From: Cymbomonas tetramitiformis | Lineage: Eukaryota > Chlorophyta > Pyramimonadophyceae > Pyramimonadales > Pyramimonadaceae | Direction: 5' to 3' | Assembly (NCBI GenBank): GCA_001247695.2 | Contig: LGRX02034712.1 | Span: 1 to 64,000 of the forward strand | Length of the DNA stretch: 64,000 nucleotides | In this document: positions 1 to 64,000 of the stretch, in pieces | Layout of the letters: the number at the start of each line of letters is the position of its first letter | Numbering within the stretch: position 1 is the stretch's first letter | Made by a program: the position numbers and the translations under genes | The notes under the pieces: generated by a model | Database searches by the model: none | What the model saw: only the letters and a program-made list of their open reading frames with translations | What the model was told of the DNA's origin: nothing

Positions 1-145
1 TCGCAAAGGGGGAGGGAGTGCCGGCACCTCGCAAAGGGGGAGGGAGTGCCGGCACCTCGCAAAGGGGGAGGGAGTGCCGGCTCCTCGCAAAGGGGGAGGG
101 AGTGCCGGCTCCTCGCAAAGGGGAAGGGAGTGCCGGCACCTTGGA
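1..145. repeat. 28-bp G-rich minisatellite
   Basis: About five head-to-tail copies of a 28-bp unit built on CAAAGGGGGAGGGAGTGCCG run in from the window edge. The units differ mainly at 'cacc' versus 'ctcc'. Open frames across it are low-complexity artefacts. Confidence 0.9.
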
Positions 146-687
146 ACCAGAGCAGTGGACGTGCTGCTGCACCAGGATGATGCCGCCTCTTTCCTTCCTC
201 TCCACAGCTCTGTCCCAGCCCTCCAAACAGATCTGACTAACTCCCGCCATGAGCAATACATCACATTACAATATCAGACTACGACTTGGTCCACCGGACC
301 GCCGACAACCATAGCACCATCGCGTGAGAGGGAAGACGCAGCCCTAGGCCTCGGCAGAGGGCGCGGCAAAATCAGCTTCTCATAAAGAGGAATGCGACCT
401 GCGCAAGCAGGCAGACAGATCCACCTACTCCGTTTCGACAGGCTGCACCCAGGGACTGGGCTCTCCAGGCAAGGTGCGTTGCCATGGGAGGCGCCCGAGG
501 GTGAGGCTTCAGTTGGGGATGACGGGCTGACGCAAAGGAAAGTTGATTCCTGCCCAAGGTAGAAGAAGGAATGTTTCGCGCCTCATTCACACGCACAGCA
601 CCTGGTACTATGCAGGCGGCCTTCCGAACATAGGAAAAGGCGGTAAATAGGGGGAGCCAAGGGCAGGGGACACACGGAACCGCGATA
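146..687. other. no gene recognised
   Basis: This is unique-looking, moderately GC-rich sequence between two minisatellites. I see no conserved coding pattern, RNA gene or transposon end. Confidence 0.5.
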
Positions 688-1105
688 GGAGCTTGTGAGA
701 GGGTGAGGGGAGGCTGGAAGCAGTCTACTGCCCCACCACGCCGGCACCACGACCGGAGCATGCGAGGGGGGGCGGGGGAGGCTGGAAGCAGTCTACTGCC
801 CCACCACGCCGGCACCACGATAGGAGCATGCGAGGGGGGGGCGGGGGAGGCTGGAAGCAGTCTACTGCCCCACCGCGCCGGCACCACGATAGGAGCTTGC
901 GAGGGGGGGCGGGGGAGGCTGGAAGCGGTCTACTGCCCCACCACGCCGGCACCACGACCGGAGCATGCGAGGGGGGGCGGGGGAGGCTGGAAGCAGTCTA
1001 CTGCCCCACCACGCCGGCACCACAACCGGAGCTTGCGAGGGGGGGCGGGGGAGGCTGAAGCGGTCTACTGCCCCACCACGCCGGACCATTGGAGCTTGTG
1101 AGGGG
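688..1105. repeat. about 65-bp minisatellite, six to seven units
   Basis: Tandem units of 64-66 bp each contain GGGGGAGGCTGGAAGCAGTC followed by CTACTGCCCCACCACGCCGG. They vary at 'gagcatgc/gagcttgc' and in the length of the G run. Long frames on both strands exist only because the unit lacks stops. Confidence 0.9.
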
Positions 1106-1329
1106 GGGCTTATGGGGGCGGATTGATCAGGATCCAAATAGCCACTACCCAGCAGCGTGATAGGAGGATGCAGGCGCCGCAACAGGAGCTCGTGATGGCG
1201 AGGGGGGCCTGAACACAGTCCACTGCGCTGCAATACGCCGACTTAAGCCCGTATTTAGTGGGTTGGGTACAGTATAAATGATTAGGAGGCATGACAATTC
1301 CACACCCGAAACCATGAAACAATTTCGCG

Positions 1330-1725
1330 ACGACCGCAACACGAGCTCGTGATGGCGAGGGGGGCTTGGCGCGGTCCACTGCCCCGCCACCCTCGCACCG
1401 CAACACGAGCTCGTGATGGCGAGGGGGGCTTGACGCGGTCCACTGCCCCGCCACCCTCGCACCGCAACACGAGCTCGTGATGGCGAGGGGGGCTTGACGC
1501 GGTCCACTGCCCCGCCACCCTCACACCGCAATACGAGCTCGTGATGGCGAGGGGGGCTTGACGCGGTCCACTGCCCCGCCACCCTCACACCGCAACACGA
1601 GCTCGTGATGGCGAGGGGGGCTTGACGCGGTCCACTGCCCCGCCACCCTCGCACCGCAACACGAGCTCGTGATGGCGAGGGGGGCTTGACGCGGTCCACT
1701 GCCCCGCCACCCTCGCACAGCAATA
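1330..1725. repeat. about 63-bp minisatellite, six to seven units
   Basis: Tandem units carry ACACGAGCTCGTGATGGCGA and GACGCGGTCCACTGCCCCGC. The unit shares 'tccactgccccgcc' with the preceding 65-bp array (ctactgccccacc), so the two arrays probably have a common origin. Diverged single units lie at about 1165-1230 and 1745-1790. Confidence 0.9.
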
Positions 1726-1857
1726 GTATCTTATGATTGGGGACGTAGGACGGGGTCCACTGCCCCGCTGCCCCGTAGTCAACACGGTTCACTATTTGGT
1801 CACCTGACATCGTAAGGTGAGCTCGTGGTTTGGCACACTACGTCATTCGAGGATCAC

Positions 1858-2859
1858 TTACAGTTTTAATTCCTTGCTCAGTATTGGCGTCACATAGCCG
1901 TTGCCTTTGAACTTCCGTTTGTCCAGCGCGACGATGTCCTCGTCCTTGGTCGACTCATCGCACATGAGACGCCCAATCCTGGAGGAGGAAACGTCGTCCT
2001 TGCGGACTACGTAGCCGTCGGCGTCGGTGTAGAATACGGAGGAGTTGAACCCAACGTTCAGCACAGTGGTCGCTATGCGCAGCTTGAGGTGTCCAGCGTG
2101 GCGGTCCCTGCTCTTATACGTGAAGTGCGGTGCGGGCGCCAGGAACCTGATAAAAGTCAGCTCCGGCGCGAAATCCTCGTTTGGATATTGAAAGCTCTCG
2201 AAGGATATCTGCCCCACTTTCGCCCCGTACATCTTGTTCGCCACGTCCTTCCGGTGCTGGGAATACTCGCGTAGCGACGCTTCGGTCGGCAGGCTGGCAA
2301 TCGTGTTCGATCCGAGCGACGCAATCGCCGAAGCAGGTCGCGCGGGGCTCGCGTTTGCAAAGGTGGATTTCGTCTTGTCGGGACGCCCTGAACTTGGCCG
2401 TCGTGATAATCTTGGGTGCGCCGAAGAAGGTCGCGCCGCTTTTTGGTGCGCTGATGTTTGAATTGTAGACAGAGCGGCGTGTGGTTGAGGTGGACGCAGG
2501 GGTGAATTTGACTCTGACGAATCCTTTCCGTTGGTGACCTTCACTTGCACTGAACTTGAACGAGCTGAGGTTTTGGAAACGCTCGAATGTGGCAGGCGGC
2601 TTTGCCTGAACCTCGGATGAGCCGATGAAGGCCGGGAGACCTGGCCCCCTGACCTTGGATATGCAGAGGAGGTGGGAGGACTGTAGTTTGCGCAGCTGGT
2701 GGCATCAGAAGTGTTTTCAACTGGATTATCTTTGAACCTTGCTGCTTTTGAGTGCGAAGTCGCCGCCCCTCCAGAGGCGTTTGGTGTTGCAACCAAACCA
2801 TCCTCCCAGAAGGCACTGCCACCTTCCTGGGAGTGCACAGGTTCCTCCGACTGCATCAT
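1858..2859 (-). CDS. unrecognised 333-aa protein with RPSSAHPR repeats
   Basis: An open frame starts at an ATG-ATG pair that follows an in-frame TGA four codons upstream, and ends in ELKL-stop. Residues 1-60 are polar. Residues 65-175 are Ser/Pro/Arg-rich and basic, with two RPSSAHPR copies and related RPSSGRP and RPASA motifs. From about residue 195 to the end it looks globular (MYGAKVGQISFESF, LTFIRFLAPAPHFTY). No transposon relative occurs elsewhere in the window and base use differs from the Gag genes, so I take it for a host gene. RPSSAHPR-like repeats occur in various cytoskeletal or ciliary proteins, but that is only a hint. A further 5' exon upstream (2.9-3.3 kb) cannot be excluded. 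No function assigned. Confidence 0.6.
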   Translation of the reverse strand: MMQSEEPVHSQEGGSAFWEDGLVATPNASGGAATSHSKAARFKDNPVENTSDATSCANYSPPTSSAYPRSGGQVSRPSSAHPRFRQSRLPHSSVSKTSARSSSVQVKVTNGKDSSESNSPLRPPQPHAALSTIQTSAHQKAARPSSAHPRLSRRPSSGRPDKTKSTFANASPARPASAIASLGSNTIASLPTEASLREYSQHRKDVANKMYGAKVGQISFESFQYPNEDFAPELTFIRFLAPAPHFTYKSRDRHAGHLKLRIATTVLNVGFNSSVFYTDADGYVVRKDDVSSSRIGRLMCDESTKDEDIVALDKRKFKGNGYVTPILSKELKL

Positions 2860-4358
2860 GATCTTCGTGACCCGTCAGTATGGCTCGCCATTTACTTCGT
2901 GACCTTCAGCATTTTACCTGCCAAGACTTGTCGCACGCTGGCTTGAGACCCGGTGTCGGGTTTGACGGAGCAACGTCCAAGTTGGCCTTCGTGAAAGGGA
3001 ACCGAACAGTAAAATATTTGCGGTCGAATCCACCGTTGTCTTCTTTGTTCCTATGTGAATGTGAGAGGACAGCGCAGAAAGTCGGTGAGATCTGAGGGTC
3101 AAGAGGCCCTGGTCTCGCAGCTGAAGTGCATTCTGTGCCCCCAAAAGCTCAGCGAAAGGAGCATCCGAAAGTGAAGCAAAATAACTATATGCCTTGGACC
3201 TTCGGTTCTGTCGAGGCTGCTGTGGCACTGGAGCGTTGACTAGTGAAAGGAATCGGCTCGAAATGCTCCAAAGGATGTGAGTTGATCACGAAATGCTCCA
3301 AAACATGTCTTGCAATCATAACGGTGCGGTCCACTCAACACAGCGTACACTAAGTGGTCGTATTTTTAGAATTTAAATCATCTACGGGGCTGTCGGTCAA
3401 GGATGTGAATTGGCAATCCCAACTTTCGAAATACTATGTTGTGTCTCTCCAATCGCATGATACTCCAACTCACCTTTCGTTTGCGAAATTCATTTGATGA
3501 TTATTTTATCTTTTGTTTTTGTTGAATGTGACACAATCGAATGTTCGCGACCTTCGCGTTCTGAGATCTGACTCCTGTTCAGTGACACCCCCTCAATACC
3601 GCACCCCCCCCCCTGGTTATGTTATGGATTTAAAATTGCGAACCCATGGGTAAATGGGCGGTATTTTCCTGCGGTCAGCGTCATGGGCTAACCCACGCTC
3701 TTCGATTTCACAAATGGTGGAAGACACCTCATCTATAGAGATAGGTGCTTCACGCTTTGTACATTGTCCAGCGTAAAAAAACAGAACCTCCGCGGGGTCT
3801 GTGATATCAGAGGGTGGGTGAGGGAAATCAAGGTCGGCTTCAGAAGCTAGCGTTTTTTACCTTCCATATCTCCTGCAAAAATAACAGCTCTGCGCTTCAG
3901 TAGGCGGCTGCGGACGTGTTCAAACGAAAGAGGCTTCTAAAAGCATGGTTCTACAACTTACAGCAGCCGACATGTGCTGACGGGAAGATCGATTTTTTTC
4001 AGCTCGATGATCGGAATCGCGATCTGAGCACGGAAATCGACAGCCCTTGAGCTCAGCTATCTGCCAGTGTGCAACATGCGGGGGTAATTCGGCCAATTAG
4101 ATGGCGTAAAGATGAATCAAAGTGAAGCATATGCTTAACAACGATTTATGTTTGGAGGTCGTTATTCGTTTTTCGAAAATGACAGACGATTTAATTCCTT
4201 GGTGGCACCCTACCCTTAATGTTATGGGTTTCTCAACTGAGTTTCTGTGATCACCCTGGGGGGGTCCGGACATATGTTATTGGATTTAGGACCCCCCATA
4301 CGTCCCCCGGAAGCCATATGCTATGGGCTTTTCCCTTCGCCTATGGTCCCCCCCAGCA
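2860..4358. other. intergenic, no gene recognised
   Basis: AT-richer sequence with short homopolymers (C run near 3606). Just before E1, between 4220 and 4358, are 'atatgttat' and 'ggaccccc' motifs that recur loosely at 13.73-13.87 kb beyond E7. This suggests both insertions hit the same kind of older repeat. Confidence 0.4.
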
Positions 4359-4363
4359 CCATA

Positions 4364-4545
4364 TGCTGGAACAGTCACACCGCTTGCTTTGTGACTCTTC
4401 CTATAGTAGTGTGTATGACTGTCACCCGAACCCGAACCCTAACTGCTTATGCCCGTTATATCGGGTTAACTTATCAACTTTATTCCATTCTGAGAAAACC
4501 TATCACTGAGTGTATATATCCCGAGTCCTAGGGGTATATCCAACA
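4364..4545 (+). repeat. E1 5' LTR
   Basis: This is the 182-bp 5' LTR with TG...CA ends. It should carry the element's promoter and the R region. It contains a (CCGAAC)(CCGAACC)-like run and the palindromic 'cccgttatatcggg'. It is directly followed by the leader GGTTTGGCCCCACGC. Confidence 0.93.
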
Positions 4546-4560
4546 GGTTTGGCCCCACGC
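4546..4560 (+). promoter_or_regulatory. probable primer-binding site of E1
   Basis: GGTTTGGCCCCACGC abuts the 5' LTR. The same GGT-N-TGGCCC core follows the LTRs of E4 and E5 (ggtcgtggcccc), E6 (ggttatggcccg) and the orphan LTR at 15.4 kb, and a variant follows E2 and E7. Conservation next to the LTR is what a PBS shows; TGGCCCC could pair with a tRNA 3' end, but I cannot name the tRNA. Confidence 0.55.
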
Positions 4561-4943
4561 ACTCTTTATTTAGACACTGCGAAATTTTAGCCATGTCTGG
4601 CTAAACAGCGACGCTTGAGATGGAGTGAGGGGTTCCACTAGAGGCGCGGCGGAGCGGTATGGCCTAGCTGATGCCTGGTTGATTGGATTTACGGGAAGCT
4701 TGTGCACGAGGCGGACTCATTTTCCTCGCTTCGCGTTGGTTGACGTTGGAAATTTTGGTCGGATCCGACACCACTTTCCTTGGCCGCGTCACTCTGGACT
4801 CTGCATCCACATGCACGTGGGGAGATCTTTACGCCACAGTTTTTTCCTTGTTTTCCTCGACAACCGCATTACGACTTTTGGCCGCCGCCCCTTCCGCACC
4901 TCGTCCGATTTACCCTCGCTTCGTCTCTACAGTCTCTTTCACC

Positions 4944-6434
4944 ATGGTTGCGACTAGATTGACCTCAAGTATGGCGTCTCGCCGACGCTCTTTAGCTACG
5001 ATTTTTGACTCCGCTGCAGCACGTAATTCCGTCACGCCGGCTACGCCGGCACCCGCTGGTGCTCCAGCTGCGAACTCCGCACAAGCCGTATTCTTGGCGA
5101 GTGTTCGCTCGCTCACGCGTGAGCGCTTCGACGAGAGCGTGGCGAAGCACGTCATCCGAAAATGCTTTCCGGACAAGCATGACCGATTTACGGGTACGGA
5201 GTCGAACGCTCAGGTGCTCCTCTCCAAGCTGGTGCCTGCTCTCCAGGAGGCATTCGAGGCCGAGGACGCACTGTTTGCCCCTATGTTCGACTTGGAGGAC
5301 TCCACGTTGGCCGTGCGGCCCGAGGCCAACAAGCTCCTCTTCTCCACTCTCGAGCTCATCGTGTCCCCCGCCTCTCCGGCAGGTGACTGGCTCGAGGCGT
5401 CTGCGACCTTGCACCCTCTGGACGGCAAGCGAGCCCTGCTGGAGCTCGCACGGCGTCTCCTAGACTCCGGTGCACCCTTCCAGGGGACATCGGATCTCCT
5501 TGGCGTCCGCTTTAAGGCCCACGCCGATCCGTCCGAGTCCATCACGGACTTCAACGCGGCCTTACGGTCCGCCAAGAGGCGCAACACCCTCGACGATGAC
5601 GAGGTGAAGGAGCTCTTCCTCGCCGCGCTGGACCCTGCTTTCTACGCGCCGGTGGTGTCGAGGCTCTTCACCCACCAGCAGCGAGCGGCCGTGGACCTTC
5701 TTACCATTCAACAATGGGTCCTCGAGTGCTACGCCCGACACGTCGCAGCCGGTACGCACACTGCCTCGTTCGCTCTGTCCGCAGCGGCCGTGGCCACTGA
5801 CGGCGACACCTCGCAGCTGTCCGACCTCACGGCCATCATCCTCGACGTGAAGCGGCAGCTGAAGGTCCTCACGGACAAGGTCAACGGGCGGGGTTTTACC
5901 CCGCGGGCGGACAAGAACAAGATCGGCAACGGGGGAGGCGGCTCCGGTGTTCGTTTTGCGGCAGGTGACCTCCCGACGGGAGGGAACTGGCCGCAGTCGC
6001 AGGTGAGGAAGCGCGTTGCCTTTCACAAAGGCAGCGGCGACTTCATTCCATTCTGCCAAAATTCGACGTGCAAGAACGACGAGGCCCGCCACTGGCACCG
6101 CGACTGCCCGAACGGCGGCAAGCACGGCGCTGGGGGAAGCTTCCACAGCTTCTCCCTCGGTGACATCGAGAACGACTTGCTGGCGGAACAGTTTCAGACG
6201 GCCATGGACGAGCACGACGGCGAGCGGTTCGATGCGCTCTGCCTTCTGGCGGGGGGCAAGCCGGAGATGCTCGACGGCGTTTCGGCGTGTTCCTTCGGGA
6301 TCGCGCCGGGGCGGGAAGATGGTGCGTTGCAGGAATTCCTGCCCTACTGCCAGCCTGCCACCCACATGGGCGGCTTCACGGTCGGTGGTGTCGGGAACGG
6401 GAACTCGGCAGCCGCTTGCACGCATGTCCGATAG
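4944..6434 (+). CDS. Gag-like protein of E1 (capsid-like plus zinc knuckle)
   Basis: A 496-aa product from an ATG in good context (accATGg). The frame is open upstream but has no ATG, and the homologues start at the equivalent Met (MVTTANR in E6, MGVTTR in E4 and E5). Residues about 35-270 align in pattern with the E3-E6 proteins: ERFDESVAKHVI, DKHDRFTGTES, the block DGKRALLELARRL, then TDFNAALRSAKR. This is a helical capsid-like region. A zinc-knuckle variant follows at C371, C376, H383, C388 (HWHRDCPNGG). It presumably packages element RNA into particles. It ends at an amber codon, after which the same frame stays open to 7271. Confidence 0.85.
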   Translation: MVATRLTSSMASRRRSLATIFDSAAARNSVTPATPAPAGAPAANSAQAVFLASVRSLTRERFDESVAKHVIRKCFPDKHDRFTGTESNAQVLLSKLVPALQEAFEAEDALFAPMFDLEDSTLAVRPEANKLLFSTLELIVSPASPAGDWLEASATLHPLDGKRALLELARRLLDSGAPFQGTSDLLGVRFKAHADPSESITDFNAALRSAKRRNTLDDDEVKELFLAALDPAFYAPVVSRLFTHQQRAAVDLLTIQQWVLECYARHVAAGTHTASFALSAAAVATDGDTSQLSDLTAIILDVKRQLKVLTDKVNGRGFTPRADKNKIGNGGGGSGVRFAAGDLPTGGNWPQSQVRKRVAFHKGSGDFIPFCQNSTCKNDEARHWHRDCPNGGKHGAGGSFHSFSLGDIENDLLAEQFQTAMDEHDGERFDALCLLAGGKPEMLDGVSACSFGIAPGREDGALQEFLPYCQPATHMGGFTVGGVGNGNSAAACTHVR

Positions 6435-7271
6435 GACCCACCGCCGGCTCCACCGCCGGCGGCAATCGAGCATGTTTACCCGGACGAGTCGGAAGCGTCC
6501 AACACCGGAGACATGATGCCGGTGGACCCCATGCACGCGCACGAGCCCGACCTCTGCTTTGCGGACAAGATCGCACGGATGGGGGGACTCTCGATCACGG
6601 CTGGGGCAAGGACTTCGCGATGCGGTACATGCACGCCGAGTCCGGAGACCGACTCTTGCGACGGCGACGTGGACGACTCGGCAGGGTGTGACTTTGTTGA
6701 CGGTGGGGATGCGTTCCCGCGCCCTACAGCATCTCGTCCGGGATGCGGTGCACCGCCTTGGGGGTTTGCCCGCTCTTCGGCGATTGCGGTAATGCTTTGT
6801 GCGTTCTTTTGTGTATGCGCCACCGCGGCGCCACTCGCAGCTGCCGCCCCTGGCGAGGCATGTGCACCGGACCACACCGGCCTGGAGGTCGGTGGTGCTG
6901 CTGAGACAACCGACAACGAGCCTGCATTCTCTTTTGCGGTGCCGACTGCTATTCCGCCGCATCGGCAGACGCGGTATCGGGAGCTGCGACAGGGATTCCA
7001 CACTCTCCGCAATGTCCCGCGGCCGCCATGGCTGTATAATCCCGACCCTGATTATGTTCCACAGTCACCACCTTACCCGCCACCGCCGTACTCGTCCGAT
7101 GACGAGGAGCAGAGCTCTGGAGACCAAGCGGCTGTGCGTGACGATCGGCAAAATTCGGATTCCTTTTCTGGCTCTACGAATGATTCAATCACGGCATCGA
7201 CATCTTCAATTCACGGCACCATGACTGTGCTGCGGGCCGGCACAACAGTGCCACCGCCAGCTAGTGGCTAG
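6435..7271 (+). CDS. C-terminal membrane part of the E1 Gag protein, after in-frame TAG
   Basis: The reading frame of the E1 Gag continues without shift past a single TAG (6432-6434) to a stop at 7271; an ATG pair occurs at 6513. The segment matches the C-terminal third of the uninterrupted E5 protein in layout: acidic stretch, PPWGF motif, hydrophobic segment at about 6774-6850 (IAVMLCAFFCVCATAA), basic RQTRYRELRQG, then a Pro-rich tail with PPPPYSSDDE. PPPPY fits a PPxY late-domain pattern, but its role is inference. It is made either by stop readthrough or by internal initiation, or the TAG is a recent nonsense mutation. Confidence 0.7.
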   Translation, partial: DPPPAPPPAAIEHVYPDESEASNTGDMMPVDPMHAHEPDLCFADKIARMGGLSITAGARTSRCGTCTPSPETDSCDGDVDDSAGCDFVDGGDAFPRPTASRPGCGAPPWGFARSSAIAVMLCAFFCVCATAAPLAAAAPGEACAPDHTGLEVGGAAETTDNEPAFSFAVPTAIPPHRQTRYRELRQGFHTLRNVPRPPWLYNPDPDYVPQSPPYPPPPYSSDDEEQSSGDQAAVRDDRQNSDSFSGSTNDSITASTSSIHGTMTVLRAGTTVPPPASG

Positions 7272-7459
7272 GAAGTTAATCATGCCGCTCCTGCACAGTG
7301 AGATTGACCGTAGCTGTATGTGCAGAGGGGTCCGATCACGGACCGGTTTCAGATTTGCAACTCTTGATTCGGAACAGCCCTGCCAGAAAGGACAGGCCTT
7401 CCCTTAGAACTCAATTTCCACCGTTCTAGATGGTGTTTGTTCACAGGTTTCACCTTCGG

Positions 7460-7485
7460 TTAGCCAGTCACCACCCTAGGTGGTG
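7460..7485 (+). promoter_or_regulatory. 3' hairpin abutting the E1 3' LTR (possible PPT substitute)
   Basis: CACCACCCTAGGTGGTG folds into a perfect stem and ends flush with the LTR start. An equivalent hairpin ending in GGTGGTG precedes the 3' LTR of E2, E4, E5, E6 and E7 and three orphan LTRs. The site occupies the place of a polypurine tract. Confidence 0.6.
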
Positions 7486-7667
7486 TGCTGGAACAGTCAC
7501 ACCGCTTGCTTTGTGACTCTTCCTATAGTAGTGTGTATGACTGTCACCCGAACCCGAACCCTAACTGCTTATGCCCGTTATATCGGGTTAACTTATCAAC
7601 TTTATTCCATTCTGAGAAAACCTATCACTGAGTGTATATATCCCGAGTCCTAGGGGTATATCCAACA
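7486..7667 (+). repeat. E1 3' LTR
   Basis: 182 bp, identical by eye to the 5' LTR, followed by target duplication CCATA at 7668-7672. Confidence 0.93.
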
Positions 7668-7672
7668 CCATA

Positions 7673-8021
7673 TGTTAACTGTGTGAGAACCTGGATGGCC
7701 CATATTCGACCCCATATCCCGATATTTCTCTGGATCTTGTCTCCCTTGCCTTCTGTACTAAATTCTGGTGCTGACACATCGGACGACATCGACACGTCGG
7801 ACTACAAGCAGGCGCAAGCGTATTCCGATTGTTATTTTTATTTTCGTCAAGCGATGCAAATCTATGATTTTTAAATTTATAATTTCAGCGTCGGCATATA
7901 AAATTGAAAATATAAAAATACTACGATTCCAAAATTCAAGATAATAGATATGAAGGTTATATGATTCCGGGGGGTTGGACCCCTCCCAGTTGAAAATGTG
8001 CCCTTAAAAATACCTGGCAAC
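7673..8021. other. intergenic, no gene recognised
   Basis: AT-rich spacer between E1 and E7. It has no recognisable coding or RNA feature. Confidence 0.4.
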
Positions 8022-8185
8022 ATCATGGGAACACTGACTTTCACCCCCCATAAGGGGGGAGGTCTGTGGTGCCCTGGCGTGTCACCCCTCGCCTGCTCGG
8101 ATGTCACTTGCAGAACCTGCTGTCTGCTCCGCTCGTGTGTCACGGTCCGTCCGCCAGCTTAAACTCAATTATCTTACAGTTTAAT

Positions 8186-8420
8186 TGACGGAGATGCCAA
8201 CTTTCCCCCCATAGGGGGGGAGCAGTGGTGCACCTTTCTGTCACCCCTCGCTTGGCTGTCACTTGCAGTGCTGTCCGTGTCACTGTGTCACCGGCTCCCG
8301 AACCCTAAAGTCTACTCAACATTTGTTATTATCAACTTTAGACTTCACCAGCTCGACACGACTGCCTTTTCCGCTTCACAGTGACAGTCAATATATATTC
8401 ATATATCTCCTGTTCTATAA
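8186..8420 (+). repeat. E2 5' LTR
   Basis: 235 bp, containing a 'ccccccataggggggg' inverted repeat. It is followed by the leader GGTTATAGCCCACGC, a PBS candidate. Confidence 0.9.
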
Positions 8421-10601
8421 GGTTATAGCCCACGCACCTTCAGTGTTAGCTTGGTTTTTGTTCTCTGGTTCGCTTCGCGCCCTGCGACTCTAACCGACAT
8501 CTATTCGACATCTCCGACATCCCGACATCAGCGCCGAACCGCCTTGCATCAGCACCGGCCGACACAACATTAAGCCGCCTCCCGACATCTATTCGACATC
8601 TACCACCGTTTTTTTTTTTTGCTGCACACCCAGTGTGCTCAAATTCACCGCTGGACAAACGTTATTTTATTCCCGCAATGGCCTCTACCCGACGTGAAGG
8701 TCTTGGTTCGGCTCTGCGCGCTGCCCGCGCGCGGGGAGCCTCCACCCCGTCACATTCGCCCTCGGGATCACAGAGTACCCCTCTTTCATCCCGTGGACGC
8801 CGTAGGATTGTAGGGACGTCTTCATTGCGGTCTAAGCCGACATCATCGGTCGACGCCCCGACGGCTTTCGACTATTTCAACGACCCCGACGTGTTGGGGA
8901 CCACGCCCGTGGAGGAAGGCCGCGAGGATGAGTACGTCGACCAGCTGGCTTACGCTTTTCAGAACGGCAGCGATCTTCTGTCCTTCCTCAAGTCCACTGG
9001 TCTCAAGATGCCCGCTGGTTTTACTCTGGACGCTGCTACTGCCGACGTTGACTTCAACGCCCTGCTTTCTGGATTGGCCCACGTGCTGTATCCCGTGTCT
9101 TATCACGAGGCAGCGAAGCTTCTCGACCTGGAGCACGACCACGAGTTTTACCACGTGACCGTCAACGAGCTCCTCTTCAGCATTTTGCCGCATCCACTTC
9201 GTGGTAACGCTCTCAGCGTGTATCACGAATGTGCCCGCCACCACCCCGCCGACGGCCGCTACGCACTGCAGCGGCTGCGCTACGAGGTCGAGGGCGTGCC
9301 CGACTCCGACGGCATGCGTTTCTGGACCCAGCTGCGGGCGGTTGTGCTCACCGAGATCGAGGACCCCGCCCCACAGCTTGCCCTGATTCGACGCCTTGGT
9401 GACCGCCACCAAAAGCTGAAGCCCAACTACAGCGACTCGGACCGCGTTGCGGACCTTTGGCACGTGTTGTCCGAGTCCGCCAAGAAGTCACCGTACGTAG
9501 CCCCCCTTTACTTGGTTGTGCTACGGGAGTTGCGGGCGGGTGCCACGTTCACCTTCGCCCGCCTTGCACTCCGCATCCGCCTTGCATTTCGGGACGAGCG
9601 AGAGCCCCCTCGCCACACTCTCTCCCTCTTCCGCCCCTCCCGCCGCTTCCGACATCCCGCCCGAGGGTTCCGGCTACCGCCCCAAGGGTGGCGGCCAGAA
9701 GCCCCCTCAGCACACTCCTCGCCCCGTTGCCATGGCCCTCCGGGCGCAAAAGCAATCCATGGCGCCCTTGGAGGGCAAGTGGGTGGCCGACACGCCCAAC
9801 TCGCTCTACCGCAAGTGATCGGGTAATGGATTCCCCTGCACCGTGTGCTTCCGGCTCTGGAACGTCACGGACGCTCATCCCGACACGCGTGGTGCGTGTC
9901 CCTGGGTATGCATCGAGGCCTTCGCCAACGACAAGCACTTGGAAATGTCTAAGCCGGCCGCCTCCCGCCCGTCCCTCGACGCGTCCGCTGCTGTGATGGC
10001 GTTGCCACCGCCCGCAGTGGACACGCCCGTCCCACCTGTTGAGGGCCCGACGGCTGCTGCATTTCACTCCGTGCGGCTTACTGAGCTCGCACCTGGTGGT
10101 GGCAACGCGATCGACCCCGTCGGCACCAGCGCTCTGGTGGTGCCTGCGGAGGATGCGGACGCCTCCCCGCCGCCCGATGAACCTGAAGAGCCTGCCTGCT
10201 TCAAGGTATGGTATCAGTTGTGCTGATATTCGGATTTATCGATATATCAGAAAATCAGTATCAATTGATGACCAACGAAATTTTGAATATCAGAATTATT
10301 GGTATCGATTGATTGATTAGGACGACATATCAATATCAATCGATAGACCCCTCGGAATATCGGTATCGATCGTTTGACAGTGGTAGCATATCAATATCGA
10401 TTGATTACCATCGTCGATTTGCGATATCACTTGTATTTGATATATCAAAATATCAAAAACCGATCCGGGACAATGCAAAAACTGGGGCTTGATAGACCCA
10501 TAGAGACGATTACGAGTCCTGGTTCAGGACCTGTTGCACCCTCGATCGATTGATCTTTGATTATCTAGAAGTAACGAAAATTTAAACAGGGTATCCGAGG
10601 G

Positions 10602-10943
10602 TATCCGAAGAGAGATCATCATCATGGGAAACGTGGGCGTGGCAGTAAACGCCAAAGTGCCTCCGGTGTAACCCTGCGTGCTCAAGGAACCGGGCATGTC
10701 AAGAGAACCCAGCAGTCCCCTTTCGGTCCTGCTGGAAGTGATGAGGTAGACTATGTCGTGCGCATGATAAAAGCGGAACGCCTATCTGGAGCAACCCCAC
10801 AATGGTTGATAGGTTGGGAAGGGTATAGTGACGCCGCGGATACTTGGGAGCCGATAGAGAACTTAGTCAGCCATGAGCAGGAGATTGCCGCTTTCCGTGA
10901 AAGGCGTAAGGAGGAGGTCGCGGAAGAATCGGCCGTTGCCTGA
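10602..10943 (+). pseudogene. chromodomain-coding part of the hAT element
   Basis: The open frame reads through a basic AT-hook-like stretch (GKRGRGSKR) and then a chromodomain: VDYVVRMIKAERL, WLIGWEGYSDAADTWEP, then IENL. The aromatic and WEGY...DTWEP positions of the chromodomain fold are present. It ends at a stop at 10943, overlapping the next coding stretch in another frame, so the original fusion to the transposase was broken by deletion or frameshift. The usual N-terminal DNA-binding module of hAT transposases is a BED finger, so a chromodomain here is notable. Confidence 0.75.
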
Positions 10944-11224
10944 AATTCCTGCAGAGCTGAAAGAGGTGAAGGAGAAGAGTGAGCTTGAACTGTATTTAGA
11001 GTTCCCCTTGGCTAAGAAAGATGTGGAGGTGCAAGATTGGTGGAGAGAAAATGGGAACACGTTCCCTTCAGTCGCTAGAATGGCTAGGCAGTTCTTGGGT
11101 GTGCCTGCCTCCACTGCGGGGGGGGGAGCGTGCGTTTTCAATAGTAACTGGCATGCACTCAGATTTGAGGAAGAATTTGAAAGAGGGTACAATAGAGCAC
11201 TCGCTTATGGCTGCATTGAATTAG
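10873..11224 (+). pseudogene. hAT transposase C-terminal dimerisation domain, frameshifted
   Basis: DVEVQDWWRENGNTFPSVAR and MARQFLGVPAS match the hAT C-terminal pattern W-W-x-FP-x-LA-x-L-x-P(A/S)S. After a run of nine G at about 11117-11125 the conserved continuation GGERAFSIVTG...RKNL is found in another frame (to 11224), while the original frame runs on to 11229. A one-base slip in the homopolymer explains this. No catalytic DDE residues are present. Confidence 0.85.
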
Positions 11225-11847
11225 GTTAGACAGGTATAGTTGAACATATCATACCGCTCTGTTTTGTTGTAAGTGTTAACTGCTTAGAGCTCAAACACAT
11301 TTTGATATATTGATAATATTGATATCCCGATATATCAGTAAATTTAAAGTGATATCAATATTGATTGATTGGCACCCCTAACATATCAAAATCGATTGAT
11401 AGAGCCTCTAAAGTATTTGAATCAATCGATTAGACCGCTAGAAAAATCGAAATCGATTGATATAATCTTGAAATTATTGGAATCAATTGATTATTGGCCC
11501 GAAAATATCAGAATCAATTGATAATGCCACCCACAACCGATACCATACCTTGGCCTGCTTCGGAGCCGCATTTGACGATGAGGACGACACCGACTGGCCG
11601 GCCCTCCGCTCTTCGCCGATTTGGTTGCCCAAGTCCTCCGCTGTCACCGGCGATGTGCATGGCGACTTCCCGAAACCCTAAGTATCGGACTAGAGATGTG
11701 AATGCAACTAGCGCCACAGCATGGATTTGGTTCTAGCTAGGTTGAAAAAGGCCTCTTAGAGTTGACATTTGACATTTCTTTTAGCCGCCTGTCCGGGTGT
11801 ACCGGCTGGCCCTGCAGTGCACCTCCCGCCTTCGGGATGAGGTGGTG

Positions 11848-12082
11848 TGACGGAGATGCCAACTTTCCCCCCATAGGGGGGGAGCAGTGGTGCACCTTTC
11901 TGTCACCCCTCGCTTGGCTGTCACTTGCAGTGCTGTCCGTGTCACTGTGTCACCGGCTCCCGAACCCTAAAGTCTACTCAACATTTGTTATTATCAACTT
12001 TAGACTTCACCAGCTCGACACGACTGCCTTTTCCGCTTCACAGTGACAGTCAATATATATTCATATATCTCCTGTTCTATAA
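11848..12082 (+). repeat. E2 3' LTR
   Basis: 235 bp, preceded by the hairpin CACCTCCCGCCTTCGGGATG-AGGTGGTG. Confidence 0.9.
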
Positions 12083-12249
12083 TTAATCCGACTTTAGCCG
12101 AACCGAAACCCTATCTCACTGCCTATCATTTTCCAGTGCAAGCATATATATATTCTATATTATCTGCTTTCACATCAGGTCTGGACCCACCTACGTTCAA
12201 AGGTGTTGTTTCTTACGTTCTCCATCCGCTTCGCGCCCTGCGATTCTAT

Positions 12250-12600
12250 CCGACATTTTTTTAGTACCGACATTAACCTAGTACCGACACTTCCGACATT
12301 TTGCTGCCGACAATCGACCTCCTTGCCTTCGCAAAGGTCACCCTTACTTAGTACCGACATTTCTTAGTACCGACATTTCCTTTTTAGTACCGACATTTAG
12401 CGCATTTTTTCGTGCGTAACCACTCAGATGGACCGACATTAAACCTAGTACCGACACTTCCGACATTTTACTTCCGACAATCGACCTCCTTGCCTTCGCG
12501 AAGGTCACCCCTCGTACCGACATTTCTTAGTACCGACATTTCCTTTGGTACCGACATTTTGCGCACTTTTTTGTGCGTTACCACTCAATTGGACCGACAT
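12250..12600. repeat. leader repeats of E7, 'agtaccgacatt' units
   Basis: At least ten imperfect copies of (T)TAGTACCGACATT occur, with two longer duplicated blocks containing CGACCTCCTTGCCTTCGC. They lie between the E7 LTR and its Gag start, in the untranslated leader. Confidence 0.8.
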
Positions 12601-12802
12601 TTACCGACACTCTGGCCAGCAGCGCCTCTGCTGCCGGAAAATTGGTTTATCGTGCGACGGTTTTGATGTTACCACCGTGTTCCTCGTCGAAATCTACCCC
12701 AATTTGACTTTTCCATTGTTGGAAATTGTTAAATTTGCGAAAAATTATGTTTTCCTTTGGAACCCAAACTCCTTATCTTGCAGATTTTACAGCCGCAGCT
12801 GC

Positions 12803-13345
12803 ATGGCTTCTTTGCGGCAGCGTGCGCGCATGGGCGCGCTGAGATCGGCGCTTGAACTCCTTCGAGGGCAACAATTTACCGCTGGTTACAGTCTGGTGGT
12901 GCTTGGTGGTGCTTGTGCACCAAGCACCAACATCGACACCAGCGTTCGCAACAACATCGACAACGAGAGCTCTGACTGTGACGACTCCGCGACTCTCCGC
13001 GTTTTTCACCGTTTACACCTACATCCTGTGCGCCCCCTGGTTGCCATCTGGTGGTGGCTGGTGGTGCCGCCGCACCCCCCCCACCTTGCCCTAACGTTAG
13101 TTTTACCTTGGGGTTGGAGGATTGCGCGTTGTCTCGCCGCATTTTTCACACTCGCCCCCCTTGCAACGGCACACTTGCTCTGGTGGTGCCCGGCCGTTTT
13201 TGGCTTTGGCATCGCACAGGCATTGGTTGAACGTTGGCTACTTGGCGCTCGACACCTTTCACCATCGGGAATGACGCCGCCACCGTCTGAAACCTGCCCA
13301 AACCCTAGATTGAGACCCTCAATTGGCACATCACGAGTTAGCTAG
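12803..13345 (+). CDS. mini-Gag of E7: N-terminus fused to membrane segment
   Basis: A 180-aa frame from ATG 12803. Residues 1-25 (MASLRQRARMGALRSALELL) match the E2 Gag N-terminus. It then passes to an acidic stretch (NESSDCDDSA) and two hydrophobic segments (VRPLVAIWWWLVVP and IARCLAAFFTLAPLATAHLL), ending in a Pro/Ser tail. The capsid-like region and zinc knuckle are missing, so this looks like an in-frame internal deletion joining the start to the C-terminal membrane region. Whether it is expressed is unknown. Confidence 0.6.
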   Translation: MASLRQRARMGALRSALELLRGQQFTAGYSLVVLGGACAPSTNIDTSVRNNIDNESSDCDDSATLRVFHRLHLHPVRPLVAIWWWLVVPPHPPHLALTLVLPWGWRIARCLAAFFTLAPLATAHLLWWCPAVFGFGIAQALVERWLLGARHLSPSGMTPPPSETCPNPRLRPSIGTSRVS

Positions 13346-13434
13346 TAACTAGGAAACATTACATTTCTCCTAGCCGCCTGCCCGGGAGTACCGGCTGGCC
13401 CTGCAGTGCACCTCCCACCTTCGGGGTGAGGTGG

Positions 13435-13685
13435 TGTCATGGGAACACTGACTTTCACTCCCCATAAGGGGGGAGGTCTGTGGTGCCCTGTGTCACCCCT
13501 CGCCTGCTCGGATGTCACTTGCAGTGCCTGCTGTCTGCTCCGCTCGTGTGTCACGGTCCGTCCGCCAGCTTAAACTCAATTATCTTACAGTTTAATCCGA
13601 CTTTAGCCGAACCGAAACCCTATCTCACTGCCTATCATTTTCCAGTGTAAGCATATATATATACTATATTATCTGCTTTCACATC
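13435..13685 (+). repeat. E7 3' LTR
   Basis: About 251 bp, preceded by the hairpin CACCTTCGGGGTG-AGGTGGTG. It holds the intact version of the target interrupted by E2. Confidence 0.85.
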
Positions 13686-13690
13686 GCAAC

Positions 13691-14004
13691 ACCCAAAAAT
13701 ACCCGAAAATATGGCTATTTCACCCCCCTATAATCTCATATGTTATCGTCGTGCCGTGGGACCCAAGGGGGGTCGTATGTTATTATGGGTTTCGCTGGTC
13801 GACCCCAACCCTCCAAAAAATTATACACCCATGTATCGCATATGTTACATCATTTTTAAAATCCCCCGGAAAAGACCCCCGGTATTGCGGGGGTGTTCAT
13901 TCACCTTGTTGGTGTTGTTGTCGATGTCGCGCGTTGCGGCGCGCTGGCGATCGTGATGACATGACATACCGTATCTCATGTGCCCCGCTCGGCTGGCGAT
14001 GACA
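13691..14004. other. spacer, no gene recognised
   Basis: C/T-rich sequence with 'atatgttat' motifs resembling the E1 upstream flank. It ends in short palindromes 'cgatgacatgac' leading into the satellite. Confidence 0.35.
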
Positions 14005-14350
14005 TGACGTGACATTGACATTGACATTGACATTGACATTGACATTGACATTGACATTGACATTGACATTGACATTGACATTTGACATTGACATTGACAT
14101 TGACATTGGACATTGACATTGTTGACATTGACATTGACATTGACATTGTTGACATTGACATTGACATTGGCATTGACATTGTTGACATTGACATTTGACA
14201 TTGACATTGACATTGACATTGACATTGACATTGTTGACATTGACATTGACATTGTTGACATTGACATTGTTGACATTGACATTGACATTTTTGACATCGA
14301 CATTATTGACATTGACATTGACATTGACATTGACATTGACATTGACATTG
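14005..14350. repeat. (TTGACA)n satellite
   Basis: About 55 hexamer units with occasional 'gttgac', 'tttgac' and 'ggacatt' variants. The long Met-Ser and Asn-Val frames here come from the repeat and are not genes. Confidence 0.95.
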
Positions 14351-14946
14351 AGGCCCGCGTCGTAGTATTCGGTTTGGGAACTTTGTCGCGATGCCGGCAT
14401 GTCGTCGTGTCGTGTCGGATGTCGCTATTGCGTGACCCGTTACAACGATGAAATTTCTCTGGACTGCATGACGTTCCGTGCGTACGTGGCGTCCGGATTT
14501 ATATTTATTTCCCCCCATCGGGTGGCACAAATGCCTCGATCGTTGAAACGCACGTGCTAGATTCACTATTTCGCTTTCCCCCCACAAAACGCGGTCATGT
14601 CTTTTTGCCGACGTGGAACCGAAAAACCGACATGCCCGACATGCGCGACATTAAATGCCTGTGCGCCCTTAAAAAGTTTTTGATCTAACGATAGATTTTA
14701 AATTAACACGACATAGGTCGACATAAAGGAGACAAAATGGGTCTACATTATCTTTTTGGGGTCTACACTATCTTTCGTTTTCGAAGACATGCAGAGATAG
14801 TGTAGACCCAAAAAAGATAATGTAGACCCTGTCGCATGTCGGCATGTCGCTTTTCAGAATTTTTCAACCAATCAAATCGCCGTGATCAAAAACGCGACAG
14901 ACCGACATGTAGTCGAAATTCCCAAACCCGATACAACGACGGGCCT
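14351..14946. repeat. inverted-repeat unit between two satellites, with central hairpin
   Basis: 14351-14381 (aggcccgcgtcgtagtat.cggtttgggaa) is repeated in inverted orientation at 14917-14946. Near the centre, 14739-14829 is a perfect-to-near-perfect hairpin: GGGTCTACATTATCTTTTTG and GGGTCTACACTATCT on the left arm are mirrored on the right, with a loop of about 20 nt. This looks like a foldback or MITE-like unit of about 0.6 kb with no coding capacity. Confidence 0.6.
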
Positions 14947-14947
14947 G

Positions 14948-15196
14948 ACACATTGACACATTGACACATTGACACATTGACACATTGACACATTGACACA
15001 TTGGACATTGACACATTGACATTGACATTGGACATTGACACATTGACATTGACACATTGACATTGACATTGACACATTGACATTGACACATTGACATTGA
15101 CACATTGACATTGACATTGACACATTGACATTGACATTGACATTGACATCGACACATTGACACATTGACACATTGACATTGACACATTGACATTGA
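14948..15196. repeat. (ACATTGAC / ACACATTG) satellite
   Basis: A mixed array of GACATT and GACACATT units on the same strand sense as the 14005 array, although the intervening flanks are inverted. Non-coding. Confidence 0.93.
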
Positions 15197-15211
15197 TGAT
15201 GGATTTGACAC

Positions 15212-15409
15212 TGTGACACCCGAAACTGTCACATGTCACTTCCTATAGTAGGCTGGGTGACCGTCACCAGTAGACGGGAAACACCCGTTAGGTATTTATG
15301 TTATCTCGCCTTATATCAAAGACACTTTACCGTTCTGATATCGTAACCCTCAACTCAGGGTTTATCTCTCCAGCTAGATATATATTACAGCGGAACTATA
15401 TATCTGACA
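15212..15409 (+). repeat. orphan 5' LTR of the E family
   Basis: Begins TGTGACACCCGAAAC and ends ATATCTGACA. It shares 'cttcctatagta' and 'ctgtcac/accgtcac' patterns with the E1 LTR and is followed by GGTTTGGCCCCAC as in E1. The element body is missing: 13-16 bp after the LTR the sequence changes to a copy of the TIR repeat. Confidence 0.7.
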
Positions 15410-15425
15410 GGTTTGGCCCCACTTA

Positions 15426-15542
15426 TGGCTACTACCCAAATTCATGGTCCTACCACAAGGACCAATGGGCAATTGCGGTTTCGATCATTAAATCGACTAT
15501 TTGAGGCACAGGCAACATTTGCACATGATATTTATGAGTTAA
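15426..15542 (+). mobile_element. fragment of the TGGCTACT TIR element
   Basis: About 117 bp, nearly identical to the reverse complement of the right end of the element at 42862-43939, starting TGGCTACTACCCAAATTCAT. The match ends at 15542, so this is a truncated copy or a shorter family member. Confidence 0.75.
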
Positions 15543-16264
15543 CCCCTATGGAGCGGTTTGTACCGTATACGGTACAACCACTTCAAACTCTAAGCTTGGA
15601 TTCATTTCTCAGCCCGATAGCACTTGTCGGAATTGGCCATACAAGCTTCGCACGCCCGTTGCAATAGGTATATCTAATACTCAACAATTTATTCTACACA
15701 TATACTTAGTGTATATATCTCACCCAAGGGCAATTTTGTTGTAGTAAAATCCCCAAAGTTGCTTATTTCTAGGCATGAAATTTGGGTCAAAAGTATCTTA
15801 AAGTGTGCAAAATCGAGGTGTAGATGCCATCCATCGACAAGGATTTGTTGGTTCAGTGACCACTATCATATAAAATGACCATGCACCTCATATGGGCAAT
15901 ACTTACTTTCCCAACAGTCGATTCCCCCCGAAAACACACAATATGGCCTTAAGTATGGAAAACATTTGACAAATGATGTTTTTTCGTTGTTTTTTGGTAT
16001 TTTTTTCACCTTATTGCTTGAATATTTCGATGTATTGGTGCGTTCACCTACAACCACCATTACCAATTTCAAGGCATTCGTAAAGGCGATTGTTTTATGG
16101 ACGAAGGGCAACCTAATACTCGAATAAGCGGTTGTGAGAATTGATTTTTGACACTTTTGATTCCTGGAAAACGTGTTTTTGGGCTTGTATATCACCGATA
16201 TATCGTTGTATATATAATGCGATCATGTATTTTATAGATCAAAATCACTTTATAGGAGTTATAA
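15543..16264. other. AT-rich spacer, no gene recognised
   Basis: No conserved coding pattern. A G/C-richer open stretch begins at 16265. Confidence 0.35.
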
Positions 16265-16471
16265 GTGGTCGAAGCTCGTCTTCGCAAGGAAGCCAAGTCT
16301 CCAGTGTGTACGAGCGAGGACCTCTCCGACGACTCCCAGCACGTTGAGAAACGGCACCGACGTACCCTGAAGGTGACCGAGAGCTACCGCGTGCACTTGG
16401 AGCCGACGGGCCAACCATTGCAAGGTTGGCAATTTCGACCCTACATTCTGGGAAAATCGAAAGACGTCTAG
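16265..16471 (+). CDS. possible coding fragment or terminal exon, 68 codons
   Basis: A GC-rich open stretch stands out from its AT-rich surroundings: ARLRKEAKSPVCTSEDLSDD, RRTLKVTESYRVHLEPTG, then FRPYILGKSKDV-stop. There is no ATG at its 5' end and 'tag' precedes it, so it would need an upstream exon. No homologue recognised. It could equally be a transposon-captured fragment. Confidence 0.25.
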   Translation: MVEARLRKEAKSPVCTSEDLSDDSQHVEKRHRRTLKVTESYRVHLEPTGQPLQGWQFRPYILGKSKDV

Positions 16472-16870
16472 AAGACGTCTTCTGAACGTCTTATAGACGT
16501 CTTCGTAGAAATGATGTCTTCTGGTTTCCAGAAGACGTCTTCTGACGGGAACGTCTTCTGGAAACCAGAAGACACTCTTCGGGGAAGACGTGCCGAAGAT
16601 GTGCGGAATGTCTTCCGGATTTCGGAAGACATCTTCCCGGAAGACAAGCAAAGGGCAGTCTTCCCGGAAGATACCCGGAAGATGTTCCGAATGTCTTCTG
16701 GGCCAGAATACATTCTGACATGTGTTATCGACACATATGTGATGATTATGCAATTTGGCCACATAGCTACTTCATACCACACGTACACTAGTCGCGTAAT
16801 CACAGAAGACATTCAGAAGGCGCACGGAAGACATGCGGAAGACATTCCAGGTATCTTCCTAACAACTTCA
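16455..16870. repeat. GTCTTC/GAAGAC palindrome cluster
   Basis: Over 20 GAAGAC or GTCTTC motifs occur in both orientations, many as direct palindromes (agaagacgtcttct, cttccggaagac). The run is broken at 16700-16800 by unrelated sequence and resumes to 16860. Some arms form long hairpins (gtcttctggtttccagaagac). It resembles a foldback structure or amplified protein-binding site. Confidence 0.75.
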
Positions 16871-18900
16871 GGGTTGTCATCATGCTCTGTTGCTATGATA
16901 CATAATATACGGCTAAGTTAATTGATAGGTCTATCTACACAAATCATACATGTACGATTGCATCTATTCAACATACAGACCACTAAGTACGATGCCCGGC
17001 GTATTATCATGATCGCCTCTTGCGTCTTGCACCTTTCGGTCGTGAACCATCATCGTCGATGCACTCGAAAAAGTTAGTCTTTAAATCAAATATCACCGCC
17101 GTCTTCATCACCGGATGTTTCTTGATTACAACTTGGTGCTCAATTTGAGCCGCCACCACAGCTCGATTGGGACCTGCGTTTTCATCTTAGCTTGTAGACT
17201 ACAGGACGGCAAGAAAGTGGGTTGACAGACTTGTATGAGGTATATTAAGTGTTTTGAACCGTATGTACTTACGTGTGTCTATTTGGAACAGGTCAAGGTC
17301 TGGTTTTGGTTTTGGGTTCATGCTGCAATCTCACCATGAACCCAAAACGAACATCACTCTCTGCATCCTCGCGAACGCATATAGATATACCGCGACTTGT
17401 TCCGCGTCGTGAAAAATGTTGTAGGCAGCTTTTATCTCGCCACTATGCCGCGCGAGCAGCGATTTGGGTAGGACGGCAGATCGACAGAATAATGAGAATC
17501 GAGATTCGAGAATGACGATCGAGAAAATGAAAGGGCGAGCAGCGAAAGCGAAGGAGCTGAACAGTCCTTCGCTTCCCATTTTTCGCGAGGCCAAACGAAA
17601 GACTGAACTCTCGACAAACATTCACTCTCTCCAGAACGTTTCTTAGCGATGCAGCAGCTTGCCCGGTGCATTTTTTTGTTTGTGCTGCTGGATGACTGAC
17701 TCTTGTTTTGAAATTGAAATGCACTGAGCTAATAAGTTTCCCAACTGTGATACCCAGCTTTCTGTGCAAGTGGGAATTGCCGTTTGACATCTTGCCCCAC
17801 TTTTGTTATTCAGCGTTTGTTTTTAAGGCTTCCTTTTCTGAGCATTTCTTGGATCTGCATTGAAACGCAAACGCCGGGAAATTGCAGATTGGACTACGTA
17901 CGCATGATACGTAGATATTACGTAACTCGTCCTTGAGTTCGTTGGTTGGTGTGCTCTGCATGACAATAATAGCAGACATCGACCTTTGCTGCTGCACAAT
18001 GGCTTTCGGCCCTTGGCTTGGCAGCGATGCCCCCGTTTACTGGCCTGTGATATTAGCGATTTTATCAATCGCAACTTTTGAACTTTAACCGGTTGCTATT
18101 TCATTCATTGGCCATCATAGCTTCAACCACTATTTTCTTTGGGCCGTTGTAACACTGTCATTTTAAAAGAGGCAGGGCGTGCGTTCGCCACCGGCACGCT
18201 TCGGGATTAAACTAACCCAACCCTGCCGTCGCAAGGTGCGTGCATACTGCTCTCTGTCTTTTGTGCGATCGATATATCTCCCGAGGGGAATTCCTATAGC
18301 TAATTTTACAAACTGACTGTGTGCGCCTTTCTTGTTAATGCCAGCGAAGGTGACCCGCGGTCGACACATTACAGAGCGTAAGCACGACGTCCGTGTAAGC
18401 CCGTGGCCATGGTATGTTTTAAACCAAGGTGCGGGTTTTAACACTTTCTCTAATGCACAAACGGCTTTCATCTCCTTGCGTACAGGTGTGGTTCATGAGT
18501 GCGATATCTGTGTGACGGTTTGTTCACACTCTGCTAGGCGTAGTCTGACAGCTATTAGTTCCCCTATGCGTATTTCCTATGTGCATGAAATTAGTGTTAT
18601 CAGGCTTGTCGTTTTTGGACGTTTAGTTTCGTTTCCTGTTCAGTTGACATAGTGGGCCAACGGTTGTGCAGTTTAGGTACGGGCTGCTGGTGTGTAGATG
18701 CCGGGGCAGAATGGCCGACGTTGTTATGGCTCGTGAAGGGCCGATATGTGCAGGAGGCGGGGACAGGGTAACGATGTCCAAAGTGGATCTTGCCAGATTC
18801 TGCCAAGAGAAGTTCCAGGTGCGATCCTTAATTTTAAGCTGAGAGCATCAAGCATATCGATAGGCTCGTGGGATGAGCTGTGCAGCAGCCATGGCCGGCG
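16871..18900. other. about 2 kb with no supported gene
   Basis: Short frames on both strands lack conserved patterns. I see no transposon ends. Spliced genes with very short exons could be missed. Confidence 0.35.
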
Positions 18901-18929
18901 AACGGTCTGCCCGATCTCGAGCTCACGGT

Positions 18930-19230
18930 GGGATGGCGTACTGCCATTCACCGCAATGTGCCCAGGAGACCACGGTGCATTATCCTTGCCATCCGTTCCG
19001 TTCATTGTGCCCCAGGAGGCAGAGTGCGCTCCCCGTGCCATTTGTCCCCACAAAGTACGCACGTCTGCCTCTGCACTTGGCAGCATTATGCGCAGGGCGT
19101 GTGCACTAACGTTGCCATTCACTGCATTGTGCCTATGGGGTGCGCTTCTACTGTGTTTAACCGCATTGTGTCCAGGGGGGGCAGAGTGTATTGCCTCTGC
19201 CATTCATTGCATTGTGCTCAAGGGGTAAGT
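18930..19230. repeat. degenerate tandem repeat around CATTGTGCC
   Basis: Six or more spaced copies of 'ttca(c/t)tgcattgtgcc' with intervening 'caggaggcagagtg' elements, about 35-60 bp apart. Confidence 0.6.
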
Positions 19231-19496
19231 GCGCACTGACAACACCCCCTTCACTTGCAGGCTACTCAAGCACCAACATCAGCGACACCTCTATCCACTG
19301 CAACCCCGACGATGGCAATCACAAAAGCACATAGTATTTTACATAGTTGTTCCTGCTTCTCCCATGTGCATAGACTATTGATTTCCCTCTAGTTTTCCAA
19401 ACTACCTATCCGCATAGCCTTCTTCCGTGCTCAATGACACAGCTCTAAATTAAATATGTTTTCTATATGTAATCGCATCATCCTACCTGACATAGC

Positions 19497-19572
19497 CACA
19501 CGCATCTGTGCTAAAGGCGCATCTGTGCTAAAGGCGCATCTGTGCTAAATAAAGGCGCTTTCGTGCTACAGC

Positions 19573-19602
<30 letters not shown>
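19497..19602. repeat. short tandem repeat and (AT)n
   Basis: Three to four copies of GCGCATCTGTGCTAAAG (17-18 bp) at 19500-19560 are followed by an (AT)n tract at 19571-19602. Confidence 0.85.
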
Positions 19603-19603
<1 letters not shown>

Positions 19604-19913
19604 TGTATATGAAATATGCAGTGTGATATAGGTGTACAGCTGGATAAACCCCCGGTGCCATGGGGTACAAGCCCATGGTCGGTTATGCGCGGACAGATCG
19701 CCATTGAATCGATCAATAGAACTACACAATGGTTTATTGATAAGTCCTTACTGTTTAATCATCTGCATGTACATTTATATTGCACTGTCGCTATATGCAC
19801 GTGTAGCCATAATGTATACCAAGCCGTTATCGTGATCAGGCTGGTGTGCATGTATACATATGCATGCATTTTATGTCTATCACTTTCTAATGCAATGATG
19901 TTCGATCATGAAT

Positions 19914-20075
19914 ATACTGGCATATGATGTGTGCCTGTCGATCATGTATACACTGGCATATGATGTGTGCATGCCGATCATGTATACACTGCTATATGAT
20001 GTGTGCATGCCGATCATGCATGTATACACTGGTATATGATGTGTGTATGCCGATTATGTATACACTGACATATGT
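19914..20075. repeat. about 36-bp tandem repeat, five units
   Basis: Units of CACTGGCATATGATGTGTGC followed by atgccgatcatgtata, with small variations. Confidence 0.85.
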
Positions 20076-20643
20076 AAAATCACACTATGCATACTGTGTA
20101 GACATTCTTGATGTTAGTGCGATGCTGCGCGATGTTACTGCGATGTTCAGTATCTTTTATTATCACAGTCGTACCGAATACGACTGCATGCTTCATTCAT
20201 GTATGCTCATATACTGCAGCTCGCGCGTCCAATTTCTCGTTGCGAGTGACGAGATTTGATGAATCATATGTGCGCCTTGTTCCTGCATATTGTAAAATGA
20301 TGCGATCTCTGCGCATATGTAGAATTCGTCAACAGGACAACAGTGCGATATCTATATGAACACACCTCGTCGCTTTGGCGTTTTGCTGGTATACTGCGTA
20401 TGTACAATAGAGCGTCAGTCGTTCGCTATATTGCTGCGCGCTGTATGATTCGCCGCTGCAATATTATGTTCGCAATTATTGTCGCTGTTGCGATGCTGTT
20501 ATATGCGAATATCGTTGCGCTGTTATAGGCGATATGTGCGAACTTCGTTGCGCTGTTATATAGTATATCAGAAGTGTTTGTGCTGCACACACTCAAGTCT
20601 GTTCTCGGCGTGGACAACTTTGAGAATACCACTGTCACGGCAC

Positions 20644-21142
20644 GGCTATTATTGAACTGTAATAGCGACGTGCAAGTATTTGGTGGGTATGAGTGCAGCA
20701 ATCTGTAGACCAGAAGTGTCTGCGTGAGCTCAATGCTCCTCATATAGTCTAGCGCTCCCACGCGTCGTACGCGTTACCACCATCGAGTTGTGCACTCGAG
20801 AGCACTACGTGAACTTGACGCATCGGCCAGACAATATAACCTTTGATGCTCGCATGCTGTTCAGTGCATGCTTGAAGCGAAGACGCGTCTCTTCAGAACG
20901 ATTCAGTTTCTTCAAGACTTGTCTTGCTTCGCCATCTCGATGCCATATGCTTGGCTTCTCGATGACAGATGTCACGCACCTTAGGTACATGACCGACATA
21001 CTGACAGTATATGTCATAGTCGACCGTACTGACTATACTTGACGGTCGCATGTAATTTATTATGACATATGCCATGACATGACATGACAGGCATGGCATG
21101 TATGACACGTATGACACATATGGCATCGGTCATATCCCTGAC
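20644..21142 (+). ncRNA. structured repeat, copy 1
   Basis: About 500 bp beginning GGCTATTATTGAACTGTAAT and ending in (ATGACA) units plus CATATCCCTGAC. It shares with copies 2 and 3 a set of stems: a small hairpin tgAGCtcaatGCTcc; an outer stem enclosing two hairpins (ACGCG/CGCGT and CGAGT-tgtg-cACTCG); and a 3' hairpin GCGAAGAC/GTCTTGCTTCGC. Many stem positions differ between copies while keeping pairing. It encodes no recognisable protein. Strand chosen by motif order only. It may be an RNA gene or a non-coding transposon. Confidence 0.5.
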
Positions 21143-21297
21143 ACCTTGTAGTCTAGGTCATCGCCCATGCGGAGAGCCGCCTCTAGATGGATTGAGAAAG
21201 GTCACTTTGGGCCTAGGACAACTTGTGGATTTGCCTAGCTATGTTTTAGGGAGCATGTTGCATCTTGAAATGATCTCACACCTTCGGGGTGAGGTGG

Positions 21298-21490
21298 TGT
21301 CACGCGGAACATGACTTTGTGTCACGTATGACAGCCAGTGTCCCCGTAGTGTCACCCCTTGCCCTGAGTGTCACTTGCAACCTGTCACCCCGCGTGATCG
21401 CCCGACAATAAACCATCTCGGTGTTTTATTATCTTCATCTTAGTTCTCTATCCGAAAGCCCGAACGTAGTCCAGTTTCCGTCTCTGCAGT
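21298..21490 (+). repeat. orphan LTR-like sequence
   Basis: Hairpin CACACCTTCGGGGTG-AGGTGGTG (to about 21299) is followed by TCACGCGGAACATGACTTTG and a CACCCCT/GTCACTTGCA layout like the E2 and E7 LTRs. The 3' boundary is not clear. The 3' end of a decayed E-family element. Confidence 0.55.
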
Positions 21491-22618
21491 GATATATATA
21501 TATGTTACGCCAGGCGCGCTTGTACTGAAATGAGCACGCATATGCGTGCTGCGCGCTAGTACCGTAACACATATGTCACTGTATAACAAAGTGAAATCAA
21601 ACTGCATGATATCGCTGCACAGTATAGTAATGAATGGTGCATGCACTTGCATATACAATGATTATATATACGCATGTGTGTGTGTGTGGCTGCAAGTATT
21701 ATAAGCACTGCACACTCATATAATTGTACACACTATGATGTTTGCTGCACAACATCCACTTATCTGTCATACTGTGTGTGTGTGTGTGTGTGTATAGCTA
21801 CTCACACAGCATATAGTACACACCCATGATTGCAAGCTTGTATGTGAATCTGACAGTGAATGGATAAACACCATCTCATATGTGTAAGCATCACAGACTT
21901 GTATAGCATGCTGCATATTATACCATCATCGAGCGTCATCTGTTCATGACAATTCTAGCAGGTATGTACATATCCTGTGAAGATAAATCATGATGCGCGC
22001 AGACGAGTGATTTTTGCAACGTTCACTTCAAATGGTGCAAATGACGATATTTTGATGACGATATAAGTGTATGCATCAAAACTGCACTGAGCGATATAGT
22101 GCTAATGGGCGATTTATTGTGATTTTGATGAATCGCTGATGTGCGCGCTACGAATGGTGAGCATATCTCTGTCGCAGTATGTACGGCATATGGTACGAAT
22201 GCCATTTCTCGCACGGATCATACACTGATGATCATTTGTTCATCCGCGTCTCACTATGTCGCATCTCGTACAATTTGCGAATGATAGCAGTGCATATGTA
22301 CGATCGGCATGCTGTATGCACACCTTCTCGCGCTGTTATCTCAGACGGTATGTACGAACAAATACTATTGCGACGATGTCTCCTCGCGCACTGCTTTCGC
22401 TGTTTATTACGCAGCGGTCGATATTGTGCGAGATATGTTGATATGTGCGACTGCGGCGCCTGTATGATATACGCGATCCGCAAACCTGCGCACACAAAAT
22501 ACTATATCTCTGCTGCTGCACTCACACTTGATGCGTCCTCGTTCGTCGCCTTGACGAGTCAGAGAATACCACTCTTAGGGCTTCGCTAGCAAGCGAAATG
22601 ATATATGATATATGGCGA
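21491..22618. other. spacer with microsatellites and diverged repeat upstream of copy 2
   Basis: (TG)n tracts near 21675 and 21775. The part from about 22190 resembles sequence before copies 1 and 3 (cgcgcactgctttcgctg-like, then tgctgcac-cactc, gtcctcgttcgtcgc), suggesting that the repeated unit extends up to 400 bp further upstream than annotated. Confidence 0.4.
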
Positions 22619-23124
22619 GGCTATTATTGAACGTTAATAGCTCACGCAGCGTATGTGTGGGTATGAGTGCAGTGCTTCTCCAGAAGTGTTTGCTGTAGCT
22701 CAATGCTACCTCATTTACGCAATGCCCCGCATCTCATAGATGCCACCACAATTGGGTTGTGAACCCAAGGCATTGGTTGAACAATCAGTATCGGCTGAAC
22801 GATAAGCCATGTGATACTCGCATGCTTGTTCAGTTCATGCTTAAAGCGAAGATGAGTTTTCTCCGAACCATTCGGTTCTTCAAGACTTCATCTTGCTTTG
22901 CCATCTCGATGCCACAACCTGGCCTCTCGATGACAGGCGTCACTCAAGGTGAGTGAATGGCAAATGATGACTGTACATGTCATAGTCGACCGTACTGACG
23001 ATTGTCTGTCATTATAATATATGACATGACACGACATGACATGACATGACATGACATGACATGACATGACACGTATGACATGTATGACATGTATGACACA
23101 TATGTCATCGGTCATAACCCTGAC
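22619..23124 (+). ncRNA. structured repeat, copy 2
   Basis: Same layout as copy 1: hairpin gTAGCtcaatGCTAc; outer stem CAATGCC/GGCATTG enclosing GCATCT-cat-AGATGC and TTGGGTT-gtg-AACCCAA; 3' hairpin GCGAAGATG.../CATCTTGCTTTGC; tail of ATGAC repeats. The base changes relative to copy 3 in the enclosed hairpins and the small hairpin are compensated. Confidence 0.5.
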
Positions 23125-23496
23125 ATATATCGTACCAACCCTGCGAAATGTTGACATCATATATGTGCGATCCGTACGCAGTGCGCACACCTTGTCGCTG
23201 ATTATTTGCTGACGATGTTACTGCGAATGCTATTAGCTGCGAATGCGTTCGCGATGATGATTTCTCGCGCACTCCGTTTGCTGACGATATTGCAGCGAAT
23301 GCTATTATTCGCTTGTAGATATTCGATATATGTATGCGAACTCTGTCGCCGCTTCGTATGCGCGATACCTGTCACACACACAGTATACAATCTATATACA
23401 ATATATCTACTGCTGCACACACTCGTATGTCCTCGTTCGTCGCGTGGACGGAGAATAACCACTGTCAAGGTTGATATACAACCTTTCAGACTATGC

Positions 23497-24009
23497 GGCT
23501 GCTATTGAACTGTAGCAACACGTAACAATATTTGGTGGGGTATGAGTGCAGTCTCTGGTGTCCAGAAGTGTCTGCTTGAGCGCAATGCTCCTCATATACC
23601 AATGCCCTCACGCTTCATAAGCGTCACCACCATCGGGTTGTGAACCCGAGAGCATTGGGTGAACTAACAGTATCGGCTGGTCGAATTAGCCTGTTGATAC
23701 TCGCATGTTGTTCAGTTCATGCTTGAAGCGAAGACGCGTCCTCTCAGAACAGTTTGTTCTTCAAGAACTTGTCTTGCTTCGCCATCGAGATTCCGTACCC
23801 GGCCTCTCGATGACAGATGTCACTCATGGTGAGTGGATGACAGATATTATGACTGTACATGTCATAGTCGACCATATTGACAATACTCGACGATTGTATG
23901 TCATTATAACATATGACATGACATGACATGACATGGTATGACATGGTATGACATGGTATGACATGGTATGACAGGTATGACACATATGTCATCGGTCATA
24001 TCCCTGACA
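23497..24009 (+). ncRNA. structured repeat, copy 3
   Basis: Clearest copy. Outer stem CAATGCCCTC (23600-23609) pairs with GAG-AGCATTG (23648-23657). Enclosed are ACGCTT-cat-AAGCGT and CGGGTT-gtg-AACCCG. The small hairpin is tGAGCgcaatGCTCc and the 3' hairpin GCGAAGACGCG.../GTCTTGCTTCGC. The tail has ATGACATGAC and ATGGT repeats ending CATATCCCTGACAG. Confidence 0.55.
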
Positions 24010-24472
24010 GTTATTAACGGTGTCTTGTGCAGACAGGCAGAGCGTTGGTTGTTCTGTTTGACCACTTGCTGTAGCTGAATTTTCATGCGACAAATTTCAT
24101 CTTTTAGCTGCTGACCATTTGCGGAGAGCCGAATTTCTTGAGCACAATCGTGGACTAGATCCTTTATTTGGTGCAGTACTGTATTCGCTGAGCCGACCGG
24201 CAGAGCTTCGATGACGAAAGTTTTATTTTAGCATACAGACCGGCAGGAAGTCTCCATCGCGGCTGACCATTAGCTGTAATTATAACGTGTAGCTTGCGTA
24301 TTTGAATCGTGCAACCGGAAGCAATCATGACCTACCTTACTTTACTACTTGGCATTTCTTTTATCACTTGTGACTTATGCTAGCTAACTAGAATGCCATT
24401 CTCATTATATGTAACTCTAGTAGCTAGGGTGGTGTCTTGTGTCACAAGCTGTCCACCTCAGATGAGGTGGTG

Positions 24473-24648
24473 TGCCGGAAATGTCATCCTGACTAGTTCG
24501 TACACTCAGGTGTCATATTCAGTGTGTCATCTTCGGTGACCAGCTAGTGTCCCAGACCCAGGGTATTTATTCGTGTTGTCACAGTTTAGCTTGAGCCGTT
24601 CGTTCACCGTCGCGAGCGTTTCCTACGGTCGGTACAGTGTTTCCAACA
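24473..24648 (+). repeat. orphan E-family LTR, 176 bp
   Basis: Begins TGCCGGAAATGTCATCC and ends GTTTCCAACA. It is preceded by hairpin CCACCTCAGATGAGGTGGTG, so it is the 3' end of an element whose body is unrecognisable. Closely related to the solo LTR at 33871-34047 (shared gactagttcgtac and tgtcatcttcggtg). Confidence 0.8.
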
Positions 24649-24710
24649 CCCACTGATGGGAAGGGATGGCCATCTCTCCGGGCCTCAATTTCTCGGTTGT
24701 GGGAAGTGCC

Positions 24711-24744
24711 AAGATCTATATATATATATATATATATATATAGA

Positions 24745-24768
<24 letters not shown>
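24711..24768. repeat. (TA)n(TC)n microsatellite
   Basis: AGATC(TA)n is followed by GATC(TC)n. Confidence 0.95.
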
Positions 24769-24776
<8 letters not shown>

Positions 24777-25030
24777 CACTCGAGAAATGTTTTTCTACGC
24801 CCACTATATGTGCCTTACAAACTTTTGGGTAATCAAAAGATTAAAAACTTATCAACTTCGCCCCAATTCTTGTAAGGAGACAATTAGTGGACCCTTTGAT
24901 CATGTCGAATGGTGACGTTATTGCGACCTTCGGCTACTGTTGAATAATATCTTCCGTGGACGGATTGCAACGGTCCGGTTTATGATAGGCCTGGACATCA
25001 GAACGTGCGTTATTTGGCTTAGGAGTAGCT

Positions 25031-28000
25031 TGTGAGATATAATATACCGTATTATATCGGGGTGGTCACTGATAAGTTTCTCATACAAGTGTAAACTGAT
25101 TATAAAGATAAACGAATATATAATGCATCTGTGACCTAGGTATCTGTCACCAAGTACTGTACGAGTACTGGTACAGTCGAACGGAGTCATGCACGGTATG
25201 ACCTACGGTGCACTGAATCCAACACACCACCCTGTAACTGCACGGATTGTTGTTCAGGTGGCAGAGAGCGGCTCACAGACAAAGTCCAAAGTTCCAAAAC
25301 AACAAACATCTAGGAGCTGGAAACTGCTAGAGAGAGGCCTGTGCTTTAGCCAGGGCGGTCCCTTCCTAAAACTGCTGCTAGGTAATTGTTAACAAGCTAA
25401 GTTCCTACAGCTCAATCTTGCAGATACTCAGCCACTTTGAAAGTGGTCTACAAAGTTGCAGAGTTCACCAGAGTTGAATAAGTTGTCAGTGTCAAAGATG
25501 TTCAACCAGAACCAGAGTCCAGAAGTCATAATCCAGAACCAGATTTCAGAAGCCAGAGTCCAGAACCAGAAGCCAGAACCAGAATCCAGAAGCCAAGACC
25601 AGAAGCCAGGGGCAGGAAAAGACTCGTAGAGTAAAATTAGGAATTCCGAAACTTGAAAATCAGAATTCAAAGCTGCCGAAACCACAGAGGGAAAAGAAAT
25701 GCCGAAAGCAGAACAGTACGGCAAGGCAGACAAACTGTCGGCAGTCACCCCAGTGGGATGTACCGCTGCGGTGAATTCAGGGGCTCGATCGAGCACCACC
25801 GAACCCTGAACCGCCGACACACATGCAAGACACATGAGTGCGGGCAGGGCTAGAGATGCAAAAGAGAAGACTCTCGGCAATGTTGCCACACCGACACGTG
25901 ACCGTGTAGCCGGTGGGGCCGAGGGAATCTCGTCTCCGGAAAAGGAATAACTGTCGGAGCCGTCGTCATCGTCGATCACGGAAAGCTCTCCCGAGTGAAT
26001 CGAGCCGTGAGAAGGCTCAATCGAACACAAATTAAGGGAAGGGTCAGAGCATGCGGGCATCACCCGGTCCATAAAAGACACTCGTAGCGGTTCCTCGAAA
26101 GGAGATCCGAAAGAAGCGGGGTCCGATGCCGAAACAGGGTAAAGTCCAGCGTCGATCTCGCGATTGGCAGGTGGTGGCGCATCGCACACCACCTGCGGCA
26201 CAGACAAAGTGCCGATGTGCAGTGGTGGTTGCTCACCAGCGGCGGTAGCACCACCGACCTGTGCAGCCATAGCCGCAGACCGCAGGGAGTCCAGGGTGCC
26301 CCGTGCATCTGACAGCACACTCCCCATGCCGGCGCCCGAAGCACCATGACCCAAGCCCGCATAGTGGGCACGTAATCCCACGTCGTGCCGTACCGGGTAG
26401 GTGAAGGGCTCAGGATCGGTACGCACCAGTGGCTGGTCGTGCTCGTGGCACAGGTCGGCGAATTCCTCGTCGTTCTCGTCGTCGAAGGCGGTTTGAAAGG
26501 CCGAAACGACCTCGTCCAAGTCCATGGCGGCATTACGAAGTCCCACATCACATGAACCACACACCGCTGGGCAACGCGCCGTGTCATGAAAGTGCCCAGG
26601 GCAGAGGGGGCACTCCTGAACGAAGGCCGACGACGCAGAATGGAAAGATACGCACCTGGCACCTTGCGTCCGATGCGATTGTGACCAATTCCCGCCTTTA
26701 GGGAGTGGGGAGGCCGCGAAGCGATGCTTCCATCCCACGTGACGGTTACGGCCGTGAAATTTACCGTCGGTCCGACGGTTCCGCTCGTCGCGCCACTTGG
26801 ACGGTGGAAATTTTACACCACCGCCCCCATGCCTACGGGGAAATCACTCCGTGGCGGCGGTGTGTCGGGTGCAACTCCGCGCTCGTCATGACGGAGGGAG
26901 GTGAGTAGGGTAGAGGCCTCACCAATGATACGAGCGAACTCCTCAAGGAAGTCCGAGATGTCACCCTGCCCGTCACCCGCGTAAGCCAATCCGAGAGGCG
27001 TGTGCGTCGGGATAGGCGCGGCCGTCTTGGGGCGGGTGGGAGGGCCATTAGGGTTCGCACACCACCAAACCTCTAGGACGTGTGTGTAAATCTCCTCAAT
27101 GCCCACCTTAGCCAGCTCAGTGTCGAGGCGAAGTGGGGTAACCACCTCCTTGTAGAACTCGACGTCCAGTGCCGCCAGCAGCTGCCTCTTGGCGGCCTCG
27201 TCGTCCAGGGGGCCCGCTCCGCTAGCCGCGATGACTTTTAGGCACTCGTCAAATTGCGCGACCAAGGGTTCAGGGTCACCAGACGAACCAAAAGAAATGC
27301 TCAAGAGCTCTTCGTGATGGCGGAGCGGCCGATGCCCAGGCGGCAGCAACCGCTTGGTCACCTCAAGGAGGGCACGCTTACCGTCGCGCGGAGAGATCCG
27401 AGACGAAGCGTCAACCCACCTTCGAGCTGGAGAGTGGGGCGTTGTCAAAGAGACCAACGCACGAAGTAAAATGTCGTTGAAGATCGGGTGAACCTCTTTG
27501 GTGACGTCCACGAGGTCAAAGATGTCCTCGTTGGCGGTGTCCTTGTTGACAAAAGAAGCCTCCAAGGCAGTCACCAAGGAGTCTCAAAGGAGTTGTCGAT
27601 GAGGTTCACTTCCGGAAAATGAGGACGCCTTCGTCCCCAATGTGTCCTTCGCGACACGCTTCACAACGTCAGTGTCCCAGGACGATTGCAAAACGGCATT
27701 GCCGCGTGTCCTGTCAGCAGCAGCGAGTACAACTTTCGCTGACTGCGGGGTGCTCTTATAGCGAGCACCCACGTTCCTAGCAAAAATTGAATCAAGGCGC
27801 ATCCTAGCGCCCATGGCAGGTGTTCCAACCGAGGATGTAGTCATCAGAATAAATTCCTATAGGAGGGGGGTTGGGGAAAAGGCGAGGTGCAAATTGTAAG
27901 GTGGCGGGCGACCGTAAAGCAGTTGCGGAGTAAGGAGAAGATGGGGTCGAATGAAATCAACGAAGTCGAATACGCGACGGCCAAGGAGATGTTGACAGGG

Positions 28001-28409
28001 GTGATCAATCCAAGTCTAAAACAAAATCCAACGCGGACACTCGAAGAAGTTGCCGAAAGTCCCAACTCGAAATCTCACCGCAACATGGTGCAAACCGCAC
28101 GCCCTAAAGTGGCCAATTCAACACCTCGCGAGGCCCCAACGCCCCGCCAAGCGGAAAAGTTTAGCCAATCATGGCAAAGTCAGCAGTGATAAAAGCGGGG
28201 TAATACCCCATAACCTGTGTGATATAATATACCGTATTATATCGGGGTGGTCACTGATAAGTTTCTCATACAAGTGTAAACTGATTATAAAGATAAACCA
28301 ATATATAATGCATCTGTGACCTAGGTATCTGTCACCAAGTACTGTACGAGTACTGGTACAGTCGAACGGAGTCATGCACGGTATGACCTACGGTGCACTG
28401 AATCCAGCA
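25031..28409 (-). mobile_element. E3: Gag-only LTR element, complete, 3379 bp
   Basis: LTRs of 194 bp (25031-25224 and 28216-28409) differ at about three positions. Exact target duplication TAGCT lies at 25026-25030 and 28410-28414. Read on the minus strand the LTR starts TG(C/T)TGGATTCAGTGCACC. The sequence CACCACCCTG beside the left LTR is the complement of the family 3' motif. The single Gag-like gene is broken by frameshifts. Older than E1, E2 and E5 by LTR divergence. Confidence 0.92.
25428..27844 (-). pseudogene. Gag-like gene of E3 with at least two frameshifts
   Basis: Three minus-strand frames follow one another. 27584-27844 is the N-terminus (MTTSSVGTPAMGARMRLDSI; the ATG lies at 27842-27844). 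26813-27577 is the capsid-like region with ISPRDGKRALLEVTKRLLP and DDEAAKRQLLAALDVEFYKE. 25428-26738 carries KGGNWSQS, a zinc-knuckle-like CPLCPGHFHDTARCPAVC, an acidic linker (IDDDDGSDSYSFSGDE), a membrane segment (FSFASLALPALMCLACVSA) and a Trp/Phe-rich repetitive tail. The order equals that of E5. Indels near 27580 and 26740-26810 separate the frames. Confidence 0.85.
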
Positions 28410-28414
28410 TAGCT

Positions 28415-29845
28415 TGCGTCTTCGTTCTGCTGAGAGAAAAATTCTAAAATGTCTACGGCAGGATAAGCTTAATACATGAGATTAGTGATGTTATAGAAGA
28501 GTTTTTAATTTTTTTTTTTAGCAGGGTGGCATCATGAATCGAGGATTTTGAAATCGAGTCCCAAGCCCCCCAACCCCCGCCCTTCCCAGCCTCCACCACC
28601 CACAAGTCCCTCCCAACCCCCACCCTTCTGGGTACCGGCAAGTTCCAAGTCCCCCCCACCCCACACCCTTCTGGCGAACAGGCCCCAAGTACCCCCAACC
28701 CCCACCAGTTTTTTCTAGGGGCGTTAAGATTTTCGGCTCCAATCTAGGCTCCGCAACGACCGCGAGTGGAATTTGTCACAGGCATCGGCGTCACAGGCAA
28801 TAGACCACCCAAAACGACCATTTCAGATCCCAAAACATATTCTCAGACCTTGAAACACCCATTTCACACCCTAAAATCCATAACCCCCAGCCACCCCCAC
28901 CCCTACAGGCGCCGACATCTCCCTCCCACCCTTTTAGAACGCGCCTAAGACCCAAGTGGAAGGGGGGGGAAGAAGGGGTTCTGGCTCCCACTCTGAAATT
29001 GGGGTTGGGGAAACTCTTTTATTACTGGATGGATAACCGGATATATATAGCCAATTCATGCTTAGTTTTGGATTTTATCACATACTGCCACCATTTACTC
29101 AAACCTTGATAAGAAAAAAATGTGAAGATACTCGACAACATTTTAGCTTAGAACTTGGAAACGGGCACACAACTTCATATCACGGCACTGTCCTCTGTCA
29201 TCACCAGACTTTTCTTGGGGGGGACTCCACCAAGTTAGATAATTCCCTTGGTAGAACTCTACTACCTTATGGGTTAACTCACGTGTGTGTAATATCCATC
29301 GGGCTTTTCTTGATTGTTCCAAGGAGGGTACCCAACAGTACGGCCAGACCGGCGGGGATTCTCATCTCCACTGTAAGCCCGCGCCGTGTGTGCACAGGTG
29401 CGGATTCGGTGGGTGCAACACTCCACAAGTTCATCAGTCGCTGGCAGTGCAAGTTGGTCACTAACTCGAAGGCATGCCATGAACATACTTCGGAACGTGA
29501 CACCTTAAAGGTGCGCGCCTAACCTCTCAATCGATTCACCGCCGGTGGTGAACTTGTCCGTAAAAGCTACTGGTCCCACACAAGACGATTAAAACGCAGA
29601 GTAGGAGACCGCGGATGTAAAAAAAACATCAAACACCGAAAAAAGTATGGAGAGACCACCCAGAAAGATTCAGTCCCCAAGAAGCGCTGCGACTATCTAG
29701 AGCGTACGTAGCTTAGCCGAGTGCAACAGGTCGTATCACGCATGTGGTATGGTCAGCAGTAAAAGATCTTTTTGGGAGTAAGGCTGAAACTTCATACACA
29801 TTACTTACTTTCAGTTTGTTAAGCTATGTTCCTAAGAGATAACAT
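28415..29845. other. intergenic, no supported gene
   Basis: 28500-28740 is low-complexity (poly-T run, then ACCCCCACCC-type C-rich stretches); 28840-28960 is similar. Open frames at 29058-29522 show no recognisable domain. Confidence 0.35.
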
Positions 29846-31163
29846 TTACTTTCCCTTAGCGGCGTCCTTGGCCTCCTTCTCAGCCTCCTCGGCGCGCTTC
29901 TTGCGGATTCCGATCATACGCGCGTTCATCCTCTCGAGACGAAGCTTAGCGTAAGCAGGGGCGTTCTGCGGTTTGACATACCGCAAGAAACGTAATAAAT
30001 AGGAAGGCTACGACACAGTAGAAAACACCCCCGACATGGAAGCGACTCTGGAACACTCCACGTGTTATCAAGCTTTTATGCTCTCCAAAATTATATGCAG
30101 TACAGCGCGCACAAAACCCTCATAGCATTGCAAACGTTTACGTACCTTTTGCTCCTCGGTAAGAGCAACAAACTCCACCGCAGGGGCAGCCTTCGTGGTA
30201 GGAAGGATGACACCCGCGAGCTGGTCAGCAGTCTGGAGCTCCTCGGCTGTGGAGTCACCGTTCTGCGATTCACAACAAGCTTTTCACTCTCAGTCGGAAA
30301 ATCGGAGGATATTGCCTACGCCAGTAAAAAGATACAACTGGTAGGAAACACCAAGCATAGCTTTGCTCAGATCTTGAAGCGCAAGAACACTCCGTCAAAT
30401 TACCTTGGGCTTCTTGAGGTTGCGGGGGAACAACAACAACTTAGCCTTGTACGCCTTCAAGCGCTTGACATTCTCCTGAGACCGTCACAAACGTGATCAG
30501 GGGTAATCCTTCAACATCCAAAGCGCAGGTTTCTTAGCTAGGGTTGCTCGGTTGTCTGGCATTAAAAAAGATCTGTACCTGGAGAGACTCGAGGGACTTG
30601 TTGTGGCGACGATGATCCACACAGATGCCGATGGTAGGGGCCATCTTCACGGGGATACCAGCCTCCTGAGGAACAGGGTTATGGTGCTAACATCAGAATC
30701 GTCCAAGAGGTAACGAAGAGGAGTGCCCAATAAAATTGACGCTCTACCTTCAGTTCCTCGAAGGTGAATCCACGACCAGCGCGCACTTTCGAGTTGTAAC
30801 GGATGGACTGGCAGTGAACCAGAGGCCTGAGAGCACCGGCGGTAGGGCGAGGGAAGGTTGACTTGGCCTTGGCAGCCCTCGCTGAGACGCAAACCCTCAC
30901 TCGTGAGATCGTGGGATATCGTTGGCAGGAAAAAAAATTATCACTAATTAAATCATTAACACTGACCAAGGCGACGCCTCTGCTTGCGAGCAGGCTGCTC
31001 GAACCATGTCTTCACACGCTCCTGTTATTCAGCAAGCACCCTCAGACTCATGTTCACCCCACACGTGATGTAATGACCTACGTGCTTCAAATATGGAATA
31101 ATATATCACCTGCCAGTCTTTCTTGAAATGCTGATGGGGAATCTCATTGTTATGCCTCACCAT
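29846..31163 (-). CDS. RPL13: 60S ribosomal protein eL13 (RPL13), seven exons
   Basis: Coding exons, minus strand, in order: 31110-31163, 30967-31021, 30748-30881, 30579-30665, 30404-30475, 30146-30262, 29846-29965. All introns are GT-AG and the exons sum to 639 nt, 212 aa plus TAA, close to the usual roughly 210 aa. Diagnostic stretches are [95 protein letters not shown] and [20 protein letters not shown]. It is a structural protein of the large cytosolic ribosomal subunit. The start is the only ATG before the conserved N-terminus. Gene intact; introns 112-242 bp. The only certain host gene in the window. Confidence 0.98.
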
Positions 31164-32470
31164 CCTGACTGGTCTGTAGTTGGCGGCGGGTGTTTACCGC
31201 GAAAGAGGAAGTAAAAGAGCTCTGGCAATGTTTTGTAGGCGAAGGAGGAAACCTCGCCCACACCGAGGCGAGATGGCTCGCAGCCTCGCACTGCACGGCG
31301 CGGCTGCTCGGCTTCCGGCATTTGTATCATGTCACCGGCAGCTGGGCGGCATGTGTGACGGCAGCGGCAGCGGCAGCGGCATCGGCATCGGCATCGGCAT
31401 CGGCACTTCGGCAGCGGCAATTATTATTAGGGTAAGACTAGATGCGCCGGAGGTTCACGGAACATGACAGAGTCATCGCGACTGTCATGTGACGGAATCA
31501 CAGGTTCGATGAGACACAGCCGGCGAACCGGTTTTTTTAATTCATTTCTTCTGATTTCATGCCAAGCCCATTGATCACGCGATTTGCTATGACACTATTT
31601 TCGTACTTAACTCTACAGTATCGTTCGCGGTCCGTTGACTTGAGCTTGACCACACTAAGAAAGAAGGTTGGCGCCCACAACCGTCAGAAACAATCCTTCG
31701 CCTAACAGGGCGAGCAGTCTGTGCGGCTGCTATGATACTTGAATTGTTCACGTGTTTTGCTTGTGATATTTGTTTTGCGTCTTGCTGTTTCATCATTCGA
31801 CGGAGTGTGCAGGTGGGATTAGCAGCGCATGTTTTGTAAAGCAACTTTCCCTTTTCGCCAATAGGCACGCACCTCGTGATGTGAGATTCTAAGTTGGCAT
31901 TTGTCAACTTAGCTTGGGATGAAACCCAACCACATCGGACTCGTGGTCACTTGTTCATTTGGTCACCTTGAATATGTAAGCAAAGTTTGAGGAGCAACGA
32001 CTTAGTATAAGGCATCGGCTGTTTTATTTTTATGGGTTTGTAGCTAATTTGCGACCTCTTGAGGTGTGGAAGTCGAGGTTGGTGTATGCCAACCTTGCTT
32101 GGGCTCAAACCCAACCACATCGGACTATGTCATCAGATCTGATGACATGGCGCTACGGCGTAGGGCGCTATGTGTTGGACTTGCACCTTGAGCGCGCAGG
32201 TTCAAGTCCCGTCTGGATCTCGTCGGGAGGTTGTTGCCCGATATAATTATATTGTCTGATCAACACTATAATTATACTGGAAGCATTTCGGTGTTTCCAT
32301 CAATGACATGTATGACAGGGTATGACATGTATGATACATATGTCATCGGGCATATCCCTGACAGATCTCCCCTCTTGGAAGTGTTGTGACCTCACAATAT
32401 AGGGTGCATACCTTTTGTATATGTCTTTGATGTCTTTGTTGTTGAGCTGGCCAGTCTTCTTACACCAGTG
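31164..32470. other. intergenic with microsatellite and hairpin repeats
   Basis: 31357-31410 is (GGCAGC)(GGCATC)n. Two related hairpin units lie at about 31885-31960 and 32055-32130. 32290-32366 is a detached copy of the ATGACA-rich 3' tail of the structured repeat (ends catatccctgacag). No protein gene seen. Confidence 0.5.
31885..32135. repeat. pair of double-hairpin repeats
   Basis: Unit 1: AAGTTG-gcatttgt-CAACTT then TTGGGATGAAACCCAA. Unit 2: AGGTTG-gtgtatgc-CAACCT then TTGGGCTCAAACCCAA. Both are followed by CCACATCGGACT. A stem base changes between units with compensation. Confidence 0.6.
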
Positions 32471-32475
32471 AGGCG

Positions 32476-32730
32476 TGCTGGAATCTGTATAGGCAGCCCT
32501 GACTGGGAGTCCCGGTGCAGGCCCCTATGACAGACCCCTAGGACCAACACTGGACTGCTGACTGATCTATAGGTTCGTGCTGTGACACACGCTGTGTCAC
32601 AGGTAGGCTAGTATCCGAGACCGTTGCGAGACCGTTCCGGGTATATCTAGCTTAGGGTTTATTATCTTATCACGGTTTATCCACACAGTTCGGGACCCTC
32701 TGATATCTAGTGAACTAGGATATTCCGGTA
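32476..32730 (+). repeat. E4 5' LTR
   Basis: 255 bp, followed by the leader GGTCGTGGCCCCATCCACGC (PBS candidate). Confidence 0.93.
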
Positions 32731-33870
32731 GGTCGTGGCCCCATCCACGCTTTATTCCACTTGCTAGTTTGGCCATGGTTGGCTAAACGGCCGCTCGGAG
32801 AGGTGGTGCGCGTTTGCGCGTTTGGGCATTGGTGGAGATTATGAGATGAGCGGCTTGCGGTGAGCGACTTTGGGCCGCAGCTATGGGGTCCCGGCTTGGA
32901 TTGGGTTTCGTCGTCGCAATGTTCATTATTCACGGTTTTCTGCTCGCTCTGATCCTGCCTGCTACCGTATTTTGGGCTGGTGACCTTGGCACCTTTGACT
33001 TCGACGACATCTTCCTTCGCCCCTCGCTAGCATGGCCCGACCGCTCTTTCCGTGTCTGTGACGTCACATTTTCTCTGCGACCCTACCCAAACGTGTTACA
33101 GCGTACCGCCTCCCCTCAGGCCTTTCTAGAGATGGGAGTAACCACGAGATCCAAGAAGTCCCTCACGAGGGACAGTGACATCGATGCCTCTTTGAGGTTG
33201 ATCGACGGGGTGCGGAACACACCGACAGCGGCTACGCCTTTTGTTCCTACCCCCAACCCTGCATCAAACGTAGACGAGGACGTGGCCGTCAGGCGTTACC
33301 TGCAGGAGCAGTCCAAGCTCGTCGACGAGATCTACAAAGCGCGACTCCATCGGGCTTGGGCCAAGAGTATCCGTGAGGATATTCTTGGTGACAAGAAGCA
33401 TCATTTTCGCGGTACGGACGACGCTGGCCTTCTGTCCGACCTGGTGGTGCAGCTGCGTACGGAGTTTCAGTCGGCCGGGCTGGAACTGTGTGCCTTTGAC
33501 CTCGACGACCCCCTGGCCCCCGTGGTCAACAAGGTGAATGGGCTTCTCTACGACGTCCTTGCCCTGGTGGTTGAGAAGCACAGCAACGCGTTCGTCTGGC
33601 TGATTGGTACCGATTCTTCGACTGACCGAGATGGACGGCGAGCCCTTGTCGACATCATCAAGGGTTGTGTTCCGGTGGCGCTACGAGAGTCGCAGCAGGA
33701 GGAGCACGCCGCGTTGCGTTATCCCGCGAACGTTGACCCGCAGCCGATCTTGGCTAAGGAACAACGTTTGGTGCGGGATAACCGAGCTTCCGACTGGACA
33801 CCGACCGAGGCCACGAGGAAATTGAGCCTCTACACCCGACTCGACCCGACCTTCTACGCTGCGGTGAAGG

Positions 33871-34047
33871 TGCTGGAATTGACACTACGACTAGTTCGTA
33901 CAGTCTAGTGTCATTCCTGTATGTCATCTTCGGTGGTCAGCCTGTGTCACTCATCTCGGGTATACATCGTTTGTATATCCGAGTTTAGTGATCCGTTGTT
34001 TCACCGTCGGCAGCGGGTCCCCACTGCCTGAGCTGCTGTTTCCAGCA
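33871..34047 (+). mobile_element. solo LTR inside the E4 gene
   Basis: 177 bp with terminal inverted TGCTGGAA...TTTCCAGCA, flanked by GAAGG (33866-33870 and 34048-34052). E5 shows the empty site. It resembles the orphan LTR at 24473-24648 and probably arose by LTR-LTR recombination. It introduces a stop after 33908 in the host frame. Confidence 0.93.
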
Positions 34048-35215
34048 GAAGGTCCGCTATCCCATGACCGCTGACTTGGCGCATGTGTCACTGGTCTCGC
34101 TCCGTTCCATGGTTGTGGAAATTTACCAGGGTTGGGCGCAGACGGGCGGGGGGAAGGTGGCTTCGGGCGCGGACGGCGTCTCCGCGCACCTTTCCAGCAG
34201 CGAGTACGACGCCCTTCTCCAGAAGATCACGGAGCTGAAGGAGCTCGTGCAGCGGCAACAAGGTGAAGCCGCTCCGGTTGTGCGGCAACAACGGGAGCGG
34301 GTGCAGCAGCGGCAGCAGCAGCAGCGGGGGCAGCAGCCGCGGGGATTCCGTGTGGGGACCCACAAAGCCCCGCCAGTGGGGTTCGACCGCGACGATCAAC
34401 GGGCGAAGCCGTTCTGCGGTAGGTGCAAGAAGGCGGGAAAAGGTGAGGCGTATCACTTTTACCGCGACTGCCCGTTGGGCGGGCGCCAACACCCGCCCAC
34501 CTCTGCCGCGGCATTTTGCGTTCCCATCGACGAGGAGGACGCAGAGGGGGTGCACGCACTCGCCATGTGTGCGTTGTTCCAGCAGGCGGCGGATGACGGG
34601 GCGGAGTCCTTCGCACGTGCGGCAGCCGCGTACGGGCCGCCCGCAGTGCTTTGTGCGGGAGCAGTGGGCGGCATCGACGTCTCCGCCTACGGCTTCACCG
34701 TGGAGCAGCAGCCGGCTTCCGAGGGAGATGACATTCTCCGCCGGCTCGACGATCTTGCCGCGGAGGTTCACTCCGCTGCCAACCCGCAGGTGCATTGCAC
34801 TCACGCATCTTTCCCGCCTTCTGCCGGCAACGGGCAGGGGGCTTCGGCTCTGGTGTGCGGACCCGCCGCAGCGGTGGCCACACCGGAGGGGCAGGTTCCG
34901 GCAGGTGGTGCGGCGGCATCGACATCCGCCGTGCCGGCCCCTGCTATGCCTGTCTCGCAGGGAGAAGATGTGAAGCCCGCGCCACTTCAGTCGGCGCGGG
35001 TGACCACCACAGCGGACACGGACGGTGAGTTCGCTGGGTTCGTTCAGACCGTGAACCACGCCGCCATCGGACCGGTTGATCTCACGGGTTACGACACGGA
35101 CGATTACGAGGACCTCGCTGACGGCAGCTTCGTCGTGAAGCCGCGGGCTTCGGCCATCTCGGCAAATCACTCGTCGACGCCCGCGGCCCGAGCGCCTCAC
35201 TCTGGTGGTGCTCTG

Positions 35216-35470
35216 TGCTGGAATCTGTATAGGCAGCCCTGACTGGGAGTCCCGGTGCAGGCCCCTATGACAGACCCCTAGGACCAACACTGGACCGCTG
35301 ACTGATCTATAGGTTCGTGCTGTGACACACGCTGTGTCACAGGTAGGCTAGTATCCGAGACCGTTGCGAGACCGTTCCGGGTATATCTAGCTTAGGGTTT
35401 ATTATCTTATGAGAGTTTATCCACACAGTTCGGGACCCTCTGATATCTAGTGAACTAGGATATTCCGGTA
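35216..35470 (+). repeat. E5 5' LTR
   Basis: 255 bp; leader GGTCGTGGCCCCATCC follows. Confidence 0.93.
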
Positions 35471-35870
35471 GGTCGTGGCCCCATCCACGCTTTATTCCAC
35501 TTGCTAGTTTGGCCATGATTGGCTAAACGGCCGCTCGGAGAGGTGGTGCGCGTTTGCGCGTTTGGGCATTAGTGGAGATTTTGAGATGAGCGGCTTGCGG
35601 TGAGCGACTTGGGCCGCAGCTATGGGGTGCCGGCTTGGATTGGGTTTCGTCGTCGCAATGTTCACTATTCGCGGTTCTCTGCTCGCTCTGATCCCGCCTG
35701 CTGCCGTGTTTTGGGCTGGTGACTTAAGCACCTTTGACTTCGACGACATCTTCCTTCGCCCCTCGCTAGCATGGCCCGACCGCTCTTTCCGTGTCTGTGG
35801 CGTCACATTTTCTCCGCGACCCTACCCAAACGTGCTGCAGCGTACCGCCTCCCCTCAGGCTTATCTAGAG

Positions 35871-38387
35871 ATGGGAATCACAACGAGATCCAAGAAGTCC
35901 CTCACGAGGGACAGCGACATCGACGCCTCTCTGAGGTTGATCGACGGGGTACGGAACACGCCGACGGCAGCTACGCCTTCAGTTCCTACCCCCAACCCTG
36001 CATCGAACGAAGACGCGGACGTGGCCGTCAGACGTTACTTGCAGGAGCAATCCAAGTTGGCGGACGAGATCTACAAAGCGCGTCTCCATCGGGCTTGGGC
36101 CAAGAGTATCCGTGAGGATATTCTTGGTGACAAGAAACATCATTTCCGCGGTACGGACGACGCTGGCCTTCTGTCCGACCTGGTGGTGCAGCTGCGTACG
36201 GAGTTTCAGTCGGCCGGGCTGGAACTGTGTGCCTTTGACCTCGACGACCCTCTGGCTCCAGTGGTCAACAAGGTGAATGGCCTCTTGTACGACGTTCTGG
36301 CTCTCGTGGTGGAGAAGCACAGCAACGCCTACGTCTGGCTCACTGGTACGGATTCTTCGACTGACCGAGATGGACGGCGTGCCCTTGTCGACATCATCAA
36401 GGGCTCTGTACCAGTGGCGCTGCGGGAATCGCAGCAGGAGGAGCATGCGGCTTTACGTTATCCCGCAAACGTTGACCCGCAGCCGATTTTGGCTAAGGAA
36501 CAGCGTTTGGTGCGGGATAACAGGACTTCAGACTGGACTCCGACCGAGGCAACACGAAAATTGTCTCTCTACACCCGCCTCGACCCCGTGTTTTACGCGG
36601 CGGTAAAGGTCCGCTATCCCATGGCTGCCGACCTGTCCCACGTGTCCCTTGCTTCTCTTCGCTCCTTGGTGGTCGAGATTTATCAGTCTTGGGCGCAGAC
36701 GGACGGGGGGAAGGCAGCTTCTGGTGCGGGCGGGGTCTCCGCACACCTCTCCAGCAGTGAGTACGATGCGCTGCTCCAGAAGATCACGGAGCTGACGGAG
36801 CTCGTACAGCGGCAGCGGGGTGAGGCCGCCCCGGTTGTGCGTCAACAACGGGAGCGGGTGCAGCAGCGGCAGCAGCAGCAGCGGGGGCAGCAGCCGCGAG
36901 GATTCCGTGTGGGGACCCACAAGGCCCCACCGGTGGGATTCGACCGTGACGATCAACGGGCGAGGCCGTTCTGCGGTAGGTGCAAGAAGGCGGGGAAAGG
37001 TGAGGCGTATCACTTCTACCGCGACTGCCCGTTGGGCGGGCGCCAACACCCGCCCACCTCTGCCGCGGCATTTTGCGTTCCCATCGACGAGGAGGACGCA
37101 GAGGGAGTGCACGCACTCGCCATGTGTGCGCTGTTCCAGCAGGCGGCGGATGACGGAGCGGAGTCCTTCGCGCGTGCGGCAGCCGCGTACGGGCCGCCCG
37201 CGGTGCTTTCTGCGGGAGCGGTGGGCGGCATTGACGTGTCCGCCTACGGCTTCACCGTGGAGCGGCAGCCGGATTCCGAGGGGGACGACATTCTCCGCAG
37301 GCTCGACGATCTTGCCGCGGAGGTTCACTCCGCGGCCAACCCGCAGGTGCATTACACTCACGCATCTTTCCCGCCTCCTGCCGGTGACGGGCAGGGGGCT
37401 TCGGCTCTGGTGTGCGTGCCCGCCGCAGCGGTGGCCACACCGGAGGAGCAGGTTCCGGCAGGTGGTGCGGCGGCATCGGCATCCGCCGTGCCGGCCCCTG
37501 CTATGCCTGTCTCGCAGGGAGAAGATGTGAAGCCCGCGCCACTTCAATCGGCGCGGGTGACCACCACAGCGGACGCGGACGGTGAGTTCGCTGGGTTCGT
37601 TCAGACCGTGAACCACGCCGCCATCGGACAGGTTGATCTCACGGGGTACGACACCGACGATTACGAGGACCTCGCTGACGGCAGCTTCGTCGTGAAGCCG
37701 CGGGCCTCGGCCATCTCGGCAAATCACTCGTCGACGCCCGCGGACCGAGCACCTCACTCTGGTGGTGCTTTGGAGGATTGGCGTGAGGGTGCTCCCCGCA
37801 GCTACGGCTGTGGAAAGCCTCCGTGGGGCTTCCCCGCCCATGCGGGCTTGTGGGGGATGCCCTTCCTTCTCTCTTTCATTCTCTTGATCTCTGTCGTGGG
37901 AGTAGGAGCAGCCACCTACACGGTGGCCAACGACGTCGACCCTGTGCAGGTATCGGGTCGGGCTGCGCTGCAGCCTGTGCTGTGCAGGAGCGAGGAGTCA
38001 CCGCTTGACGCGGTGCCATGTGCCATCCCGCCTCGTCGCCACCGGCGGGTGCAGCGGCGGCAGGGCCTCTACATGGCTCCGGTGCCGTGGAATCCCGGAC
38101 CGCCGCCCCCTGGCATCTTATTTGAGGGCGGTCCTCCGTTGTCGCCGGCATCGTCTTCGGATGACGAGGCGCCACCTTCGGGCAGCACTTGGCAGCACCC
38201 TGGTGCGGTGCAGCCTCCCGTGATCGACGGATCAACAACACCGACTCCGTCAAATTCTCTGGCGAATGATTTCTCGGTGATCGACACCTTGCACTTTGGC
38301 AGCCCTGTGTTACTCCGCCGTGCCACGGTGGACTACTACAGTGCTCGTTGTGGTGACGGTGCTCCTCTGGCCATTGACCCCGAGTAG
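35871..38387 (+). CDS. Gag-membrane polyprotein of E5, 838 aa, intact
   Basis: Start chosen at ATG 35871 (MGITTRSKKSLTR), matching homologues. An in-frame ATG at 35622 would add 83 residues with a hydrophobic, signal-like N-terminus. Residues about 45-290 are a helical capsid-like region (KHHFRGTDDAGLLSDLV, DRDGRRALVDIIKG, YTRLDPVFYAAVKV). Residues 323-341 are Q/R-rich. The zinc knuckle is C368-x2-C371-x9-H381-x4-C386. Residues 400-655 are an acidic, Ala-rich linker. A single hydrophobic helix sits at about 664-685 (FLLSFILLISVVGVGAA), followed by a basic RRHRRVQRRQG segment and a Pro-rich SSDDE tail. Likely role: assembling RNA-containing particles, perhaps tethered to membrane. No protease or polymerase motif. 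Family unnamed. Confidence 0.88.
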   Translation: MGITTRSKKSLTRDSDIDASLRLIDGVRNTPTAATPSVPTPNPASNEDADVAVRRYLQEQSKLADEIYKARLHRAWAKSIREDILGDKKHHFRGTDDAGLLSDLVVQLRTEFQSAGLELCAFDLDDPLAPVVNKVNGLLYDVLALVVEKHSNAYVWLTGTDSSTDRDGRRALVDIIKGSVPVALRESQQEEHAALRYPANVDPQPILAKEQRLVRDNRTSDWTPTEATRKLSLYTRLDPVFYAAVKVRYPMAADLSHVSLASLRSLVVEIYQSWAQTDGGKAASGAGGVSAHLSSSEYDALLQKITELTELVQRQRGEAAPVVRQQRERVQQRQQQQRGQQPRGFRVGTHKAPPVGFDRDDQRARPFCGRCKKAGKGEAYHFYRDCPLGGRQHPPTSAAAFCVPIDEEDAEGVHALAMCALFQQAADDGAESFARAAAAYGPPAVLSAGAVGGIDVSAYGFTVERQPDSEGDDILRRLDDLAAEVHSAANPQVHYTHASFPPPAGDGQGASALVCVPAAAVATPEEQVPAGGAAASASAVPAPAMPVSQGEDVKPAPLQSARVTTTADADGEFAGFVQTVNHAAIGQVDLTGYDTDDYEDLADGSFVVKPRASAISANHSSTPADRAPHSGGALEDWREGAPRSYGCGKPPWGFPAHAGLWGMPFLLSFILLISVVGVGAATYTVANDVDPVQVSGRAALQPVLCRSEESPLDAVPCAIPPRRHRRVQRRQGLYMAPVPWNPGPPPPGILFEGGPPLSPASSSDDEAPPSGSTWQHPGAVQPPVIDGSTTPTPSNSLANDFSVIDTLHFGSPVLLRRATVDYYSARCGDGAPLAIDPE

Positions 38388-38716
38388 TTATGTTTCTGGT
38401 TCTGGCAGTACACCACTTTCATGGTGGTGTGCTGAGATGTACTTTGACCTCAACACGGTCTTCAATCTGGTTTATGCTTTTGCTTTGACAACTTTGAACT
38501 CTTCAATCTGACTTGCTGACACAGTGCCTTTCAGTAGTTTGGCAGGACCTATATGCCTGTATGTTTCTGCACTTGTGCCGGCTAGAGGGTTTCAATTTGT
38601 GTATCAGAATTGCACAGTTGAATTAGCAGTTAGGTTTGTCACCCTAGCTCCTACCCTAACTTATCTTAACATTCTGACTCTCCTAGACAGTCACCACCCA
38701 CAGTGCTGGGGTGGTG

Positions 38717-38971
38717 TGCTGGAATCTGTATAGGCAGCCCTGACTGGGAGTCCCGGTGCAGGCCCCTATGACAGACCCCTAGGACCAACACTGGACCGCT
38801 GACTGATCTATAGGTTCGTGCTGTGACACACGCTGTGTCACAGGTAGGCTAGTATCCGAGACCGTTGCGAGACCGTTCCGGGTATATCTAGCTTAGGGTT
38901 TATTATCTTATGAGAGTTTATCCACACAGTTCGGGACCCTCTGATATCTAGTGAACTAGGATATTCCGGTA
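38717..38971 (+). repeat. E5 3' LTR
   Basis: 255 bp, identical by eye to the 5' copy. Confidence 0.93.
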
Positions 38972-40197
38972 CTCTGGGAGATTGGCATGACGGTACTCCC
39001 CGCAGCCACGGCTGCGGAAAGCCTCCGTGGGGCTTCCCCGCCCACGCGGGCTTGTGGGGGATGCCCTTCCTTCTTTCCTTCGTTCTCTTGATCTCTGTCA
39101 TGGGGGTAGGAGCTGCCACCTATACGGTGGCCAACGACATCGACCCTGTGCAGGTATCGGGTCGGGCTGCGCGGCAGCCTGTGCTGTGCAGGAGTGAGGA
39201 GTCACCGCTTGTCACGGTGCCATGTGCCATCCCGCCTCGTCTCCACCGGCGGGTACAGAGGCGGCAGGGCCTCTATATGGCTCCGGTGCCGTGGCATCCC
39301 GGGCCGCCGCCGCCTGGCATCTTATTTGAGGACGGTCCTCCGTTGTCGCCGGCATCGTCTTCGGATGACGAGGCGCCACCGTCGGGCAGCACTTGGCAGC
39401 ACCCTGGTGCGGTGCAGCCTCCCGTGATCGACGAATCAGCAACCCAGAATCCGTCAAATTCTTTGGCGAATGATTTTTCGGTGATCGACACCTTACACTT
39501 TGGCCGCCCTGTGTTACTCCGCCGTGCTACTGCGGGCTACTACGGTGCTCATTGTTGTGACGGTGCTCCTCTGGCCATTGACCCCGAGTAGTTGTGTTTC
39601 TGGTTCTGGCAGTACACCACTTTCATGGTGGTGTGCTGAGATGTACTTTGACCTCAACACGGTCTTCAATCTGGTTTATGCTTTTGCTTTGACAACTTTG
39701 AACTCTTCAATCTGACTTGCTGACACAGAGCTTTTCAGTAGTTTAGCAGGACTTGCATTGCCTGTATATTGCGAGGAAGACAGATACGCTGTCCGGCTAA
39801 GCTCGCTAGGAATCAAACTGATAATCATATAACTTGTGTCTGGCCGAAGCTTTATGCTCTCGGAAACCCAGACAGTGAAACGATGACTGTACTACTGTAC
39901 TGTACTACTGTACAGTATAGTGCTAGGATGTCACGGACACGAGACGGAAGCAGGGTCAGGCTAGGGGCTAGTCAGAGCCCATAATAACTAAGCCTAAACC
40001 CGAAGTCCAGCACACCACCCGTGGGTGTGACTACCTAGCAAGGCAGGTACAGGATATACAGCCACGAGATAACAAACAAACACCTACGTGCAACTCGGTG
40101 GAAACCGATCACTTCTAGCTGGGTGCCGGGGTCTTGACCCGGTCATCCCACTACTGGGCTAAAGCTAATCAAGCTGCCAGGATGATTGACGAAGAAC

Positions 40198-42376
40198 TCA
40201 GCCACTTTGAAGCTGGTCAGCAGAGCTGAGTTCAGCGGTCGGGATGCAAGTACAGAATAACCCCGAAGTGAATTGTAGGTTGCTTGCTACAAATCGAGCA
40301 CCACCAGGCCCAAGTGGGCAAGGTGGATCCACAGTAGAAAGAGAAGCAATTGAAGAACTCAATCGAGCAGGGTCCCACGGCGGTTTGAGCATTGAAGATG
40401 AACACGGAAGAACTCGATCATCTGGCGGCCAATCACGGATGTCCGTAGCACCAAGCGGTGAAACCGAAGCAAAGAGATCTCCAGTAGACCGACGGACGGT
40501 GGCTCCGGGCTCAACCAGGCCCCTGTCACCACCGCCCACGGCAACCAGAGATGCCGTAGCACTGGCCAGCAGAGAGCAACAGAGCATCGAGGACATTAAG
40601 GCACACCGGAGAAAACTCGGCGGAGCCCGTGGACGGCACATCGAAGCTGCTAGTGGCGATGCCCCCCCGTCAAAGTCATGCTCAAGAGTGCCGAAGGAGC
40701 CAAAAGTCACTTGCTGCCCGCCGTCAGAGTCATTGTCAGAGCCTTGGTCGTTGTCAGAGACTTCAGAGCCAATGTCAGAAGCCTCAATTCCCATGCCAGC
40801 AAACAGCGGAGCCGGTGCAGAGTCGCCAAGCTGGAGTGATGGGACAGAGCCAGGCAAGCCGAAAGAGCCAGGGACAGCCACTGGTGGGTCATGAGCCGTA
40901 GGCACACCACCAGCCACGAGTGCAGAGGGATCCCGAACCGCAGGCGGTGGCGGAATCGAGCCCCGTGCACCCGAGTGGAATGTGGCTAGGCCAAACTGAG
41001 CCATGTCGCCCTCGTCAGCTGCCGCATCCTGAGCGGAAGCCGCCGCATCCTGAAAGTGCCGCAGAGATGTGGGCTCAGTCGGCACAAAGGAATGCGCCGA
41101 CAGCTCGACCACCTCCGGGCGACCCTCCATCGTGCAGAGCGACTCGAAGGCATGTTCATCCCCCGCGTCATAGAAACGCTGGAAACGAACAGCCAAGCAA
41201 TCAGTCTCATAGTCTTCAACTGCACCACAATAGTGGGCAGAGTGAAGACCGCCGTTGGGGCATTCAGCATGCCAGTGCTTTAAACCGCTTTGTGCACAGT
41301 CACACCGCATTCTTGCAGTGGGGCACGAAGGCACCACTCTTCTTGTCAAATGAGACAGGAGGAGCGGTGCCAAGCGGCCGAACACCAGGACGAAGATGCT
41401 TGGCAGCAGAGCGGGGAAGGTGCTTGCCCGCAGGCGGCGGCCCTTCCCGCTTCTGCCGCTTCAGGTCACGAATGTCCTGTTGCATGCGCTCCAGCTGCTT
41501 CTGCAGACTGGACAACGCCGCAGTCAGATCAGACGCGCCATCGCCGAATGACAGAGCAGAGACAGGGGCGTCAGAGACTTTCAGGCCGTGGCGGAACTGC
41601 TCCCGCACACGAGCCTGAATAGTCAGAAGAGACACGCCCTGCCGCTGGTCAGCACGAGCCAGGGAATTAGCCAAATCACGGTACAGCCACGAATCGCCGA
41701 GAGCCTTCAGAAACTGCCGCTTCACCGCGTCCTCTGGCAAGTTGTGGGAACGCTGAACGTCCCTCAACAGGCCATTGAACTCGCGGATGCCACGGTCAGG
41801 ATCTTTGCTGCTGGGGATGCGGACCGCCAGCAGCAACTCAAAAGAGTCAAAGGGTTCCGAGCGTTCCTGGAGCATGCGCGCCACCTCAAGGGCAGCGCGC
41901 TTGCCATCCCCAGGAACGTCGGACCCAGAGGCCTCAAGCCAGTCACGAGCAGGTGAGCCAGGGCGAGCCAGAAAAGTCAGAGCCGAGAGCAGCAATTCGT
42001 TCGCCTCATGCCTAGCCTCAACTGCCATGTCAGTCAAGTCAAACAGGGGAGCGAACGCCGATGATTGAAGCACAAATTGCGTGCGCAACTCATGCATCAA
42101 TTGTGAAAAAATGTCCACCGCGTCTGCTTCGGTCCCTGCAAAGCGCTCCGATTTGTCGCCTAGAATTTTGGTGGCAACGGTCTTGGCAACTTTTCTGTCG
42201 AAATTTTCACGAGCCAGCCGCTGACATTTTTCAAGAACCTCTTTCGCAGCCGCAGTGGTCGGAGCTGGCAGCTGCGGCGTGTGCGGTGTCGCAGCGTGCT
42301 GTGCACCAACGTCATCAAAAATCGTTTCTAATCTACGGACGCGAGACCGCGTCACTCTATTCGCTGTGGTAACCAT
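40198..42376 (-). pseudogene. Gag-like gene of E6, one frameshift
   Basis: 42376 to 41300 encodes MVTTANRVTRSRVRRLETIF and a capsid-like region (DKSERFAGTEADAVD, DGKRAALEVARMLQ), a coiled-coil-like stretch (LSSLQKQLERMQQDIRDLKR) and SFDKKSGAFVPHCKNAV-stop. The rest continues in another frame at 41320-40198: zinc-knuckle remainder (KHWHAECPNGG), acidic DNDQGSDNDSDGG, membrane segment (MLCCSLLASATASLVAV) and tail. A one-base indel at about 41300-41320, inside the zinc-knuckle region, separates the halves. A sequencing error there is possible. Confidence 0.85.
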
Positions 42377-42861
42377 GATGGAGAGACAGGGGAGAAGGCT
42401 GAGCTAAACAGGGAGATGGTGTAAGAACGCTTACGGCGGCCAGATGTTCCGTAGAAGCCTCAGTTGAACGGATCGGAATTTACAGGTCGTAAGCGGAAGG
42501 TAAGAGCGGCCAAAATGCACAACGTGTGGAGCGTCCTCGCCAGGGCCAGTGGCGCACGATGCGCATCAACTCTCGTGCGACGATACTGCCGTAAAATAAA
42601 ACACAATCTGTCACAAACTGATCCCCCGCGCAGCGAAGGCGAGCACAACGCGTGCCGCCATCACTGCCATGTCAAAAGGCCATACCGTAAGAGCAATACA
42701 CCACCGCCCAAGTGGGCGCTCAACCCCTCCTACGTCCTACTTAGCCGAACATGGCAACAGCAAGGCGCTGTGCCATCATCAGAACCACCGGAAAGCCGGT
42801 GCGGGCCATAACCTGCGAGGAAGACAGATACGCTGTCCGGCTAAGCTCGCTAGGAATCAAA

Positions 42862-43939
42862 TGGCTACTGCCCCGCAGTCCTTGTGGTAGGACCAAATCG
42901 ACGATTTGGTCCTACCACGAGGACCATTGTTCCGATAATTTAATTGGCCATCTCCCGTGATTTGTGGTGTCTAACCAATGAAAGGTGGTATATGTAGGTC
43001 CTATATTAATTTATTTGAACGCTGGTTTGGCCTATATCCATCCCATATATCCATGACGAATGCATTTCAAACCTCTAAACTCAAATTTTTCAAAACGGAT
43101 TTTTTGGAACATTCAAAATGTGGCAAATTAGTGACACATCTTCAATAATTTTTTACCAATCATATATCAACACTACACCTGCGCGGATACCATCAAATTG
43201 AACCTATACATATGCCCCAATCATATTTGGGCGGCATGCCCGGTTGGAATGCATATATTGGCTCGTTGGCTCGTTGGCTTCCCCTCTAATATATTGGCTC
43301 GTTGGTTTCCCCCCTAAAACAGTGGTCACGCGAGCTGACCAGCCAGCCATCATAATTGCTTGCTAGAGGGCATATATCGCAAGGTTGGTGTGTGCGGCAC
43401 ATTAAATCTTCAATTATATATGTATTGCGAATTTCTGAAAGTCTAACATCATCCAAATATCTTAGTTTTCGACTGGCGTGTACAGTTTAGAATGGATGAA
43501 TGCCAAATTCTAAAGTCCGAAATTCACTAAATTCGGAATTTGCATTGTGTTGAACATGCGCCATGCTGAAATAGAGCGGAAATGATGATGAGGGTGCGAA
43601 GTAACCGATTCAGTTATCTTATTTGGTCATAAACTCAAGATATATAACCATGAGCATCACCGTGAGCCCCGCATGTGACTCCTAATACTCAAAATACGGT
43701 GGTCCTTGTGGTAGGACCACCATTTTCTTCAAGCTTTTGGTGAAATTACACCCCTAAAGCGTGTCGTTCAACCACACACCTAAAGTCTCATGGGGGCCGC
43801 CGTTATAAGAAATAAAATTCATTTAACTCATAAATATCATATGCAAATGTTACCTGTGCCTCAAATAGTCGATTTAGTGATCGAAACCGCAATTGCCCAT
43901 TGGTCCTTGTGGTAGGACCATGAATTTGGGTAGTAGCCA
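42862..43939. mobile_element. TIR element (TGGCTACT...AGTAGCCA), 1078 bp, in the E6 LTR
   Basis: 8-bp perfect terminal repeats are flanked by a 4-bp duplication CAAA (42858-42861 and 43940-43943); the left E6 LTR shows the empty site. Several inverted copies of GTGGTAGGACCA lie within, including a near-perfect palindrome at about 42882-42920 (ggtaggaccaaatcg / cgatttggtcctacc). No protein is encoded, so it is non-autonomous. A second copy end lies at 15426-15542. Superfamily not identified. Confidence 0.88.
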
Positions 43940-44295
43940 CAAACTGATAATCATATAACTTGTGTCTGGCCGAAGCTTTATGCTCTCGGAAACCCAGACA
44001 GTGAAACGATGACTGTACTACTGTACTGTACTACTGTACAGTACAGTGCTAGGATGTCACGGACACGAGACGGAAGCAGGGTCAGGCTAGGGGCTAGTCA
44101 GAGCCCATAATAACTAAGCCTAAACCCGAAGTCCAGCATATATTTCTGCTCTTGTGCCGGCTAGAGGGTTTCAATTTGTGTATCAGAATTGCACAGTTGA
44201 ATTAGCAGTTAGGTTTGTCACCCTAGCTCCTGCCCTAACTTATCTTAACATTCTAACTCTCCTAGACAGTCACCACCCACAGTGCTGGGGTGGTG

Positions 44296-44550
44296 TGCTG
44301 GAATCTGTATAGGCAGCCCTGACTGGGAGTCCCGGTGCAGGCCCCTATGACAGACCCCTAGGACCAACACAGGACCGCTGACTGATCTATAGGTTCGTGC
44401 TGTGACACACGCTGTGTCACAGGTAGGCTAGTATCCGAGACCGTTGCGAGACCGTTCCGGGTATATCTAGCTTAGGGTTTATTATCTTATCACAGTTTAT
44501 CCACACAGTTCGGGACTCTCTGATATCTAGTGAACTAGGATATTCCGGTA
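44296..44550 (+). repeat. E4 3' LTR
   Basis: 255 bp, preceded by hairpin CACCACCCACAGTGCTGGGGTGGTG and followed by target duplication AGGCG. Confidence 0.93.
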
Positions 44551-44555
44551 AGGCG

Positions 44556-45060
44556 TCCCTCAAGGTGTTTTAGGATATCGGGGGGTACTGAGTCCACTTT
44601 AAACCCTCACCTACAGTTCTTAGGATGTAGCCCCCCATATAATACTTATAGTACTTCAGGGTTAGGATATCGGGGGGTCTCTATGAGGAGTCCACTTTAA
44701 ACCCTCACCTATACAGTTCTTAGGATGTTGCCTCCCTGATTACTTGGCGTTTCGTATTTCAGAGTGAGGCTCAGGGTATCTATGTCCGAGGTTTACGTTA
44801 CGGAGAGATATCGCGCTTGCCGATCGACGATTTGACCCTTTGGGTACTTGTTTCCACGGCCTTATAATAGTGCATCCACCCCTTCCTCCCCTCCTGGAAC
44901 TGTTATGGAGGTTCATAGGCCGAATGGAGAACCTTCTTTTCCAAGGTTTGTTTTAATGCAGGCGGAGAAGGCGCTGCTTACGAGATATCGGAGGAACTTG
45001 TAAGTCCACTTTAATTCCTCACCCGATCTGCCAAACTCCTTTTTTGGTCCTGTACGCGCG
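44556..45060. other. spacer with an internal duplication
   Basis: About 90 bp around 'aggatatcggggggt...gagtccactttaaaccctcacct...cagttcttaggatgt' occurs twice (about 44570-44640 and 44663-44740), with a third partial copy near 45000. 'cagttcttaggatgt' resembles the leader of gypsy-2 (47000 and 63575). Probably remains of an LTR region. Confidence 0.45.
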
Positions 45061-47300
45061 CTTTAGGGTAATTGGCTTCCTCCAGCCAACCCCACTGAGA
45101 ATGATGATGTATCTAATGGTGATATACCAAGCTGAGAAGCGAACTGTCTGTCGATAAATGACGATGTTGCTCCAGGATCTACCAAAATATGAGTACTCTG
45201 TCCATATACTTTCCCTTTATACAACAACAGCTTCTTCTGTGATTTCAGCTGTGCTAGCTGTGTTGTCTGTGATTGCATTTGTGCGATGTGTTCTGAGGGA
45301 GTATCCATCTGCTGGAATTGAAGTGTCAGACTGGATAGGACTTCTTCTGAGATACTCTCAACCCGGCCACTTGCTTCAGTGGCATGTACAGGCTGATCTA
45401 TCGGGGAACCCTCATTACTGGTACGTGTGCAGTACCCGGAGAGTTTCCCTGAGGAGCTGGAGCTGATGCTGGAGTTGGAGCTGCAACTGCTGCATTGATG
45501 CTCTGCTGATTCTGTAGCTCCTTAACCAGGGTGTTGACTGTTTTTACGAGTTTGTTAGACTCATTTTTACCACCCTGATTATTCTGCTGTTGTTGTCCTC
45601 TGTTCTGATTGTAACGAGGATTGGGAGTTGGAGGATTACCTTGTATGGTTTTTCCATCTGCCGTGCTGGTGGCGAAGCAATCCTTTTTTGTGTGACCTGG
45701 ACGACCACAACGCTGACAAGACTAGGAAGGAGATGATACTGATCCTTTTCCTTTTCCTTTTCCCTTGCCTTTTCCTTTGCCTTTCCCTTTATTCTTTTGG
45801 GAATTCTGGTTGGCCTGATTCTGATTGGCACGATTCTGATTGCCACGGTCATATGGCTTATTGCCACGACCTTTATCCTTTTCCTTTTTAACTGGACCTC
45901 CCGACTGTTCCTTCTGTCCCCTATAATGTAGGGTCTCTGCCTGCTTCGAATGAACTACATAATTCAAATCGAGCAGAACCTGTGTGGCTTGTGCCCACGA
46001 AAGGTTATTCCTTTCATCATCCGTAAGGAATCTAAGATGGAACTGTTTTCTGAGGTCTGACTCCATATTGCTGACAAACCTATCCTTAATCAGGACATCC
46101 TCCGAATCAACTGATGCTAACGAAGCCAGTGACGTAAATGTACGTAGGTAATCCGAGAATGTTTGGTTACCTCGCTGTAATGCCATCAAATGTTTTCTGG
46201 CAACTGACTTCTTGTGGGGATTCCGAACTGCCTGAGGAATGTGGTCCTGACATGTTCATATGTGGCATCAGGTGTTTTAGCCACGACATGAAAGAAATGT
46301 CTGTCATTATTCTGGAGGAAAGTGAGAAAGACTGTGATGAGATCCTTGTCTGATGCTCCTGGATATGTGAACTGGAAATATCTATCCACTGTCTCAATCC
46401 ATACCTCTGCATCCTGTCCGACTCTGTATTCCTTTGGTGGATTCATTTTCACCTTCGGAACGAGTGCTGCTGGAACTGGTGCTGAGTGTATCTGACCATC
46501 ATCTGGGTCTGTGAAGACAGGCGGAGCATGATCCTCCGTATATTCCTCTTCTGGTTCCCGAGGCTCTGTCTCTGGATCTCTATATCGACTCATGTCTGAT
46601 TTCATTCTGCCGATGGCATCAAAGTACCCTATGTCATCATACCGGGTCTGAGTGTCAGCACAACCAGTTAACCATTTTGGTACTTTAAATCTGCCGAAGG
46701 AATCATATGAACACAGGATGTCAAAGAACCAATTGGACGGATCTGCAGGTATATGTGGTATTTCTGCCATCTAAAAAACAAACACCACACCAACAAAACC
46801 TTCAAAATTGGATGTGCGTGTGTGTGGTATATATATGTACATGTATTATGTTTGTACATTGATATAATGAGGTGAAGTATATATACATGATTCCACCTTC
46901 TTCCCCCCTCAAGGAAGTGTGGTAATCATAGGCAGTTGTCAAGTTCCTAATACCTCATCTAATAGCATGCAATCTTTTTAGGAAGCAGATGTACAGTTCT
47001 TGGGATGTTGCCCGAAATATCAGTCGTGCATGTGCCGATTTCATCATGACCATTATGCCAAATACACTGTCGTTCACTAGTATTTCGTGGCATTTAAGGG
47101 TGTTACGGGTTACAATGACCCTAATCACATGCAGTGACATTAGGGTGTTACATAGTATCTGTTACACCTATTTATATCAAAATTTAGCAGTATGCATGTT
47201 TACTTGAAAGAAAGAAGCAAAACTGCATTCAGCACGTCACTGTTTATTATGTGACTCTTGAGGTGTTGTTACACCCCTAAGTTTTTGCACATAATTTTCA
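45061..47300 (-). mobile_element. gypsy-2 copy A, truncated Ty3/gypsy element
   Basis: It contains gag, a protease start and about 500 bp of 5' region shared with copy B (CCACCTTCTTCCCCCCTCAA, then cagttcttgggatg). It breaks off at about 45061 within the protease, so RT, RNase H and integrase are absent. Terminal duplications cannot be seen. Confidence 0.8.
45063..46770 (-). pseudogene. gag-protease of gypsy-2 copy A, disrupted
   Basis: Start ATG 46770 (MAEIPHIPADPSNWFFDIL). Residues 1-190 match the gag of copy B, then the frame shifts near 46187 and continues to 45722 (FSDYLRTFTSLASLASVDSE, LLDLNYVVHSKQAETLHYRG, then KGKGKG basic tract). A TAG at 45722-45724 sits in frame directly before the zinc knuckle CQRCGRPGHTKKDC. 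The protease start (VDPGATSSFIDRQFASQLG) occupies 45063-45308. Nonsense and frameshift changes make it non-functional. Confidence 0.85.
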
Positions 47301-47691
47301 GGGTGTTACACGAGATGTGAAGTCCTCAGGTATTTTCCCCATATACCTTAATAGGTGAAAAACTGGATCCGCGAAAAAAATTGGACTCAAATTTTTATTT
47401 TGAAATCTTACGTGTGAGATTTTTTACCTATTTTGTCACTTTTGGCATATATATATATATGTAAGCCCCAGTGTATACCATAATGTATACATCTGTCACA
47501 ACTCTGTAATATATCTCACTTGCACTCATGAAATTGAAATTGATATTTTTTCATGGTGTTCTGTGAAGATATGTGCATGGCCATTGTTAGGGCACAGGAT
47601 ATGCGAGCCCTGTATTGCTGTATATTATTCAATATTATCAAATAATCGCTGTGTTGTTGGACAGCATACACAAGTGAACAGAATAGCGGGT
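47301..47691. other. AT-rich spacer, no gene recognised
   Basis: A (TA)n tract near 47445; nothing else recognised. Confidence 0.35.
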
Positions 47692-47815
47692 GTGAGTGCA
47701 GTCTCTGAATAATGAGCTGCTGAAGCACAACGCTTCCTCCCTTTAATACCATACGTCTCCCATCATCTTAGATGGTACCGCCATTGGGTTGTGAACCCGA
47801 GACGTAGGTTGTGAA
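47692..47815 (+). ncRNA. structured repeat, core-only copy 4
   Basis: It keeps the three-way junction: outer stem TACGTCTC (47753-47760) / GAGACGTA, enclosing CCATC/GATGG and TGGGTT-gtg-AACCCA, with upstream hairpin gAAGCacaaCGCTTc. Stem sequences differ from copies 1-3 with pairing kept. The 3' hairpin and ATGACA tail are absent, so the core was conserved without them. Confidence 0.5.
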
Positions 47816-48083
47816 CAAGGCTACAATTCAAGCAATTGCAATATCTTTATGGCAGGAAAGATTGACCAGTAAATTAACAGGTTGAGCAACAGCTCCTCCA
47901 AATAGTTACTTCAAGTTAGAACAGCCTCCAAATGGGCAATATTCAAGTCTTATACTTTCAAGTCGCGCAGTTCATATCTCTAATCGATCTGTCCCATGTC
48001 GGCTGGCATATCATCATCTGCCACCTATACAAATCCTAATGAGAGAATCTGCATTTGGACAATCCTAATCAAGACAGTTGATT

Positions 48084-49127
48084 TCATTGTCCCTTGCTGA
48101 TCTTTGCTTTCTTCCTACGAGGAGCCACGTCAAGCACTTCTTCTTCATCACTGTCACTGCTTATGGAGCATTTCAATTGAGTTATATACTCATGTGTCCA
48201 ACATCTCGGATATTTCCTAGGTTGCCTCTTCGTCTCTTCAGACACCCCAGCCTTATTCTCACCCATTGAAGTCAATCCAGTATCTGACCCATAAGGTTTC
48301 TTCGGTGGTGCATGAACAGTCTCCACCACAGAGGCTGGGGCATCCTCAGATATGGCCTCAGACTTCTGCTCGGTAATAGGCTGATCATCGGGCTGAACAG
48401 GTGAGGTCGGGGAGGTGCCCTTTGGTACCCAGTGAAGTTCACCCTTCTCATCCATGATCAATTGCAGTCCCAGTCTCTTCAACCTTCGAGCTTCAGCTTG
48501 TTCTTCAGCATCGTCAGCTACCAAGTCATCGAACTCGCTGACGTCATCCTCAGTGTCATCATATTCGGGCGAGGCTGGCTCCCATTTCGGACTGGCAGTG
48601 TCCATGTCATATGTGACACCCGCGCCATCGTTGTCGTCCGAACCTGGTAGCTTCTCCTTACTGTTAGTGACACCCGCGCCATCATTGTCATCAGAATTCG
48701 GTAACTTCTCTTTACTCCAGGACACAGCGCCTGTACCCGAATCGTCACTGCCTGTAGGCTCTGAGTGTACAGGCTTACGCCCTGTGTAGGGAATTCCACG
48801 ATATTCGTCATCGTCAATCACAATCGTCGGATTCCCGCGCCCAATGCTGCTGATCGGTAATGAGAATGGCGCTACCGGCGCCTTCAACTGAGTGGCGTCT
48901 TCCAGAAACCAGCCGCCGCCCCTATTACGCTCCCAGCGGCGTAGAGCACCCGAAGGGTGGACGATAATATGCTGCCAGCTATAATCCAGTCCAGGCTTTC
49001 GCTCCCCATAGTACGAAGTCAATGGCTCGGGAGTCCCCTTCCGAGCCCATTGCCATTTCACTGCTCCAGTATGCGTAAATACAATATGCCAATCGAATAG
49101 TTTGGCATGGCTAGTGTTCCCTGGCAC
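48084..49127 (-). CDS. acidic ORF downstream of the methyltransferase ORF, unknown
   Basis: A 347-codon frame, open from 20-30 nt further upstream with no ATG at the 5' end (first listed codon is GTG). The N-terminus has two similar units: WHIVFTHTGAVKWQW and WQHIIVHPSGALRRWERN. The middle is very acidic with two copies of KEKLP-SDDNDGAGVT and EYDDTEDDVSEFDDLVADDA. The C-terminus is basic (PRRKKAKISKGQ), possibly a nuclear-localisation-type tail. Same strand as the Ty3 element, about 80 bp after its methyltransferase ORF, so it may be that element's last gene. No family recognised. Confidence 0.45.
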   Translation of the reverse strand: MPGNTSHAKLFDWHIVFTHTGAVKWQWARKGTPEPLTSYYGERKPGLDYSWQHIIVHPSGALRRWERNRGGGWFLEDATQLKAPVAPFSLPISSIGRGNPTIVIDDDEYRGIPYTGRKPVHSEPTGSDDSGTGAVSWSKEKLPNSDDNDGAGVTNSKEKLPGSDDNDGAGVTYDMDTASPKWEPASPEYDDTEDDVSEFDDLVADDAEEQAEARRLKRLGLQLIMDEKGELHWVPKGTSPTSPVQPDDQPITEQKSEAISEDAPASVVETVHAPPKKPYGSDTGLTSMGENKAGVSEETKRQPRKYPRCWTHEYITQLKCSISSDSDEEEVLDVAPRRKKAKISKGQ

Positions 49128-49208
49128 AACTCCTCCCCTCTTAGCTTGTTAGTACAAAGAGATGATAACTCGGAGTCATTTGTACAGCAGCTAAGATCCA
49201 GACACCGA

Positions 49209-49985
49209 TCAGCCATGCTTATGGATGCGTGATATGCTTTTCTGATCGAACAGGTGCTCGAAGAGTTGGCGAAGCAATCCAGAGGGCAGAGGGTATACAG
49301 CAGCGGAGACTCCCGCTCCTTGTTGCCCAGGATGAGGCCCCAGTTGAGCAGTTTCCGGATGTGATCCCAGCGTCTGTTGGTGAAGGCAAGGAGTATCCAT
49401 CGTACAGTACCGCAGGTCCACTGGAGGAGGCGACTGTGTCCAGATGCAAGTAGGCTTGCGGTAGCCAGTGCCATACATACAGTAAGAGCAATACAACGGA
49501 GTAGGTAACCGACGAACTACAGGTCGAAATCGCAGCGCAAAGGGAAACCTGCCCATCGGATTTTCCATAAACCAATGCTTGGGTTTGAGGAAGTCGAAGA
49601 TTTGGAGCGTACGGCGTACACAGGCATCAGCCTGTCGCAGTTGTCGCACCCCTGTGGTCTTAGCCTGACTGTATTCAGTGCACGGTGGGCTAGCCCAGAT
49701 GACGTCAAAGTAACCAGGCGCGTAACGCTTGAAGTCCCAGTCCTGAACCTTCTCAGCGTAGGTAGGTTGCCAGCGAGGATCATGATCTACGGTGACCACG
49801 GTACTCTTCGGATAACATGACAGGAAACTTCTCTCCACACTACCTGTACCACTAAAAAGTACTAGTAGTCGCAACTCGCGTGTCGAGACCACAGAGTCCA
49901 GAAGAGCCAGATGCGTCACAAAGGCGTCAGAGGAGCGACAGTATTGTTCCCAAGGTAGGCAGTTGTCCAGAGAAAGAGGTTCCCT
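49209..49985 (-). CDS. C5-cytosine-methyltransferase-like protein of the Ty3 element
   Basis: The frame is open from 49985 and lies in the -1 frame of pol, overlapping its last 70 nt; it has no ATG (GTG at 49919). Counting from that GTG: SAM-binding FSGTGS (22-27), acidic D45 (VDHDP), catalytic-type loop WASPPCTEYSQ with C80, MENP (118-121, motif VI region) and YRKPTCIWT (153-161, motif VIII region), then a C-terminal YPLPSGLLRQLFEHL. This matches short virus- and phage-like DNA cytosine methyltransferases. Cytosine methyltransferases captured by retrotransposons have been reported in dinoflagellates and charophyte algae. Probably expressed as a Pol extension by -1 frameshifting. Activity unknown; key residues are present. 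Confidence 0.75.
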   Translation of the reverse strand, partial: REPLSLDNCLPWEQYCRSSDAFVTHLALLDSVVSTRELRLLVLFSGTGSVERSFLSCYPKSTVVTVDHDPRWQPTYAEKVQDWDFKRYAPGYFDVIWASPPCTEYSQAKTTGVRQLRQADACVRRTLQIFDFLKPKHWFMENPMGRFPFALRFRPVVRRLPTPLYCSYCMYGTGYRKPTCIWTQSPPPVDLRYCTMDTPCLHQQTLGSHPETAQLGPHPGQQGAGVSAAVYPLPSGLLRQLFEHLFDQKSISRIHKHG

Positions 49986-52900
49986 TCATCAGCGGTGTCC
50001 AGGAAGGTTAAAGCTCTGGCGCGTTCCCGCCTTTGCTTCCGCTGCATTCTGACCTCCTGTAAGGCTTTTTCGCGGGCTTGTCCTTCTCGGGATAGTCTCA
50101 GTTGTTCAAACTCTGTGAGCTGTTCGAGTTCACCCCCGTAGTTCAACGACTCGCGAGTCTTCCAGGAGTCATGAGCATTAGAGTACCCAGTCCAGCGAAC
50201 CAGAAATTCTTCTACTTCCTTACCTCCTCTCGCAGGTTTCACTCTTCGAGCCAGAATCTTAGACACATGTGTCTGGGATTGTCCATCCACGAGAACCTTG
50301 GCAGGAGTAGGGGTTTGCTGACGCAGCGCAAAAGCTTCATCTGCAGTGCGGTATTCCTTGAGGCGATGTTGCGCAAAAACATCGTGAATACGCCATTTAG
50401 GGGGTAACTTGAGCCGATAAGCTACCGGAGCACCTCTGTCAATTTCGGGTAGCTCTCGCTGCTGGTCACTGAAGAACCTCTCGGTGTTGGGTAAGGGCCC
50501 GTGCCAGCGAGGTCCCAGCTTCCTGAAGGATTCGCGGTTCATGATATTTTCCGTGAGATGCTTGGCATCTACCCAGACCAAGTCTCCCAACTGAAAGGAT
50601 TTGGCGGTGTGACGCTGGTCAAACTGATGTCGCCGGCGTTGCTGTGCCAGTTCTAGCTTAGTGCGGGCGTCCTCTAGTTGAGCCGCGAATTTACTAGCCA
50701 TCTCGTGGGCAGTACCTTCTCCACCCTTGCGCCTGGAGTGTTGTCCAGCAGCGGCTTGCAGGAACAAGTCCAGTTGCGACATAGGCGAGTGCCCCAAGAC
50801 CAACTCAAAAGGGGTAAAGCCGGTTACATCGCTCCGCGTATCGTTTATGGCGAACTCCACGTTGGCACACCACAAATCCCAGTCCTCTGGATTGCTGCCT
50901 ACGAAGGACCTCAGCATGTCTTCAACCACGCGGTTGGTATGTTCAGCTTGTCCGTCCGAACGAGGGTTATAAGGCGTAGTGGAGGCCACTTTGGTTCCCA
51001 TAAGTCTCATCAATTCCTTCCACATAGCATCCTGAAAACGAGGGTCGCGGTCAGAGACAATCTTCATAGGGGTGCCGTGTAGTTTCCAGATGTGGTCGAA
51101 GTAGATTCGAGCTATAACCTCAGCGGAGCTGTCCTGGAAGTTCAACGGGATGATGTGAACCATTTTGCTGAGCTTACACGTGAAAGTAGCAAAGGCATCG
51201 TGATTCCGCGCCGTGACTGGCAGTCCAGTAACAAAGTCCACACTGACCACTTGCCATAGTCGCGTAGGAATAGTGTGTGGGTTCAGCAATCCATCCGGGT
51301 AAGAATTTCTCGGTCGCACCGCTTGACAGATAGCACAAGATGAAACCCAGCGTCCCACATCTTCTGCTGCCCCTTTCCACCAGAAGCGTCGCAGGACTCG
51401 TTCCAGAGTTTTGTCCCTGCCCGCGTGTCCAGCGGAAACAGAGGCGTGCGCCTCTTGTAGCACTACCTCACGGAGTGGTGAATCTTCTCCCAGTACCAAC
51501 TGATAGCGTCCAGCGCTCACCTTCCACAACACATTTCCCACCACGCAGAAGTCACGAGTGCGTTGATGCGGAGCTTCTTGGATTTCTTTCCTTAAAGTCT
51601 GTAGGGGGCCAGGTCGCCCATATTCCGCTTGCAGCGCTTTGAGAAACTGACCTCCGGATATCTGCTGATGCAGGTCTCGAACGCTGGCCGCTTCTCCAGT
51701 ACGCACGATAGGAGGAGGGGAACTCGTCTTCCTTTCCCGCTTGACACGCTGTCGAGCTGGCGGAGCGTACACCACTAGCAGGGGCCAAGGGAGATCCAGA
51801 AGGACTCCATCCGGGGCAGCGAACATCTGCACAGGTTCTCCTTGAGCGTCATGGGTAGGAATAATGTACTCCACTCTCATTCCCGCAGATCTGAACAACT
51901 GCCGCCACTGTGGCATGCGAGACTGAAAGTCAGGAAGGACAAAGAGAGCTGAAGTATTCTCAGGGTCCAGACGCCATTCTTCCACATATCTCCTCAGTAC
52001 GGCCTCGAAGGTCAAATGGTTGGAGGAGAAGGGAAGATTGCACCAGACGTTCAACCCTCGCCAGTTTTCCTTCAAGCAGTCCGTCCAGTAGCGGTTGACC
52101 TGACGATTCTTTCCTCCCAAGTCGCAACAGGCGTCCACCTCGAAAGGTCCATATTCTTGACTCAAGAAGTCGAACATGTCCGCACGGAACTTCCAGTCCT
52201 GTCGGTCGCTGGGCTCCAGGAGTCTGGTTGAGGCCTCGCTGCACTTCGGCGTTGCTGAGTAGTCAACAGGGGTCTTCCTGGGAGAAGGAGGCGAGGATGC
52301 TGTCAGTTTGCCAGAGCGCGTCTGAACTGCCAGGGTTGCTTCCTCGTACCCGGGTTCGGCCAGCTGCAGGGTATGTAAGGCGTCCATCCAGAGTTGAGGG
52401 GAGTCCATCCAGGTGAGAGTCCCACTGTACGCGAGAACTGGTTCCGGATCTTTGGTCTTGGCGCTGTTGGACTTGCGCTCCTTCAACTTGTTGGGATCTA
52501 CCACTCCCAGGGGCGCACGTCCTTGGCGAGACTCTTTACCAGCGGCAGGTCGAAACTTGTTGGCAGTGTCTGCGGCTGAAGGAGGTCGCTGCGGTTTCCC
52601 AGTAACCGGGTGCACAAAGCCAGCTTCTACCAGTCCTTCTCTCGCGGAAATTTCCTTGTAGTCGGGTCGCCTGGACAGAGCGTCTGGAACCCAGAGTAGC
52701 GCCCCAGGAATGTACTCCATCTCGGGTACCCCTACCTCCACTAGATCCATGTACCATCGGGCTTGGCGTCGGCTGAGAGGTTGTCCGGGTGCCATTAACC
52801 AGACTAGGGGCTTATGGTCACCCTGCAATTGGAGCTCGGTCCAGATGAGGTAGTGTCGCCAAGTTTGAGTAGTGCAGTGATGGAGAGCGCAGAGTTCTCT

Positions 52901-53917
52901 TTCGCCAGCATGGTAGTTCTGCTCGGCTCCATTGAACTGTCTGCTTTCAAAGGCGATGGGTTGCAATCCATTTCCCACGTCTTGCATCAGTACTCCCCCC
53001 AGCGCCACTCCACTGGCGTCAGTTTGTACCACGAAAGGATGCCGTCCTTCGGCCGCCGCTTTCATATCGGGTAGCGCCAGAGTGGGTGAAGAACATAGCG
53101 CCTTCTTAATCTCCTCGAAGGCCCAACGCTGCATGGGTCCCCATAGCCAAGCGACATCCCCTTTGGTGAGCTGAGTCAAGGGTTGTGCTACTTCAGAGAA
53201 GCCCAGCATGTACCGCCGGTAGTACCCAGCCAACCCCAAAAATTGGCGCACATGCGTGGCGTTTTCCAGAGCGGGCCAGTCCCTGATGGCGGCCAACTTG
53301 TCATGTTGAGGTTGACTTCCTTCCCGTGAGATAACGTGTCCCAGAAAGCGTATCTGGGTCTGCAGTAGTTGACACTTAGACTCCTTGAGGTAGATACCCT
53401 GGTTCTCACAGACTTCGAGAAATTGCTGGAGATGGGAAAGATGCTCCTCCAAGGTGTTGCTGAAGAGGATACAATCGTCCAGGAATATTCTTACAAAAGG
53501 AAGATGCCCCAGAGCTCGCTGCATGCGTCTCTGATAGCAAGAAGGACTGTTGGTCAACCCCATGGGCATCACCAACCACTCATACGAGCCATAGGGAGAA
53601 GTGAACGCCGTCTTTTCCACATCCTCAGACGCCATAGCCATCTGCCAGAATCCATCTACCGCATCGAAGGAGGAGAAGTACTTGGCCCCATGCATGGAGT
53701 CGAACAACTGCTGAATGTCGGGAAGTGGATATTTGTCCTTGACGGTCAGGCTGTTGATGGCGCGGAAGACGCAGACCATTCTGAGTACTTCAGGTTTCCC
53801 TGGCTTGGGAACCATCAGCACTGGTGCAGCGAACTGACTTGAGGAAGGCCTGATGTAGCCCTTACTCAGGAGTTCATCCAGGCGTTCTCGCAGTTGAGTC
53901 AGCTCCACCATGGACAT
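49916..53917 (-). CDS. Ty3/gypsy Pol: RT, RNase H, Dam-like domain, integrase, chromodomain
   Basis: 1333 aa. RT at 1-230: FLDD active site at 145-148, SSFDAVDGFWQMAM, LVMPMGLTNSPSCYQR; the usual VDYRALN is changed to VFRAIN. RNase H at 285-415: D300, E341, D367, D412. Residues 575-720 are Dam-like: VDACCDL and VWCNLPFSS. Integrase at 815-1045: zinc-binding H824, H831, C861, C864 and catalytic D894, D956, E992. Chromodomain at 1213-1265 (VRWTGYSNAHDSW). Domain order is that of chromoviruses apart from the extra domain. The ATG at 53917 is late: coding similarity (APAKRPYK) extends upstream, so the start is not natural and depends on the broken protease junction. Confidence 0.92.
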   Translation of the reverse strand: MSMVELTQLRERLDELLSKGYIRPSSSQFAAPVLMVPKPGKPEVLRMVCVFRAINSLTVKDKYPLPDIQQLFDSMHGAKYFSSFDAVDGFWQMAMASEDVEKTAFTSPYGSYEWLVMPMGLTNSPSCYQRRMQRALGHLPFVRIFLDDCILFSNTLEEHLSHLQQFLEVCENQGIYLKESKCQLLQTQIRFLGHVISREGSQPQHDKLAAIRDWPALENATHVRQFLGLAGYYRRYMLGFSEVAQPLTQLTKGDVAWLWGPMQRWAFEEIKKALCSSPTLALPDMKAAAEGRHPFVVQTDASGVALGGVLMQDVGNGLQPIAFESRQFNGAEQNYHAGERELCALHHCTTQTWRHYLIWTELQLQGDHKPLVWLMAPGQPLSRRQARWYMDLVEVGVPEMEYIPGALLWVPDALSRRPDYKEISAREGLVEAGFVHPVTGKPQRPPSAADTANKFRPAAGKESRQGRAPLGVVDPNKLKERKSNSAKTKDPEPVLAYSGTLTWMDSPQLWMDALHTLQLAEPGYEEATLAVQTRSGKLTASSPPSPRKTPVDYSATPKCSEASTRLLEPSDRQDWKFRADMFDFLSQEYGPFEVDACCDLGGKNRQVNRYWTDCLKENWRGLNVWCNLPFSSNHLTFEAVLRRYVEEWRLDPENTSALFVLPDFQSRMPQWRQLFRSAGMRVEYIIPTHDAQGEPVQMFAAPDGVLLDLPWPLLVVYAPPARQRVKRERKTSSPPPIVRTGEAASVRDLHQQISGGQFLKALQAEYGRPGPLQTLRKEIQEAPHQRTRDFCVVGNVLWKVSAGRYQLVLGEDSPLREVVLQEAHASVSAGHAGRDKTLERVLRRFWWKGAAEDVGRWVSSCAICQAVRPRNSYPDGLLNPHTIPTRLWQVVSVDFVTGLPVTARNHDAFATFTCKLSKMVHIIPLNFQDSSAEVIARIYFDHIWKLHGTPMKIVSDRDPRFQDAMWKELMRLMGTKVASTTPYNPRSDGQAEHTNRVVEDMLRSFVGSNPEDWDLWCANVEFAINDTRSDVTGFTPFELVLGHSPMSQLDLFLQAAAGQHSRRKGGEGTAHEMASKFAAQLEDARTKLELAQQRRRHQFDQRHTAKSFQLGDLVWVDAKHLTENIMNRESFRKLGPRWHGPLPNTERFFSDQQRELPEIDRGAPVAYRLKLPPKWRIHDVFAQHRLKEYRTADEAFALRQQTPTPAKVLVDGQSQTHVSKILARRVKPARGGKEVEEFLVRWTGYSNAHDSWKTRESLNYGGELEQLTEFEQLRLSREGQAREKALQEVRMQRKQRRERARALTFLDTADEGNLFLWTTAYLGNNTVAPLTPL
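51758..52195 (-). other. Dam-like N6-adenine-methyltransferase domain within Pol
   Basis: Pol residues 575-720 fit the phage N6-adenine methyltransferase layout: MFDFLSQEYGPFEVDACCDL, then RYWTDCLKENWRGLNVWCN, LPF, and a hydrophobic strand (SALFVLPDF). The catalytic NPPF/Y motif appears as NLPF, so the first Pro is lost and activity is doubtful. Placed between RNase H and integrase, where chromoviruses normally have only a linker. Confidence 0.65.
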
Positions 53918-54003
53918 CTTATAGGGCCTCTTAGCGGGCGCGATACCATTCCATCCCTCTTCGTTGCAGTCTCACATGGGCCACTTCATCTTTTCGCAGG
54001 GCG

Positions 54004-54756
54004 TCAAAGTTGGGCAGCGCTTCGCAAATTACTCGAGGTGAAAAGGACTCGATCAGCTTTTGAAACTTCTTTCTCCACTCTGGGGGAGATTGAAGGGTCC
54101 TCCAAATTCTCGCTGGTGGCCATCGCTGATAACATCGAAGTCCCTACCAAAGGTGTCGCATAGGCCACTAAGATGTCGTGGGGTGTCGCGGCACTGTCCA
54201 TTCCCGCATATCTGCGCCGATAGGCTTTGATCTCCTTGGTCGCTTGGGCCGCAGATAACCTTACCATCGGTTCCAGAGCCATCGCGGTTCTCTCGCCTTT
54301 GCGTGTGGAGCTACGCCCCGGCGAACATCCCTGTATCCGCACGGATTTGCCATGATGGCGAACCTTGACTGATCCCCACCCATCATAGTCCAGCGTGACC
54401 GGCGAGAGGTGTCTCAACCACCTTCCTCCGAGTACAATGTCCACCTTGATGCCCAGAGGAAGTACTCGCATCTTGATGACCTCTGAGTAAGTCCCCTCTG
54501 AAGTCTCGGCGGTCAGCTTGCCGTAAGCGACTTGCGCAGAGGTCTGCACTGACCCATCCGCGAGGGTAACGTTCAGCGGCATTCCATTAGCGCGAACTGT
54601 GAGGTTCAATCTCTTGATGCACTCACTGGAGATGAATTCATCCGAGGCACCAGAATCCACCAGCACGCGCACTCGCTGTCCCTTTAGCAAGGCCCAGAAC
54701 ACCAATAGCAGCGTTCCCTCTTTGTCCCGAATCGCAGTTAGCTGACTGTCCTAGTT
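54004..54756 (-). pseudogene. retropepsin of the Ty3 element, separated from pol by frame changes
   Basis: RVRVLVDSGASDEFISSECI is the aspartic-protease active-site loop, followed by VTLADGSVQTSAQVAYG and a flap-to-C-terminal pattern (LGGRWLRHLSPVTLDY). The frame opens after a TAG at about 54754 and lacks an ATG. At about 54040-54004 the coding signal moves to a second frame (CEALPNFDALRKDEVAH) and then to the Pol frame near 53950, so at least two indels lie between protease and RT. It cleaves Gag-Pol in intact relatives. Confidence 0.8.
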
Positions 54757-55059
54757 CCACATTACTTGACCATCGCGTCGCAGATGTGCACAGATGGCTG
54801 CTCGCACTGGGTGATGCAAAGGTACGCGCTGCTTAGACCGGATAGGTCTTGTGCGCGGTGGTGCAGGCTGAGAACGATGATCCGGACCAAAGTACCATCC
54901 ACCTTCCAGTTCGCGATCTGCTTATAGCTGTCACTCCTTGGCGCGTCGCTCCCGTCCTTGAGCGCGTCGTCTGGCGCGGCTCTGCGTGCGGCTTTCCAGA
55001 GGGTAAGAGCGAAGAGGTTGGATGGAAATCTCTTCCCCCTCTTCCTCCCCAGAGCTATC
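54757..55059 (-). other. coding-like linker of the Ty3 element
   Basis: An open stretch (54762-55154, overlapping the preceding ORF in another frame) reads QIANWKVDGTLVRIIVLSLH and further. It probably links the middle protein to the protease through another frame change. No domain recognised. Confidence 0.35.
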
Positions 55060-56769
55060 TTATGGTTCGGACTTTGGAGTGAAAGAGGGGGTTTCTTGTT
55101 CCCGCGGTGCCGCCTGAGCGTCGGTGACGTTTGCTGGTGCTGCCACTGCTTCATTACCTTCCAGGATCGGCCGCAGACGATGGCGTTGCTGTTTCTGAAT
55201 GGTTAGTAGCAGTTCCAGGTGGGTTTCCTCCTGGATGGTTTTCAGGGGAGTCGGCTCCACTCCTTCTGTCACCGTTGTCAGCACACTTGGATTGTTCTCC
55301 GATCCGGCGATGGCCAGCTGTCGCTCCATCAACTGCTGCGTGAAGTTGAGCGACCGCTGGGAGTCCTCGAGGTCTGAAATGTCCCCAGAAGTTGCGGGCT
55401 GAGAACTGGATGGAGATAAGGTCAAATCCAGAGTTGTCGCTGGATTCGCCTCTGATGGTTCCGCTGAGTCCAGGGAGAATGAATCACTTGCTGTTGATGG
55501 TAGGGCCAGGTGAGCCGCCTCTTCCGCAGCTTCCCTTTCTCGCTGGTTCCATTGGTGCGCCCGGTATAGACTGCACCAGGCGTCTGGAATTCCTACATCT
55601 CCACCAGAACCTGGGATAGTACCGCACTCGGTCTCCAGAGATAGCTGAACTGCTCCTTCGGTTATCGTCAGGTCAGGGGTGACCTTCCCATGCCATCTGT
55701 ACCAGCGGCGGCGATATCTGCGCCACCCTTCGGGTACCCATGCATCTCTCCATTTCTCATTCTCCTTTACCAGCGCCGCCGCGGCCATGTGCTCCGGGTG
55801 CGTCATCTCTCTCCAAGCGCGCGTGCGATCCGCCAGTGACTCCGCTCGAAGTCCTGGGGGTTCATCTCCCAACCTCGTAACCTCTGCCTCATGCTGCAGT
55901 CGGTCTCGTACAGTCTTCGGAGTTCTGCTGCGAGGTTTTCCAGTGCGCTTGCGCGCTGCGCTCGTAGGGCGCTCTGCGCTTGGGGTTGACGCCCTCTCTG
56001 CCCAGGTTGGACACGCTGCTGGTCGAGACGTCGAAGGAAACACCTCAGGTCGAAGTTTAAAAGGTGGGGGTTCGGAAGCTGGGCCAGTTTTTGAAGTTCC
56101 ACCCCCTTCCTCCCCACTGTCGTCCAGAGGGTGTGAAACAGCGGGTAGTGTTACCTCCTGGATCCGCTGCCTCAAGGCTCGCATCCTCTCCACGGGAGCT
56201 TTCCTCGGTACTCGCTGCCGAGGAGTTTGCCGCCAGGGGGTGTTGAGTGGGTTGAAGGTCCACTGGGTCTCCTCCTCCTGACCATCATCCTCATCCAGTG
56301 CTGCCAGTACTGATGTCTCAGGGTTAGGGTTAGGGTTAGGGTTAGGGTTATCCCCAAGGTCTGTGGGGTCAACGCGGGGCGTTTCGCCACGCTCGCGTCG
56401 TGGAGCTGGATAGCGATCACCAGTTCCAAGGGAGCGATCTACACTGAACATAACGGGAGGCTTGGAGCGCTCAGGCGACGAAGTGGGTGACCTTCGTGGC
56501 GACCGCTGATGGCGCCGGGAAACCAAGTGATGTTCTCGCCGGCTCTGCTCAGTGGAAAGGTTTGCTGTGTAAACAGCGGTACTGGACAACGAGGGTTCAT
56601 CCCGTAGGGTTCTGGTTCTGTCGAGATGGCGTTGTCGCCTCTGATCGGCAGACCAGGTGAATCCATATCCTCGAGCGGCCAGAGGGTTGGGGGGTGGCGG
56701 AGGATCCTGCTGGATATTCCCTCGGTTGTGGGCGAAGGCTGTACTCCTTGCCCAGGGGCGGTTACCCAT
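55060..56769 (-). CDS. middle ORF of the Ty3 element, 569 aa, unknown
   Basis: ATG at 56769, 38 nt after the Gag stop. Pro/Arg/Ser-rich N-terminal half with an NP-repeat at about residues 140-150 encoded by telomere-like DNA. A conserved-looking central stretch is EKWRDAWVPEGWRRYRRRWY. The C-terminal half is acidic (SDISDLEDSQRSL-type) and Gln-rich. No protease or nucleic-acid-binding motif seen. By position it would be a Gag-Pol linker or accessory protein. An intact 570-codon frame suggests selection or recent insertion. Confidence 0.6.
   Translation of the reverse strand: MGNRPWARSTAFAHNRGNIQQDPPPPPNPLAARGYGFTWSADQRRQRHLDRTRTLRDEPSLSSTAVYTANLSTEQSRREHHLVSRRHQRSPRRSPTSSPERSKPPVMFSVDRSLGTGDRYPAPRRERGETPRVDPTDLGDNPNPNPNPNPETSVLAALDEDDGQEEETQWTFNPLNTPWRQTPRQRVPRKAPVERMRALRQRIQEVTLPAVSHPLDDSGEEGGGTSKTGPASEPPPFKLRPEVFPSTSRPAACPTWAERASTPSAERPTSAARKRTGKPRSRTPKTVRDRLQHEAEVTRLGDEPPGLRAESLADRTRAWREMTHPEHMAAAALVKENEKWRDAWVPEGWRRYRRRWYRWHGKVTPDLTITEGAVQLSLETECGTIPGSGGDVGIPDAWCSLYRAHQWNQREREAAEEAAHLALPSTASDSFSLDSAEPSEANPATTLDLTLSPSSSQPATSGDISDLEDSQRSLNFTQQLMERQLAIAGSENNPSVLTTVTEGVEPTPLKTIQEETHLELLLTIQKQQRHRLRPILEGNEAVAAPANVTDAQAAPREQETPSFTPKSEP
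56321..56350. repeat. five TTAGGG-type telomere-like units inside an ORF
   Basis: (GGGTTA)5 on the plus strand. On the minus strand it encodes NPNPNPNPNP within the middle ORF without breaking it. Confidence 0.95.
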
Positions 56770-56807
56770 ACCGCCCTGTCGCCGGCGACCCGCCGGCGGG
56801 AGGACAC

Positions 56808-59204
56808 TCAGTCCTCCTCCTCCGCAGATTGCTGACCCGAGGAGGACGCTGCGGCCGATTCCTCGTTCTGAAAATACTCCAGCGCTTCCGCTTCATCTTC
56901 CAAATCCTCCCATTCTGTCTCCAGCGCTGCGATATGAGATTCATTTGCAGCGCGGCGGCGTGCCAAACGAGCTGGGGCGTCAGCAATCCAGGCTCGTTTC
57001 TTGGCCTCGTCGGGACAGTTAGCCCATAAATGGGAGTCAGAGTTGCAGACGTAGCATCGGCGTGGCGGCCTGGTCAATCCCGCCGGGCTGGGCGGCGCGG
57101 CGTGCTGCACCCTGAGGTCGGCGGGGTCGAGGTCAGTAGCATCTTCCTCCCCAGCGTCCTGCACGGCGTTAAGTCTGGAGGACGAGCGACCATTCCTCCA
57201 GGCAGGACTTCGGTTCGCAGGTGCCGAGGCGGGAGAGGTTCGCGCTGCGGTCAGAGCTTCACTGCGCTCCAATTTGGTGGCCACAGTGATGATATGCTGC
57301 AGCGCGGTGGATCCGGGATGATTGCTCTCCCAATTCGCTGGACTTTGCAGATCCAACCGATCCTCAATGAGGCGATCCATCACAGCTTGCTTCAGTCGCA
57401 GTCCAGACCAGAACTGATATAATAGCTGCTGCTGGCTGATGGCGTGGCAGTTGGGCATGGCGTCTGCCAATAACTGCACTACCTCGTGCCAGGATACCAG
57501 ACGAGTGGCGAACAAACGCGCAGTCTCTTCTCGTCGCTGCGCCATGCGCATCACAGTCCCCGCTAGTCCTACCAGCGCGATGTCATCCAGTACGCTCCTG
57601 GCTACGTCGGCCAGGAAAGGCGCCAAAGTGGCGTAACGCCGGTTCCAGGCCTCCGAGTTCAACATACCACCTTGCTTGAGAAAAGTTAGGGATCGCGGCT
57701 GTAGTTTGCGTTGCGCCACTTCCTTCAAGATCTCCGGCATGGTGATCATGGTTAGGTCTAGGCGATAAGCACTCATGCGACCCAGGGCGAAGGTGACTAC
57801 GCCCATTGACAGAAAATTGACCAGCGCTTCAGAAAAAGGTGGAAGCGCGGCAATGTCGGCGTCAGTGGTGATTAGTTCAGCGGAGGAGGGGTACATAGGA
57901 ATGTCTCTGATCAGCTTGAGCACATCAGCCACTGTCTTGGATTCTCGGTAGACATCGCCTGGAGAAGCCGCTCCCATAAGATCGTGGTGCCCTGGAAATT
58001 GAGAAAGGCGCTGGTCCACTGGCAGGAGTCCCGGGGCCGCTGGCAAGGAATTTCCAGGCGATCTGTACTCTTCTGCGCTGGGAACACCAGAGGGAAACCG
58101 GTTGACGCCCAGTCTAGCTGGTACTGTGGCGGGAGTTGGTTGGTGGCCAGCCGCCATTCCTCGAAACAGGTACGCCTCGGAGGATGAAAATGCTGCCCAA
58201 ATTTGGAGTCCCAGGGGGTCAAATTCTGTCAACTCGGACTCTAAGGCCTTTTCCGCGATGGTCACCCAGGAGTACAATGGCAGGCGTCTCTGCTGAGTTC
58301 CAGTACGGCTTTCCGCGCAACGCCGCGCTTCATCCACTTGCGTTTTCTCCACTTCCAGAGTGAAAGCGTCACTGTCCTCAATCTCAGTCAGGCGCACAGG
58401 AGTATGCACTGACCCATGCTGCGCCAGGTCTTGGATGTCCACTCCGATGTGTCGCATAGTCATCCAAATCCGATTTGTATCGGTTATGAAGTGACTGGCG
58501 CTTCCAGGCATGGTTGGCAGTCGGTAAGAATATTGTGCCTCAGCGCCGTGGCTGACAGTCACTGCGGAGGAAGAGGACATGTGATTTCTCAACCAGAAGG
58601 AGGCTCCTTCTAAAGTCCGTAGCAACACATCTAGACGCCTGTGTCGTGGTTCACCATTGTCTGAAGGCGGGGGCGAGTTTCCTGGTGACGGATGATCAGG
58701 CTCAGCGGAGTCAGAAGGCGATGCGCCGGTAGCCGGTGGATCTGGCTGAAATGGTGCCGGCGCCGGATGAGCCGGTGCCGGAGCCGGTTGATCCGGTGCC
58801 GGAGCCGGTTGAGCCGGTGCGGGAACCGGTTGAGCCGGTGCTGGTACCAGCCAAGGACCTGATCCAGCAGCTGGCGCCGGTGCACCTGGTAAACCGCTCG
58901 CCCATCCTAAGGTGTGCTGGTAGGGCGTCATAGGTGGAGCGCCCACCGCTGGTAGAACCGAAGTCAGATGAGGATAGTGTTGGAGCACTTGCTGATGTAG
59001 ATTTTGCATGTACTCTGATACTTCTAACATCATCTGATTCTGCATTAGGGATTGATGCTGATGGTTCAGCGCGGGGACCGAGGCATCTGAGGGCGTTCTG
59101 GCTGAGGCGGGGTCAGAGAAGAGTGCTCTGCGCTGTTCTGCCAGGCGCTGCTGATTCTGTTCCCATCGCTGATGGCGCCTCTCCCGGCGAGAAAGCTGGT
59201 TCAC
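56808..59204 (-). CDS. Gag of the Ty3 element (capsid plus CCHC knuckle)
   Basis: 798 codons, starting at GTG 59204, with no ATG until about residue 54. It overlaps the preceding ORF by 4 nt in another frame, so it is probably reached by frameshift. It has a Gln-rich N-terminus, then Pro-Ala repeats (PAPAQPVPAPAQPAPAPDQP). A long helical region follows (about 230-650), including LWAAF-like IWAAFSSSEAYLFRGMA, WHEVVQLLADAMP and LYQFWSGLRLKQAVMDRLIE, the last typical of Ty3 capsids. The zinc knuckle CYVCNSDSHLWANC (C-x2-C-x4-H-x4-C) and an acidic end (EEDE, DEAEAL) follow. Confidence 0.8.
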   Translation of the reverse strand: MNQLSRRERRHQRWEQNQQRLAEQRRALFSDPASARTPSDASVPALNHQHQSLMQNQMMLEVSEYMQNLHQQVLQHYPHLTSVLPAVGAPPMTPYQHTLGWASGLPGAPAPAAGSGPWLVPAPAQPVPAPAQPAPAPDQPAPAPAHPAPAPFQPDPPATGASPSDSAEPDHPSPGNSPPPSDNGEPRHRRLDVLLRTLEGASFWLRNHMSSSSAVTVSHGAEAQYSYRLPTMPGSASHFITDTNRIWMTMRHIGVDIQDLAQHGSVHTPVRLTEIEDSDAFTLEVEKTQVDEARRCAESRTGTQQRRLPLYSWVTIAEKALESELTEFDPLGLQIWAAFSSSEAYLFRGMAAGHQPTPATVPARLGVNRFPSGVPSAEEYRSPGNSLPAAPGLLPVDQRLSQFPGHHDLMGAASPGDVYRESKTVADVLKLIRDIPMYPSSAELITTDADIAALPPFSEALVNFLSMGVVTFALGRMSAYRLDLTMITMPEILKEVAQRKLQPRSLTFLKQGGMLNSEAWNRRYATLAPFLADVARSVLDDIALVGLAGTVMRMAQRREETARLFATRLVSWHEVVQLLADAMPNCHAISQQQLLYQFWSGLRLKQAVMDRLIEDRLDLQSPANWESNHPGSTALQHIITVATKLERSEALTAARTSPASAPANRSPAWRNGRSSSRLNAVQDAGEEDATDLDPADLRVQHAAPPSPAGLTRPPRRCYVCNSDSHLWANCPDEAKKRAWIADAPARLARRRAANESHIAALETEWEDLEDEAEALEYFQNEESAAASSSGQQSAEEED

Positions 59205-60445
59205 TGAGTCTGGTTCAGAGGTAAGTTTCTGACTGGAATTCTGCTGAGGACATCTGCTTGAGAAGGGGGTTCGATGACTGGAAGAGGAGGCGGCTGGTAG
59301 GCTGCGAGTCCAACGCCACGCCTGAGTGCGAGGTCGGCGTAACTGACTGAGCTGACTGTGCTGACTGGCTGCTCCGTAGTTGTTGAGGTCAGCGAGGTAG
59401 TCAAAGGTCTGGACTCGCGGTTCAACAGGGACTCGGGCATATCCGTAGTTGTTGAGGTCAGCGAGGTAGTCAAAGGTCTGGACTCGCTGTTCAACAGGGA
59501 CTCGAGCATATCCGTAACCGTAGCTGCCTCCGTAGTCGCCTGAGTCAGTGAAGGCGTCAATGAAGTTGCCTCGCTGTCTTTCTCGGACTCGAAAGTCACC
59601 GATAACCTTGCCATAGAGTCACCGATCACCTTAGGTTCCGTAACGGTATCGGTAATCGGTGAGGTCAGAGAGTCACCGTTCACCTTCTCCGTAAGCGGCG
59701 ATGTCAGCGAATGCCCAGAACATGCTATGCTTATGTGGCGTGGGCCACCTGTCAAGCCGGAGCCACCTGTCCTCCCCGCTGCCCCCACCTCCCCGTTGCT
59801 TGTTGAGGAGGGAGTTGGATGCATTGAGTGTGCCATGGGTTCGCCAGCAATGCGTTGGTGCATGTCTTCTGACCTCCCCGCTGCCCCCACACCCCCTTGG
59901 TTAGGGCGCGGAGTCCAGGCGAGATTCTCACCCTGCTGCTGGCGCTTTCGCCAGTTGGCCACATCGGAGCGGGAGGGAAATTGGCGAAGTCCTGGTCTCT
60001 GCTCGTTCGCCTCATTCTGCATGTCCTGCTCAAGTGCTGCAATGTTGACCTCGGTCATTTCGCGCGCAGCGATCGGGTCGCGAGGTGGTCGGTCAGCAGG
60101 TAGATATGGTCCCGCAGAGGCTGCTCCCGCGGACTCAGCCTGAAGCGCGTTCTCGAGGAATGGCGTGGGCAGCTGGCCGTGCGGGGAGGTCATCACCGTA
60201 GCTCCAGACCAAGTATGTGGAGTCCTGTAGGATGTCAAAGGGCTTCGCGGTCTTGGAGCTGGAGGACTCATGTCGCGCGTCCGCGGTGGGCTCCTGCAGC
60301 GCGGCGGTGGCGAGGTCCGGTCTCGAGTCCGAGGCGGGCTTCGCTGGCGCTGAGCTGGAGGGCTCAGGTCGCGGCTTCCGGACAGTCGCAGGATGCCAGG
60401 GAAAGGAGAGGTTGAGTTGACATACCGCTGGGGAGTCGCTCTCAT
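59201..60445 (-). CDS. leading ORF of the Ty3 element (Gag N-terminal part), unknown
   Basis: ATG at 60445 (MRATPQRYVN); the frame is open further right into foreign sequence. SR/RS-like tracts (RSPPRTRDRTSPPPRCRSPP) are followed by a charged stretch and Ser/Thr-rich repeats, including a 69-bp tandem duplication (59373-59510). It ends in RNLPLNQTQ-stop overlapping the Gag frame. It probably encodes the N-terminal part of Gag, joined by frameshift or split by mutation. Confidence 0.55.
   Translation of the reverse strand: MRATPQRYVNSTSPFPGILRLSGSRDLSPPAQRQRSPPRTRDRTSPPPRCRSPPRTRDMSPPAPRPRSPLTSYRTPHTWSGATVMTSPHGQLPTPFLENALQAESAGAASAGPYLPADRPPRDPIAAREMTEVNIAALEQDMQNEANEQRPGLRQFPSRSDVANWRKRQQQGENLAWTPRPNQGGVGAAGRSEDMHQRIAGEPMAHSMHPTPSSTSNGEVGAAGRTGGSGLTGGPRHISIACSGHSLTSPLTEKVNGDSLTSPITDTVTEPKVIGDSMARLSVTFESEKDSEATSLTPSLTQATTEAATVTDMLESLLNSESRPLTTSLTSTTTDMPESLLNRESRPLTTSLTSTTTEQPVSTVSSVSYADLALRRGVGLAAYQPPPLPVIEPPSQADVLSRIPVRNLPLNQTQ
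59373..59510. repeat. 69-bp tandem duplication
   Basis: Two copies of 'tccgtagttgttgaggtcag...' differ at three or so positions, and the reading frame is kept. Confidence 0.9.
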
Positions 60446-60597
60446 GTTTCGCCCTGCACCAGGGGTGTCAACAGTCAGCACCCGTGGTGACGCCGCTCTT
60501 GCATGACGCAGAGGCGGATTAGGGTGATGTTTAGGTACCGTTACAGCCTCCTCCAGGGGAGGTGTCACACAAGCTGTTCCAGAATCCAGAGCCTGAC

Positions 60598-61338
60598 AAG
60601 AAACTGATCGATGAAGTCGAAGAATGCTCGGTTTCCTACACGAAGTGCTGTTGCAGGAGCATTGGTCAATCCGAAAGGCATAACTGTCCATTCATAAGAC
60701 CCGTATCTGGTACGAATAGCAGTTTTATGAATGTCGTCTGGATGGATGGGAATCTGGTGGAAGAACTGGTTGAAATCAAATCTGCTGAACCAGCGTGCTC
60801 CTCTCAATTGCTCAAGTAGGGTGTCATGTGGTGGCAGTGGATAAGTGTCCTTTATGGTAATGTTATTCAGGGCACGATAATCACAACACATCCTCCACTT
60901 TCCCCCTGGCTTAGGAGCGAAAATGATTGGACACCCATATGGCGATGAAGAAGGACGAAGGATACCCAACTCGACATACTTGATGATTTGCCGTTTGAGC
61001 TCCTCCATCATGGGAACAGGGATTGTGCAAACTGGCTGAGATGGTGGTTTATGCCCAGGTTCAATGTTGATTCGATGATACCCACCTTCAAACCGTTCTG
61101 GCCTATGACCAGCTGGAAGATCCTCCTGGAATATGTCTGAAAAGTCTTCTCTCACTTGGTCACGTGCTGCTGTGACCTCTGGGTCTTCCATCGTGGTGTC
61201 CACGTCAGCTGCTGTGAAGACCAGTTCACCATCGATTTCTGTGAGGAAGAAAAGATATGCTACGGCTTCTTCAGCCGAACCACTGGATCGAATGCGACGG
61301 AGATGCTTTCTCATGGTGGTGGCGCTGACCAATTCCAT
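60598..61338 (-). pseudogene. partial RT of gypsy-2 copy B
   Basis: From ATG 61338: ELVFTAADVDTTMEDPEV, then RVREDFSDIFQEDLPAG-type linker and the RT N-terminal half: EELKRQIIKYVELGILRPSS, CCDYRALNNITIKDTYPLPP, FDFNQFFHQIPI, WTVMPFGLTNAPA. It is truncated before the YLDD active site, so it is inactive. It overlaps the protease frame by 28 nt in a different frame. Confidence 0.9.
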
Positions 61339-61796
61339 TTCAGGAAGGTCATCTGAGTCTGGAGTCTGTTCAACTCTGCTACTCTGGACAATACTGTGCG
61401 AATACTGGAGCCTGATGAATGCTTCCTAGTAATCGTCAGATTTTTGGTCTGAAAGTCAATGTGTGGATTCCTCCTCTCCAACCAATCTTGACCCAGAATG
61501 ACAGTGAATGGTTTCATGTCAATGATGTAAAAATCTTCTGTATCCTTATACTTGCCCAGCGAAAATGAAGCTTTGGGAAGATAGGATGTGCATGGTAGTT
61601 GGCTTCCTCCAGCCAATCCCACTGAAAATGATGAAGAGTCTGTGGGTGTTATACCAAGCTGAGCAGCAAACTGTCTGTCGATGAAAGACGATGTGGCTCC
61701 TGGATCTACCAAAATGTGAGTACTCTGTCCATATACCTTCCCTTTGTACAACAACAGCTTCTTCTGTGATTTCAGCTGTGCTGTCTGAGACTGCAT
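61311..61796 (-). pseudogene. retropepsin of gypsy-2 copy B
   Basis: From ATG 61796. ILVDPGATSSFIDRQFAAQL is the active-site loop, with DPG in place of the common DSG. It is followed by FSLGKYKDTEDFYIIDMKPF and VILGQDWLERRNPHIDF, the conserved retropepsin C-terminal block. The last 20 codons run out of frame relative to RT, indicating an indel at about 61340-61440. Same family as 45063-45308. Confidence 0.85.
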
Positions 61797-62041
61797 CTGT
61801 ACGATGTGCTCTGAGGGAGTATCTGTCTGCTGAAACTGTAATGTCAGACTGGATAGGACTTCTTCTGAGATACTCTCAACCTGGCCACTTGCTTCAGTGG
61901 CATCTGCAGGCTGATCTATCCCCTCTGGGGTGCTCTGAACAATGGTACCTGCGCAGTACCCTGAGAGTTTCCCTGAGGAGATGGAGCTGAAGCTGGAGCT
62001 GGAGATGGAGCTGGAGTTGCAACTGCAGCATTGAGGCTCTG

Positions 62042-63328
62042 CTAATTCTTCAAGGAATTGACCAAGGTGTTGATCGTGTTGATGAGTTTGCCAGACCCAT
62101 CCTTGGCACCCTGATTCTGTTGCGGCTGTCTCCGATTCTGCTGAAAGGGATTTTGAGCTGGTGGCTTACCCTTGATCTCCTTTCCATCTGGGGTTCTGTT
62201 GGAGAAACAATCCTTTGTGGCGTGATTGGTACGACCACATCGTTGGCAAGGCTGAGGAGGATTTGGTGCTGCTCCTTTTCCTTTTCCTTTTCCACCTTTT
62301 CCCTTGCCTTTTCCACCTTTTCCCTTTGTCCGATTCTGCGGAAAATTCTGGCTGCCATTCTGATTCCAACTCCTATTTCTGTTGGATCTGTCATATGGCT
62401 TTTGGCCACGTCCTCTGTTCTGTTCCTTTCTGACTGGACCTCCAGTTGACTGTTCCTTCTGCCCCCGATAGTGAAGGGTCTCTGACTGCTTCGAATGAAC
62501 GACATAATTCAAGTCGAGCAGTATCTGTGTGGTTAATGACCACGACAGATTATTCCTTTCTGTCTCTGTCAGGAATCGTAAATGGAACTGTCTGCGAAGT
62601 TCTGAATCTATGCTGTTGACAAATCTGTCCTTTATCAACACATCTTCCAGTTCAACTGCTGCCAATGCAGCCAGTGAAGTGAATGTGCGTAGATAATCTG
62701 AGAAAGTCTGGCTTCCTTGAGTCAGTGACATCAGGTGTTTCTTAGCCACTGATCTTTTATGGGGGTTACCAAACTGTCTGATGAAAATTCCTCTGATCCC
62801 TTCATATGTGGCATCTGGTTGATTTGCCACGACCTGGAAATAGTGTCGGTCATTATTCTGTATGAGGGTCAGGAAAACTGTGATCAGGTCCTTGTCTGGA
62901 ACTCCTGGATACGTGAATTGGAAGTACCTATCCACGGTTTCCAACCAAACCTCTGCGTCCATTCCTGATTTGAATTCCGTAGGTGGTGTCATTTTCACCT
63001 TGGGAACCAAACTAGGTGGTGCTGGTGCTGGAATTGGATCTGCATCTGGATCTGTGAAGACCATTGGAGGATTGTCTGCAGTATATTCATCATCTGGTTC
63101 CTTAGGCTCGTTTTCAGAATCCCGATATCTGCTCATATCAGGCTTCATGCGGCTGATACCATCGAAGTACCCTATCTGGTCGAATCTGGTCTGGGTATTA
63201 TCATAACCAACGAGCCATTTTGGGATCTTGAACCGACTGTATGCATCATATGAGCCTAAGATGTCAAAGAACCATGTTGACGGATCTGCGCTGATGGCTG
63301 GAATGTCTGAATCTTCTGCTTCTGCCAT
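62042..63328 (-). CDS. gag of gypsy-2 copy B, 428 aa, intact
   Basis: ATG 63328. N-terminal SADPSTWFFDILGSYDAYSR; Ty3-type capsid core at about 120-260 (AEVWLETVDRYFQFTYPG, FLTLIQNNDRHYFQVV, FSDYLRTFTSLAALAAVELE, KDRFVNSIDSELRRQFHLRF); basic KGKGGKGKGK tract; CCHC zinc knuckle CQRCGRTNHATKDC at about 365-378; Gln/Asn-rich tail. Typical Ty3/gypsy Gag that packages element RNA. The frame is uninterrupted although pol is truncated. Confidence 0.92.
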   Translation of the reverse strand: MAEAEDSDIPAISADPSTWFFDILGSYDAYSRFKIPKWLVGYDNTQTRFDQIGYFDGISRMKPDMSRYRDSENEPKEPDDEYTADNPPMVFTDPDADPIPAPAPPSLVPKVKMTPPTEFKSGMDAEVWLETVDRYFQFTYPGVPDKDLITVFLTLIQNNDRHYFQVVANQPDATYEGIRGIFIRQFGNPHKRSVAKKHLMSLTQGSQTFSDYLRTFTSLAALAAVELEDVLIKDRFVNSIDSELRRQFHLRFLTETERNNLSWSLTTQILLDLNYVVHSKQSETLHYRGQKEQSTGGPVRKEQNRGRGQKPYDRSNRNRSWNQNGSQNFPQNRTKGKGGKGKGKGGKGKGKGAAPNPPQPCQRCGRTNHATKDCFSNRTPDGKEIKGKPPAQNPFQQNRRQPQQNQGAKDGSGKLINTINTLVNSLKN

Positions 63329-64000
63329 CTAAGAAAAACAAAACACAACACCAAAAATACCTTCAGCTAACTGAGTGTGTGTGTTGATATATATATACCT
63401 ATGTTATATATGGTATATCGGTATGTTTACATACATATAGTACATTAGTACATAATAAAGAGGTAAGTATATATACATATCCACCTTCTTCCCCCCTCAA
63501 GGAAGTGTGTGATATTGTGGCAGTTGTCAATTGCCAATACCTCATAATCAGCATGCATCCATTTAGGAAGCATCTGTCACAGTTCTTGGGTTGTAGCCCA
63601 TCATATAATCATGTCTGTGATGAAAACAGCATGATATATTAACGCCAAACACGAAGTTTTATCGGAATTACAGTGGCATTTCAGGGCATATTACGTTACA
63701 GTGGCCCACATACCTAATAGTATGATTAGGGTGTTACATGGTATCAGTAACCCTAAAATAGGTAAAAAAAATAAGCAGTATAGATTTTTTTGCAAAGGTT
63801 TTTAAGCAAAACTGCATTTAATACCTAAATGAATGTAAGGTGGTTTTCAGAGGGTACGTTACACCCCTGTTACACACATTTAATTTTAGGGGTGTTACAG
63901 GGTGTTACAAGTGCTGTATAAATCAGGGAATATTTGTTAATAGCTGAATAATCAGATCAGCAAAAAAAATCCACACACATTTTTCATTTTGAAATCATGC
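63329..64000 (-). repeat. 5' region of gypsy-2 copy B
   Basis: Resembles 46771-47300 in copy A: (TA)n tract, CCACCTTCTTCCCCCCTCAA, cagttcttgggttgtagccc, then AT-rich sequence rich in 'gggtgttaca'. Presumably leader plus LTR. LTR limits cannot be set because the second LTR is missing. Confidence 0.55.

Follow-up and report, generated by a model that had tools for sequence, protein, structure and literature searches.

Several LTR elements in a 64,000-nucleotide stretch of contig LGRX02034712.1 from the green prasinophyte alga Cymbomonas tetramitiformis (hereafter: the window) encode no Pol but a Gag-like protein that carries a hydrophobic segment in its C-terminal part, and we show that both the gag frame and this segment are under purifying selection. 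These elements are best explained as non-autonomous Gag-only LTR retrotransposons, similar to the TR-GAG elements of plants. In the E1 family omega is 0.21 on the segment (bootstrap 0.07–0.62), compared to 0.77 (0.55–1.07) in the flank before it, 0.97 (0.60–1.86) in the flank just behind it and 0.61 in the remainder of the tail; the bootstrap intervals of the segment and the linkers overlap. Synonymous diversity within the segment is high (0.263), and therefore the constraint falls on the amino acids. The E4/E5 pairs agree with this pattern, with dN/dS values of 0.06 in the capsid-like region, 0.37 in the C-terminal part and 0.16 on the segment itself (4 synonymous and 2 non-synonymous changes). 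The segment is also retained in further copies: it was found in 60 of 67 relatives in which the zinc knuckle is followed by at least 280 aa. Together with the selection between near-neutral flanks, this supports the original prediction, made from the letters of the window, of a Gag with a conserved membrane segment.

Elements of the window and their gag frames

Paired direct LTRs and a short target-site duplication delimit each of the elements E1, E2, E3 and E6, and likewise the complete E4/E5 array:

4364–7667 (+): E1, Gag-only LTR element; LTRs 4364–4545 and 7486–7667, target duplication CCATA
4546–4562 (+): E1 primer-binding-site region, GGTTTGGCCCCACGCAC, directly after the 5' LTR
8186–12082 (+): E2, LTR element from another Gag-only family, sitting in an older LTR copy; target duplication TTAAT
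25031–28409 (-): E3, Gag-only LTR element; target duplication TAGCT
32476–44550 (+): E4/E5 tandem array; LTRs 32476–32730, 35216–35470, 38717–38971 and 44296–44550
38972–39591 (+): third, partial array unit with the 3' part of gag; segment 39061–39117
39770–44138 (-): E6, Gag-only LTR element inside the third array unit; target duplication ATATA
42858–43939 (-): insertion with inverted ends, TGGCTACTACCC, splitting the E6 5' LTR

The two LTRs of a pair are identical in E1 (182/182), E2 (235/235) and E5 (255/255, as had been judged by eye), and differ at a few positions in E3 (191/194). The array has the order LTR–internal region–LTR–internal region–LTR–partial internal region–LTR and a single outer duplication, AGGCG. 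Thus, the earlier count of six elements, each with its LTR pair and 5-bp duplication, stands for E1, E2, E3 and E6, while E4 and E5 form one array; E5, described as intact, has the only window gag that reads through in one frame, yet it is an array unit without a target duplication of its own. The insertion of ~1.1 kb that breaks the E6 5' LTR is probably a DNA transposon. The interior of E2 contains hAT-like and chromodomain-like sequence, and its Gag belongs to another family. The segment-bearing Gag is that of E1, E3, E4/E5 and E6, which makes four LTR subfamilies with the segment instead of five. The gag frames concerned are:

4944–6431 (+): E1 gag, N-terminal region, capsid (CA)-like region and zinc-knuckle variant (6054–6107); in-frame stop at 6432–6434
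6435–7268 (+): E1 gag, C-terminal part; acidic linker, GCGxPPWGF (6741–6767), segment (6774–6833), Pro/PPxY/SSDDE tail
27583–26816 and 26843–25431 (-): E3 gag pieces, with homology up to 27844; hydrophobic segment 25812–25868
35871–38387 (+): E5 gag, single frame from MGITTR; zinc knuckle 36972–37028, GCGKPPWGF 37806–37832, segment 37857–37913
42376–41303 and 41460–40201 (-): E6 gag, in two frames; hydrophobic segment 40546–40602

The stop in E1 lies ahead of the hydrophobic segment. In E3 and E6 the frame breaks lie within the zinc-knuckle region or upstream of it, and in E4 the interruption comes where the CA-like region ends. The absence of a pol gene, claimed earlier, is confirmed: a profile scan of eight gag pieces from the window gave no pol match, no frame of at least 180 aa inside the window elements was recognised as pol, and the RVT_2 reverse transcriptase was not found in the Gag-only elements of the window. 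Likewise, no reverse transcriptase domain is present in the Pfam annotation of the best 120 of 174 hits or of 66 hits from a further search (candidates of up to 1.75 times the query length). Predicted protein P0095 contains an RNase H, as if Pol were fused to Gag; judging from its sequence, the gene model has been fused to a piece of a LINE-type element. The hydrophobic leader before MGITTR in the E5 subfamily was considered as a signal peptide and set aside as protein, because its E4/E5 dN/dS is 0.76 (16 differences) vs 0.06 in the next region; it is more likely a 5' leader RNA.

The family is large, with hundreds of primer-site copies: the E1 primer-site region occurs 518 times exactly in the genome, and its reversed control not once. 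Among 12 genome copies of the E1 family with both LTRs in the sequence examined, nine have exact 5-bp duplications, two have one mismatch and one has no duplication. A GGT.. block after the 5' LTR and GGTGGTG ahead of the 3' LTR are conserved, as candidates for the primer-binding site and the polypurine-side signal.

The C-terminal hydrophobic segment and the tail behind it

Seven of the 67 long-tailed relatives miss the segment; of the 60 segment-bearing proteins, 52 also carry the GCG motif. The basic patch and the SSDDE tail, formerly listed as part of the general layout, turned out to be minority features (17/60 and 16/60, respectively). Shuffles of the protein's own tail reached the maximal 19-residue hydrophobicity in 0 of 2000 cases for E1 (C-terminal part) and 14 of 2000 for E5, and in 172 and 260 of 2000 for E3 and E6. 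Taken alone, the hydrophobicity of E3 and E6 is not beyond chance, and therefore the conservation test carries the case for the segment. Summed Hessa centre values lie close to zero, and several copies have a positive sum. No comparable segment was found in the E2 Gag (best KD19 1.04).

Such moderate hydrophobicity in several copies would suit a soluble helix engaged in oligomerisation or packing of the particle, rather than one that inserts into the membrane. We regard this as unlikely, given that all 22 proteins of a hand-chosen set contain a run of at least 20 residues free of R, K, D, E, H, N and Q, that the charges around it are asymmetric (in all, 41 R/K within 20 residues on the N side vs 13 on the C side), and that the KD19 maximum is at least 1.6 in 64 of 83 tails.

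The flanking charges predict an N-in/C-out topology, and all 22 proteins have small residues at positions -3 and -1 behind the hydrophobic core. Both features would be compatible with an internal signal peptide in Gag, from which signal peptidase would release a tail of ~60–170 residues as a small secreted Env-like or effector product. Small residues at -3/-1 are however common by chance in Ala/Gly-rich sequence, and omega is 0.97 at the start of the putative product, just behind the segment, and 0.61 in its remainder. Moreover, the tails are of several unlike types, one of which is common to more than one subfamily, and only 4 of 66 proteins have a second hydrophobic stretch beyond the segment (among the three best segments per protein), which makes a secreted tail a decidedly doubtful explanation. 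The part behind the segment is proline-rich, with a median of 127 residues. An env frame of its own, with signal peptide, ectodomain and membrane anchor, was not found in these elements; there is one frame, mostly with a single segment in its C-terminal half, and a short proline-rich tail. Of the two roles proposed originally, membrane tethering is thus favoured, and the envelope-like role is disfavoured by this short tail of several unlike types, near-neutral just behind the segment.

Possible relationship to copia elements

Searches against Pfam, NCBIfam and PDB profiles yielded no convincing match for the Gag, including its capsid-like region, and the full-length structure model is poor (mean pLDDT 41, one model). 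A zinc-knuckle variant is present in these proteins. An hhalign comparison with copia Gag gave a weak collinear match with a score of 20.5, reached by 0/100 column shuffles, at a probability of only 1.1%; the copia alignment comprised 14 sequences (2 plus those from 12 of 15 loci, with L079, L080 and L081 excluded as broken or lacking the region). With the 2 copia sequences, 2/100 shuffles reached the score, and the pair score for Ty3 Gag (19.8) is much like that for copia, so homology to copia Gag is suggestive only. The lack of profile matches would also be expected of a host gene family riding in LTR-flanked copies, a very improbable alternative in view of the hundreds of primer-site copies, the LTR pairs and target duplications that enclose the gene, the zinc-knuckle-like motif and the copia match exceeding 100/100 shuffles. 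No relatives were found among the viral contigs searched.

Two Ty1/copia elements, L066 and L067, with frames of 2,045 and 2,360 codons, share LTR-start, primer-site and pre-3'LTR motifs with the Gag-only elements, matching E1, E5 and E6. RVT_2 is present in L066, and the position of L067 is itself an RVT_2 match. The junction box occurs in the window at:

7466–7492 (+): AGTCACC...GGTGGTG/TGCTGGA, where the E1 3' LTR begins
38689–38723 (+): same AGTCACC...GGTGGTG box
44268–44302 (+): same box
40006–40032 (-): same box

It is also found at the 3' LTR of L066 and, with TATTGGA, at that of L067, whose LTR begins with TATTGG; the exact box was not found in E2 and E3. No segment of the kind described above was detected in the first 1,000 residues of L066 and L067 (KD19 at most 1.24 and 1.37, respectively). 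Based on the shared junctions, we propose L066 and L067 as candidate helpers of the Gag-only elements; the comparison of delimited LTRs covered copia, and Ty3 elements may be helpers as well. L014/L039 was considered as an autonomous E1: it has an E1-type LTR, its leader homology extends over only 204 bp, and beyond that lie hAT-like and Ty3 pol sequence. No second E1-type LTR lies within the 13.8 kb examined, and therefore we treat this locus as nested insertions.

A possible route to the ER membrane

We lean slightly towards a mechanism in which TR-GAG-like elements tether Gag and RNA to the ER by a signal-anchor and receive copia Pol in trans. Late in translation, the GCGxPPxGF motif and the hydrophobic segment together would serve as an internal signal-anchor, oriented N-in/C-out and perhaps shortened by signal peptidase, and SRP would carry the ribosome to the ER along with Gag and the RNA of the element. 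Gag would remain on the cytosolic face, where its zinc knuckle would bind its own RNA and assembly would take place. A copia Gag-Pol could then recognise the primer site, the polypurine-side box and the LTR ends that both kinds of element share, and supply reverse transcriptase and integrase. The segment would thus direct RNA and particle to their destination and would not function as an envelope. Only tentatively, and as something we find improbable, one may imagine a satellite swarm that encodes its own capsid and assembles on, or perhaps buds across, an algal membrane by a C-terminal signal-anchor without counterpart in the copia helper, with satellite and helper sorted to different assembly sites or satellite particles wrapped in membrane. 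The packaging of Gag-only element RNA and its copying by the Pol of another element are poorly understood; here, hundreds of copies are available, together with a defined segment under selection and a candidate helper whose junctions match, and therefore both steps are testable.

Retroviral Gag targets the membrane by its N-terminal matrix domain, often with a myristate; assembly at a membrane, as proposed here, would be alike, but in Cymbomonas the hydrophobic segment is C-terminal. In the anchored capsid of flaviviruses, an internal signal sequence behind the capsid protein fixes the latter to the ER membrane, which resembles the putative capsid and internal signal proposed here, although this virus group is unrelated and no glycoproteins follow in the Cymbomonas elements. 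We found no earlier report of a Gag with such a built-in membrane segment in the part of the literature covered. If true, a membrane address inside Gag without an env gene would represent a membrane-assembly route distinct from the retroviral matrix.

The TR-GAG elements (terminal-repeat retrotransposons with Gag) of plants, as defined in PMC6022998, likewise have LTRs, one Gag frame and no pol, and the portions of PMC8704663 and PMC6022998 at hand mention no membrane segment for them. According to the former, transposition was demonstrated for an Arabidopsis Gag-only element, for which an autonomous relative may act as helper. That copy is described there as highly similar to its autonomous relative, whereas in Cymbomonas the Gag differs strongly from that of copia and the match is mainly at the junctions. 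As for the route itself, Ty1 RNA and Gag reach the ER via SRP, a step that nucleates assembly, and Ty1 Gag has no recognisable signal (PMC3945221). Ty1 is thus an LTR element for which the SRP-to-ER route proposed here is known; it is, however, autonomous and its Gag lacks a recognisable signal or transmembrane segment, whereas the Cymbomonas Gag has a putative one built in near its C-terminus.

The window elements and their Gag proteins

The hydrophobic segment near the C-terminus of Gag is a real, selected feature of a large family of LTR elements that encode a Gag-like protein without pol. Element limits were set by self-comparison of the window and by reading of the boundaries.

Elements and insertions in the window
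4364–7667: E1; LTRs of 182 bp, identical; duplication CCATA
8186–12082: E2; LTRs of 235 bp, identical; duplication TTAAT; located within an older LTR
8678–9823: E2-family Gag-only protein with conserved C-terminal D.DWPALR..P.W.P (as in P0183, P0203, P0208 and P0218; also on metagenome contigs of ~2.4 kb)
10222–11560: chromodomain-like plus hAT-like fragment, inside E2
15423–15542: second fragment of the TGGCTACTACCC insertion (see 42858–43939), lying within the primer site of a further E1-like LTR
25031–28409, minus: E3; LTRs 191/194 identical; duplication TAGCT
32476–44550: E4/E5 array; four LTRs; single outer duplication AGGCG
39770–44138, minus: E6; duplication ATATA; inserted into the third array unit
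42858–43939: insertion with inverted ends TGGCTACTACCC, splitting the E6 5' LTR

The original prediction counted six elements. E1, E2, E3 and E6 each possess their own duplication, but E4 and E5 are array units rather than independent insertions, because the four LTRs share one outer duplication. Elsewhere in the genome, Gag-only elements also form tandem LTR-int-LTR arrays: loci L040 and L041 each have three consecutive LTRs. A CACCAC..GTGGTG inverted repeat lies immediately 5' of the 3' LTR (7466–7485 and equivalents), at the expected position of the polypurine tract.

Comparison of the proteins, in which the separate pieces of broken genes (E1a, E3a, E6a) were used individually, revealed that those of E1, E3, E4/E5 and E6 are mutually related (E1a–E6a E 2e-59, E1a–E3a 6e-26, E1a–E5 2e-17). 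They share the order basic N-terminus, helical CA-like region, zinc-knuckle variant, acidic linker, GCGxPPxGF, hydrophobic segment and variable proline-rich tail; the GCGxPPxGF motif is absent from the E3 and E6 proteins. The E2 family is distinct (53 matches, the longer ones mostly of 500–540 aa), and many of its proteins terminate near the D.DWPALR..P.W.P motif. No membrane segment was found in the 20 E2-family proteins of at least 450 aa, in which the top KD19 (hydrophobicity over 19 residues) anywhere was 1.77, in the N-terminal half. The CA-like region of this family matches that of the segment-bearing family in profile comparison (hhalign 94.6%, E 7e-8; 86.9% in a second comparison).

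Conservation, selection and topology of the segment

Among 181 collected proteins, 102 exhibit the zinc-knuckle pattern and 83 of these extend at least 200 aa behind it; KD19 1.6 is reached in 64 of the 83. Under a stricter definition (280 aa or more following the knuckle, and KD17 of at least 1.6 no closer than 120 aa behind it) the segment is present in 60 and missing from 7 of 67 proteins. These counts cover the long-tailed proteins in which a knuckle was matched; 79 of the collected proteins have none. Conservation in further copies is supported among these long-tailed relatives, as conservation among copies and subfamilies and not among species, since most proteins are gene models of one species. 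The 60 segment-bearing proteins include 52 with the GCG motif, 17 with the basic patch, 16 with SSDDE and 9 with PPxY.

Codon-level comparison of E1-family copies, taken from 20 genome regions, drew on 17 to 24 copies, depending on the part of gag, in one analysis and on at least 10 per codon in the one that gave the omega values below; stops and frame-broken parts were excluded and array units divided by position. Omega was 0.11 (0.08–0.14) for the N-terminus plus CA-like region, 0.09 (0.04–0.18) for the knuckle region, 0.42 for the post-knuckle region and 0.61 (0.47–0.78) for the tail. In the segment it was 0.21 (0.07–0.62), versus 0.77 (0.55–1.07) in the linker and 0.97 (0.60–1.86) behind the segment, values obtained from non-independent copy pairs, with 20 codons in the segment and overlapping intervals. 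The dip coincides with the segment, where synonymous diversity exceeds that of the flanks, and the E4/E5 duplicate pairs agree with this pattern. The leader upstream of MGITTR gave omega 0.76 and is probably not protein.

In 22 proteins of our choice (5 window pieces and 17 relatives) we counted 41 R/K in the 20 residues before the core vs 13 in the 20 after, a bias that predicts an N-in/C-out orientation. The -3/-1 positions that follow the core hold small residues, which would permit cleavage by signal peptidase; in Ala/Gly-rich sequence this is weak evidence. Sums of Hessa values ranged from -1.3 to +2.5.

Candidate copia helpers and proposed membrane assembly

A genome search with RVT_2 yielded 2,783 candidates, of which 150 were scored; many frames exceed 2,300 codons. 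Two Ty1/copia elements are candidate helpers: L066 (2,360-codon frame, LTR pair 99.8% identical) and L067 (2,045 codons, 98.8%). Directly 3' of the 5' LTR, L066 carries GGTTATGGGCCCAC vs GGTTATGGCCCGCAC in E6 and GGTTTGGCCCCACGCAC in E1; CTAGACAGTCACC precedes the 3' LTR in L066, L067 and E5 alike; and the LTR starts with TGTTGGAATCTGTA in L066 vs TGCTGGAATCTGTA in E5. The box AGTCAC[AC]..TG[CT]TGGA occurs 4 times in the 64 kb, always at 3' LTR starts (E1, E5 array twice, E6), and 0 times in 20 Markov controls; its exact form is absent from E2 and E3. It was found in 10 of 17 E1-family loci, only 12 of which include the second LTR within the fetched part. Alignment of copia Gag (14 sequences) to the Gag-only profile is weak (score 20.5, 1.1% probability, reached by 0/100 shuffles; with only two copia sequences, 2/100 shuffles matched the score), and a Ty3 Gag pair scores alike (19.8). 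The Gag-only elements are therefore tied to copia by junctions, not by Gag. In the L066 and L067 frames KD19 is at most 1.37 before residue 1000; stronger stretches (up to 1.93) occur later, in the polymerase part.

According to PMC3945221, the LTR element Ty1 uses SRP to bring its translating RNA to the ER, where assembly is nucleated, even though Ty1 Gag has no recognisable signal. The Cymbomonas elements, in contrast, have a built-in predicted signal-anchor near the C-terminus, which would do openly what Ty1 does without one. Most of Gag would be made in the cytosol, after which ribosome, RNA and Gag would be docked at the ER; we infer that assembly may take place on the membrane and that copia Pol may be used. 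Membrane tethering is the reading we favour, while the envelope-like role also proposed for the segment is unsupported.

Genomic distribution and methyltransferase domains

The Cymbomonas tetramitiformis assembly to which the window belongs (851.7 Mb, 25,745 contigs) contains 518 exact copies of the 17-base primer-site region of E1 and 0 of its reversed control. At 29 of the first 30 loci E1-type sequence runs on past the first 300 bp, in some broken by insertions; at L014, also among the 30, it ends after 204 bp. All 66 matches of the E5 protein are annotated C. tetramitiformis proteins. For the segment-bearing family the matches listed (the best 120 of 174 in one search) are all from Cymbomonas except environmental P0174 and P0175, too short to show the segment; for the E2 family all are except metagenomic P0191, P0203, P0208 and P0218. 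A scan of viral contigs revealed no relatives. Excerpts of two genome accounts (PMC10675990, PMC5741210) describe the genome as rich in LTR and unclassified repeats, with no description of the present elements therein.

Excerpts of PMC5890265 mention Dam-like enzymes in DIRS elements, and no copia or gypsy cases were found in them. Such a domain is present in one pol of the window and in that of the candidate helper L066, from the same genome:

49917–53971 and 49210–49985, minus: Ty3/gypsy chromovirus pol; Dam-like N6-adenine methyltransferase domain (PF05869, E 3e-7)
L066, 3601–7743: Ty1/copia pol; Dam-like domain (PF05869, E 2e-8)

In the chromovirus the domain lies between RNase H and integrase, and a C5 cytosine methyltransferase (PF00145, E 3e-5) is encoded in a frame behind this pol; in L066 it carries an NPPF motif and precedes the integrase.
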